Below, one piece after another: positions 1 to 64,000 of a DNA stretch of 64,000 nucleotides. Below the pieces are notes generated by a model. The model searched no databases. It was not told the origin of the DNA and saw nothing but the letters and a program-made list of their open reading frames with translations. The stretch's first letter is position 1. The number at the start of each line of letters is the position of its first letter. The DNA is from Membranipora membranacea (Eukaryota; Bryozoa; Gymnolaemata; Cheilostomatida; Membraniporidae). Where the stretch lies: positions 23,100,162 to 23,164,161 of the forward strand of contig OU612067.1 of the NCBI GenBank assembly GCA_914767715.1, written 5' to 3'. Position numbers and translations under genes: made by a program.

Positions 1-168
1 GTACGCTCACCAGTACGCTCACCAGTACGCTGACCTGTACGCTCACCAGTACGCTCACCAGTACTCTGACCAGTACGCTCACCAGTACGCTGACCAGTAC
101 GCTCACCAGTACGCTCACCAGTACGCTCACCAGTACGCTGACCAGTACGCTGACCAGTACGTCTACCA
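1..168. repeat. 12-bp minisatellite, 14 units
   Basis: Fourteen head-to-tail copies of a 12-nt unit, GTACGCTCACCA, with a C/G choice at the eighth base and a few single changes. The array fills 168 nt exactly and runs off the left edge of the window. It lies upstream of the first recognisable CUB exon, so it is probably intronic. The reverse strand of every unit contains GTGAGC, a splice-donor-like hexamer. Confidence 0.97.
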
Positions 169-442
169 TGTCTTTCAAGCTCAGTTTTTTATGTTCCATA
201 TTTTGTATTCATTTATGCAAACACAAATCATAAAAAAAACTAACAAAAAAATAGTTGTTTTACTCGATTAAGAGAAGTCTTAATTACAATGCCTCCGTTC
301 AAGAGCACTTTTCCAAGCTTATATGCAACCACCAAGCAAATTTTGATTATAAGAAATTGAAGAAATAAGAAATGGAAGGTCAGATGTCACTTTTAAGTAA
401 TTTTTCTGAAACTGAACTATTTCTCTACTTTTCTTTTTGCAG

Positions 443-1212
443 ATTGCGGTGGTGATATTCGAGATGAGACCAGTGGTTCTATCTCGAGTCTAGGATATCC
501 TGGTAACTACCCAAGCAACAGAACATGTGTGTGGACTATACGCGTACCTGCTGGTAATAACATACATGAACACTTTGTTGGTGTGGATTTAGAAGCTCAT
601 TCTAAATGCAGATAGGACTAACTTGAGGTAATGAAGTTTTCTACAGCTATTTATGAGGTTTCCCATACTCATTTATGAATTTTTCCACAGTCATTCATGA
701 GGTTTTCCACAGCCATTCATGAGGTTTTCCAACCCAATTTATGGGGGGATGGGGTTTTTTGCCAGGATTCAAGTTTCACTTTGTATTCACAGATCCAGTT
801 AGGTTAGCCCATATTTGTACTCTGCATTGGATACACTGATTCATTTTGATTAATAAGTTACAGCACAGATAATTTACAGAATTTCTCACTGCCAAAGAAA
901 CTATGATCCTCAAATGTTTCTACCAAGCCACAGCACCAATGCTCAGTGCTAAAGAATGATCCTAAAGTATTATTTACTGTAAGTGAATTATGGCTGCATT
1001 GCTAATATAATCTTACTAATTTTATTGTTGTCTCCCCTGTTGATAGTTCAGGACGGGTTTGAGAGAGACAGACTCGCTTATCCAGAGATACTGTAACAAT
1101 ACTTCACTATATAACATCATAATCGAAGGAAATGAGTTCTGCATCAAATTCAGCTCAGATATCAGCCTCCAACATAACGGGTTCATGGTCACCTGGAATG
1201 CTGTCCCATCTG
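443..1212 (+). CDS. CUB domain 1 (exons 443-627 and 1047-1212)
   Basis: First CUB in the window. Exon 1 opens with DCGG and reaches the acidic motif, but both Tyr positions of the usual C-x-YDYLE are stops: TAG at 613-615 and TAA at 619-621, either side of a normal Asp codon. The donor follows at 628. Exon 2 reads LIQRYC-NN and ends in GFMVTW. Its opening residues (FRTG) are unusual; the VQDG expected here is present in another frame, so a small indel near 1050-1080 is possible. The leading D codon needs one base from an upstream exon, so coding sequence continues off the window. Confidence 0.75.
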
Positions 1213-4200
1213 GTAAGAAGCTAAGTTTTGCATGTTATAGGCAGGTCATATTTCACAGGATTGCATTTATCCAACTGTTTGGTTGCAAGTGTCTTTAACA
1301 AAGAGCAGTAGCAGTATGATTTGGTGATTACATATATGCGGTATGGAACTCTATCAAGTTGAAGGATATATTTGTTGAAATTTGCCTGCAATTTTAGAAG
1401 TTAAGTTTTACATATCTTAACCGTTTATTATCTTCCTGTTTACATTACAGCACCCAATTGTGGAGGAAACCTCAATTTGACGGATGGATTTCTCATCTCT
1501 CCAAACTATCCTAATCACTACGATCACAGCGGTGACTGCGTGTGGGTTATCTCTATCCCTGTCAATTAGAAAATTGCTCTTAACTTCACTGGCTTTGCTA
1601 TGGAATCGTCTGCTACTTGTGCTTTTGATTATATTGAGGTAAAAACACTGTCTATCCCACATTCATTCACCAAATTTAGTTTTAGGATATTTTGAGAGAT
1701 TGACCAGTGTCGTGTGATGTTTACTAGTGTTCATTAAAGAGAAAGTTTTCGATAGGATAAGCAAATATTTAGGTCCTCCCAAAACTAAACTGCCATGATT
1801 TGTTATGAGCATTGAGTTTTCTAATCAGAGAATTAATTTATTATGATCCAATGTATCTAGGTATTCTGTCAAAATAAATAGCTCTGTTAAAAAGTCTTGA
1901 TCGATATGGCCTTTCTTTTCTTAGTCTTAATTTGTCAAATTGTCTGCATAGTTTGCAAAGCTCTGTTCCTTCTCTGAGCCCCAAACCTAGACCAAAGCCA
2001 AGATCAAGTAAGGCATGGTTCATAGTTTGTTTTCTAGGTACATGATGGTACTGATGATACATCGCCACAATTTGGTAAGTTCTGTGGAACCTCCTTCCCT
2101 GCAATCATCACCAGCACCGGACCAAACTTATATGTCAGGTTTCATTCAGACTCCAGTGTGAACAACCGAGGATTTAGAGCTACCTGGGCTGTTGGTGAGT
2201 AATTCCATACAATAAAACAGCAAGGGGGAAATTCCTATTATGATTAAATATTTTAATTCATGTTTGTCATATATTGCTTGGCTACCAGGAATTTAAAAGT
2301 GAATGGCAGTTTTTGTGTATATTCTTATGTTGTTAGATGGTACATTTGAAATTAATCAGCAGTCATAAACAATCGCCACATCTGACTGACTTTTCTGAGA
2401 ATCAACAACAATATAATAACTCAAAGGCCTTATAGTTCCTGGATATGTGGTTGGTTGTCAGGTCAGGAAGCTCTTTGGTTTGACTTGACATAATCTTAAT
2501 CGCTACTAAATACCACAAGCTGAATTAAAATAATTTGTAAATAGAATATCCAAAGGATAGAAAACAAAATTTATACTTATAGCCTGATTGGCACTTTCAT
2601 AACAACAACAGTTATCTTGAGCTCATCACTATTTTTTTGATTTTTTCATTGTGCGATGCCAATGATGGATGAGATATGCAGTCTTTTTCAGATGAATATG
2701 TGACTTGGTCCAGATTAACTGACAACAACTAGTTTTTGAATCAGTCTCCAACAGTCAACAAAAATTATTAGATAAAGGGATATTTTTTATCATGGTTGAT
2801 AACCTTTCTTGAATCATGGCTCACCAGTGTTTAATCATAATCTTTATCCTCCTTTATTTATGTCACTATTAAGATATTTTCTCTGTTGTCAGCATGCGGA
2901 GGAATATTTACAGATCCCACAGGGGTGATAACTTCTCCCTACTGGCCTAGTCAGTATCCTCATTCTAAGACATGTAACTACCTGCTGACCGCTGCCGAGT
3001 ATCAGAATATACAACTGACCTTCACACAGTTCAGTATTGAGAGCCACACCTCCTGCATATTTGATGGATTGTCGGTAAGTTAACGTTGCCTACTCTTTGT
3101 CAATTTCTTTACAATCCTTTGCAAAACGTACATGGCTTTTCTTATGTAGCCAATGTGTTGGCGGCTCTGATTGGCTTTATCTCACCCAACAGCTAATCAT
3201 TTCAGAGCATAGAAATAGAGCCAATAAAAACCTAGACCGCTCTTGGGAGTCCTCCCACTTTTCGCCAATCGCCTGTATATAAATATAATATAAATATAAA
3301 TTTTTGCTTCATAACCCATCTGCAGAGAGTCACTTGATGGGTTGTTCCTGCCCAGATACAGACAAATCAATTCTTTATCAGTGTGTAGGGTTTAGGATAT
3401 CGCTATCGAAGCCTCTTCTTCTTTTTACATCCATACTTAAGTAGTATGGGAAGAGTTCTTCATGTATGGTTCGTTGGATTTGCTTGTGTTTCCTGTAAAT
3501 AAAATTGAGGCCATACATCTATTTTATAGCATTCAGATTAATTATGCTGTGTTTTATATTGTACTTTAAACCCAAATTTTAATCCGCCACACAATAGAAA
3601 TATAAATCAATATAATGTGGTAGCAGTTGCAGAAACACCATGCTCTTTTGGCATTTCTACCTGTTAGGGGAAGTAGATATCCCACCCTCCTTGTTGCCAG
3701 CAATTGCTCAAGTATAATATGTTTATAGTAGTTGTTTTTGAGCAATGAGGGGACAACTTATAATTATATGACCATTCTTTTTACTACTTATAGAAAAAAA
3801 AATGCCTGATCATAGGTAATCATCTTTGCTTCAAATATTTGAATTAGGGTGAGATGAATATTTCCATTTCATTTCAAGCAGTCTTCTAGTGAGAAACTCA
3901 AATTGTTTGTACTATGTCCCAATCATTGTTTTGTTGCTAAGAGGAATGGAGGTAACGAGTTGTCTCCCTTGATTGGAAAGTTCAGAACAAAGTGGATTCA
4001 CCAATCTTCTCTCACAGTAACAAGATGTGGATCAAGTTCAAATCGGACGTCTCTAGTGCTGCTCCGGGCTTCAGAGTCTTGTATGAGGACGCTGGTGAAG
4101 GTAACTTCAATATGTTGTCAATTTTTATGAATTATTTTCCACCCGAATTTTGGAATCATTCAAAACTTGTTCAATATCAAATTGTTTATGATTCATAATC

Positions 4201-7200
4201 TTATGGCTATTATATATTCCACATTTCACTAACAGGTTGTGGTGCTGAGCTGTCTGGCCCAACTGGTAGATTCTTGTCACCAAACTACCCTAATGCCTGT
4301 AACAGAGAAGCAGAGTGTTACCGGACAATCACAGTGGCTCAAGGAAGCTCTGTCATGCTTGTCTTCCTAGACCTTGACATTGAGAGACACGACTCATGTG
4401 CTTACGACTATGTAGAGGTTAGAGTGTAAGCGAGTTGTTACTGGACTTGCATATTATTTGAGCTTTTAAAGACCTATACGACGACTTCAAAGTTGCCATG
4501 TTTTTCTTTTGATGGCATCGATCTTTATTCTGATTGCAAACATACCACAGAAGAGTAATATGAAGAGAGCAATCAGTTGAGCTCATGTGGGGTGACTTAA
4601 TGTAAGCGAGCAACATCTCTTTACTAGCGGAGTTAGAAGTATATATAAACTAATGAGGTTGAGTTGATGTAAGCTGGCTATGTAAGCTGGCTATTTCAAA
4701 CAGTTGCGAAAAAGTACTTTCTTTGACATAAATTACCATTCATAGGTCACCGAAGGAATACATACTGGCAGATCTCTGGGTAAAATATGCGGAAACACAC
4801 CACCCCAACCAGTGAGCACTTCTGGTAATCAGATGACCGTCAAATTCAGAGCTGATACTTCAATAGGTGGTTGAGGTTTCAGTGCTGCTTTCTTCGCAGG
4901 TATGTTATGAGTCTTGCAAAATATTACTGATATCAAATGATGAACTTTTGGCAATTGAAGCTCCCATGATTGGAATGGCTCTTCTGCTGAAATAAATGTC
5001 AGTTTTTACAAAAGTTTGTTTTAGAGAAAGTCTTCATTATATTGTCAATGACATTGTTGTGCTATTTTTAACGCAGAATGCCAGAATCAAGTGTTGAATG
5101 CCAGTTCAGGTGTTATCGAGAGCCCTAACTTCCCTGACCCCTACCAACATAATCGTAACTGTTCATGGGTTATCAATACTGGGCTCTGTAATATAATTTC
5201 ACTGGCATTCAGTCACTTTGATATTGAGGATGATATAGTTGGCAACCCAATGTCGCAACGATTAGTTGGAGGTTTGTAATGGTTATTATAGAAAAACCCA
5301 TATGTCTGTCCGCTCTGCTTATGTAATACTTACCACTAACCCCTTTCTACTGGATTATTGCTTCGAGTTATGCTGTCCCACTTGGATCATTCTTATATCC
5401 AAAGCTTTTTAGTTAATGTGATGGTGCTAAGACTAAGTCTAAGTCTAAGTCTTCATTGCGGAGAGGGTTGCCCCTCTAGAGTACAGGTTTTGGGACCCAT
5501 GGTAAGCCGGGCCCTATATCCTTGCCCGCCGGAATTAGAACAAGATCACAAGTCCGCACTCTTAACCATCAGACCACTCCTGACTGATGAGTGCTATTTA
5601 ATCCTGAGTAACTCAATAGGCGGTAGTAGCATACTTTTGACAGTGTATCATTCATAGAACAGCAAATTTGAAGCAACAATGCGATTTTTAGAAAGGCTAA
5701 CCTTTGCACTTTCCTTTCTTTATAATACAGATAAGAGATGGACCTAGGTTGACAGATATTCTTGTTGGTCGGTACTGTGGTTCTGATTTACCCCCACATA
5801 TCAACTCTACTAGCAATCAACTCTATGTTACATTCAGATCGGACGCTTCCTTGGCTCAGAATGGCTTCAGGCTTGAGTATCTGACTATGGGTAAGTTTAA
5901 GAGTTCTACTGGTTTGCAATGCTAGGTCGCTTTTACTCGAAATGGCCATCATGATGGGACCCTCCTGACTGGTCAGATTATTTGACCTACAGGCATTGGA
6001 CATGCATTTTCTTGATTCTTGAACTTTGAAATTATTGATATCTTATGCTAAGCATAATTCTCCAATCACTAGAAGTAGTATCATATTATGAACAAGTAAC
6101 CAAATATACTATCTCTGTCAGTGTCTGTATGGGCCCGTACAGACATAATGTATAATACATGTGAGTCTTTCCCAACCACCTGTTTGTTTGCTACTACTAG
6201 AAAATCTAGGTGGATTTAATGATACAAACTCAAGTAATATTGGTAAGATTGTGTGAAAGCTTATCACCGATGTATTTTTAACAAGTCTTAACAAGTCACT
6301 ATCATTGTTTGTGTAGATTCAAATGCCCACTCATGCTAAAAAATCTGTATACATGTGTAAAACTTTTTTGTCTAATAACACCATGTTGCGACAGCCTTGT
6401 CAAATCGCCTATCATAAATGCTTAACCTATCTGTTCGAATGTCTGTATTATGCATGTTTGGTTACAAAGCAACATCACAATCTTACGGTGGTGTTTTTGT
6501 TAAAAGTATCCAAGTTAATAAAAGTAAGACCCAAGAAGAAAACCAAAATTCAGTGTCCTCGGTGTTAATAAGTGTATGAGTTGGTTAATCCGGTGCAAGG
6601 GTTAAAAGTATTTCATCTGTGTTTATGATTTTTCACAGTGTTATTCCTTTGTTTTTCGTATTCGCTAGGTTGTGGTGGAAACTTTAATGCAGAAACAGGA
6701 TAATTCTCCAGTCCAGGATACCCTGGACCTTACCCACACAACAGAGAGTGTAATTGGAGAATCACAGTACCTATTGGAAGACGCATCCAGCTGGATATAA
6801 ACAATGTGAACCTCGAATATCACTCAAATTGTACCTATGACTTTATTGAGGTATAACAAACAGGTTCCGTTTTTGTTTGGAAACACAAATCATAAGCTAG
6901 AAAACATTCCAGTTTTGCAGAGAAAAATGTTTGGAAAGTAATCTCATGATGAGAGCAGAGACACATAATATTTAAAACCCACAACAACGCAAATAACTAG
7001 CCATTGAGATGTGATCTGCTCTTAGTCATCGACCATCTGATCTTTTTTGTTGTGCCCCTCAATCAGCAACAAATCAATCTGCATTCTCTTTCCTGTAGGT
7101 TCTCGGTGGTCTCGATTCCAACTCCCCACAGCTTACTAAGATATGTCAGGATAGAAACCAGTCGAGCTCAGTCACCTCAACCGGAAACCAGATGTATGTT

Positions 7201-10200
7201 AGATTTAAGACTGATAGTTCATCTTCAGGCCTCGGCTTTTCTGCTAACTTCTCATCTGTTGACCAGGGTGAGTATGAGAGTGCAAAGAAGAACAGGCATG
7301 AGACTTCATAAACTATAAAAACATTTATTATAATCCAATTTGCTGAAGTCATGTTGTTTGTACCAAAGCAACATAGCCAACAAATGATTGGCCAAGAACA
7401 AATTAAAGTATTGAAGAAAAAACGATTTAAAAATCGATATGACGATGAATGCACTTTAAATTGCACATGAATGTAGTTTAAATCTAAATCATATTGTGAG
7501 CTTACAATTAAAAATATAAGAATCTACATCATTGTTTGAGTGATTTGTGAGCAAGACCCCCCCCCTAGCAGGTTTCAGCAATCAGATAGTCTTTGCTGTT
7601 TATAATTAAAAGACCTCCCTGGCTAACAATTGTCTCTGTATCGATTTAGGCTGCGGAGGTGTGTTCACTACACCTACTGGCAACATACAGTCCCCCGGCT
7701 ACAATACCGGCTATCCACACAACACAAACTGTGAGTGGAACATCACCGTGGCAGCCTTCCAGACAGTACAGATCACATTCAAGAACTTTGACCTTGAAGA
7801 TCATGATGCCTGTATCTATGACTATGTAGCTGTAAGTACATAGAGTCATAGTAAATGCAGTTGAATGGTGTAATGGAGAATTGTTATGGACACTCGAACT
7901 TAGATTGCAAATCAAATACATCGTGTTTCAGTCATTTGTGTTTGAGTAGAGCCACCATATTGCGATTCAGTGTTGTTCGTTACACCTAACCAAATCAGAT
8001 TCTATACAACTGCCAATTAACTTGACAACGGCTTTCTGGTGAAATGCTAAATTTGCGAAACATAACAAAAGTCGTTTACTTGTAGATCTATGATGGATTG
8101 CTGACTACTTCACCACAACTAGATAAAATCTGCGGCTCTAATCTCACAAACCATACATATACTAGTAGCGGTAATACGCTTAGATTGAGAATGGTAGGTT
8201 ATCCTGTCGGCCTAGAAGGCTCAAAACTTGCAGTGGGATATCAGTTAAGACTGAGAGCCAAGAACATGTTATGCTAACGCGAGGAATTTCTAATGGAAAT
8301 ATATCATATTAATTTAATATAATTGCTTGAGGTGAGAAATGTATTTGATTTCCATTTTAGGTGACCTTCTGGCTAACTTGAACAATTTGCTTTGTGTAGT
8401 AAGAGATCATGCTTATCACAAGAAATTTATCACTTTTGAAATGATTAGGTTGCTATTGTGTACTTACAAGACACTGTATTGTGTAGGGTAATATATGCAT
8501 TGGTCATGGCAATCATCTGACTTGACTAAGATGGATGCCAAATACATGTTTGTAAGGAGTTGTCTCCACAACATCAAAGGGTACACAACTATTAACTACA
8601 AAACAGTTATATTCATTGTTTTTAAAAGATCATAAGGATTTACAGACAATGATTTAACAATTATTACAGAAAACTGACTCCTCCAGTAATGGGAGAGGAT
8701 TTGATGCTTCCTATAAGACAGCATGTGGAGGACGTTAGATTGTAGGAGACGGTGTAGAATCAGTGAATCAATCAATGAATCAATGATCAGATCACCAAAC
8801 TATCCTCTGAACTACGACCCTAATACTAATTGTACTTGGACTCTTATGGGAGCATTACCGGGTACATGTCTTTTCTTTTCATACTTAAAAGATAAATTTT
8901 ATTTGGAGTTAAAGTTTCACATTGATTGCTTACTTGGTTGCGAAATATTGCATTGATGCCTTTATCACCAATTTGATCGAAATCTCAAATGGAGAGGCTA
9001 GAATAGTAACTTCAATAGTCATCCCTCTTCACGCGATGACTTGTAAAATCTGTCAAGCTATCATTTGGTTGTTGGCTGATAATAACTGCTGTTTATCCTG
9101 AATTGATCACGCTTATAATGATTTTAGTGGACAGAATCACGCTTCAGTTCAATGATATAGATATAGAGGAGTCCCAGTCATCACAAGGCTCGGGAGAAGG
9201 TCTCTGTATACACGATTCTATCAGGGTATGTCAGATAACATTTATTATCGTGATGGTAGTTTTTTACAGAATTCATGTATGTACGCCTTTGAAATCCTAA
9301 ATCATTTTTCAAAAGCCTTCTATGACTGTATGAAACTTGGGCATCAATTCAGATTTTAGTTAGCAGTGTGACGTTGACTGGTTTAGACAATAAAGAATGA
9401 TATCAAATAATATGATTGAGTGTGTATGATAAAGGATAATGGACGAGATGACAATTTTGTCTGGTCCTCTCAGGCCAACTGTATTTTTTTTGGTTCTTAT
9501 AATAATAGTGGCGTAATTGGTGACCTGCAGATCCCAGCATTGTAAACTGATGAGATGAATTAACACTGGTTCTTTGTTCTGTCTTCAGCTACTTCAAGGA
9601 GATAATGTGGACGCCCCCGAACACGGCAGATACTGTGGTGATGGTATACCCCAAGCTATAACATCAACTGGTTACGCTCTGACTTTGGTCTTCAGCTCAG
9701 ATGCCTCTGTTCAACAAGGAGGGTTCTCTGCTTCTTATAGCAAATCAACTTGATGTAAGAGAATTTCTATGGTTTTGTTTGATTGTTGACAAATTGAACA
9801 TAACATCATGACCCATTGGTCCTACTCCTCCTGGATTTACTCAAGTTTAAGACCAGTCCTGGAAGTCGGCATGCAAGAGAGCTATTCAAGTGAACTGATT
9901 TATTTATGTACTACATTAAAACATCACAGATCATAACTTACTGGGGAGAAAAAAGAAAGATAAGTGAAACTAACCAACAGTGTCAGGCGATACTCGGATG
10001 TGTGTTCTTCGTACTGGATTGCATGGTTTTATGTGATAAGGCTATATTATGGTTTCAATTATTTCTCTCTATTTTGTGGAGGGAACTTTACAGCCACACA
10101 TGGAGCATTCAGTACACCCAGCTATCCAGACCCGTATCCCAGAGATGCAGAGTGTATTTGGTATCTCAACGCTGCTCCTGGTAACCAAATCCAGCTTAGT

Positions 10201-13200
10201 TTCACGTAAGTAACAGGTGCAAAACATATTATTGAATCCTTCGAATTCATCATGCAAAGCAGCAGAGCAACTTATGGAGGATGGGTATACCCTCATTTTG
10301 ACCGGGTGTTCTTTCCATAAATTTAGTGGTAAATATGATTACAATACTGTCCATGGTTATACCATTGCTTGGTCTTAGTAACATTCTCTCTTTTGTATCT
10401 AATTATTGAAATATCATTTATCAGGGCGTTTGACATAGAAAACACAGACGGATGTAACAGGGATTATGTGGAGATCAGAGATGGACGTGATCAATCAGTA
10501 TGATCATTAGGCAGATACTGTGGCCAGTCTTTACCAACAAACGTATCAGTGGCTCAGTCAATGTATGTCAGGTTCAGATCTGACGCAGCAAATCAACTGT
10601 CAGGATTCACAGCCCAGTTTAGCACTTGTAAGTAGTCATTTAATTCACTCAAAGTTTGGAAGCAAGGTAGATTCGGCTAAAAATCACTGTTTCGGTGTAG
10701 AAAGCTGTAGATAGACTCCTATTTATATACAAATCTCGGGTGAATATCGCTTAATTCAGGAGCCTCATGTTATGCTCATGATATTTCGGCTCTCCGGTTA
10801 CTGGAGGTGATAAGCTTAATCTTAGGCTATGTATAAAGATCATTAAAACAATTATAAGACTAGCAAATCTCCTTGCAAAGATTGACATACAGATTGTTTA
10901 CTGTATTTTTCACCCTATTTACAGTGACAGGAGGTGACATGGTTGGTAATTCTGACCAGCTTGCATCTCCACTCTATCCAAGAAACTACCCACACAACGC
11001 TGATCATACCTGGAGTATTATCGTTGATCAGGGCAAGAAAGTCAGGATTCAGTTTGTTGAATTTGATATTGAAACAGGCTCCACATGCCAGTATGACTAC
11101 CTTCAGGTAAAATTACTTAACGTTGTGTAAAATGATTGATTGAGCTAGTAGTATCTAGTAGTTTACTAATCAATTAGCCAATGACTGATTTGAACTTAGT
11201 TGAGACTCTTTAACAAAAGTTTTTGACTATAGTGCAGATGGCAATTTGAACTAGATATCTATCCTAACAGGTTGTTATGAGTCCTTTCTCAATGTGATAT
11301 ACTTTTTTCTAGTTCCTGGATGGCCCAGCAGACAGTGGACCACTAGAGCTGATGAAGATTTGTGGTACAAACCCACCCCAGCCGTTCAGTAGCACAGGCA
11401 ATGTGATGACAGTCGTCTTCCATACCGATGTATCTGCAGTAGGTAGAGGTTTCCTCTTCAACTGGACTGCTGTTGATCAAGTGGTCACAACTCCTGGAAC
11501 AACCCTAGAACCAGGCACCACACCAGGTAAATATTTCCTGTTGTCATTGTTACTAATATTTATGTGGATTGACATCAATAAGTGTTCCAGGTGTAAATCT
11601 GTATCTACAGGGATAGAGGCCAGGTTTGATGACTGGAGTGTTTATTTAAATGGATGAATTTAGGAACTACGCAATAAGACTCCGATACAGTTTTGATCTC
11701 TTCTATCTTCTTGCAGCTGGATGTAACTTCGAGTTAGTTGCCACTGATTCTGCTCAGAACTTAACCTCACCCAACTGGCCTGAAAACTATGATAATGGCA
11801 TGGACTGTACATGGACTATCAGATCAACAGGAGGAGAAAAGATTGAGCTGACAATCGTATCACTAGATATCGAGGCTTCCGCAACATGCCTCTATGACGC
11901 CCTGCAGATTTACGATGGTATTGTGCTTAGACCATGTATTTTACACCAGACTCTCTTTGAGTGCAAAGCCAGTAAATACAGTTGTGTCCCTTATTGACTG
12001 AGTGGCACGCCAATTAACAAGATTCAAAGGAGTGCATACAATCAAGCATAAGCAACATAAGATATTGAGATAAACCTGAAATCGAATATTCTACTGCAGT
12101 TGTTGACGGGACTAACATATTACCATGACCATATATCATGATTAAATTCATGTGCCATCTTGTGGTACAGGCTGCAGGCTTTGTTCAGTGTATTGGTTAT
12201 AACTTCACCCTTCACCCTCTATTGATTTTAAATTACAGGAGAGAATGAACTACCTGGTAGGCTGTTGGATACTAAGTGTGGTAGAATCACTACTGTACAG
12301 CCTGGAATTAAATCTAGCGGTGGAAGCATGAGACTGAGGTTCACATCTGATGTCAGCGTAACGCGAGCAGGATTCCAACTCCAATATAAGACCAGTACGT
12401 ACAGTATAAATTAGTAATTCTAGGCTTTTTCAATTTTCTAGCCTCCGCCATACATACCCTCTTTTAGCTCATCGAAGTTGAATTGATGAAAATGGATTGC
12501 AAAAAGTTTGCAGCTTATATCATGTTGGCTTTTTTGAAAGTTTCGCAAAACTTATTCTCCATTTGTATTAATTTTTTCATTATGTCTGTCAAACCCACTC
12601 TGTTTTGAAGTGCTGTCATGATTATATCAATCAGTCAACCAGTTTAACAGCTTTTTTTATGACCTATTGTGTTTTATTTATCCAGCTTGTGGAGGAATTT
12701 TGACAGAAGCTCAAGGTGTAATTCTCTCTCCTAATAATCCAAATGTCTACCCTGTAAATTCGAGCTGCCAGTGGATGATTCAAGTTCTTACAGGTAGAAC
12801 TATAGATCTTACAGTTGAAAGTTTCAGTCTACCCAACTCAAATAACTGTACTGCAGACAGGCTCAGGGTAAGTAAATAATAAAGTAAATATAGTAACATA
12901 AATATGATGTGAATACCAACGGCATAGTTGATGACTGTAAATTGTTTTCAAATTCCCAAAGATTGCTCAATCTTTGCATTTAATAATGTTTTACATACAA
13001 CTAGCGATAGAAACCCAGGTTATCCCACAAGTCGACATACTGATCAGATTGCCACTGTGTTTTTTTGCTGCCCATGTTTGAAACCCAAATAAATTTGAAG
13101 GGATTTAAGACTGAATCTCTACTGAATATTTTGTGATGGTCCTCATTTGCTAGATTTTGAATGGTAACAACGAAGACTCGCCATCTATGGAATCTGACTG

Positions 13201-16200
13201 GGCCTATTGTGGTAATGGTCTAACTGCTCCCAAGACATTCAGCTCTGCATCTCACTTCATGTGGGTTGAGTTTGTATCCGACTCTAGCCAGGATACCAGT
13301 GGTAACTTCAGAATCTCCTATGAAGAGGTGAGTACAGTCTTCATTAGAGCCAGACAAAATTGTGTCTGCAAATCGGACATATATAACTTATACTGCACTG
13401 TGTGCTGATGCCTACTATATTTAATTATCTCGAAATTTAGTACAAAAGTAGTGGTACTGAACCTATGCTATCTATCGGTGAACTTTATTATTTTGATGAA
13501 GAGTTTGTTCCCTTGCCCATTCAACCAAGAGGCTGCTATGCTGTGCATGTAGACTAATTGAGAGGGAAAGTATTGTATATAACAAGTTGTAATCTCCACA
13601 GCCGAGCAGAAGCAGCAAGCAAGAAATCTCAAATGAATGTCTTGCTAAAATATGGAGCATCCCCCTTCCATTATTGTAATTATCGCAAAGTTGAAAAATT
13701 CCATTTACTTTCTGTAGAAATCAGTTGTGTGTGGAGGACATTTGCTTGTACCTGATGATGATAATTTCGTGGGTTCAGTTTCATCTCCTGGATTTGGCGA
13801 AAACAACTACCCCCACAATGCTGACTGTGTGTGGATCATAACTGCTCCATCTAATGCCAGAATTCAACTTGACTTCCCAACATTCGACTTAGAAAATCAT
13901 GTCACGTAAGTTAGCTTGTAATTTGTGTTGGGCTTGGGCAGTCGAATTTCTATCTTGCTGTGTTTACCAATTCTACAAATGTTTTACAGCTCCCCGGCAT
14001 CGCCATTCTGAAATTCATAAGTCATTTTTGGTATCTTTGAATTTGACTTGCTAGATAAGCAATCTTGATATGTGATGACGTTTACTTACAATGGCATTCA
14101 ATATCTGATACTAAATAATTGACTGCATCACTTAGTAAATCATAGGCCTTGTTTATTCAACAGTGTCTTGGGTAATTGGAGGTAAGAATTCTAACTACTT
14201 TTCTTTATTTTGGTCGTGACGTGAATGATATTTTATTCAGCATGGTTTTAATACGCTCCTTTTTTCGCCATTCTTCTACAGCTTCAATTTTATAATGCTT
14301 GATTGTGATTCATTCAACCCAAGTACAGCATGTTCGACAAGACCTCGAATCAACCCTTGACCTCTCTAATCTACAAAACATGAATACTCTATTAAATTTC
14401 ATTTGTAGCTGTAACTATGACTACCTTGATGTAAGGGATGGGGGTACTGAGAACAGCCCTTCATTGTCTAAGATCTGTGGATCAGATAGAATATCTACCA
14501 TTAGGAGTACCTCCAATGTGATGAGACTTAGACTTGTAACTGATGATTCCGTTGGTAAGGGAGGATTCAACATCACCTATAAGAAAGGTTAGTTGGGTTG
14601 TATATCTCCAGGTATCACCTGTCAAAGAGAAGAATATTAGTTTGTTATTTGTTTTCCTTTGATCCCCTGATTGCGGGTACAAACTTTGATATTGAACTTT
14701 GGTCACGACCAGATTTTTGAGCTAACCCCTAACGGAAGGAAAATTATTAACCAAGCTGGTTACATGACCCAAAGGCTGGCAGGCCAGTCTTCCAGACACC
14801 ACCACAGTCACCGGGATTCAAACACAGGATGACTTGCATGAAAAACCCGCACTTCACCAATTGAGCTACGGCTGGTCTTATAAACATTTGTGCATATTCT
14901 CATAATCTTCGTTTTCTCTTTACAGATAATTGTGGAGGTACTATCATTGGAGCCAGTGGACTCATACAATCACCACTGTATCCCACAAACTACCCCAACG
15001 GAGCAGACTGTGAGTGGTTCATACAGGGACCTACTGGTCACTTCCTGCACATCAACTTCACACAGTTCCAGCTGAGTAATCAGTTCCAGCCTGATAACTG
15101 TACTGGACAGGATAGCCTCAGCTTCTACAACAGAGACAGATTTGGTAATAATATTAACACTCAAACATTTTCATTCATAGACCCTGCGCTAATCCATTGC
15201 GCAGACATTTCAAAGTGAAATTGGCCCTACCAATCGCAGCGGTCCATGCAGTTTCCCTCAAACTATTGCTGTGTCACCTTGAAGCCACTGCTGTTTATTT
15301 TGGTAATCTTTGAAGAGACGTGAGGCTGGCTACAAAATATTTGTAGTTCTTTGTATACTTTTCACCAAAGAGTCAACCAAATGCTTTCTTTGTTGTAGGG
15401 AATACTACTGATATGATAGGGAGTTATTGCGGTAGAAGTGCACCCGCGGACATCAGAACGGCTGATAGCAGAGCTTACATAAACTTTAAATCTAACTCTA
15501 ATGATAACTACCCAGGATTCTCACTGAACTTCTATGCCAGCATTGAGAGTAAGTAAAGATCATGAATTTGTCAGGACAAGATTGAATTACATAGCCTAAA
15601 CCTTGTTTGGTTTCTATTTGGCATAATGTAGATTTTGAATGAAAAAGACCGCCTCACAAATCTGTTCTCTCCAAATCTTAGCTACAGTACTACCCAGCCC
15701 CAGAAATATTATGCCAGTATGTGCAGCTACAAATAAAACGCTTTTGTCGTAATACAACTTCTACTCTTTAATTTAGGTTGTGGCGGACAGCTAACAACAC
15801 CTACGGGGTCAATCCAATCACCTAACTACCCAGGATATTATCCACACTCAAGAATATGTACATGGTTAATTACTGTACCTTACGGCAAAAGGATCACACT
15901 GACCTTCGCTGATTTCAACATCGAGGTTCACAGCAACTGCTTCTATGATTATCTTGAGGTAATCAATTTTATATGGTGATCTCTAGCATTAGCCAAAACA
16001 ATGATGTTTCAAAATCCAGTCCAGATTGTTTAGCCACAGATTCGTTCATACTCCTCCAATCTTTACAAACACAGTGTTTCTAACAGTGTATACAAAATTA
16101 CATGCATGGTAATTTCAAACATGAAATGAAAAATAAGATTGGAGACAGTTTGTGATCACAAAAAACCTTCTGTATACAACACTTGGTATTGGTTTGTAGG

Positions 16201-19200
16201 TTAGAAATGGTCAATTGGAGAGATCACCTGTATTAGGCCGATACTGTGGTAATAACACAGCGCAGACCGTCGAATCAAGTGGTAACAAAATGAAGATTCA
16301 GTTCAGAAGTGACGGCAGCGTCAGCAATGGAGGATTCAGAATTACTTACACATCAGATCAAGATGCAGGTTGGTTAACACCTTTACAGTGTGCTGAAGTC
16401 GTATTATAGCTTCTTTTTCAGGACTTGCCTAAACTACTTGTCACTCTATCGATGCTCACCCGTTCTTGTTACAACAGATTTATGAATACCATGGAATAAC
16501 CGCAAGAGCCCTGTATTTCAACTTTATTTGCAGTTTGCGGAGGACTTATAAATCCATCATCAGGGGACGTTGGATACATTGTAACGCCTGGATATCAAGA
16601 GACCATTATGCCAAATGGTGACTACAATCTCACAGGTGTGTAAAATGTGCGACAACATCTCAGCTGAGATCTACATTATCTGTGTTAGACTGAGGAATGT
16701 CTCACATTTAACAGCTAACACCTTCCAAATGCATTCCAATCTATTTTTATCTCAGAGGCCCCATTTTTGTTTTGTTTGGCTAGATATGTTTAATATGAAT
16801 TTTTGGCATCTCATGAATACTCAAAAATGAAATATTTGTCAACAATAAACAGCAGTCCCTTAGTCCTTATGACAAAAGTTCTGTTTAATGGTCCTATATA
16901 ACCAGGTCTTACTCGAAGACTAGTAATTGTATTACATTTATCAGTGTTGTGATAAGACTGTTGCTATTTTTCTTACTCTTTGATCCGTTGGCCAGTGATT
17001 TTTCTATACAAAAGTTAATTTGATTAAAAATTCAAAAGATCTGTCATATATATATATATTTGATTCATTTGCAGGCCAGTATCCCAATTTGCTGCAGTGT
17101 GAGTGGGTGATCGAAGGAGCCACTGCTTTGAACCAATCTGTCATTCTCAAATTTGAGCCAGATAGATTCAAACTCGAGCACGATGGCGAATGCCGATACG
17201 ATTTTCTGTTAGTTCACGAAGGTGAGTTTGAAACAGTGATTATCCATCTCCAAATGTCTTTTTTAAAATGATCAGGATCCACATGACTCAAAGCTACACA
17301 TCACTTGGATGGGTGGTTTTTAATCCGCATGGCAGAGTGCTAAACAATAGTTTGTGTCTTTGTAGGCATAACATCTACTGGTCGAGACGTAGGCAGATTC
17401 TGTAGTAATCTAACCAACAATGTACCCCGAGTTGTATCTGTTCCTGGTAATCAAATGTGGTTAGCCTTTGCTTCAGACGTGTCCGTTCAACACGAGGGAT
17501 TCAACATCACATATCAGTTTGCACGTAAGTCTAATTATCATCCCTCGTATCAAGTTTTTGTTTCATCCTACAAATTGTAAATTGTAAAACCAGGGTCTTT
17601 TTGCGTCAACTTGCAGACCCAGTACTGCTCATTTCGCCCTCATGGATGCTCTCCGCTGAGAGTTACAAATTTATAGGTGTTAATCTAGGCTGAGTTCCCC
17701 AAATAATAAGATCAGATGTTTTGGTGTTAGTATGATTTCTATTGTTTTTTGTGTTTCAGCATGTGGTGGCGTCTTGCAGAGTGACTCAGGAGTTATAACT
17801 TCAGCCAATTACCCAAATAATTATGACCATGATATAGGCTGTGCCTGGGAGATCATTGCGGAGGATGGTGCTCAAATCGAGGTAGGGAGCAAAGATTTGA
17901 ATGGAAAATTAACATTTTGCAAAATTGTTGTATACTTTGGAGTTGGCCCTCTTTGATTCACAGAAGCTGATATGCGTGTCTGTAATAGAGCACAGTCCAT
18001 GTAGACTAGTGTCTAAAAATTTACTTTGAAGTCTTGTATGTCATCCTTGATTGGCTAACCAACTATATACATATTAGGGTGCAAAGGTCATTACCTTCCT
18101 TTCATTGCTTCACCTCTGATCATGTGACAGTGGAGCTCAGAATATCAAAGAGTCCTATCGAGATGATTTTTCATCAACAGAGTTTTTTATATTTTTACCA
18201 GCATTTGAGGATTCGTTTCTTAGCTATGCTATGAGTCTGACACTAATTGATAATCACAACATCAGTTAAAAGTATCTTCCATTATCAAATGATTCCAAAA
18301 AATAATCATGAACTGACACGTGACTCAGCTTAATTTAGGGAAGAGTATACCAATCTGTTTGTTTCCTGCGCTCACCTTTTCTTGGACATGAAACACGTGA
18401 TTTCAATACATTTTTACATATCCCCTTCTTCTTACATTTTCAGCTCACGGTTGATAGTTTCAATCTAGAGAGCAGTACAAAATGTGAGTACGACTACCTA
18501 GCAATCTTTAATGGAGGCTCACATTCATCACCTCGCATAGCCACCCTGTGCCAGAGTAGCTCCGCTGGAAATCAGTACATCTCAGCAACTAACCGACTCA
18601 GACTGGAATTTGTGTCAGATTACAGCGCCAGCGGAAGCGGCTTTTCTCTCTCCTACAGAGTCAGGCAACAAGGTAAGTCGTTAACGATTTTTCGTTGGTA
18701 CATCAAATCTTCTACTTGGTTTGTGTCTGTAAGGTGATGCCGCTTTGTGTTATTTCTTACAATGCTATTCTATGATTTAAATTTTCAAATTTAGAGCGAA
18801 TCATGCCTTTTCGAAGGGCATTAGAACAAGACTTTTCCTTCTGGTGGGTGAATGATAATACACAATCGGGGTATGGAGACGCCTAGCTGATGTGTTGGCT
18901 CTGATTGGTTGGCGGATTGGTGGTTCACCAGTCAGAGCCAACACATCGGCATAGATGGGCCCTGGCAGGAAGTGGCTATACACGGCTTTTTGAAAGGGTA
19001 CATACATTCTAAATCGGCATCATGAGACAATCTTCAACTTTTTGTTACAGGCTGTGGAGGCGTATTTACTGATCTTGCTGGAAACATTTCTTCACAGAAC
19101 TACCCAGGAAATTATCCCCACAATGTAGAATGTTACTGGGACATTATGCTTCCTGCGGGTTATACAGTCATCATGCAGAACAATGGTACATTTGATATTG

Positions 19201-22200
19201 AGTCTGGGGGTTCAACAGCAGACTGCTTCTATGATTACATTGAGTTCTTCAATGTAGACAGTGATGGAGTTGAGGTGAATATATTTGTTAGAAAAGGATG
19301 TTTCTTGTCCTCTTCAGAATCAAATAAGTTTTTTCTGATACAAACTGAAGGGAAGCTTGCAACTTACACACCAACTTACGACTACCTTCAGTCACACTGA
19401 CATTTTTGCCGCAGAAGCCTTAATTCATTTCCAATGCATAGATGAACATGCTTTTACTGTCGGCAACCAGGGGGTCCTTCACTTAGAATGAGGGACTATG
19501 GTTATAAAGCCAAATCATTGCTGTTTTGTTTGTTCAATTAGGCTCAATTGTTCCCAAATTAATCACTGAAAAGATGAATAGTTTCATGAAGACCTCTAGC
19601 ATGTCATGCTCACTCCGCAAGGAGCTTATTTGATTCTCACTGTGGCAGTTTTTAATTATAATACTCCTAGGCTGCTTATTTGCATAGTCATCGTTTTTTT
19701 TATAGACAAGAATTGGGGACCAAAAATATTGTGGCACAACACCGCCGCCAATCCAAACTTCCTCTGGTAATCACATGAGGGTCAAGTTCAGATCAGATCC
19801 TTGGACTAACGGACAAGGATTCAATATGAAATGGACAGCCGGTGTGTAACTTATCTCGTTTCAACTTTTGACTTTTATCTGGCACAATTACTTGCTTAGG
19901 TAGACAGCATGATTTGACAGCTTGATTCATAAACATAATGTCTGGCTAAAGTTTCATTACGTTTTATGGTGAATGTAGCAAATGTGTCTGTTTTGTTTGG
20001 TGGTATCTCCCTGACCAAACAGAACAGAGCCATCACAATGGCTAGGTGAATGGTGATATAAAATAGTTCAGATATGTAAAAATATCCAGCACAATGAGTG
20101 AGGCAATAGTCTGGAGCAAATCATTTGAATTCTATTACTCGTATTCAGTTAATATAGCTATAGCATTCCCTTCTGTTACAAGATCAACTGATTTGTATCT
20201 CAAGATTAAATTGGCCCATCTGAGTATTGTTGACCTTTGTGACAATCCTAATGTGTTCCAGGTTCTGGATTAATCTTCTCTCCTGGTTATCCGAACAACT
20301 ACCAGCACCATCTACTTTGTGATTACGTTATAACTGCGAGACAAAATCAGTTTGTTGTTTTACAGTTTGATGAATCAAACTTCAGAATTGAGGGTAAGTC
20401 AGTCGATAAACAATGTTGATTAAGTATTACTTTGTTGAATTTTACCAACCATAAGAGGCTATCTTGGGAGCGCAAGTGGTGCAATTGATAGAGCATGGGT
20501 CGAGAGGTCTTGTTTTCAATCCCCGGCGGATCTTTGTTATGTCAGGAAAAGCATCCGACCCCAAATGCTCCTGTGCCCCTACAGAATCCACTCTAGACCC
20601 GTACTGAAAAAGAAACCAAACAAATTTAAGGTTTCTCATATGGCATCACAGGGTTTCAAGACTATAATAAGAAGCTTTCTATGTTAAATAGATTGATCCA
20701 TCTGACTTGCAGGATGGATAAATGTAGCTCATTGATAGTTTTTTTTTTTAGCTTCAAGTAATTGTCAGTATGATTCAGTCGAGATATTTGAGGGCTCAGA
20801 AAATGGAACCAGCAAGGGACCTTTCTGTGGTCTCACCGCACCAGAGCCCGTAGCTACTCGTGGCTCTATGATGATAAGATTCAAGTCAGACAGTGACACT
20901 TCGGATGATGGATGGAAGGCTACCTATGTCAAATCAGGTAATTGTAGAGAAAAGTGCCGGTTGTCTGCTGTGACTACTCTGATCAAACTTAGAGACCATC
21001 GAGATTCATAGACACCAGGCTCACAGAAAAAAGTTATTGGAATCAATATCAAAGTTATACATAATAGAATCAAAAGCGGTAGCCATTGTGTTGTCAAAAA
21101 AAGTAGTACTGGTAGTGTGTAGCTCCACATTTTCACGTAAATTAAAAATATTTTCAATTTGTTATTAAGCAATTCTTAGTAAGAAAACATTGGTCTTAAT
21201 GGCTAGTGTCTCATTACTTTGGCTTATCATGAAAGCATTAGGAGTTCAACTTTTTCAAAGCGGCAATGATAACACGCTCGAATAAGATGCTTTCCATTGT
21301 TACAGACTGCGGCGGTTACCTGAATGATTCATCTGGTTTATTGAAGAGCCCGACACACCCGGTTGACTATCATCATAACCTGAACTGTACCTGGTTGATT
21401 GAGGTGTCGTCTGACCAGGCTGTCAATCTGAGGCAAGTTTTATTTACGCTGTTTGAACTATGAGCACAACAACACAAACATCGCAGTTTCTGGTTTTCTC
21501 TTTGAAGATTCCAAAGTAATGAAAAAGTTTCACATTTTAGATTTGAGGAGTTTGATGTTGAATCAAGCGTTAATGGCAACTGCCAGTATGATTACCTAGC
21601 TGTATACGACGGTACAACTGTAGATTCGTCCAACTTGATTGGTCGATATTGTGGTGACGTGTTACCTGACAATGTGAAGTCTACGTCTAACACCATGACC
21701 GTTCAGTTCAAAACAGATGGTAGTGTGGCAAAGGGTGGATTCAGGGCAGTCTATCAGGAGACTCATGGTAAGATATGATGCCAGAAATATAGAGGGCTAC
21801 TTATGAGACCTGCATATCTACTTGTCACATTGACATACGATTTGGGAGTTACATAACCACTTTTCAATCTTCTGGTAGAAATGCTGTTGGAGCTTCAATG
21901 AAATTGTTGGTCAGAAAGTTTACAAAAGTGTTTTAAAAATTCATTGTGGCAGATTTTTCCATGAACAACTTCATCAAATGAATCATCCCATAGCTTAAAC
22001 CACTGCTGCCACACAGCCAAATATGTGTTTATTGAATTATGTATAGCTCAGAACTAATAAATTGAGGCTGCTATTTCCACATTGTCACCTAATGAGCGAA
22101 TAATTTGCACAAACTGGTTGTCGAAATTAGGGTATGAAATTGATTATCTACTTATCTTATCTTATCTTACTGGTGGAAATTAATGACTTCATCAGCTTGT

Positions 22201-25200
22201 GCCTAAATTTCATGCCCTGATTTTGAAGATCAGTTTGTGCGAATTTTTTGCCCATTAAGTGACAATTCCAGATTAAGTCTCAATTAGTTAATATGGAGCT
22301 ATACAGATTTCAATGAGCACAAATTTGCCTGAGTGGCAGCAGTAGCTAAAGGGTAAATCGTTTGAGCATTAACATGTTACTGTTGTAGGCGAGGCTCAGG
22401 GATGCGGAGGTAGACTTAACAACACAAGTGGTAACATCACACCAGTAATCGGCTCAGATAGCATGTACCTGCCAAATCTGGATTGTGTGTGGACTATAAC
22501 TGTACCAGATAACAAGGTCATAGCTATTAACTTGACCTAGATTGTTATAGAGTCTGGCAGTAGCTCTGATAGTGGATGTGAATATGATGGCCTTGAGGTG
22601 AGTTATTGTGACCAAGGATTCAGGCCAAAAGCAGTGCTATAAGTGGACTCTTTTTGTTGTGGGTACTCTAACTCTAACTCTCTGGGTTAAAAGTTGTTTT
22701 GAGAAATATTTGCTTTTTCTAGATCAAACTATGCAGAAATATAGATGTGTAATAGTATGATTGATTTCTTGTCCAAAGAGACAACTTCACACTGTTTTGC
22801 GCAGAATCCAGTGTGGACTGTGTTCTAAAGATTCCCCTTCTATTTTTTTTGTTGGAACTCAGTTCCCACCAGTTCCCACTCACTCAGAACTCATAAGTCA
22901 TAAATCGAGTTGATGCTGTTGCTAACTCATCACCCAGAGAAGTTTATGCAATGTATTGTTGACTTGAAGTTTTTAAAAACAAGTGAATTTGCCATGATTG
23001 TATACATGATGTACAAGTTGCGCATGTATCTGCATACGAAGATAAAAGTGGCATAGCATATTCCCAAGGTGACATCGTTTTTATAATTCAAAATTAGCTG
23101 AGAGATGGAATGACAGCACAAGATCAGAAGCTGACGACTAATATATGTGGTACTTCAGCAGACAGATACTTCACCTCCTCTTCTAATATGCTCAGAGTCA
23201 GATTCTACTCAGATCCCTCCATATCTGGTTCTGGATTCAACTTCGCCTATTCTGCTGTAGATCGTAAGTAGTGATTACTTATTTATCTGCTCAATCGATG
23301 CTGAAATTATATCTTTGGATCGGCAAATATTATCACATCTAGTTGAACATCAAGTTTTTCTGTAGTAGAGCTCATACCACCAGCACAGGGCAGCACCTGC
23401 GCTGTAAGTATTCAGTTTGTGTTAGAGAGTTAGCAGCCCTAACTTCATATACTGGACTTGCTCTATTGGGTTTCGTTGTTCAATTTATTGACTTATATTA
23501 CAGCACTATGTGGAGGAATTAGAGAGGCATCGGTCAATGCTTCTGGTACAATTCAGTCACCAAATTACCCACAAGGCCCTAGCGGTACACCTGTCAACTG
23601 TAGATGGGTTATTGGAGCACCTGTTGGTAAACAAGTAAGACTTACTGTCACCAACATGGCCATAACTGGAGACTGTAAAGAAAATTATCTTCAGTTCAGA
23701 GATCAGCCTCTCACCACTCAGGTAAATCATGAATATGCCTTTATCTTCAAAAGTAGGAATTGAAGGCTTGAATGGAAAGATCTCAGTACATGAAAAAAGA
23801 AGAAATTTTTGAAAGAAAATTGGGTTTTTTATATTGCAGTTTCTGTTATCTATCACTGCCATGGCTAAGTTGCCGATTTGAGTTGAACAATAACTGAAAT
23901 TCAATCTACTGACATATGCACTCATGTCATAATATATGTGTACATTTAGCTTTGGATGTTTCGTAACCCCTCAATCTGTTGTATATCTTAGGTTGGCACA
24001 GGGCAGAGTATTCCTCATTGTGGAACAAAACTCCCACAGTCTTTCGACTCATTTGGAAGAGAAGTGCAAGTCAACTTCAAGTATGGAGAGACCACATCTG
24101 GATTCACAGGATTCAGGCTAGAGTATACTGTAGCAGGTAGGTTATAATGAGTTACCGATGTTCAAATTAAGGTTTCAGATTTTCCTTTGATTGACAAATG
24201 AAAACACCCAATTTTTATGACTGCATTTTAAGCATTAGTCTAGTTATCAAATGTTGTCAATTTCAGACTGTAATCGCCTGTTCACTCAGATGAATGGTAG
24301 AATCACTAGTCCTGGATGGCCTGCTAGTTATTCTAGTAATGTAGACTGCTATATGAACATCAGCCTGCCAGCCAATTCCAACAACAGGATAGCTATCTAC
24401 TTCAATGCCTTTAGTATTGAGGCTCATGCCAACTGTGAATATGATTATCTAGAGGTGAGTTGCAAAGCAGGACGCTAGGGCTGTAGTATGTTATCTTCAG
24501 CCTTTTTGGAGTGGGTCATCCCCTCATGAATGATGGGAAGATGTTTCCTAATAAGAAAATTTACAAATGGATAGTTATTACAAAAATATCATGCGAGAAA
24601 TATATACCGGTATCTTAGTTGGACGATGTGTTAGCTTCGATTAGCTCTGAATTCAAATCAGATAAAAGCAAAACCGTTGGCTAATCCTAGGACCATCTAT
24701 TGATAGTTGATAGATTGATATTTATAGTTTTTTAAGAATTTATGAACTCATAATTGTACAGGTGTTTGATGGACCGCTAGCTATTGATAGTGCAAGAACA
24801 GGCAAGCACTGTGGCAGTAGCGTTCCAGGCCCACTGCTATCCACCGGAACAGATATGGTGCTACATTTTGTGACTGATAGCAGCGTACATGTCGAGGGAT
24901 TTGACATAACATATGTAGCTAGTCAGAGTGGATGCGGAGGAACAATAACTTCTATAACTGGAGGCTTTGCCAGTCCAACTGCCAGAGATCCTGGTAAGTT
25001 TTCACTTTCAACTTTAATTGGTGATAACGCTGCAGTGACCGTAACAGTAACATTCACTTATTGTCGTAATGTCTCACGGTCTGACTTAACTTTCAGCTAA
25101 GCTCATTGTAGAGTTGAGTCATTGCTAAGTTGAGTTGAGTCATCATTAGCTTTAGTGCGGTAAGGCTTTCTAGGTTAAAATAAAGGTCAACTAAGTAGGC

Positions 25201-26619
25201 TATGGCTTGCAAATTATCAGAGACTTCTAAGAGGAGTAATCAACGGAGCAGCTAGTACAATATGTCAGACTGTCAGACTGTAACTGTCACTATCAGACAC
25301 CAAATAACAATGGTAGTGGAGTAAATGTACAAAAGAAGCAATTCCTAGGTCATCGAATCCAGTATGGAAATGAATCCATTTCCATACTGCTTTTTGCAGA
25401 CTGTTTTTTTCCTTTCTTCTTTTGGCAAATTATTATGATTATGATTATTATGATTATGATTATGATGCCAATAGAAGTATCAAACAAAAATCCAGAGCAG
25501 ACCATTTAGCAATGATTATTGTCAGACAACTCCTCACCTGTTAAACAAAGCCAGAGGTACATTGCAATATGTCGACATAACTCATCAATCACGTTGTTTG
25601 TTTTTAGCCACATGTGAATGGGTGATACAACTACCTACCAGGCTGCGGCCAGCTCTCGTCTTCAGTGTGATGGACTTGAGACAGAATAACACAGCATGTC
25701 CAACTTCATATGTAGAAGTTAGAAATGGTGGTACATCCTCCTCCCCTCTCATGGGACGCTTCTGTAATGTGAGTATTATGACGATACTGTTCTCAGGAAT
25801 ATTGGCGACGCGCAATTAAGCTAGGGCCTGATGTTACACTAGCTGTTTAGTTTGACACATTTTGCTCTACTTTTTTTGCAAAAACAAAAATTGTTGTCTA
25901 GACAGGCTGTCCTGGCTGTCCAAACAATTGGTGGGTCTTATCAGTATACATTGATGTCTGAATATTTCTATGTAATGTTGGTAATATTTGCTATTGATCT
26001 TTGCTTGTATGCTGTTATCTACTGTAGAAGTGTAATGCTGCATGACATATGTGGGTTAATGTGGGTTAAAATCGCAAGGTTTTGTCTCTGTTCGAAGACT
26101 AAGAAATAAAAGTGCCTTGAGGGCGCGGCCGCCATATTCGGCATCAAGTTGCTCTCAGTTTGTAAGCAGGTTGGAGAACACCTGAGGCGGGATTCAAACC
26201 TGAGACCTCTAAAGCTCGCTAGTCAGACAGCAGGCGCTACCAACCAACTGAGCTACCTCCTACTACTATGTTTTTGTTTATGTTCTGGCTTTGTCATTGG
26301 CTGGTGTCACAATTTTGATTGGCTCCCAACAGCCAATCAAATTTAAGGCCCAAATGTTTGGCCAAATGCCCAGACTATGTGTAAATGCATCCAAGGAGCA
26401 CTTTATTCCAAGCACCTTCATTATGTTATAACATCTGCCTTGTTTCATTTGCAGAATGATGTCCCACAGTTGACGGGTCAAAGTAACCAGTTATACGTCA
26501 AATTTGTCACAACACAAACTCTAGATAGCGAAGCTAAGTTTATAGCTTCATATACGTCAGCTGAGCAAGGCGGTGGGACATTCCGGCAGCCCCTCATACC
26601 ATTAAACATCGGCAAATAG
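443..26619 (+). CDS. cubilin-like multi-CUB gene, 3' part (24 CUB domains), 5' half damaged
   Basis: A gene of 24 consecutive CUB domains, each about 110 residues with the CGG start, a second Cys before Trp, an acidic Cys-x-Tyr-Asp-Tyr motif and a YCG motif, ending in a GF-x-x-x-Y strand. Most domains are two exons: a phase-1 intron between domains and a phase-0 intron after the YDYLE motif. This layout, the domain number and a C-terminus without a membrane anchor fit cubilin, the endocytic receptor that binds B12-intrinsic factor and other ligands in vertebrates; the ligand here is unknown. EGF repeats and the signal peptide would lie off the left edge. Nine in-frame stops (613, 619, 1567, 4872, 6701, 8736, 9751, 10501, 22538), two frameshifts, an eroded exon and a missing acceptor mean this copy cannot make a full protein as read. 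A pseudogene, a damaged allele or sequence error are all possible. Confidence 0.85.
645..735 (+). repeat. short tandem repeat in intron
   Basis: About three and a half imperfect copies of a roughly 26-nt unit containing CATTCATGAGGTTTTCCACAG, inside the intron that splits CUB1. No coding signal. Confidence 0.7.
1451..2194 (+). CDS. CUB domain 2 (exons 1451-1638 and 2038-2194)
   Basis: NCGG start, DCVW second Cys and CAFDYIE acidic motif. A TAG stop at 1567-1569 falls in the loop after the IPV strand, where family members have Gly, Asn, Gln or Lys. The second exon (VHDG to GFRATWAV) is intact with KFCG. Splice sites and phases are normal on both sides, so the stop is the only damage. Confidence 0.8.
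2893..4100 (+). CDS. CUB domain 3 (exons 2893-3074 and about 3942-4100)
   Basis: Exon 1 is open (ACGG, TCNY, SCIFDG). Exon 2 starts in one frame (RNGGNELSPLIGKF) and finishes in another (DSPIFSHSNKMWIKF then PGFRVLYED), with a one-base shift near 3985-3992. The Cys-Gly that should follow the GKF strand is also missing. The last frame joins correctly to the next exon in phase 1. The split intron is about 870 nt. Confidence 0.72.
4236..4899 (+). CDS. CUB domain 4 (exons 4236-4417 and 4746-4899)
   Basis: GCGA start, NYPNA, CAYDYVE, then VTEG and KICGNTPPQP. The donor after exon 1 is a weak GTTAGA but is fixed by phase. A TGA stop at 4872-4874 replaces the residue before the conserved GF in the last strand; a CGA Arg or GGA Gly codon is one step away. 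Confidence 0.8.
5077..5890 (+). CDS. CUB domain 5 (exons 5077-~5275 and 5731-5890), first exon eroded
   Basis: Exon 1 begins ECQN and is a good CUB through NCSWVIN and FSHFDIEDD. The expected Cys-x-Tyr-Asp motif and donor are then absent; the frame runs to a stop near 5277. The third Cys of the domain is missing as a result. Exon 2 (IRDG, GRYCG, GFRLEY) is intact. I cannot identify the true donor. The intron holds a tRNA-like SINE. Confidence 0.72.
5440..5585 (-). mobile_element. tRNA-derived SINE in CUB5 intron
   Basis: On the minus strand the segment begins with a tRNA-like head: an A-box-like TGGTCTGATGGTTAAGAG and, about 30 nt on, a B-box-like GTTCTAATTCCGG. A non-tRNA body follows. It lacks a cloverleaf good enough for a working tRNA gene. 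The family was not identified. Confidence 0.6.
6669..7267 (+). CDS. CUB domain 6 (exons 6669-6850 and 7099-7267)
   Basis: GCGGNFNAETG, then a TAA stop at 6701-6703, then FSSPGYPGPYPHN, so the frame resumes with perfect CUB sequence. ECNW, NCTYDFIE, KICQ and GFSANF follow. The stop sits one residue before the first core strand. Confidence 0.82.
7650..8720 (+). CDS. CUB domain 7 (exons 7650-7831, 8086-8193, 8670-8720)
   Basis: Open throughout. GCGGVF, NCEW, ACIYDYVA, IYDG and KICG are present. An extra phase-0 intron (8194-8669) divides the last third. The third exon (KTDSSSNGRGFDASYKT) runs straight into the next CUB with no intron between domains, unlike most of this gene. Confidence 0.85.
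8721..9754 (+). CDS. CUB domain 8 (exons 8670-8861, 9128-9225, 9589-9754), disrupted
   Basis: ACGG is in one frame and is followed by a TAG stop at 8736-8738. The rest of the exon (MIRSPNYPLNYDPNTNCTW) is in another frame. Between them lies a run of AATCAATCAATG-type repeats, which could have caused the slippage. Exons 2 (RITLQFNDIDIEE to CIHDSIR) and 3 (GRYCG, GGFSASY) are open until a TGA at 9751-9753, the last codon before the donor. Confidence 0.72.
10075..10627 (+). CDS. CUB domain 9 (exons 10075-10205 and 10425-10627), acceptor lost
   Basis: The first exon encodes CGGNFTATHGAFSTPSYP and ECIW, but no AG lies just before the first Cys; the pyrimidine-rich run goes straight into TGT. The nearest upstream AG is about 35 nt away. 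The second exon (FDIENTDGCNRDYVEIRDG, GRYCG, GFTAQF) has a TGA at 10501-10503 just before SLGRYCG. This domain's internal intron is phase 2. Confidence 0.75.
10925..11526 (+). CDS. CUB domain 10 (exons 10925-11106 and 11313-11526), lacks first disulfide, has Thr/Pro linker
   Basis: Open. The domain starts TGGDMV instead of CGG, and the second Cys before Trp is Thr (HTW), so both partners of the usual first disulfide are absent together. The second pair is kept (TCQYDYLQ and KICG). After the last strand (GFLFNWTAVDQ) comes a short Thr/Pro/Gly linker, VVTTPGTTLEPGTTPG, before the next CUB; it is the only such spacer in the array. Confidence 0.88.
11717..12394 (+). CDS. CUB domain 11 (exons 11717-11917 and 12239-12394)
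   Basis: Open. Starts GCNFELVATDS (no double Gly), then TSPNWPENY, DCTW, TCLYDALQIYDG, KCG and GFQLQY. The internal intron falls after the IYDG motif in phase 1 rather than before it in phase 0. Confidence 0.87.
12686..13327 (+). CDS. CUB domain 12 (exons 12686-12867 and 13154-13327)
   Basis: Open. CGGILTEAQGVILSP, SCQW, NNCTADRLR, ILNG, AYCGNG, then NFRISYEE. Exon 2 ends in phase 0, whereas inter-domain introns are normally phase 1; the next exon starts in the matching phase. Confidence 0.87.
13718..14587 (+). CDS. CUB domain 13 (exons 13718-13905 and 14409-14587)
   Basis: Open. A KSVV lead precedes CGGHLLVPDDD, then SSPGFGENNYPHN, DCVW and FDLENHVT. A phase-2 intron divides the acidic motif; exon 2 resumes at CNYDYLDVRDGG with KICG and GGFNITY. 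All four Cys are present. Confidence 0.88.
14720..14880 (-). mobile_element. tRNA-derived SINE in CUB13-14 intron
   Basis: Minus-strand head with A box (TAGCTCAATTGGTGAAGTGC) and B box (GTTTGAATCCC) about 40 nt apart, then a non-tRNA body. The spacing and boxes match a tRNA-like pol III promoter, but the anticodon region does not make a clear tRNA. Confidence 0.7.
14926..15548 (+). CDS. CUB domain 14 (exons 14926-15144 and 15399-15548)
   Basis: Open. DNCGGTIIGASGLIQSP, DCEW, then an extended loop (FQLSNQFQPDNCTGQDSL) in place of the usual short acidic segment, SYCGRS and PGFSLNFYA. The longer loop around the third Cys makes it atypical for calcium binding. Confidence 0.87.
15777..16368 (+). 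CDS. CUB domain 15 (exons 15777-15958 and 16200-16368)
   Basis: Open and close to consensus: SCGGQLTTPTGSIQSP, ICTW, FNIEVHSNCFYDYLE, VRNG, GRYCG and GGFRITY. Phases are 1 in, 0 inside, 1 out. The acidic residues of the CUB calcium site are all in place. Confidence 0.92.
16534..17524 (+). CDS. CUB domain 16 (exons 16534-16635, 17075-17221, 17366-17524)
   Basis: Open, three exons. VCGGLINPSSGD, QCEW, ECRYDFLLVHEG, RFCSN and GFNITYQFA. Both internal introns are phase 1; the first splits the domain early, before the second Cys. Confidence 0.87.
17760..18672 (+). CDS. CUB domain 17 (exons 17760-17881 and 18444-18672)
   Basis: Open. PCGGVLQSDSGVITSANYP, GCAW, then after a phase-0 intron LTVDSFNLES, KCEYDYLAIFNGG, LCQSS and GSGFSLSY. 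The intron sits earlier than in other domains. Confidence 0.88.
18889..18948. repeat. 20-bp inverted repeat with 20-nt loop
   Basis: Arms 18889-18908 and 18929-18948 are reverse complements with one mismatch. The hairpin lies in the intron between CUB17 and CUB18. It may be a fragment of a small inverted-repeat element; no coding content. Confidence 0.75.
19051..19841 (+). CDS. CUB domain 18 (exons 19051-19274 and 19706-19841)
   Basis: Open. GCGGVFTDLAGNISSQNYP, ECYW, an insert-bearing acidic motif (GTFDIESGGSTADCFYDYIE), KYCGTTPPP and GQGFNMKW. The domain has a longer loop before its third Cys than its neighbours. Confidence 0.88.
20262..20937 (+). CDS. CUB domain 19 (exons 20262-20393 and 20752-20937), N-terminal strand missing
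   Basis: Open, but it begins at GSGLIFSPGYPNNY, without the CGG segment and its first Cys. The partner Cys (LLCDY) remains unpaired. The third and fourth Cys (NCQYDSVEIFEG, PFCG) and the last strand (GWKATY) are present. I searched 19842-20261 by eye for a separate first exon and found none. Confidence 0.82.
20459..20615 (+). mobile_element. tRNA-derived SINE in CUB19 intron
   Basis: Plus-strand tRNA-like head: an A-box-like AGTGGTGCAATTGATAGAG, then a B-box-like TTTTCAATCCCCGG about 30 nt on, then a non-tRNA body. Confidence 0.65.
21306..21767 (+). CDS. CUB domain 20 (exons 21306-21432 and 21541-21767), GC-AG intron
   Basis: Open. DCGGYLNDSSGLLKSP, NCTWLIEV, then a phase-2 intron with the donor AG|GCAAGT in place of GT. 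The next exon resumes FEEFDVESS, NCQYDYLAVYDG, GRYCG and KGGFRAVY. The GC donor otherwise matches U1 perfectly, as expected of genuine GC-AG introns. Confidence 0.9.
22081..22266. repeat. 61-bp inverted repeat, MITE-like
   Basis: Arms 22081-22141 and 22206-22266 align in reverse complement without gaps, matching at about 50 of 61 positions, with a 64-nt spacer. It sits in the intron between CUB20 and CUB21. Either a miniature inverted-repeat element or a large intronic RNA hairpin. Confidence 0.85.
22389..23263 (+). CDS. CUB domain 21 (exons 22389-22597 and 23098-23263)
   Basis: Starts with a GEAQG lead, then CGGRLNNTSGNI, DCVW and GCEYDGLE. A TAG at 22538-22540 interrupts the strand before IVIES; it is the only stop in the 3' half. 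The second exon (LRDG, NICGTS, GSGFNFAY) is clean. Confidence 0.83.
23504..24136 (+). CDS. CUB domain 22 (exons 23504-23721 and 23992-24136)
   Basis: Open. LCGGIREASVNASGTIQSP, NCRWVIGAP, DCKENYLQFRD, HCGTKLPQ and GFRLEYTVA. The third-Cys motif is shorter and less acidic than usual, so calcium binding is doubtful. Confidence 0.87.
24267..24929 (+). CDS. CUB domain 23 (exon 24267-24454 and first part of exon 24762-24993)
   Basis: Open. DCNRLFTQMNGRITSPGWP, DCYMN, FSIEAHANCEYDYLE, VFDG, KHCGSS and EGFDITYVA. Its second exon continues without an intron into the start of the last CUB. Confidence 0.89.
24930..26619 (+). CDS. CUB domain 24 and C-terminus (exons 24762-24993 in part, 25608-25768, 26455-26619)
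   Basis: GCGGTITSITGGFASP is fused to the exon of CUB23. After a phase-1 intron come TCEW, ACPTSYVEVRNGG and RFCN. After a phase-0 intron comes NDVPQLTGQSNQLYVKF. The final exon runs past the CUB fold with a short tail (EQGGGTFRQPLIPLNIGK) to TAG at 26617-26619. No membrane segment or GPI signal is visible, as in cubilin. Confidence 0.87.
25360..25389. repeat. perfect 13-bp hairpin with 4-nt loop
   Basis: Arms 25360-25372 and 25377-25389 are exact reverse complements around an AATC loop, in the intron before the penultimate exon of the CUB gene. Confidence 0.9.
26105..26268 (-). mobile_element. tRNA-derived SINE in last CUB intron
   Basis: Minus-strand head with A box TAGCTCAGTTGGTTGGTAGC and B box GGTTTGAATCCCGCC, both close to canonical. 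A GC-rich body follows. The closest of the four SINE heads to a real tRNA, but the anticodon arm is not convincing. Just downstream (26311-26343) is a short inverted repeat built on TGATTGGCT. Confidence 0.7.
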
Positions 26620-28779
26620 TGGTCACCATCTCTGACATAGCTAGCATATTATAACAAAACTCTAATACTTCATATTAATCGTGCAATTTTAAAGAAGGTG
26701 CTCTCTTTTTTTCTTTTGATCCCATTATAGATAAACAAAAAGGCAATGCATTTCACTAAAATCACAAAAGTTTTTCTGTTATTTGCTCATGATAAAGAGA
26801 AGATTTGTAAGTTATATCACAACGACATGTTGGTCTCCCATGACAGGAGTGTGGTTGGTTCTTAAGTGCCAATTTCATGAATTCTTCTAGAGAAAAGCAA
26901 TTTTTATATGTCACTTTTCTAACAGGCCATTACCATACCTTACACTTTAGCGTGCACATTTGTAAGATTGTCTTCTCATGCTCCATAGTTGAGCACTGAG
27001 ACAAACCTATCAAGTCAAAAAAGTTACTTCGCTGACTGATTTATCATTTATCGCTATCCCAGTCTTTTTCTGTAAATTTTCACCAATATGATATCATTAC
27101 AAATAATATACATAGAAATATTTCTATATAAAATAAGTCTTGTGTCGGATAACCAACATACCAACTGGCCCCTCAGTATAACAAATAGTAAGTAGGAAGC
27201 AAATATAGGGAAGAACTTGGCTATTTTAAGATAAAAAGTGCAGGTGTTTGACATAGTTAGTGTTTAGTTCCAAATAAGGAAAGGATGCATATGTTGTTGT
27301 GGTTTTGTATATTACATAATTTAGTCTGAGATAAAAAGTATGATGATGTATGATCACTTTAAAAATTAGATATGAAATGTGGTTTTTCATCAGAACTCAT
27401 ATATGAAGAGGTTCCCCCCCCCCACCGAACAAAGCTTGTCAAGACAGGCTATCTGAAGTGATGATAAGAGCTCAGTAATCCAGATGAGAGTAGCAAATAA
27501 TCCGCAGAAAACTATTTATCTGTGACAGCAAGAAGTCTTCAAAGGTGTGAAGTCTAACTGCTTGGTAATGATTCTACACGTAAGTACAGGCTAGATCAAG
27601 TGAAAGTTTATCCAGTGTAGTATCTTTATTATTCCGTGGAGTAGGTAACAGCAACAGTAATATTACATGTGGATGTGTTCAGTGTAACTTCTACTGAGCG
27701 AATCTGTCACAGCAAGGAAAATTGTCCACTTTTATATGATAAGGCACTAAGTGACGGAAAACCAAAAATGAGTCGGCAAACATGAAGTCTTATACAAAAA
27801 CACTTAGTGTTGGAATTTCGGTACGGTATTACAATGATGCAACATACGCCATGTAAATTTATACAAAAGGCACATCGTGTCGTGATTCCAGCGTGCTATT
27901 ACATAGTACATGTACATTGTTATTATATAAAAGGTATATAGTGTTGGAATGCAAGCATAGCATTACAGCCCAAAAATAGTTCTTCAACAGTTAAAAATAA
28001 ATTTGCAGTAAATGCCTGTACCTTTTTACACAGTTCTACTTCTACACAGATTTTGGACAGAACATCGTGTATTTAGTGATATCAAAATAAACTGCATAAA
28101 AATTTACCAAAACATACAAATAATAATTCATTCTACTACACATTAAAATAAATTTGAACAATCATCAGATAGGGCTTAAGTATGGTTGGCGGCAAACACA
28201 TATGATTGGTAATAGAAAATTGATCATATTTGAAAATCACTACATTTTTCTCAATAACACACAAGCCATTATATGCTACTAGATAGGTGGGTGACATACA
28301 AGAAAAATACTATTAATATGTGATTGTCTACGGATTGTAGATTTTAGTAGCTTGTGATTTAGGAGCGCATGCAGACATTGTGTTACGGTCTTCTGCAGAA
28401 CTCTGTTCCTGGAGAGATGTGTGTCCTAATATAACAAGCATACACCGAACTGAGTGTATTTGCTGTAGTAGGCCTACTATCATAAGCCATAAGAGATGGG
28501 ATTGTAATGTTCATGTATGTCTGACTTTCCACTTATAATACTCAGCTGACCAGATCAGCTGACCACCTCTTCTTATCTCTCTGATTTCTTTCTGAGCCTC
28601 TTTAAACAAAATGAACGTCTGGTTGTTGATTCAAATCAACAGAAGTGTGATGTCAATGTGTCATATCAACTGTCAATTATAGGAACTGTAATATAAGTAT
28701 AACATTGTCAGCAACGAATCTCACTGAATAAGATGAAGCTATGATTCAGCTAACAGAATCCTCCAACCGGAATGTGACA
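26620..28779. other. intergenic spacer between convergent genes
   Basis: About 2.2 kb between the stop of the CUB gene and the stop of the caspase gene; it should hold both 3' UTRs. I see no open frame with homology. A minus-strand AATAAA (plus-strand TTTATT at 27625-27630) could serve the caspase gene. I found no AATAAA for the CUB gene within 1 kb of its stop. A C8-type homopolymer lies near 27415. Confidence 0.6.
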
Positions 28780-29037
28780 TCAAATATACGCTAAAAAGGA
28801 CCAACCTGGTATCGGTTCGATTGTTGTGACCACTTGGTTTAGTACATCAGCAAACATGTCCGGTTGATTCTGAATTTGAATACCAGGTAGAAGATACAGT
28901 TTTCTCAGATTAGTAAAAGTACAGACAGTTTTAGGCATCTGAGTGACATAAGAGGCAGCAGTTGGAGCAGCGGCAGCACCTCGAGTCAAGTTCTGATCTG
29001 TTCTCTCTACTCCGTATCTCGTCACTGATTCTCTAAC
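28780..29037 (-). CDS. caspase p10, terminal exon
   Basis: Last coding exon (86 codons with stop), phase 0. It encodes the end of the p10 subunit: VRESVTRYGVERTD, then TQMPKTVCTFTNLRKLYLLPG, which matches the caspase pattern of Pro then a core beta strand ending in Leu-Tyr/Phe-x-x-Pro. About 40 further residues (INQPDMFADVLNQVV-like, amphipathic) extend past the usual caspase end. Confidence 0.85.
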   Translation of the reverse strand, partial: VRESVTRYGVERTDQNLTRGAAAAPTAASYVTQMPKTVCTFTNLRKLYLLPGIQIQNQPDMFADVLNQVVTTIEPIPGWSFLAYI

Positions 29038-32000
29038 CTTCAAATCATGAAATAAACGTTTTTTTTATTAACAATTGAAACTGATACCTCATATTTCGAT
29101 GTGTTATTGTAGATCATGCTATGCTACTCAGTGACTGTTACCGATAATTGTGATACTTCAGAAGAAACTATTGCTAGAAGCTAAGTTTTGGTTTGCTATC
29201 ACAAAATGCTTTTCTTTTTAGTTTATATTCTACTGAATATTGAGTTCTACAAGACCTGGTAAAATAAGAAAGACCTATTCAATGCATATTTTTAACATCG
29301 AGAAACCCAAATGTTGTGGTGTGCGTGTCACTGCAACTTACAATCTCAGCCATAGTTGTGACATCATACTTGTGTCCAAGTTTGCAGAATGTTGCAACCA
29401 CAGCTCTGATAAAAGGTGATCCAGTCCTGGGGTTCCTTGGTGAAGCGAATGCTGTCAAACAAAGTACAACGGTTATGAGTGACATTTAAGCTGTAAACTT
29501 TTGTTCTAATTAATCTTTGTCATCATAACTTAGAGAAGTAACTTACTATTACTTGAACTGTCCAGAGATATAAGTTTAGTGAAGACTGATAGAAAAAACC
29601 GCTGTAAGGAAATTATAATTCAATGTTTGGCTATTAATTACTCACAATCAAAGCTCGACTGCATGATGATCATATCAGAAATGGAAATATCTTGAGTATC
29701 AGTGTCTATTTCATCATCAGGTGACCTTGGCACTGTCATTGTTTGTCTGCTGCTATCTACATGACCTGCTGTAACAGCTGCTGGACTTGTATCCAAATCA
29801 TCTCTTAGCATCTCCCTGTTACCTGAAGTAGAAAACAAAGAAAAACGACCACATTATGACTTAATATTTGTGTGCCAATGTATCTACACCCGCCTATTTC
29901 TACCATCTAAAACAATTTGTGATTGAAAGGTTTATCATTGTATGCTGCATATTTTGTTCTAAATGTTATCGATCAGACACAACAAGGAGGAAAGTAGCCA
30001 TTGAATTGTCTTCTGGATTGTTTTGACATGAATTGATAACTTCACAAATTCATAACGGCGTGAACTGTATGACAAGAATCGGGTGTAATTTTGGGGGAGG
30101 GGGGTTCTTTTGACGATTGACTCGGCTCTCAGCACCCTCATAAGTAGATATTCTTGTTATCATATTCTCTATTCTGAACTGAACTCACCTCCAGCACATG
30201 CTTGTACTATGACAATCTTTGGTCTGCCTCTCATAACAGGGAAGTTCTTTGGAGAAAGTAGGTCATAGATATCCGTAAGCCTAATGAAGACTCTGTCACA
30301 CCCTATGATACAGCCCTCATCTCCGTGACTAGTCAGTACCAGTACAAACATTCCCATCTGTCTGTGGACTGATTGTCCCGCAGAATCTGTTCTCTGTGTT
30401 TCTCTGTGAATAGTGTCTATCATCTCCTAAGGAACAAGAAAGCAATATACCCAAAATCAATACATTGAAGTGTACATTGCAGGTTACTTAATCAACCTGG
30501 TTTCTGGCTAGTTGTGTAAGTTTTAGAAACAACTAGAAAAGTATCATTTGGGTATCATCATAGAATGATAAGTAAACTGTAGATAGTGGTTGATATTGCT
30601 TACCTTAGCAGTATAGTTGGTATGATCACCTACAGTAAAAAGCCCAAGTTTCTCAAGAACACACTTCATATTCTGATAATCATGCTCTGAGCCCCTTCTT
30701 GACTGGTTGTAGTGGTTGGACACAATCAGCGCTCTACCTCGACTTTCTGTCATCTGGTACTTGGCCTAAAATAAGACAAAAAAACAGAAAAATTGATCAA
30801 GTTATATCAATGTGTATCGCAATCTCATGATAACGGTCATCCATTCAATAACAGGCTGAAATACTGGACAAGAGCAGGTTGAGATAGTGAATGAGATACT
30901 GATTCCATTGTTACTATTACTCTTCAACTAAATCAGCCAAGTTTTAGGTATTGTAACAGTTTCAATAGTGCAGAAAATACAAATCTGATTAAAATACACC
31001 AGGATTATTTTGTTTGGCTTTGGTCAAGGATTTCTTTGTTAGTAGAACTAAGCATTGGTGTCATTATTCTGATATATAAAAACCTGATTTTCAAAACTTT
31101 GATCTGCTATTTGCGGGTCTATATTTATATCAGGCTGTCCTTGCTTCATCAGCTCCAATATATCTTCTACTTCTGTCATATGTATTCCTGCATCTTCTGC
31201 CTCTTGTTCATTGACTGTGAGAGCAAATATAAGTAGGCTATATGTAGTGTTATAAATGAGAACATGTTATTGAAGCTTTATATGGTTAGTGAGAAACAAG
31301 GGATATTGATATTATCTAGGAACCACAGTGAACTGCATAATGAGTGAATATTTGTTAGACTATCAACTGAATGTTTTTGTGGAGGTTCACAAGTTATCTG
31401 AGTAAATAACAGTGCCAATAAGTATCAATATAAAGAATAAACATGGTCTCATCACTTTTAATGCACAATCCATCTGGTTGACATTGAGACTTACTTGGGT
31501 CAACTGGCATCTGCTCCCTCTTGATGAAGTCTTCCAGCACTCTCACTCCTTCAGTGTTGATTTCCAGACCTAATGAATTACAAAAATATTGCTATTGATT
31601 GTTGTATTAAATATATTTACCTAGTAGTGAACTAAATTTTGATTTTTAAATGCATGCAAAATTAGGAGCTATGAATCATAGGGTCACAGCATACATATTA
31701 TACATATTTGACTCACATGGGAATCTGAGAGGTTTGGGAACATTTGATCCTGACACATTATCACACCGGCACGTCTCATCTCCAGTGAAGACTGTGAGAT
31801 GTGAATTGAGGGGCTTGTAGCTTTCATGTGATTTATAGCTCTTTCTGAACCATTCAGGATTGACCTGAGTCGTTGGTGACATTTGTTCTGTCAGCAGACA
31901 ATGAGAGCAGTAGAAGACATGCTCATAACGAACTCCTTTCCACACAGATTCCAGTTCAGATGTGAGCTGCTTCATCGTACCCAACAGGCTCTTCCATGCA

Positions 32001-35000
32001 TCGCAGATTCTCTTAGCTGGTGTAAGAACAATCAGTGACACTTGTTTCTTGTTCTGGTCGTGTAACAGATATCTCATTATTCCGTTATCTTCTTGTACTT
32101 GAGCACCGTTGCTACCAGCTTCTACTGTATTGACTGGATTGATGTGTATGTCTAGAAACCCTGCGGTAATCAGATGAAAGATGTACCCGGGTACCGACAT
32201 ACCGTTGAGATACAGATCGATTTTCAGTGGAAATAGCTTTGGGCTAGGTTTAGCTGCAGATATGATTTGACTGCTGAAATAAGGAATGATAAACTTCATG
32301 CTGTCATCTTCTCTCCCTATGGGCCCGCAAATCAGGTGGAATGTTTTCAGAAGTGTTACGCCCACCTCAGCTGGCAGCTCTGATTCAGATTTGAGCAGAT
32401 TGTGAAGCAGGGCAGCATCGATGACCCCTGTTGCTTTGAAATCCTCCACCATTTTCACATACTCTCGTTTGTCAACAACTCTGTCATAGAATCGGTAGGG
32501 CACAAAGACCTCAATACGATCATCCCATGTTTGGTCAACCCGATGATCATACAGTGTCCCTATGAGAGAGACAAGAACATCAGGTCGATGGAATATATAT
32601 TCACACAGCTTGTCATCGTTTTGATACCACATTATTCTTCCTATTTCATGAATGTATTGTAAGATATATCGTTTTCTGCTCTTACGGAAACCTTTCACAA
32701 TGTCAGTAACCTTAATAAAAGGCTTGTCTGTCTGCACGGTAAGATCCATGAGTGTCTTATACCAGCTACCTGGTATCTCCGTCATAAGATGAGAACCGGC
32801 TTCGCTAAGGGTCTTCTTAAGAGAATAAAAAACAGTTTCAGTCGAAGTAGCAGATAACTCCAATACAATATTGATGAGGGGCTTAGATTTGTCACTGAAG
32901 CTTGTCATAGAAAAGAAAGGGCTTGTAGGGGAACCAGCACTCTCTTCTGCCTCTATTATCTGGAGGCGCAGTTTTTCGGCTGTTGCGATAAGCTGCTGCT
33001 TTCTTATATTAAGCTGCTCTTCAGTAAGCTTATCAGTATGCGTGAGAACTAGCACTGGTTGGCCAAGGTTAGGACGTGCTAAGTAGACGTGAGATATCCA
33101 TCTCATACAAAGATCTTGTGTTGCAGCATCCTCTCCTTTATCAGTCACCAAACTGTCAAACTCTGCTATATCTATGACAAGAAGCGGGACAGACTGAGTT
33201 TTAAATGTTAATTGGTAGGCAAAGTTATACACTTTATGCCCACCAAAGTCAATAAAAACCAGTCTAGATTTGTCATCCACTTTCGCTTCACAGATATTGA
33301 ATACTCGAGTTGCTTCATCCAGCTTGGAGTCTGTAGCAGATCGTTTTGTCAGCACCCGCTGATTTTCCTGAACACTTCTAACCAGGCTTGTTTTTCCCGC
33401 TCCACTTTTGCCGAACACAGTTACTGGGATAAGTTTTACATTGCTTTCTCGCTTGAACTTTAGATCATCTAGATACTTCTGTAGAGCTTTTCTACCCTGT
33501 TTAATGACGGCGTAGGGAGGAGATAAAAGTGCCTTGCAGCTTTTACAGTTGAAGTTTGTCAGTGTTTTGTTATTGAGGAGGCTCTCAGGTATTGAGGTGA
33601 GTTCTGTGTTGTGGCTTACATCCAGATACCATAACTGTTTGAGGTTCCCAAGGCTGTAAAAAATAACCATCTTTGTTAGTTGTGGTATGAATTTTGCTTG
33701 TTTTGAGAATATTAATGATAAATTGTTAACTATTGTTGATTTAGCAATGGAAGTCTGTCTGTGTTTTATGGTTTAGAGGTGAGTTGTTTGTTGGATCTTA
33801 TATCCAGTGATTGTTAACTGTTCGAGCTTCCCAAGGCTGCCATAATCACCATATTTATAAGCTATGCTTTGTCTTTCGCTTGATCGGAGAATATTAATTA
33901 TTATTGTTGACCTGTAAGCCTATAAACCTTTGGTCTAGAAGAATTGCAATAATGAAGAAAATCTTGGACAGATAATTGGCTGGATTGAATTTTGAATGCT
34001 TGGTTATATTCTTTGTGTATTGGGTCAGGATCTCTTCAACGATTATTTGAGGAAATAACATTTATTATGTTTATTATGTCTATTTCTTTCACTAATAGGA
34101 CAAATATCGGTTTAAGCATTTATTTTGATGATGAAAGTGTTTTGATTATCAATGCTTATGATCAATTTTCGGGGGATTGCTATTTGATATTTGTTGTCAG
34201 GCTGCTATTTTGTTAAATTTCAGATCATTGAAAATCCTTAATTCTCGGCCACTTGCATCTAATGAGAAAACAAAATTGCATCCAGACAAAACAAATGACT
34301 GATAAAACGAATGTTTTATCTGATAACATAAGTCTGTCTATATTTTTGTAGTTAACCGTGGAAGGGATAATGCGTGCTTTTTGAGCTCTTTCTCCCTAAC
34401 CCATCTTTTGTTGATAACCTAAAACCTAAAAAAATTTAGTTGCCGAATCACAATGGAGCAGCCATTCTCTATGATCCCATTCGATTTTCCACTTTGAATG
34501 AAGTTGACCACTCTCAATCCAAATGGATTCCTACTATACTCACGATGATAAAACTTGCCTGTCCGTCTGGTCGGGTCTCCCGGACTTTTAATTTTTTTTC
34601 ATGTGTGCTATTGCTAAAGATAAAATAATATATTTAGACAATGAGAAATAGAGTGGGAGAAAGGCACTTTTGAAGAATAAACACTCGTTAAAGATTTGTG
34701 TCGGTGGCATGGCCATAGTCTCGTATGCTATCCATTCATTCGCGGCTTCCATACGACAAAGATCTGAAAGCAAATGAAGTAACACAAACTAATACAAACA
34801 AATATTGCATCGGTGTTATTTCCATAATTCTATAACTCCTAAGATCAATGTGAAATTGAATCCTCAAAACATATTGAGAGCAGCTTTAAAAGGTCTTTTT
34901 CTCCAGCCCCCAGCACCCTCGGATGTTAACCTCTCCAACCTCTCCAACCCTCATATTACATCCACGAAGAGTAACAAACCTAGAGATTGCCCACTAAAAT

Positions 35001-38000
35001 GCTTTGCTGAAATATAACCTTGAACCTCATGCACTCAATTTCCGAATACAAACCTAAGCAACAAATAAACCTATTGATCTTTGGATATTTGAAACTAAGC
35101 GAAGGGGTCTGGAGCTTGTGTATGTGTAAATCTCAGTTGCAAACAGGTAGAAGTAATTTGTTAATTGATCAACTAAACACTAAACACCTTGAATGCGGCC
35201 ATTCAACTGACCTACTAATACCAATTTAAGTTAGTATAATTATATTCATTGTTTTTAAAGACAGGCAAATTCATGAAAACTACCTCACGGGAATAAAAAT
35301 GAATGTGAGTGTCTACAAATATGAGTATAATCATCCTGTCTGAGAAACTAGTCAAGTTTTGCAGATCAAAATCTAGTTTCCTTCAGTCACCTTACATTAT
35401 ACTCTATTACACATCACCACAACAATTACTGGAAAATCCATATCATAATAACAATAAAGGATTTTATAAAGCTATACATACTGCTAATTCGGCGCACGAG
35501 TGGACCTATGGGCGTATACCTAAGGTTAGCCGTGACTGCGTTGGTTAGATCTTAACGTTCCCTGGCCCAATATCCCACCATCATGTCACATAGACGTACT
35601 ACAGCAAACTCACGAGGAGCAACATCAAGCTTGTCAACACCCCAACCCAAACCTAGCGTCAAACCCCCACTGCCATGCGTCACGATCAGATGCAGAAGAT
35701 GATAGACAAACTCGATGCTAATAAAGCGTTTATGGAAGAAAGATTCAACAACATCTTCGAAGATCTACTAAGGGTGCTGAATAGAATTGATACCATCGAG
35801 AGAAAGCAGAAAGAAACTGAAGATAAGCAGACCGAGATGGAAAAATGCCTTAACTTTTATGGTGACGAGATCATGTCATTAAAAACGGAACTTGCAGCCA
35901 TTAAAACGGAGGAGATGAAGGAAATGGAGGCAAGTGCGGTGTAGGTAAAACAGGACAACGAGATGCGGTAGCAAGTTAATAAGCTTCAACAAGATCGTAA
36001 CCTGAAACAATTGAGGATAACGGGAATACTCTTTACAACTGCTGACAACCTGACACTGCTCATGGAGAGGCTGGCTGAACTGATGAAGGTCGGCAACTTT
36101 GCTAGAAATGATATTGATTCAGTCTACCGCGGAAAAGTGAACACCCTACCACAACCTCCTCCATATTCATTCGATTCAAATCGCTAGCTATAAGAGATGA
36201 ATTCAATGACGGACGTAAGCAGATTGGTCACCACAGCATCACGACTGACAGCCTGGGTATGTCAACCAAATCCAAAATATTCATCAATGAGTATTTAAAC
36301 CCGGCTGAGCAAAAACTCTTCTACCTAGCAAGACAGAATTGCGCTGAACTGTATTACAAGTATACATGGACCTCCCACAATCAAGTATTCATGCGTAAGA
36401 AGAAGTCGTCTGAGCTCATAAGAATCGTTGATGAAACAACGCTAGAAAAACTGAAGTAAAAATGATACCACAAACTTAATATTATATTCTTTTAGTCTCT
36501 CTTTTTATAACCATAACCAAATGGCCAGTGCACATGAACTAGAAGAACCATTTTTTGTAGAGCATTTTGCTAATAATTTACCATGTGAAGTAAATGAAAA
36601 GCTAGAAATCAGTGCCAGTCCTTATCAGTACTTCATTTAAACATACGTTGCCTAAGTCAGAAAATGGGACAGTTTGAATTGTTTGTAGCATCCCTTAATA
36701 CAAAGTTTTCCTGCATCATTTTATCAGAGACATGGTTCACATGGTGATACATTTTTACCTCAGTATTATATCGATGGTTATAATTTGTTTTCCAATTCCA
36801 GATCCTACCGAAATGGAGGTGGCATTGTTATTTATGTGAGTCAGATGTTTGAGGCTAGTGTGACGGACATCTCTTTGGCTGGTTGCGAGGCACTGCGCGT
36901 GCGGATTGGTGAGTCTGGGCGGGATGTGTGCACTGTGCTCGCTGTCTACCGGGTGCCCTCGGGCTCTTCGGCGGCTTTTCTTGGGGATTTACCTCTGGTT
37001 TTCCCCACTCTCCCCTCGAACTCACTTATTGTTGGTGACGTCAATATTGATTTAAATCCAGGAAATTATTTGGACTCAGCTTCAAAAGACTATAGCGAGT
37101 TGATTCAAAGCCAATGTTTTTATAATCTTATTCAATCCCCAACAAGAATTGGCGAAACCAAAATAAGTATTTTAGATCACATTATTGTCAAAAATTCAAA
37201 TCAGCACATAAAGTCGTGCACTCTAGATTTTGACATTTCAGATCATAAGCCGGTGTGTGCATCCTTTGTTTACAAAAAGCACAGCCACAATTTTAACAAA
37301 AATCCCTCACCAATGAGCATAACTAACACAGATTATGTGTTATTACAAGACATTATACAGCAACAAAATTGGTCCCCCATTACAGAAATATCTGACACCA
37401 ACACGCTTTTCAACTTTTCATTGCAAAACTAGGGCCAGGAAGCATCAACGTTCTACTTTCAAGAAACCTTGGATGACTAAGCAATAATTTACACTTACAT
37501 AAGAACGTACTAAGCTTCAAAAAATAAGCAAATTACAACCGTTCAATGGTGAACTACGAATGCGGTATAGGAAATTCAGAAATCACGTAACAAACTGCTT
37601 AAACATGGCAAGGAAAGAGCATTACAAAGCTCAGTATGATAAGTGTTGTGGGAATACCAATGAAAAATGGAGATTTGTCATGAGTTTTATTAAAAAAGAT
37701 ACCAATGGTTCACATGAGAAAATTCATCTCGGACATGATGATGATCAGAGCATTTCCGTAGCTGATAAATTTAATGATTTCTTTATCAATGTTCGTACTA
37801 ATCTGGCAGAAAATCATCCAACCACTGCAACCAAATTTACAAAATATTTTCCTAAAATTGATAATGCTTTTGCAGCTGAATTTTCTTTCACTGAAATTGA
37901 GGCCTGATGACTACCAATGCAAGCTTTTAAAGATGATAAATTAACCCTGGCACCACTCTTAACATACTTAGCCGACCTGATGATATAAACCTCAATTTTC

Positions 38001-41000
38001 CCAGACTGCTTAAAAATTGCTCGTGTGAAACCACTTTTAAAAAAGGAGATAAAACTAGAGGTAATAGTTACAGACCGATTTTAATTTTAAATTCGACATC
38101 GAAAGTTTTAGAAAAGCTCCTTTCAATGCAAATCAGAGAGTATCTGGAGTGCAGAGATTTACTCACTAATTACCAATTTGGCTTACAACTGACGCAAATA
38201 ATATTATAATGGAACAACCTTACAACAATTTTAATGATAGAGGCATCACCCAGGGTGCGCTTTTAGATTTTTCAAATGCTTTTGATGCAATAAATCAGGG
38301 CATTCTCATCAGTAAACTGAATTTCTTTTTTGATTTTCCTCTCCCTCTTGTCGACTTTTAGAAAATTATCTTTTAAACAGAAAACAATTTGTCTTGGTTA
38401 ACGATGTTGAGTCAGGGTTATTGCAAGTCAAGATTGGATTTCCCCAGGGTTCGGTTCTCAGGCCACTTTTATTTTTGATTTATATTAACGACCTTTTAAA
38501 TGCAGCACCTGATCTAAATTATATACTTTTTGCTGATGATACAAACATTTTTAATACTTAACCTGAAGTTATGAAAAGAACTTTACCTTTGATTAATGAA
38601 TGGTGTATCACCAACCGTCTTGTTATTAACTATGAGAAAACCTTTCAAGTCCTTTTTAAAGCCCCAAACAAATTTTTAACCCTGAGGAATTCAAGCTCGA
38701 ATTCGGGAACTCTATTTTAAAAGAAAAAGGAACCAACAAATTTTTAGGACTTGAGTTAGACTCCAACCCAACTTTCCATGAGCAATTTAAAAGCCTTAAA
38801 AAGAAATTAAATTTAACTCTGATGATGATGTGAGCACTACGTCCAGCTATGGAGCTATGGAGCTAAACCGACTATCAAAGTGATTGCCAGAAGCTGCTGA
38901 ATCTATTGCAATTTTCAAACTTAAATTCCGATTGAATCCAGTTGAGTTATCAACATTTAACCCTAGCTGGGAACGATAAATCAATGATAGCTTTGAGTAA
39001 AAATCACTGTGTCTACACCCTCCAGTGACGTCGCGTCACCATAATTAAGTGCCTCACTTCAGCTATATACAGTGTCATGTCTAGGTTTATTATTAAGTCT
39101 ATGGTCTGACCATACTGATTCACAATACTACCAATACGTTCTCATGTCTAAATTAAAATATGTTGGGAGTTATCCTATCATATAAATATAGAAGATAACT
39201 GCCTTTTGCGATATGTATACGTATGTATAAGGTTAATTTGACAAACAAAGATTGCCTCACTGAGAGAACCCTTGTAATTTGATTGTTGGTATAATATACA
39301 TAAAATACAGATTCAGTTCAGAACAAGATCCTCTGTTAGCTATCTGCACCTGTCAGGTATAATTCTTTGTCAAGAGGTGTTCGATATTCTGCTATGAGAC
39401 TTTGTAGCAGAAACTGACAAATATTGAGTCGTTTTGTTAATAGCGTTTGATGTGTCTCGTAGAAAGTATATTAACAAGAAAATATTAATCTATTTAGTTG
39501 TTCTTTAAGTTGTGACCAGCAGCTCAAATCACCGGAGTGATTATCCATGGTTTTTGTCTGATGAGAACACATTCTGACATTTAAATCCTAGAATAGAACT
39601 AGGACTGTAACAAAACTATTAAGCGATTAATTGACACCCTCTTATCAACATTTATTAACCAGACCTGAATCCTAAGCTACTGTAAAGTTGCCAGCAACAG
39701 CCCATAATAATAATCATGATAATATATTTTGTTACAAATAAACAGAGAGAAGACGATACGGATACAGTATATGATGAGTGATGGTAAGATAGACGATATG
39801 ACTCACCTCTCAGGTATACTTCTTAAGTCACACCCAGACACATATATCTTCTTAAGTGACCTCATCCCTCCTAATCCTTCAGGTAATGTCTGTAGGTTCG
39901 CATTAGAGTGTAAGTATAACTCCTCCAGTTCGGTCAGTGAGCAGATGCTGAGGGAACAAAAATTTCATTCAATAATTATATATAGTTTTCCGACTTAGAT
40001 TTTATTACTGCCACTGGCTGAGGAGAAAATTAAGAACAATGGTAATCACAGGATTTCTAATGTTTGGTAAAATAATTCTATAGCAATTTATATCCAATTT
40101 TGCGTACCAGTACCACTAACAAAAAGAAGGGTGAGACTTTAGACAAGCTTAATTACCAAGTTAGAGGGCCTGTTACAAATGCGAGGCATCTTCTCTAGCA
40201 AAAGAGACAAGCAGCAAAAGAGACGAGAGGTAGTAGCACCTTAAAGGGGCACTTATTAGCCTGCAGGCTCTCAGTACAAATAAACCTAACTAAACCAACA
40301 ATACACCAGTGGCCAGTAAGCAATACAATCCTGGTGTTTTAAAAAATAATACTACCAACACATTCTAAATCATAAAATTAAATATGTTGGGAGTTATCCT
40401 GCCTTATAATTATAGAAGATAACTGCCTTTTGCCATGTGTATCAAAGGCTAATTTGACAATTAAAAAGGTTCTGAGAGAACCCATGTATTTCTATTATTA
40501 ATGAAAGAAATATAAAGTACAGATTCAGTTCAGTACATGATACCCTGTTATCTATCTGCACCTGGCAGGTACATATCCAGCTTTGTCAACAGGTATTAGA
40601 AATTCAGCCATGAGACTTTGTAGTGAAAACTGACAAATATTGAGTTGTTTTGTTTACAATGTATGATATGTTTTGTAGAATATAATTACCTATTGGCTGC
40701 AATTAGGATATTCATGGTAAAAAAATATGGATTTGCTCGGTTTGTTTTCACCCTGTGTGGTATGCTCTATGATATAATTTCACCCAGCACGGTCTCTGGA
40801 TACAGCAGTTACAGTTAGTCTCAGTCAACCATGATTTTGTTTGAGTATCTTAAAATTACTTATTGATAACATTTTTGTGACAGTCACTGAGATATTGTTA
40901 AAAGTAAAGTAGTAGTAAAATATATGCAGAGGGTACTATGTTATGATTAACATTAACAACACAAAAAACAAAGAGGTCTCATTATTTTATCTGTGTAAAT

Positions 41001-44000
41001 TACACCAGCTGGCTCTTTTATCAGTGATAGATGAGATATCATGTAAAAGTACAGAAATGTGACAGGGACTACTGATAACTAGCATTCTGATATGGCAGTT
41101 ATGGCTTTAGAATGTCATAATTCTGACGACAGCTTCATGTGGCGATTCCCAACTAAAATAAGGGTTGGTTTTTCAGTGTAAATAGTCATTAAACCAAATC
41201 ATCTTATACGAATTTGCTGAAATCATTTTTAAAGCACTGTCCCAAAATTTGTTAAAAGTTTTGTATATTATGTGTTATATAATACCCAAGTGCAATGTGT
41301 AAATACCATAATATTTTGACATTATTTTTGATGATCACAAAAAGAAAGATGAAATGTTCACCCTCCTTGCAAACAACTGAATATACTGACGGGAATCCCA
41401 AGATATCAAAGGCTAATTTGACAATTAAAAAGATTCTGAGAGAACCCATGTACTTCTATTATTAATGAAAGATATATAAAGTACAGATTCAGTTCAGTAC
41501 AAGATACTCTGTTAGCTATCTGCACCTGTCAGGTATAATTCTTTGTCAAGAGGTGTTCGATATTCTGCTATAAGACTTTGTAGCAGAAACTGACAAATAT
41601 TGAGTCGTTTTGTTAATAGTGTTTGATGTGTCTCGTAGAAAGTATATTAACAAGAAAATATTAATCTATCTAGCAGCTCAAATCACCGGAGTGATTATCC
41701 AGGGTTTTTGTCTGATGGGAACACATTCTGACATTTCTGACATTTAAATCCTAGTATAGCGAGTTGATTCAAAGCCAATGTTTTTATAATCTTATTCAAT
41801 CCCCAACAAGAATTGGCGAAACCAAAATAAGTATTTTAGATCACATTATTGTTAAAAATTCAAATCGGCACATAAAGTCGTGCACTCTAGATTTTGACAT
41901 TTCAGATCATAAGCCGGTGTGTGTGCATTCTTTGTTTACAAAAAGCACAGCCATAATTTTAACAAAAATCCCTCACAAATGAACATAACTAAAACAAATT
42001 ATGTGTTATTACAAGAAATTATACAGCAACAAAATTGGTCCCCCATTACAGAAATATCTGACACCAACACAGCTTTTAAACTTTTCATTGAAAAACTAAG
42101 CTCATGTGTTGATGATGCAAGCAACAAAATTAGTAGCAGAGAGCATCAACGATCTACATTCAAGAAACCTTGGATGACGAAGCAATTATTTACACTTACA
42201 AAAGAACGTACTAAGCTTCACAAAATGAGAAAATTACAACCATTCAATGGGTGAATTACAAATGCGGTAACTGCGTAAAGATGGCAAAGAAAGAGTTTTA
42301 CAAAGCTCAGTATGATAATTGTTGTGGGAATACCAATGAAAAATGGAGATTTGTCATGAGTTTTATTAAAAAAGATACCAATGGTTCACATGAGAAAATT
42401 CATCTCGGACATGATGATGATAAGAGCATTTCCGTAGCTGATAAATTTAATGATTTCTTTACCGATGTTGGTACTAATCTGGCAGAAGATCTTCCAACCA
42501 CTGCAACCAAATTTACAAAATATTTTCCTAAAATTGCTAAAGCTTTTGCAGCTGAACTTTCTTTCACTGAAATTTAGACCGCTGCTACTCTTATAATGAA
42601 TGATAGCTTCTCCAATAAGAAAGCTACAGGACCTGATAGAATACCAACGCAAGCTTTATAAGATAATAAATTAACCCTGGCACCACTTTTAACATACTTA
42701 GCCGACCTGATGATAAAAACCTCGGTTTTCCCAGACTGCTTAAAAAACTGCTCGTGTGAAGCCACTTTTTAAAAAGGGAGATAAAACTAGATGTAATAAT
42801 TACAAACCCTTTTCAATTTTAAATTCGACATCAAAAGTTTTAGAAAAACTCCTTTCAATGCAAATCAGAGAGTATCTGGAGTGCAAAAATTTACTCACAA
42901 ATTACCAATTTTGCTTTAGATCAAAGCGCAGTACAACTGATGCAATTAATATTATAATGCCACAATAAATCATGGCATTCTTATCAGTAAACTGAAACTT
43001 TTTGGATTTTCCTCTCCCTCTTGTCGACTTTTAGAAAATTATCTTTTAAACAGAAAACAATTTGTCTTGGTTACGATGTTGAGTCAGGGTTATTGCCAGT
43101 TAAGATTGGTGTTCTCCAGGGTTCAGTTCTCAGGCCACTTTTATTTTTAATTTATATTAACGACCTTTTAAATGCAGCACCTGATCTTAATTATATTATA
43201 TTTTTTGCTGATGATACAAACGTTTTTAGTACTGAACTGAAGTTATGAAAGGAAATTTACCTTTGATTAATGAATGGTGTATCACCAACCGTCTTGTTAT
43301 TAACTATGAGAAAACCTTTTTCAAGTTCTTTTTAAAGCCCCAAAGAAAATTTTTAACCCTGAAGAACTCAAGCTCGAATTCGGGAACTCTATATTAAAAG
43401 AAAAGGGAACCACCAAAATTTTAGGACTTGAGTTAGACTCCAACCTAACTTTCCATGAGCATTTTAAAAGCCTTAAAAAGAAATTAAATTTAACTCTGAT
43501 GATCCGTCTAGCCATTGACCAAAAGTCAATGGTTGACATATATTACAGCTTTTGTTATCCTCATTTGATATACGGATTAGAGTTCTGGGGCCACGCAAGT
43601 GATAGCCAACTACGACCAATACAGACTCTACAAAAATGCTCTGCGAATCATGTAGGGAATTGGACCAGGGGCTCACATTTCTAGTCATTTTGAAAAACCA
43701 ACATCAAGCAAGGAGAGAGGTCCTTGTTGAGCGATGGCATATCCTTGTTCAACAAGTACCTTTTGGGAGTTTGGACGGGGCCAGGGTGCGATCTCACAGT
43801 TGGGCTGGCGGGGCGTCTCTGGTCGTGCGGTGGATAGCGGGTACGGTGGGCATGTTTTGTCTGGGCTTTTCATGATGTTCGTGTGGTGTTTTTGTAATTA
43901 GCTAGAGGGTTGGCTGTCTCTCTAGTCACAGACTATCTGGCTGACCCATGCTTTTATTTACTTTCTCTGAACATTTATTTCTTATAATTTACAATGTTTC

Positions 44001-47000
44001 TTTATAGCGAAACACCAAAAAAAAATTATCCCAATGAACTGCCTGTAGGCCATCAGTCACAATAAACCGAACTAAATCAACAATACACCAGTGGTCAGTA
44101 AACAATAAAAACAATGAATAGAGAATCTCCAATCCTGGTGTTCAAAAAATGATTTGTCTTTTAAAAGGCTGCAAAAGATGATAGAGCAAATGAGATGTAT
44201 CAAGCTGGATGGAATAATTATGTTTGACCCTGCTGATTTAGAATAATACCGATACAATTTCATTCCTTGATCTTTCCATATTAAAAAATAAGATTACTGC
44301 TTGTGGTATTCAATAATTTGCAGTGTGCATCCAAGTTTTATCTGCCAAATGCAATTACATTTGATTTATTCGTATATGATATAAAATGTACAGAATAAGA
44401 TCATGCCGATGATACCATGTGATTTATCTGCACCTAATAGGTAATGAGGTAATTTTTTTAGACAACGGGCCTGGTGTGAGTTATTCTCTAATAGGTCTTT
44501 GTAGCAGAAACTAAAAAAAATATTGAGTTGCTCTGTTTATAGTGTCATCTGATTGTTATCTCCTAATCTGAAAGTGAGTGCAATGGTGGTATTAAGGGAT
44601 TGAGGCAAATGAACAACAGTTTTTCACAATTATTTATTTATTTTAATTGTTTTATGTATGACAATCAGCAGTGTAATAGTCACTTCAATTTCCTTGGATG
44701 TATGTTCAATCATTCCATGTTTTGATATTATATTGATAGAGAACAAAGTGCTTTTAATAAGCGATAATATTTTTAGTATCACCTCAGGACTTGACATTAA
44801 TCAACCCCTACCCACAGAGTGATGTGATGACTGACTGGATGTGATATCACTTACTTAGCTGTAAGCATTGTCACGACTACTAGCAAGTAGTTTGAGTAGG
44901 CCGTACTTCTAGAGTACACTGTGCAGTTGAGCACAGTAGCTAAAAGTGTGTCAGGTGATGATTATTACATGGTGGCTTAAGGCTTGTCAGGTGAAAATCA
45001 TGACAGAGCGCGGAAAATGTCCGAAGTTTTATTCACTGCGCAAGGCATATTTGTTTCCCCATCAAACCAGTCCCTGTATGAACTCATTTACACTTGAGTG
45101 TCATGGTGTGTTATATAATCACTAATTGGCTGCACCTATGATATTCATGGTCGTAAATTACCAAGTCGCTCCATTTTTTTGTGATATAATTTTGACCAAA
45201 AGCGTGGTAATTTCTATGATATTACTTCATCCAGCATGGTCTCTGGATACAGCAGTTACAGTGGGTCTCAGTTCAAACCATGTTTTCATTCCACATATCC
45301 AGAGATTACTATGTAATGATAAATGAGCAACACAAAAAGAGGTCTCATTATTTAATCTGAAGAATTTACATGAGCAGGGAGTTTTGTTGGTGATAGATGA
45401 GATGTCAGTAAAAGTACAAAAATGTGACAGGGGCTGCTGATAACTAGCATTCTGATATGACAATTATGTCATTTTATGTCATAATTTTGACAACAGCTTC
45501 ATTTGGCGATTGCCACCTTAGATAAGGGAAGAGAAATTTCAGTATAAATAGACATTAAATCAAATCATCTTATACTAATTTGGTGAAACCATTTTTGAAG
45601 CACTGTCCCAAAATATTTTTACAAAAATCATTTTGATTACGGTAAAAAATGATAAAATGTTCACCTCTATTGTGAAATATCATATAAAACAACAAATCAT
45701 AAGCTTTACACCGATTGTATATCACAAGCCAATGTACATCTAACTGCTGGGTGTCTGTTTTGACGGATACGTATTGAACCAGTGAAAAGTATATTAGCAC
45801 CAAGATATTAATTGATTTCCTTGTCCTCATAGTTGTGACCAGCATCTCAAATCACCGGAGTGATTCCCCCGGGTTTTTTTTCTAATGAGAACAGATTTAT
45901 GATTTTCTGACATTAAAATCCAAGTATTGAACTAGTACTGTAACAAAACTCTTGATAACTTCATAAACAGACCTGAATCCTAAGATACAGTAAAGTTGCC
46001 AGCGACCCCCCATACTAATGATAAATCATGACAATACAATTTGTTACAAATAAACACAGAGAGGAAACAATACAGTTACAGTATATGATGAGTGATGGTG
46101 AGATAGAGGATATGACTCACCTCTCGGGTAGAGTTCTCAAGTCACACTCGGACATTTGTATACTCTTAAGCGACCTCATCCCTCCTAGTCCTTCAGGTAA
46201 TGTCTGTAGGTTCCTATTACTGTATAAGGATAACTCCTCCAGTTCGGTCAGTGAGCAAATGCTGAGGGAACAAAAGATTCATTCAATAATTATATATAGT
46301 TTTCCGACTTAGATTTTATTACTGCCACTGACTAAGAAAATTAACAACAATGATAATCACTGGATTTCATATATTAATTTTATATTAAATTTAACCCAAT
46401 TTTGCATACCAGTAGCACTAACAAAAATAGGTTGAGACTTAGGACAACCTTAATTACCAAGCTAGGGGGCCCGTGAAAAGTGTGAGGCGCCTTCTCTGAC
46501 AAAAAGGACAAGACCCAAAAGAGACGATAGACAGTGCCCTGCTAAGGGGCACCTATCAGCCTGTAGGCTCTCAGTATGAATAAAACTACTAAAACAACAA
46601 TACACCAGTTCTCAGTAAGCATTACAAAGAGTTAATAGAGAGTTTCTTTTCCTGGTGTTTGATAAAATCTCATTTCCACAATTAACTATGTTAGGAGATA
46701 TGTTGTCATATGAATAGAGAAGATAACTGCCCTTTGTCACGTGTATCAAAGGTTAATTTGACGATAAAAGATATTCTGAGACAACCCATGTATTTGAATT
46801 ATTAGTATAAGATATATATATATAGTACAGATTCCGTTCAGTACATGATACCCTGTTATCTATCTGCACCTGACAGTGTCTACGATTTGTAAGATATGTA
46901 ATGAAATTGTTAAAAGTATATTAACAAGAAAATATAAATCCATTGCCTTGTTCCTTTAATTGTGACCAGCATCTCAAATCGCCGCAGAGATTCCCCGGTT

Positions 47001-50000
47001 CTTTACTGATGAGAACATATTTATCTTTTAAATGATCACCTTTTTTCACATTTAAATCCTAGTATAGAACTAGGACTGTAACAAAACTATTAAGCGATTA
47101 ATTGACACCCTCTTATCAACATTTATTAACCAGACCTGAATCCCTAGCTACTGTAAAAATGCCAGCAACACCCCATAAAAATAATAATCATGATAATATA
47201 TTTCGTTACAAATAAACAGAGAGAGAAGATGATATAGTCACAGTGTATGATGAGTGATGGTAAGATAGAGGATATGACTCCTCCAGTTGGGTCAGTCAGC
47301 AGATGCTGAGGGAACAATAATTTCATTCAATAATTATATATAGTTTTCCGACTTAGATTTTATTACTGCCACTGGCTGAGAAGAAAATTATTAACAACAA
47401 TAATAATCACAGGATTTCTAATGTTTGGTAAAATTTTATAGCAATTTATATCCAATTTTGCTTATCAGTACCTCTAACAAAAAGAAGACTTTAGACAAGC
47501 TTAATTACCAAGTTAGAGTGCCTGTTAACAGTGCGAGGCATCTTCTCTAGCAAAATAGACAAGCAGCAAAAGAGACAAGAGGTAGTAGCACCTTAAAGGG
47601 GCACTTATTAGACTGCAGGCTCTCAGTACAAATAAACCTAACTAAAACAACAATACACCAGTGGCCAGTAAGCATTGAAATCCTGGTGTTTCAAAAAACA
47701 ATACTACCAACACATTCTAAATCCTAAAATTAAATATGTTGAGAGTTATCCTGCCTTATAATTATAGAAGATAACTGCCTTTTGCCATGTGTATCAAAGG
47801 CTAATTTGACAATTAAAAAGATTCTGAGAGAACCCATGTATTTTTATTATTAGTGAAAGATATATAAAGTACAGATTCAGTTTAGTGCATGATACCCTGT
47901 TATCTACCTGCACCTGGCAGGTACATATCCAGCTTTGTCAACAGGTATTAGAGATTCAGCCATGAGACTTTGTAGCGAAAACTGACAAATATTGAGTTGT
48001 TTTGTTTACAATGTATGATATGTTTTGTAGAATATAATTACTTATTGGCTGGAATGAGGATATTCATGGTAAAAAAATATGGATTTGCTCGGCTTGTTTT
48101 CAAATTACATATTGATAACATTTTTGTGACAGTCACTGAGATATTGTTAGGTAGTAAAACATATGCAAAGGTTACTATGTAATGATTACCGAACAACGCA
48201 AAAAACAAAGAGGTCTCATTATTTTATCTGTGTAAATTACACTAGCTGGCTGTTTTATCAGTGATAGATGAGATATCATGTAAAAGTACAGAAATGTGAC
48301 AGGGACTACTGATAACTAGCATTCTGATATGGCAGTGATGGCTTCAGAATGTCATAATTCTGACGACAGCTTCATGTGGCGATTCCCAACTAAAATAAGG
48401 GTTGGTTTTTCAGTGTACATAGTCATTAAACCAAATCATCTTATACAAATTTGATGAAACCATTTTTAAAGCACTGTCCCAAAATTTGTTAAAAGTTTTG
48501 TATATTATGTGTTATATAATACCCAAGTGCAATGTGTTATTACCATAATATTTTGAAATTATTTTTGATGATCACAAAAAAAGATGGAATGTTCACCCTC
48601 CTTGCAAACAACTGAATATACAGACGGGAATCCCAAGATATCAAAGGCTAATTTGACAATTAAAAAGATTCTGAGAGAACCCATGTATTTCTATTATTAA
48701 TGAAAGATATATAAAGTACAGATTCAGTTCAGTACAAGATACTCTGTGAGCTATCTGCACCTGTCAGGTATAATTCTTTGTCAACAGGTGTTCGATATTC
48801 CGCTATAAGACTTTGTAGCAGAAACTGACAAATATTGAGTCGTTTTGTTACTAGTGTTTGATGCATCTCGTAGAAAGTATATTAACAAGAAAATATTAAT
48901 CTATTTAGTTGTTCTTTAAGTTGTGACCAGCAGCTCAAATCACCGGAGTGATTATCCAGGGTTTTTGCCTGATGAGAACACATTCTGACTTTTCTGACAT
49001 TTAAATGCTAGTATAGAACTTTTGCTGGTTGCGAGGCACAGCGCGTGCAGGTTGGTGAGTCTGGGCGGGATGTGTGCACTGTGCCCGCTGTCTACCGGGT
49101 GCCCTCGGGCTCTTCGGCGGCTTTTCTTGGGGATTTAATTCTGGTTTTGCCCACTCTCCCCTTGAACTCATTTGTTGTTGGTGACATCAATATTGATTTA
49201 AATCCAGAAAATTATTTGGACTCAGCTTCAGAAAACTATAGCGAGTTGATTCAAAGCCAATGCTTTTATAACCTTATACAATCCCAACAAGACTTGGCGA
49301 AACCAAAATAAGTATTTCTTGTGCACTCTAGATTTTGACATTTCAGATCATAAGCCGGTGTGTGCATCCTTTGTTTACAAAAAGCGCAGCCATAATTTTA
49401 ACAAAAATCCTTCGCCAATGAACATAACGAAAGCAAATTATGTGTAATTACAAGAAATTATACAGCAACAAAATTGGTCCCCCATTACAGAAATATCTGA
49501 CACCAACACAGCTTTTAAACTTTTCATTGAAAAACTAAGCTCCTGTGTTGATGAGGAAATTCAGAAATCACATAACAGACTGCGTAAACATGGCAAGGAA
49601 AGAGCATTACAAAGCTTAGTATGATAAGTGTTGTGGGAAAACCAATGGAAAATGGAGATTTGTCATGAGTTTTATTAAAAAAGATACCAATGGTTCAGAT
49701 GAGAAAATTCATCTCGGACATGATGGTGATCAGAGCATTTCCGTAGCTGATTAATTTAATGATTTCTTTACTGATGTTGGTACTAATCTGGCAGAAGATC
49801 TCCCAACCACTGCATCCAAATTTACAAAATATTTTCCTAAAATTGATAATGCTTTTGCAGCTGAATTTTCTTTCACTGAAATTGAGACCGCTGCTACTCT
49901 TAAAATAATTGATAGCTTCTCCAATAAGAAAGCTACAGGACCTGATAGAATACCAATGCAAGCTTTAAAAGATAATAAATTAACCCTGGCACCACTTTTA

Positions 50001-53000
50001 ACATACTTAGCCAACCTGATGATAAAAACCTCGATTTTCCCAGACCGCTTAAAATTTGCTCGTGTGAGACCACTTTTTAAAAAGGGAGATAAAACTAGAT
50101 GTAATAGTTACAGACCCATTTCAATTTTAATTTTGACATCGAAAGTTTTAGAAAAACTCCTTTCAATGCAATTCAGAGAGTATCTGGAGTGCAAAAATTT
50201 ACTCACAAATTAACAATTTGGCTTTAGATCAAAGCGCAGTACAACTGACGCAATTAATTTTATAATGCAACAACAACAATTTTAATGATAGAGGCATCAC
50301 CCAGGGTGTGGTTTTAGATTTCTCAAAAGCTTTTGATACAATAATTTGTAGCATTCTTATCAGTAAACTGAAATGTTTTGGATTTTCCTCTCCCTCTTGT
50401 CGACTTTTAGAAAATTATCTTTTAAACAGAAAACAATTTGTCTTGGTTAACGATGTTGAGTCAGGGTTATTGCCAGTCAAGATTGGTGTTCCCCAGGGTT
50501 CGGTTCTCAGGCCACTTTTATTTTTAGTTTTTATTAACGACCTTTTAAATGCAGCATCTGATCTAAATTATATACTTTTTGCTGATCATGCAAACATTTT
50601 TACTAATGAACTTGAAGTTATGAAAAGAAATTTACCTTTGATTAATGAATGGTGTATCACCAATCGTCTTGTTATTAACTATGAGAAAACCTTTCAAGTT
50701 CTTTTTAAAGCCCCAAACAAAATTTTTAACCCTGAAGAAATCAAGCTCGAATTCGGGAACTCTATTTTAAAAGAAAAAGGAACCACCAAATTTTTAGGAC
50801 TTGAGTTGGACTCCAACCTAACTTTCCATGAGCATTTTAAAAGCCTTAAAAAGAAATTAAATTTTACTCTGATGATGCGAGCACTCCGTCCAACCATTGA
50901 CCAAAAGTCAATGGTTGACATGTATTACAGCTTTTTTTATCCTCATTTGATATACGGATTAGAGTTCTGGGGCCACGCAAGCGATAGCCAACTACGACCA
51001 ATACAGACTCTACAAAACTGCTCTGCGAATCATTAAGGGAATTGGACCAGGGGCTCACATTTCTAGTCATTTTGAAAAACCAACAACAGGCGAGGAGAGA
51101 GGTCCTTGTTGAGCGATGGCATATTCTTGTTCAACAAGTAACTTTTGGGAGTTTGGACGGGGCCAGGGTGCGATCTCACAGTTGGGCTGGCGGGGCGTCT
51201 CTGGTCATGCGGTGGATAGCGGGTACGGTGGGCATGTTTTGTCTGGGCTTTTCATGATGTTCGTGTGGTGTTTTTGTAATTAGCTGGAGGGTCGGCCGTC
51301 TCTCTAGTCACAGACTATCTTGCTGACCCGTGCTTTTATTTACTTTCTCTGAACATTTATTTCTTATAATTTACAATGTTTCTTTATAGTAAAATAAAAA
51401 ATAAAAATTATCCCAATGAACTGCCTGTAGGCCATCAGTCACAATAAACCGAACTAAATCAACAATACACAGTGGTCAGTAAACAATAAACAATGAATAG
51501 AGAATCTCCAATCTTGGTGTTTAAAAGATGATTTGTCTTTTAAAAGGCTGCAAAAGATGATAGAGCAAATGAGATGTATCAAACTGGATGGAATAACTAT
51601 GTTTCACCCTGCTGATTTAGAATAATTCCTTGATCTTTCCATATAAAAAATAAGATTAATGTTTCTGGTATTCAATAATTTGCAATGTGCGTCCAAGTTT
51701 TATCTGCCAAATGCAATTACATTTGATTTATTCGTATATGATATAAAATGTACAGAATAAGATCATGCCGATGATACCATGTGATTTATCTGCACCTAAT
51801 AGGTAATGAGGTAATTTCTTTAGACAACGGGCCTGGTGTGAGTTATTCTCTAATAGGTCTTTGTAGCAGAAACTAAAAAAAATATTGAGTTGCTCTGTTT
51901 CTAGTGCCATCTGATTATTATCTCCTAATCTGAAAGTCAGTGCAATGGTGGTATTAAGGGATTGAGGCAAATGAACAACAGTTTTTCACAATTATTTATT
52001 TATTTTAATTGTTTTATGTATGACAATCAGCAGTGTAATAGTCACTTCAATTTCCTTGGATGTATGTTTAATCATTCCACGTTTTGATATTATATTGATA
52101 GAGAACAAAGTGCTTTTAATAAGCAATAATATTTTTAGTATCACCTCAGGACTTGACATTAATCAACCCCTACCCACAGAGTGATGTGATGACTGACTGG
52201 ATATGATATCACTTACTTAGCAGTAAGCATTGTCACGACTACTAGCAAGTAGTTTGAGTAGGCCGTACTTCTAGAGTACACTGTGCAGATGAGCACAGTA
52301 GCTAAAAGTGTGTCAGGTGATGATTATTACATGGTGGCTTAAGGCTTGTCAGGTGAAAATCATGACAGAGCGCGGAAAATGTCTGAAGTTTTATTCACTG
52401 CGCAAGGCATATTTGTTTCCCCATCAAACCAGTCCCTGTATGAACTCATTTACACTTGAGTGTCATGGTGTGTTATATAATCACTAATTGGCTGCACCTA
52501 TGATATTCATGGTCGTAAATTACCAAGTCGCTCCATTTTTGTGTGATATAATTTTGACCAAAAGCGTGGTAATTTCTATGATATTACTTCATCCAGCATG
52601 GTGTCTGGATACAGCAGTTACAGTGGGTCTCAGTTCAAACCATGTTTTCATTCCACATATCCAGAGATTACTATGTAATGATAAATTAGCAACACAAAAA
52701 GAGGTCTCATTATTTAATCTGAAGAATTTACATGAGCAGGGAGTTTTGTTGGTGAAAGATGAGATGTCAGTAAAAGTACAAAAATGTGACAGGGGCTGCT
52801 GATAACTAGCATTCTGATATGGCAATTATGTCATTTGGATGTCATAATTTTGACAACAGCTTCATTTGGCGATTGCCATCTTAGATAAGGGAAGATAAAT
52901 TTCAGTATAGATGGACATTAAATCAAATCATCTTATACTAATTTGGTGAAACCATTTTTGAAGCACTGTCCCAAAATTTGCTGCAAATTTTGTATAGTGC

Positions 53001-56000
53001 TATATCATGTAATATATGATACCCAAGCGCAAGGTTTTTATACCAAAATATTTTTACAAAAATCATTTTGATTACGGTAAAAAATGATAAAATGTTCACC
53101 TCTATTGTGAAATATCATATAAAACAACGAATCATAAGCTTTACACCGATTGTATATCACATGCCAATGTACATCTAACTGCTGGGTGTCTGTTTTGACG
53201 GATACGTATTGAACCAGTGAAAAGTATATTAGCACCAAGATATTTATCGATTTCCTTGTCCTCATAGTTGTGACCAGCATCTCAAATCACCGGAGTGATT
53301 CCCCCGGTTTTTTTTTCTAATGAGGACAGATTTATGATTTTCTGACATTAAAATCCAAGTATTGAACTAGTACTGTAACAAAACCCTCAATAATTTAATA
53401 AACAGACCTGAATCCTAAGATACAGTAAAGTTGCCAGCAACCCCCCATAATAATGATAAATCATGACAATACAATTTGTTACAAATAAACACAGAGAGGA
53501 AACAATACAGTTACAGTATATGATGAGTGATGGTGAGATAGAGGATATGACTCACCTCCCTGGTAACCTTCTCAGGTCACAGAGAGACACTTTTATATTC
53601 TTAAGTGACCTCATCCCTCCTAGTCCTTCAGGTAATGTCTGAAGGTTCTTATTATTGTATAAGTATAACTCCTCCAGTTCGGTCAGTGAGCAGATGCTGA
53701 GGGAACAAAAATTTAATTCAATAATTATATATAGTTTTCCGACTTAGATTTTATTACTGCCACTGGCTGAGAAGAAAATTAACAACAATAATAATCACGG
53801 GATTTCTAGTGTTTGGTAAGATAATTTAAAGTTAAATCATGTCCAATTTTGCATACAAAGTACCACTAACAAAAAGTAGGTTGAAACTTTGAACAACCTT
53901 GATAAGCAAGCTAGGGGGCATTTTACAAGTGTGAAACATCTTCTCTAACAAAAGAGACAAGAAGCAAAAGAGACGAGAGGCAGTGGCATGTTAAAGGGGC
54001 CCTTATCAGCCTGCAGGCTCTCAGTATCAATAAACCTAACTAAAACTGCAATACGACAGTGGTCAGTAAGCATAACAAACAGTTGATAGAGAATTTCTTA
54101 TCCTAGTGATTTAAAAATAAGGATTTTTTTATCAGGATGTAAAATTAACTAAGTTTGACCATGCATATTCAGAATACTACCGATACATTCTCATTCCTAA
54201 AATTAAATATGTTGGGAGTTATCCTGTCATATAAATATAGAAGATAATTACCTTTTGCCATGTGTATCAAAGGTGAACTTGACACCAAAATATTGCTTTT
54301 CTGAGAGAACCCTTGTATATGTATCATTAGTATAAGATGTATAAAGTGCAGATTCAGTTCAGTACATGAAACCCTGATATCTATCTGCACCTGACAGGTA
54401 CATAATCCTTGTCAACAGGTGTTAGATATTCTGCTATAGTACATTGTAGCGGAAACTGACAAATATTGAGTGGTTTTGTTCATAATGTTATAATGTGTTT
54501 TGTTAAATGTAATCACTAATTGGCTGCAGTTAAGTTTTTCTTGGTCCAAGATTCTGGAGTGTCTCAGTGTTTTTTGTGATGAAATTTTCACCCAGTGTGG
54601 TATGGTCTATGATATAACTTCAGCTAGCATGGTCTCTGAATACAGCAGTTACAGTTAGTCTCAGTCAACCATGGAAAATTGTCAGTTACATATGAGACAG
54701 GGACATTGACTTCGGATAACTTTCAGTTTAGTCAGACAGAGATGACATTTGGATGTGATGATTCTGAAACCGCTTTATATGGCAATTCCCAAATAAGATA
54801 GGATGTGATATTTCAGAATTGATGGTCATAAAAATCTTTTCGATGCACTGTCACATGTGCTACTAACATTTTTGCATAACTTATTTACTAAACTTTGTTG
54901 TACATATTCATTGTCAACCGGTGTTAGATAACCTGCTATAAGACTTTGTAGCGGAAACTGACAAATATTGAGTTGTTTTGTTTATAATGTTATGGTCCAA
55001 AACTCTAGAGTTGCTCGGTTTTTTTAAAAACCATGATCTCAAATCAAGTTTGTTGAAACTGAATATCGGAAATATTTTTGTAACAGTCACCTACATAATT
55101 GTTAGGGGGTAAAACATATCCCACCGTCATGTAATGATTAATGATCACCGAAGGGGTCTCATCACATATTCTATGATATCTACACCTGCTATTTCGTTAT
55201 CAGTCACAGATGAGACCTCATGTATTAGTACACAAATTTGACAGGAATTACTGATAACTATCAGTGTGGTATGGTAGTGATGACTTTTGGATCTCATAAT
55301 TCTGGCTACAGCTTCATGTGGTGAGGCCCAAATGAGATGAGAGAGGATAAATGGTATTGGTGATGGTATGTTTTGAAAGATTGTAACGTGGGAAGAATAC
55401 AAAACACTAAGATATCTTCATCCTTATAATTGTGACCAGCACATTAGGGCTTATTAGACAATCCTACTTAACAATCCCTCTAAGGCTCAGGCAGCCCTTG
55501 AGGAGCTGTGATGCTTATCAATTTCCCACTTGTGTCGACCACTGTTTTTTTGATGAGGCAGTCGCGGCGAAACTGTAATAGGGTCAAACAAAAACATACC
55601 AAACAACACATGTTTACCAACTGTTCCAAACAGACCAGGCTAGAACGAACAGCTTCCCTGTACCAAACCAGAAACAAAGTTTTGCACAGATAATTATGTC
55701 AGAAAATGTGATCTTTTGATGACAAGTCATTGCCCTTAATCTAAGACCGTTCCTGAATCCGAACTGTTTTATTCATTTTTTTAATAACGAAAACCTCTAT
55801 GGATGATCAAGTGGTAAACTCACACGGGTAGGGGTAGGGGTTTTGCAGGAATAATTTTTACCTGCAAAACCTAGCTGACCAAATTTGAGCCTGAAAAACC
55901 GTCTTCCCCAAAACTTTGCCAAGGTCTTAACAATTTATCGCAATATGTCACAAAAGCTACATTGTGCGGATCTCTGAGATTGCATTCTATAGAGTGATGT

Positions 56001-59000
56001 TTTAAAGTAGATATTAAAAAATGTATCTCATTAAACAGTCATATTAATATAAATTTTAGAGAAGATCTCTTTCTCTTTACCTCCTGCATGATAAATAACC
56101 GATAAGCTAGACATAATCAAATATGAAAACCTGAAAAGAGGTCACCCAGGGACAGGACCCTTATGTATCATTCTAGTATCACAATGTGATTGATAAAACA
56201 GGCTCACCAAAAGAGACAATCTCACAGGGGGGGCCGGGGGGCCGTCGGACAGGGGGCAAAGTCTGGGGGGCTCAGACTATGTATGATGTGGTGACACGAT
56301 TGTGGATATGACTCACCTTTCTGGCAATCTACTCAGATCACACCCTCCCAAATCTAACCTCTTCAATGTTCTCAGCTCGCAGAGTCTATCAGGTAGGCTG
56401 TGTAGAGAGTTATTTGATAAATCTAATGACTCCAGTTCTGTCAGCGAGAGGATACTGCAGATAGATATCAAATTTGACAATTAATTAATAATGTTCAGGA
56501 TAATTTTACAAATTTACCTACAAGGCGCATTAATTACATCATATATAACCAGTGCACAATATATATACTAAATATATTTCTATAAATTGGGTGGTGGAAA
56601 ATTTATAGAAATACCCGTGCATGGTGAATTATCACAATAGCTCAAGGTCGGTTAGCGTAATGGCCACGTATTTAATTTCTTGCTTCTAATCTTCCAGGTT
56701 CACTTAACTCATGTCTCAGATCTCTAATCGCGAATATAACTACTATGTAGTAACCAGGTGTGTCATCCATTTTGAGCCCAAATAGCCTGTTATTGCCAAA
56801 ACTTTACTTGTACACATATTTTGTTTTTCACCATTAGACTTTTTCAGGGATGCTTTCTGGTTCCGGAACCCCGATAGTTAGGTTACATCAGGAAATCTGC
56901 TCAATCTTAAAGGGATGATAACTCCAGCAATATATAATTTATTTTGAATGACTGAATTTATATCACCTGACTTTGGCTTTCCAACTTGATAACTGAATAA
57001 CACATTAAACATTTTTTTGTTCGAAACAAACTGTAATAGGGTCAAACAAAAACATACCAAACAACACATGTTTACCAACTGTTCCAAACTGACCAGGCTA
57101 GAATGAACAGCTTCCCTGTACCAAACCAGAAACAAAGTTTTGCACAGGTAATTATGCCAGAAAATGTAATCTTTTGATCACAAGTCATTGCCCTTAATCT
57201 AAGACCGTTCCTGAATCCGAACTGTTTTATTCATTGTTTAATAACGCAAACCTCTATGGATGAACAAGTGGTAAAGTCACACGGGTAGGGGTAGGGGTTT
57301 TGCAGGTATAATTTTTACCTGCAAAACCTAGCTGACCAAATTTGAGCCTGAAAAACCGTCCTCCCCAAATCTTTGCCAAGGTCTTAACAATTTATCGCAA
57401 TATGTCACAAAAGCTACATTATGCGGATCTCTGAGATTGCATTCTATATTATAGTGATCTTTTAAAGTAGATATTAAAAAATGTATCCCATTAAACAGTC
57501 ATATTAATATAAATTTTAGAGAAGATCTCTTTCTCTTTACCTCCTGCATGATAAATAACCGATAAGTTAGACATAATCAAATATGAAAACCTGAAATGAG
57601 GTCACCCAGGGACAGGACCCTTATGTATCATTCTAGTATCACAATGTGATTGATAAAACAGGCTCACCAAAAGAGACAATCTCACAGGGGGGGCCGGGGG
57701 GGCCGTCGGACAGGGGGCAAAGTCTGGGGGGCTCAGACTATGTATGATGTGGTGACACGATTGTGGATATGACTCACCTTTCTGGCAATCTACTCAGATC
57801 ACACCCTCCCAAATCTAACGTCTTCAATGTTCTCAGCTCGCAGAGTCTATCAGGTAGGCTGGATAGAAGGTTAAATGATAAATTTAATGACTCCAGTTCT
57901 GTCAGAGAGAGGATACTGCAGATAAATATTAAATTTGACAATTAATTAATAATGTTCAGGATAATTTTACAAATTTACCTACAAGGCGCATTAATTACAT
58001 CATATATAACCAGTGCACAATATATATACTAAATATATTTCTATAAATTGGGTGGTGGAAAATGTATAGAAATGTCCGCGCATGGTGAATTATCACAATA
58101 GCTCATGGTCGGTTAGCGTAATGGCCGCGTATTTAATTTCTTGCTTCTAATCTTCCCGATTCACTTAACTCATGTCTCAGATCTCTAATCGCATATATAA
58201 CTATTATGTAGTAACCAGGTGTGTCATCCATTTTGAGCCCAAATAGCCTGTTATTGCCAAAACTTTACTTGTACACATATTTTGTTTTTCACCATTAGAC
58301 TTTTTCAGGGATGCGTTCTGGTTCCGGAACCCCGATAGTTAGGTTACATCAGGAAATCTGCTCAAGCTTAAAGGGATGATAACTCCAGCGATATATAATT
58401 TATTTTGAATGACTGAATTTATATCACCTGACTTTGGATTTCCAACTTGATAACTGAATAACACATTAAACATTTTTTTGTTCGAAACAAACTGTAATAG
58501 GGTCAAACAAAAACATACCAAACAACACATGTTTACCAACTGTTCCAAACAGACCAGGCTAGAATGAACAGCTTCCCTGTACCAATCCAGAAACAAAGTT
58601 TTGCACAGGTAATTATGCCAGAAAATGTAATCTTTTGATCACAAGTCATTGCCCTTAATCTAAGACCGTTCCTGAATCCGAGCTGTTTTATTCATTGTTT
58701 AATAACGCAAACCTCTATGGATGAACAAGTGGTAAAGTCACACGGGTAGGGGTAGGGGTTTTGCAGGTATAATTTTTACCTGCAAAACCTAGCTGACCAA
58801 ATTTGAGCCTGAAAAACCGTCCTCCCCAAATCTTTGCCAAGGTCTTAACAATTTATCGCAATATGTCACAAAAGCTACATTGTGCGGATCTCTGAGATTG
58901 CATTCTATATTATAGTGATCTTTTAAAGTAGATATTAAAAAATGTATCCCATTAAACAGTCATATTAATATAAATTTTAGAGAAGATCTCTTTCTCTTTA

Positions 59001-62000
59001 CCTCCTGCATGATAAATAACCGATAAGCTAGACATAATGAAATATGAAAACCTGAAAAGAGGTCACCCAGGGACAGGACACTTATGTATCATTCTAGTAT
59101 CACAATGTGATTGATAAAACAGGCTCACCAAAAGAGACAATCTCACAGGGACAGTGTATGATGTGGTGATACGATTGTGGATATGACTCACCTTTCTGGC
59201 AATGTACTCAGATGACACCAACTCAAATCTAACGTCTTCAATGTTCTCAGCTCGCAGAGTCTATCAGCTAGGCTGGATAGAGGGTTAAATGATAAATTTA
59301 ATGACTCCAGTTCTGTCAGAGAGAGGATACTGCAGATAAATATTAAATTTGACAATTAATTAATAATGTTCATGATAATTTTACAAATTTACATTCAAGG
59401 CGCATTAATTACATCATATATAACCGGTGCACAATAATACTAAATATATTTCTATAAATTGGGTGGTGGAAAATGTATAGAAATGCCCGCGCATGGTAAA
59501 TTATCACAATAGCTCAAGGACGGTTAGCGTAATGGCCACGTATTTAATTTCTTGCTTCTAATCTTCCAGATTCACTTAACTCATGTCTCAGATCTCTAAT
59601 CGCAAATATAACTACTATGTAGTAACCAGGTGTCATCTATTTTGAGCCCAAATAGCCTGTTATTGCCAAACTTTACTTGTACACATATTTTGTTTTTCAC
59701 CATTAGACTTTTTCAGGGATGCTTTCTGGTTCCAGAACCCCGATAGTTAGGTTACATCAGGAAATCTGCTCAATCTTAAAGGGATGATAACTCCATCGAT
59801 ATATAATTTATTTTGAATGACTGAATTTATATCACCTGACTTTGGCTTTCCAACTTAATAACTGAATAACACATTAAACATTTTTTTGTTCGAAACAAAC
59901 TGTAATAGGGTCAAACAAAAACATACCAAACAACACATGTTTACCAACTGTTCCAAACAGACCAGGCTAGAATGAACAGCTTCCCTGTACCAAACCAGAA
60001 ACAAAGTTTTGCACAGGTAATTATGTCAAATAATGTAATCTCTTGATGACAGGTCATTGCCCTTAATCTAAGACCGCTCCTGTATCTGAACCATTTTATT
60101 CATTGTTTAATAACACAAACCTCCATGGATGAACAAGTGGTAAACTCACATGGGTAGGGGTAGGGGTTTTGCAGGTATAATTTTAACCTGCAAGACCTAG
60201 CTGACCAAACTTAAGCCTGAAAAACCGTGTTCCCCAAAACTTTGCCAAGGTCTTGACAATTTATCGCAATATGTCACAAAAGCTACATTGTGCGGATCTC
60301 TGAGATTGCATTCTATATAGTGATGTTTTAAGGTAGATACTAAAATATTGTATCTCATTAAACAGTCATATTAATAAAAATTTTAGAGAAAATCTCTTTC
60401 TCTTTAACTCCTACATGATAAATAACCGTTAAGCTAGACATAATCAAATATGAAAACCTGAAAAGAGGTCACCCATGGACAGGACACTTATGTATCATTC
60501 TAGTATCACAATGTGTTTGATAAAACAGGCTCACCAAAAGAGACAATCTCACAGGGACAGTGTATGATGTGGTGATACGATTGTGGATATGACTCACCTT
60601 TCTGGCAATCTACTCAGATCACACCAACTCAAATCTAAGCTCTTCAATGTTCTCAGCTCGCAGAGTCTATCAGGTAGGCTGTGTAGAGAGTTACGTGATA
60701 AATCTAATGACTCCAGTCCTGTCAGTGAGAGGATACTGCAGATAAATATTAAATTAGACAATTAATTGATAATGTTCATGATAACTTTACAAATTTACCT
60801 ACAAGGCGCATTAATTACATCATATATAACCGGTGCACAATATATATACTATATATATTTCTATAAATTGGGTGGTGGAAAATGTATAGAAATGCCCGCG
60901 CATGGTGAATGATCACAATAGCTCAAGGTCGGTTAGCGTAATGGCCACGTATTTAATTTCTTGCTTCTAATCTTCCAGATTCACTTAACTCATGTCTCAG
61001 ATCTCTAATCGCAAATACAACTATTATGTAGTAACCAGGTGTGTCATCTATTTTGAGCCCAAATAGCCTGTTATTGCCAAAACTTTACTTGTACACATAT
61101 TTTGTTTTTCACCATTAGACTTTTTCAGGGATGCTTTCTGGTTCCAGAACCCCGATAGTTAGGTTACATCAGGAAATCTGCTCAAGCTTAAAGGAATGAT
61201 AACTCCAGCAATATATAAATTATTTTGAATGACTGAATTTATATCACCTGACTTTGGCTTTCCAAATTAATAACTGAATAACGTACATTAAACATTTTTT
61301 TGATTCAAAACAAACTGTAATAGGGTCAAACAAAAACATACCAAACAACACATGTTTACCAACTGTTCCAAACAGACCAGGCTAGAATGAACAGCTTCCC
61401 TGTACCAAACCAGAAACAAAGTTTTGCACAGGTAATTATGTCAGAAAATGTAATCTTTTGATGACAAGTCATTGCCCTTAATCTAAGACCGTTCCTGAAT
61501 CCGAACTGTTTTATTCATTGTTTAATAACGCAAACCTCTATGGATGAACAAGTGGTAAAGTCACACGGGTAGGGGTAGGGGTTTTACAGGTATTATTTTC
61601 ACCTGCAAAACCTAGCTGACCAAATTTGAGCCTGAAAAACGGCTTCTCCAAAGATTTGCCAAGGTCTTAACAATTTATCGCACTATGTCACAAAAGCTAC
61701 ATTGTGCGGATCTCTGAGATTGCATTCTATATAGTGATGTTTTAAAGTAGATATTAAAAAATCTATGTCATTAAAAGGTCATATTAATATAAATTTTAGA
61801 GAAGATCTCTTTCTCTTTACCTCCCGCATGATAAATAACCGATAAGCTAGACATAATCAAATATGAAAACCTGAAAAGAGGTCACCCAGGGACAGGACAC
61901 TGATGTATCATTCTAGTATCACAATGTGATTGATAAAACAGGCTCACCAAAAGAGACAATCTCACAGGGACAGTGTATGATGTGGTGATACGATTGTGGA

Positions 62001-63678
62001 TATGACTCACCTTTCTGGCAATCTACTCAGACAACACCAACTCAAATCTAACCTCTTCAATGTTCTCAGCTCGCAGAGTCTATCAGGTAGGCTGTGTAGA
62101 GAGTTATTTGATAAATCTAATGACTCCAGTTCTGTCAGCGAGAGGATACTGCAGATAATGGTGCGGTGCATAATATATATACTAAATATATTTATATAAA
62201 TTGGGTGGTGGAGAATGTATAGAAATGCCCGCGCATGGTAAATTATCACAATAGCTCAAGGTCGGTTAGCGTAATGGCCGCGTATTTAATTCCTTGCTTC
62301 TTATCTTCCAGATTCACTTAACTCATGTCTCAGATCTCTAATCGCAAATATAACTACTATGTAGTAACCAGGTGTGTCATCTATCTTGAGCCCAAATAGC
62401 CTTTTATTGCCAAAACTTTACTTGTACACATAATTTGTTTTTCACCATTAGACTTTTTCAGGGACGCTTACTGGTTCCAGAACCCCGATAGTTAGGTTAC
62501 ATCAGGAAATCTGCTCAAGCTTAAAGGGATGATAACTCCAGCGATATATAATTTATTTTGAATGACTGAATTTATATCACCTGTGTTTGGCTTTCCAACT
62601 TAATAACTGAATAACACGTTAAACATTCTTTTGTTCGAAACAAACTTGCTAATGTCATTGCACCTCAAATATATGGTACCACTAACCGTTCTAACTGATC
62701 TGAGTGTGGTGTCTCTCCGAGTTTGAGTTGTTTCAGATGCGGAGCTATCTCATGTAGATTAGGAGGGATATTACCGTCTATCCTCATTTGTGTAATTTGT
62801 ATTCTTTGTGATGCCTCTGTCAGCTCTTGTAATGTCATTGACTTTACTGACACATCCGAAAGTGGGAGGTCAACTTGAGGTTGCCCAGCATGTCTGTACC
62901 CGACATGATAACCTGAAAGGTGAGTAATAACAGAAAACATTTGAGCTCTATATTAATGTTTTTTTTTAATTTTCTGTGCTCACATTCGAACTCCAATAAG
63001 GATGATCTTGATTTATAGAACATGAATTAGAGGCATAAACACATGTATTCAACAGTGAAGTGATCAATATGAGACCCAATACACTTTTTAAGTTCTAAAA
63101 CAGTTCTGTAACAACAAGATAAGCGAGAAGACAATCAATAATCACAGAACATTAATATGCATACTATATTTACTTTTACTTTTTACTTTCATTTTCATTG
63201 GTATGCTGTAGGCCTAGTTGACCTTACAAAAACAGACACTCAAACACCATATATATTATGTTTCCTGTGCCTTGAATGGATTTCATGAACTGGAGAAGGA
63301 ACAACAATAATAATTATTCTAGGAGTCAGTTGTTGATTAAGAAAACAAATTGCACGCTTTACAAGTTTGTAATTTGACTTGACTATGTTTAAAATAAACT
63401 AGCCTGTATTCAGTATGACGCCAAGGGTGAGAATGTTGGTAAAAGAGAATCAAGTGTGTATGCAGATGGATCTTGGGTAGTGCTCACTTCATTCACTATC
63501 ATGTACTCCGCTCTTTTATTTACATCAACACAGCCGCAAAATTTAGAAAACTGGTTGGTATCAACAGAGGATTTATAGTTTTATGAGTCTCACCTTGACC
63601 TTCTTCCTCAGTGTTTCTCCTCAGCTCACTCTTCCTAGCACTGTCTGCCCCACTAGGATCCTCATTCTGCGATGTCAT
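28780..63678 (-). CDS. LRR-Roc-COR-caspase fusion gene, complete CDS
   Basis: Eighteen coding exons on the minus strand chain from ATG (63678-63676) to TGA (28782-28780) with every junction phase-consistent; they total 4512 nt, or 1503 codons plus stop. Domains by approximate residue: N-terminal polar segment 1-28; LRR region 60-520 (about 19 repeats of 23-24 residues); Roc GTPase from 545; COR to about 1000; Cys-containing region to 1120; linker 1120-1189; caspase 1190-1503. Roc shows GKSGAGKTS (G1), DFGGH (G3), THTDK (G4) and SAT (G5). The caspase keeps SHGDEG and QACAG. ROCO proteins are GTPase switches (LRRK, DAPK1 and MFHAS1 are relatives) and caspases are cysteine proteases of death and inflammation, so a sensor-switch-protease role is a fair inference. 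The exon linking COR to caspase has a weak donor (31083), so two separate genes cannot be excluded without a transcript. Confidence 0.82.
29342..29451 (-). CDS. caspase p10, substrate-pocket exon
   Basis: Encodes FASPRNPRTGSPFIRAVV and CKLGHKYDVTTMAEI. The Ser-x-Arg followed by a Gly-Ser pair aligns with the YSWRNSKDGSWF segment of caspase-3, so the p10 Arg of the Asp-binding S1 pocket is present. Donor GTAAGT; phase 1 in, 0 out. Confidence 0.88.
29646..29822 (-). CDS. caspase inter-subunit linker exon
   Basis: Joins p20 to p10. It is Asp/Ser/Thr-rich (DDLDTSP, GHVDSSR, SPDDEIDTDTQD) and ends DMIIMQSSFD, the strand that starts p10. Several Asp residues followed by small residues could be processing sites, as in executioner and initiator caspases; which is used cannot be read from sequence. 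Phase 1 in and out. Confidence 0.82.
30189..30426 (-). CDS. caspase p20, catalytic exon
   Basis: Carries both catalytic residues: His in LTSHGDEG and Cys in IVQACAGG. The preceding amphipathic helix (MIDTIHRETQ) and the core strand (MFVLVLTSHG) are normal. The usual QACRG has Ala in place of Arg, a variant outside the catalytic pair. Starts in phase 0 and ends in phase 1. Confidence 0.92.
30604..30765 (-). CDS. caspase p20, N-terminal exon
   Basis: Encodes YQMTESRGRALIVSNHYN, then SRRGSEHDYQNM and LEKLGLFTVGDHTNYTA. This is the classic start of the caspase fold (Tyr-x-Met, Arg-Gly, core strand Leu-Ile-Val). The Arg in the RRGSEHD segment aligns with the p20 Arg of the S1 pocket (Arg64 in caspase-3). 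Exactly 54 codons, phase 0 both sides. Confidence 0.9.
31084..31214 (-). CDS. linker exon between COR and caspase (second)
   Basis: Encodes INEQEAEDAGIHM then TEVEDILELMKQGQPDINID, acidic and probably helical, with no death-fold signature that I recognise. The acceptor is good. The donor is weak (CAG|GTTTTT) and was chosen because it gives phase 0, as the next exon requires; without it the frame stops soon after. Confidence 0.6.
31495..31569 (-). CDS. linker exon between COR and caspase (first)
   Basis: A 75-nt exon encoding LEINTEGVRVLEDFIKREQ and MPVDP. Good acceptor and a GTAAGT donor, phase 1 on both sides, matching the exon before and after. It is the strongest evidence that the Roc-COR and caspase parts belong to one transcript. 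Confidence 0.75.
31717..33653 (-). CDS. last LRR plus Roc GTPase and COR domain exon
   Basis: A single 1937-nt exon. It opens with the last LRRs (LGNLKQLWYLDVSHN, SIPESLL), then the PP-x-x-x-x-x-x-G junction typical of LRR-ROCO proteins. The Roc domain follows: P-loop GKSGAGKTS, DFGGHKVYN, THTDKL and ELSATS. COR follows (SWYKTLMDL, RKRYILQYIHEIGRIMWY, FHRPDVLVSLIGTLYD). After COR there is a basic and Cys-bearing stretch with YCSHCLL and ETCRCDN, possibly a metal site. It ends at CCCAT|GTGAGT in phase 1. The nucleotide-binding motifs are intact, so GTP binding is expected. Confidence 0.9.
33770..33836 (-). pseudogene. relic copy of the LRR/Roc exon start
   Basis: About 183 nt upstream (in gene direction) of the real exon lies a diverged copy of its acceptor and first codons: a CAG acceptor, then LGKLEQL, then a stop after about 22 codons. 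Flanking intron sequence is also duplicated. A small tandem duplication that has decayed. Confidence 0.7.
33837..35560. other. intron sequence without recognised features
   Basis: Part of the intron between the B3 LRR exon and the Roc exon. AT-rich; short open frames only, none with a domain I recognise. Confidence 0.5.
35583..36459 (+). pseudogene. LINE copy 1 ORF1, broken
   Basis: Begins with a Ser/Thr/Pro-rich segment, then in another frame a coiled coil (35675-35944, heptad-like RIDTIERKQKETEDKQTEME). After in-frame stops at 35942 and about 35967 comes LRITGILF, and after another shift a C-terminal domain (KIFINEYLNPAEQKLFYLAR, YKYTWTSHNQVFMRKK). Coiled coil plus this C-terminal type is common in LINE ORF1 proteins and resembles the baculovirus FP-like fold. 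It should bind RNA, but this copy is dead. Confidence 0.65.
36520..38950 (+). pseudogene. LINE copy 1 ORF2 (endonuclease and reverse transcriptase), broken
   Basis: Endonuclease: LHLNIRCLSQKM, LSETWF, GGGIVIYV, VGDVNIDLN, LDHIIVKNS and SDHKPVCASF, the AP-endonuclease motifs. The longest open part is 36785-37432. RT follows in pieces: FNDFFINV at 37560-37907, then NYLLNRKQFVL-like and FADDTNIF, so the catalytic Asp pair is still present. Many stops and shifts; not functional. Confidence 0.75.
39807..39947 (-). CDS. LRR exon B3
   Basis: A 141-nt exon, phase 2 to phase 2, coding two LRRs: ICSLTELEELYLHSNANLQT, LPEGLGGMRSLKKIYVSGC, DLRSIPE. Good CCTCAG acceptor and GTGAGT donor. It joins the Roc exon downstream, where the junction completes LPES. 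Closest to B1 and B2. Confidence 0.85.
41757..44030 (+). mobile_element. LINE copy 2, 5'-truncated ORF2
   Basis: Begins abruptly inside the endonuclease (ELIQSQCFYNLIQSPTRIGE) and runs through RT (FADDTNVF near 43200) to a 3' end followed by an A-rich run near 44022. Several frames; no intact ORF. Nearly identical to copy 1 in shared parts. Both flanks equal those of copy 3, so the two came from one insertion that was then duplicated. Confidence 0.85.
46121..46261 (-). CDS. LRR exon B2
   Basis: A 141-nt exon, phase 2 to 2: ICSLTELEELSLYSNRNLQT, LPEGLGGMRSLKSIQMSEC, DLRTLPE. Acceptor CCTCAG, donor GTGAGT. Two LRRs of 24 and 23 residues. Confidence 0.85.
47275..47305 (-). pseudogene. relic LRR exon of B type, internally deleted
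   Basis: Keeps the CCTCAG acceptor and about 28 nt of coding sequence (ICxLTxLE), then jumps straight to intron sequence. About 113 nt including the donor are gone, apparently joined at a short CTC/ACTC match. It stands where B3's duplicate should be. Confidence 0.8.
49024..51405 (+). mobile_element. LINE copy 3, 5'-truncated ORF2
   Basis: Starts inside the endonuclease (GESGRDVCTVPAVYRVPSG) and ends in an A-rich run near 51400. The longest open part, 50308-51036, covers RT motifs A to E (DFSKAFDTI, GVPQGSVLRPLLF). The catalytic FADD reads FADH, so this RT would be inactive even without its other stops. Confidence 0.85.
53556..53696 (-). CDS. LRR exon B1
   Basis: A 141-nt exon, phase 2 to 2: ICSLTELEELYLYNNKNLQT, LPEGLGGMRSLKNIKVSLC, DLRRLPG. 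The last Glu of LPE is Gly here. Acceptor CCTCAG, donor GTGAGT. Confidence 0.85.
53711..55560. other. intron with exon-less B-type units
   Basis: Intron between A5 and B1. It holds two further diverged pieces of the B unit (near 54400 and 54930, marked by the GACAAATATTGAGT motif), with no LRR exon in either. Confidence 0.6.
56225..56275 (+). repeat. G-rich tract in A5 unit
   Basis: Runs of five to seven G separated by short spacers, next to exon A5. The same tract is in the A4 unit (57686-57732) but is replaced by a short ACAGTG joint in units A1-A3. Potential G-quadruplex. Confidence 0.8.
56317..56454 (-). CDS. LRR exon A5
   Basis: A 138-nt exon (46 codons, phase 2 to 2) with two 23-residue LRRs: ILSLTELESLDLSNNSLHSL, PDRLCELRTLKRLDLGGC, DLSRLPE. 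Acceptor CTGCAG, donor GTGAGT. Confidence 0.88.
57778..57915 (-). CDS. LRR exon A4
   Basis: Same 138-nt design. First repeat LESLNLSFNLLSSLPDRL resembles A3; second repeat LKTLDLGGCDLSRLPE resembles A5 in the GGCD block. The mosaic suggests recombination between units. Confidence 0.88.
59192..59329 (-). CDS. LRR exon A3
   Basis: Same 138-nt design, open: LESLNLSFNPLSSLADRL, LRTLKTLDLSWCHLSTLPE. The usual Pro of LPD is Ala in the first repeat. Confidence 0.87.
60598..60735 (-). CDS. LRR exon A2
   Basis: Same 138-nt design: ILSLTGLESLDLSRNSLHSL, LRTLKSLDLSWCDLSRLPE. Confidence 0.88.
62011..62148 (-). CDS. LRR exon A1
   Basis: Same 138-nt design: LESLDLSNNSLHSLPDRL, LRTLKRLDLSWCCLSRLPE. First of the array in the protein. 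Its intron side was altered by a deletion, leaving a weak pyrimidine tract before CTGCAG. Confidence 0.87.
62687..62912 (-). CDS. second coding exon, start of LRR region
   Basis: A 226-nt exon, phase 1 to 2. Encodes YHVGYRHAGQPQVDLPLSDV, then helix-like LQELTEASQRIQ and a first irregular LRR (MRIDGNIPPNLHEIAPHL, KQLKLGE). The donor GTTAGT is less than ideal, but the phase matches all LRR exons. Confidence 0.8.
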
Positions 63679-63680
63679 TT
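63594..63680 (-). CDS. first coding exon with start codon
   Basis: ATG at 63678-63676, two bases after an acceptor (ATCGCAG), so a 5' UTR exon must lie further right. Encodes MTSQNEDPSGADSARKSEL and a polar remainder, 28 codons plus one base, donor GTGAGA. No signal peptide, which agrees with a cytosolic protein. Confidence 0.72.
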
Positions 63681-64000
63681 CTGCGATATATAAAGTGTTT
63701 ATTTGGCATATTATAAATGGTGAGAGAATATACCCACTTATATATATTATTTGCAGTATTGAGCTTCACAACTTCTCTGCAGTTTACTAACAGTTTCTTC
63801 ACCATGTGGCAAAAAACTTGAGTTGTAGATTAGAGAAGCTTTAAAAATAGAACAATACCTATACATCTTTGGGGCTCCCTGCACACAATGCTGTCTTCAA
63901 TTTCTTCAGAGAAAATAGAACAATCTTCAATTTTAAAAGTCTAATCTTCAGAATAAATTCTTCAAAACAACTGGACTCGAGATAAAACTGCTGTACCTAA
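63681..64000. other. upstream intron or 5' UTR region
   Basis: AT-rich sequence upstream of the start-codon exon. It should contain the end of the first intron; I could not place a UTR exon or promoter. Confidence 0.4.

Follow-up and report, generated by a model that had tools for sequence, protein, structure and literature searches.

Gene model and domain order

The window, by which we mean the whole 64,000-nucleotide stretch of Membranipora membranacea DNA that was analysed, carries on its minus strand, between positions 63678 and 28780, a gene model of 18 exons and 17 GT-AG introns, which was spliced by hand and reads without a single internal stop into a predicted protein of 1503 residues (Table 1). 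The predicted protein is composed of an N-terminal region, LRRs, a Roc GTPase, COR, a linker, and a caspase with its catalytic His and Cys, in this order. We selected the splice sites of the model visually so that the phases agree; the donor that follows linker exon B, GTTTTT, is weak. The rebuilt splice model bears out, in coordinates and in content, the chain of 18 phase-compatible exons that a preliminary description had placed on this strand. In the 780 bases past the stop (28780 to 28000), neither AATAAA nor ATTAAA is present. A scan for sigma-70 promoters and terminators was set aside as inapplicable to an animal gene.

Table 1. Exons of the predicted LRR-Roc-COR-caspase gene, listed in the direction of transcription
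Feature	Position in window	Strand	Remarks
Exon 1	63594..63678	-	start codon, N-terminus; GT donor, phase 1
Exon 2	62687..62912	-	N-terminal region, YRHAGQPQVDLPLSD..; similar stretch in Watersipora P0001, P0002, and P0007
LRR exon, two repeats	62011..62148	-	phase 2-2
LRR exon	60598..60735	-	phase 2-2
LRR exon	59192..59329	-	phase 2-2
LRR exon	57778..57915	-	phase 2-2
LRR exon	56317..56454	-	phase 2-2
LRR exon	53556..53696	-	phase 2-2
LRR exon	46121..46261	-	phase 2-2
LRR exon	39807..39947	-	phase 2-2
Large exon: last LRR, Roc GTPase, and COR	31717..33653	-	profile and fold matches
Linker exon A	31495..31569	-	aligns in most Watersipora homologues
Linker exon B	31084..31214	-	poorly conserved; contains EVED, which may be read as a cleavage site
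Caspase exon 1, start of large subunit	30604..30765	-	
Caspase exon 2: catalytic His (SHG) and Cys (QACAG)	30189..30426	-	
Caspase exon 3: Asp-rich intersubunit linker, start of small subunit	29646..29822	-	
Caspase exon 4: substrate-pocket Arg, GSPFI	29342..29451	-	
Caspase exon 5 and stop	28780..29037	-	3' end provisional

Relatives in Watersipora

A protein search with the Roc-COR-caspase part of the window returns three proteins, all of them from the bryozoan Watersipora subatra and 29-31% identical to the query, and a second search, with the caspase of the Watersipora protein P0001 as query and a permitted protein size of about 760-2430 residues, returns 11 predicted proteins, query included, which all belong to the same species. 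Nine of these 11 also carry LRRs and a P-loop Roc. The other two records start inside Roc, P0006 past the P-loop and P0010 within it, and are probably incomplete gene models. The 11 proteins, which are encoded on contigs of seven different sizes, are gene predictions. The Ensembl annotation of Watersipora was built mainly from transcript alignments (PMC12902671, excerpt), but these 11 bear names given by NCBI, some members being called MFHAS1-like. No species besides Watersipora passed an E value of 0.001 in these protein searches, which need shared five-residue words and are of low sensitivity; the Roc-COR-caspase search recovered three of the 11 Watersipora proteins and the profile search described below only one, and all counts are lower bounds. 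No vertebrate-named protein occurs among the matches of the three protein searches. The predicted LRR-Roc-COR-caspase proteins form a family, which is expanded in at least one bryozoan.

At the C-terminal end, the tail past the last shared motif measures 10 residues or fewer in eight of the 11 Watersipora proteins, versus 33 in the window model. In P0003, the caspase is followed by fibronectin type III repeats (six stretches) and a C-terminal hydrophobic stretch, which is perhaps a membrane anchor; members of the family therefore need not all be cytosolic.

The caspase domain

Once spliced, the C-terminal exons give a match to PF00656 (1.2e-30; 107.4 bits against a cut-off of 21.4) over profile positions 1-227 of 233. 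The motifs SHG and QACAG are intact, as is the pocket Arg (ASPRNP), so that the caspase with catalytic His and Cys noted in the preliminary description is confirmed. Its nearest solved relative is CED-3 (3.6e-18), followed by caspase-2, an ancestral effector caspase, and caspase-9, and the predicted domain is accordingly of the animal type. Large and small subunits, QACxG, and the His/Cys dyad are all present, each residue of the dyad being kept in 12 of 12 aligned proteins (the window and the 11 from Watersipora). The pocket Arg is kept in nine of the 12, the window among them, and is replaced by Lys in P0002 and P0007. P0010 is without most of the small subunit. Between the caspase subunits of P0002 and P0010 lies a long Ser/Thr-rich repeat, like STSAPQSTTVN.

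The Roc-COR core

In the window alone, Roc scores 26.1 bits, just under the Pfam cut-off of 27, and COR-A 20.1 bits, under its cut-off of 35.3. In a test set of 20 family members, made up of the window and 19 of the 30 short-contig relatives described below, Roc is matched in 18 and COR-A in 15 at E<=0.01, and the family profile matches the Roco protein of C. tepidum at 1.2e-15. An AlphaFold model of the large window exon (mean pLDDT 73, pTM 0.75) has Roco, LRRK1, and LRRK2 as its top Foldseek matches, with moderate TM-scores of about 0.5 by query length; the match to Roco reaches an E value of 7.6e-19 and a TM-score of 0.51, and that to the Roc-COR structure of Roco (3dpu) an E value of 3.2e-17. 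COR directly follows Roc, as seen from the COR-A matches of the members and from the fold match of the window exon. The predicted succession of LRRs, Roc, and COR, sub-threshold for the latter two in the window taken singly, is firm once relatives and fold are included.

The preliminary description had also credited Roc with all nucleotide motifs. This holds for G1 (the P-loop GKSGAGKTS), G3 (DFGGH), and G4 (THTDK), but not for G5, for which LSA is one reading that finds no alignment with Watersipora. The P-loop core GK[TS]S is present in 11 of the 12 aligned proteins, the 12 including P0006 and P0010 with the late starts given above. A model of the Watersipora protein P0005 (pLDDT 69, pTM 0.56) matches Roco and LRRK over its LRR-Roc-COR part, with caspases lower in the list and TM-scores again moderate; its caspase small subunit is of low confidence, with many blocks of pLDDT < 50.

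A wider family of Roc-COR exons

A profile search, which scored just the 7993 candidates with the most words in common, yields 34 matches, namely P0002, 30 ORFs on short contigs (P0012-P0041), and three ordinary ROCOs (P0042-P0044). The short contigs measure 2.5-12.6 kb, and over the Roc-COR part 29 of the 30 ORFs are 38-59% identical to the window, P0041 reaching 26%. After a conserved P.P[LF]..PC, the next residue is E or K in 23 of the 30 and R in one, while one ORF ends there and five lack the motif. E or K is what TGT-GAG or TGT-AAG would yield at this place if an ORF continued through a T/GTGAG or T/GTAAG donor, and the family therefore seems to splice onward at that donor. We read the 30 ORFs as single exons of the same family, in what is probably animal DNA within metagenomes. 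In a Roc-COR tree (FastTree, rooted on P0042, with P0043 and P0044 left out), the window pairs with P0015 (0.89), both lie inside the short-contig set (0.98), and P0041 falls outside it; one deep node has a support of 0.15. A search of viral contigs found no relative, and one of genome contigs found six ordinary bacterial ROCOs.

LRR exon arrays

Eight LRR exons of 138 or 141 nt encode two LRRs each and are all of phase 2-2, so that they can be gained or lost without a change of frame. Five of the units, at 55.5-62.5 kb, lie 1.33-1.46 kb apart and are tandem copies that are 65-99% alike in gapless blocks. In every one of the 10 exon pairs that these five form, dN is greater than dS, though the pairs are not independent of one another; in eight of the 10, divergence is higher in the exon than in either flanking intron stretch. 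The changes amount to 20 non-synonymous and two synonymous ones, versus 57 in 571 intron columns (non-synonymous versus intron, p=0.007; non-synonymous versus synonymous, p=0.06), so that the test comprises 22 changes, drawn from tandem copies among which gene conversion may occur. The changed codons favour the exposed positions of LxxLxLxxNxL (7/12 versus 4/33, p=0.003), a set chosen after the changed codons were known, and those of the narrower LxxLxLxxN (5/10 versus 6/35, p=0.048). In the three further LRR exons, at 53.6, 46.2, and 39.9 kb, dN is below dS in three of three pairs. For the five recent copies, these figures are suggestive, and only suggestive, of diversifying selection. At 47273-47404, the window contains an apparent LRR exon remnant, in which the acceptor and the first codons are kept and most of the exon is gone.

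The linker

The linker exon just after COR aligns between the window (PKPLRFPCLEINTEGVRVLEDFIK) and P0001 (PKPLKLPCFQLHKDEVEMLKSYLA), and in most Watersipora members the alignment covers some 25 residues past COR. Conservation is weak past the residues next to COR, the whole linker being just 8-18% identical to Watersipora. The linker of 10 of the 11 Watersipora proteins contains [DE]S[DE][LVI]SD, which is a plausible Asp cleavage site or, equally, a CK2 site; the motif is missing from P0003 and from the window, which has EVED instead.

Comparison with known systems

MFHAS1/MASL1 and other animal ROCOs have the LRR-Roc-COR core in common with the window; to our knowledge, MFHAS1 is without a caspase, and DAPK and LRRK carry kinases. 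The apoptosome and the inflammasome, which consist of APAF1 or an NLR plus a caspase, resemble the predicted protein in having a sensor, an NTP switch, and an induced proximity of caspases, but they are built by CARD-mediated assembly around a STAND ATPase, whereas the window encodes one chain with a Roc GTPase. Among peptidases, IPR009003 is an entry that we take to be trypsin-like. In brown algae, ROCOs show phase-2 LRR exons, exon shuffling, and diversifying selection, with LRR exons of 72 bp and one repeat versus 138/141 nt and two repeats in the window, and their group 3 has a C-terminal peptidase, which is assigned to IPR009003, not to the caspases, and was set apart for that reason (PMC11378527, excerpt).

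Bacterial LRR-AP-GTPase-COR proteins carry at least 24 different C-terminal effector domains, a caspase among these (PMC8195603, excerpt). They share with the window the order of LRR, GTPase, COR, and C-terminal effector, and differ from it in that the window caspase is of the predicted animal type, nearest to CED-3, and its gene is spliced. The six bacterial ROCOs that were fetched are 21-27% identical, and PF00656 is found in none of them (0/6; one, L005, is cut off by the contig end). Separate assembly of the bacterial and animal architectures looks likelier than recent transfer. The preliminary description knew of no described protein with a caspase at the ROCO C-terminus, which does not stand for bacteria, where the arrangement is in print (PMC8195603, excerpt), and does for animals, of which no such description was found among the open-licence papers listed. 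Among 30 listed papers out of 157 that matched on ROCO and caspase, PMC8195603 alone contains both 'roco' and 'caspase domain'. The architecture is thus already known from bacteria, and it is the animal version that appears to be new.

In the main text of two bryozoan genome papers (PMC12902671; PMC13326412), the word caspase is absent, and LRR or leucine has no occurrence in a further paper (PMC7836458). A survey of Toll receptors reports none in the Bugula neritina transcriptome and six in Membranipora (PMC8609888, excerpt), so that the phylum varies in its receptor sets.

Proposed function and alternatives

LRRs provide surfaces for ligands, proteins with Roc-COR act as switches and form dimers, and initiator caspases are activated by proximity. 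With a probability of about 0.62, we consider this one gene to encode a probably cytosolic receptor of the LRR-Roc-COR type whose C-terminal effector is a caspase; such a protein would be a self-contained sensor, switch, and protease for cell death. The LRR surface would bind a pathogen, danger, or self/non-self ligand, whereupon Roc would pass to another nucleotide state and the Roc-COR dimer would change as well. This change could bring two caspase domains together, much as the apoptosome and the inflammasome do through CARD or DED contacts, and the paired caspases would process themselves and perhaps also cut the linker between COR and caspase, freeing the active enzyme. The cell would then die or signal, and a death-fold adaptor would be unneeded. 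That ligand sensing, GTP switching, and protease activation are joined in one chain, as the preliminary description had proposed, is what we infer from the domain order, and the Watersipora family suggests immune or self-recognition receptors able to trigger cell death without adaptors. A bolder extension, which we regard as possible yet rather doubtful, is that bryozoans possess a large and diversifying repertoire of one-chain LRR-GTPase-caspase proteins that replaces adaptor-built inflammasomes, renews its LRR specificity through tandem birth of phase-2 exons, and releases the enzyme by way of a self-cleavable linker between COR and caspase.

If correct, the main reading would give animals a receptor that senses, switches with GTP, and activates its caspase without a partner. 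The way in which a Roc-COR switch acts on the effector attached to it, a matter debated for LRRK2, could then be tested directly, with the caspase as read-out. The reading also suggests that animals possess a counterpart of a bacterial architecture, one that has expanded in a colonial phylum of little-studied immunity.

The alternative that survives best accepts the fusion as real and assigns it to developmental cell death or to allorecognition between colonies instead of pathogen defence; it is unlikely, though by no means negligible, and overlaps with the main reading, which commits to no single kind of ligand. Bryozoans are listed among the colonial animals with allo-incompatibility (PMC8195603, excerpt), and a diversified LRR repertoire fits self/non-self recognition as well as pathogens, whereas an expansion with varied LRRs is less expected of a purely developmental switch. 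It is improbable, in our estimate, that the caspase is a regulated signalling protease which cuts one substrate and does not kill, in the manner for which MALT1 is the model: the Lys at the pocket position of P0002 and P0007 implies that specificity may differ within the family, but the domain is by sequence an animal caspase, close to CED-3, caspase-2, an ancestral effector caspase, and caspase-9, and the pocket Arg is kept in the window and most of its aligned relatives.

Least probable, and very much so, is that an over-long model merged two neighbours on the same strand, namely a ROCO gene that stops past COR and a separate caspase gene. Such a pair of genes would agree with a COR exon that reads on to a stop 13 codons past its donor, with an ATTAAA at 31462, with the missing AATAAA or ATTAAA after the caspase stop, and with the low identity of the linker. 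All exon phases fit, however, the identical join recurs in the predicted Watersipora proteins, and the E or K after the final PC in 23 of the 30 Roc-COR exon relatives is that expected of a T/GTGAG or T/GTAAG donor. Upstream of the linker and caspase exons, back to the stop that precedes them, the reading frame contains no ATG, but in-frame ATGs inside both linker exons and caspase exon 1, which make a separate start possible, weaken this argument and raise our small estimate for two genes slightly. A false join of neighbouring genes appears unlikely because 11 predicted Watersipora proteins have the same caspase, nine of which also possess LRRs and a Roc with P-loop, and the single chain is thereby supported.

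Other features of the window

On the plus strand, positions 2841-26600 contain many exons of one or more CUB-domain genes, of which four of four tested ORFs match PF00431 and the others were recognized by eye. This CUB neighbour, together with the introns and the animal type of the caspase, indicates that the window is probably animal DNA. Three similar LINE-like copies, also on the plus strand, are located in introns of the gene at 36.7-38.6, 41.7-43.9, and 48.9-51.3 kb, and the element matches a reverse transcriptase at 1.3e-21, its endonuclease remaining below the cut-off. The last two copies are 7.3 kb apart, and two LRR exons are separated by nearly the same distance (7.4 kb), as though exon and element had been copied jointly; the first copy (36.7-38.6 kb) is out of this register of about 7.3 kb. 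At the left end of the window, positions 1 to about 150 form a short tandem repeat that reads VSVLVSVL in translation.
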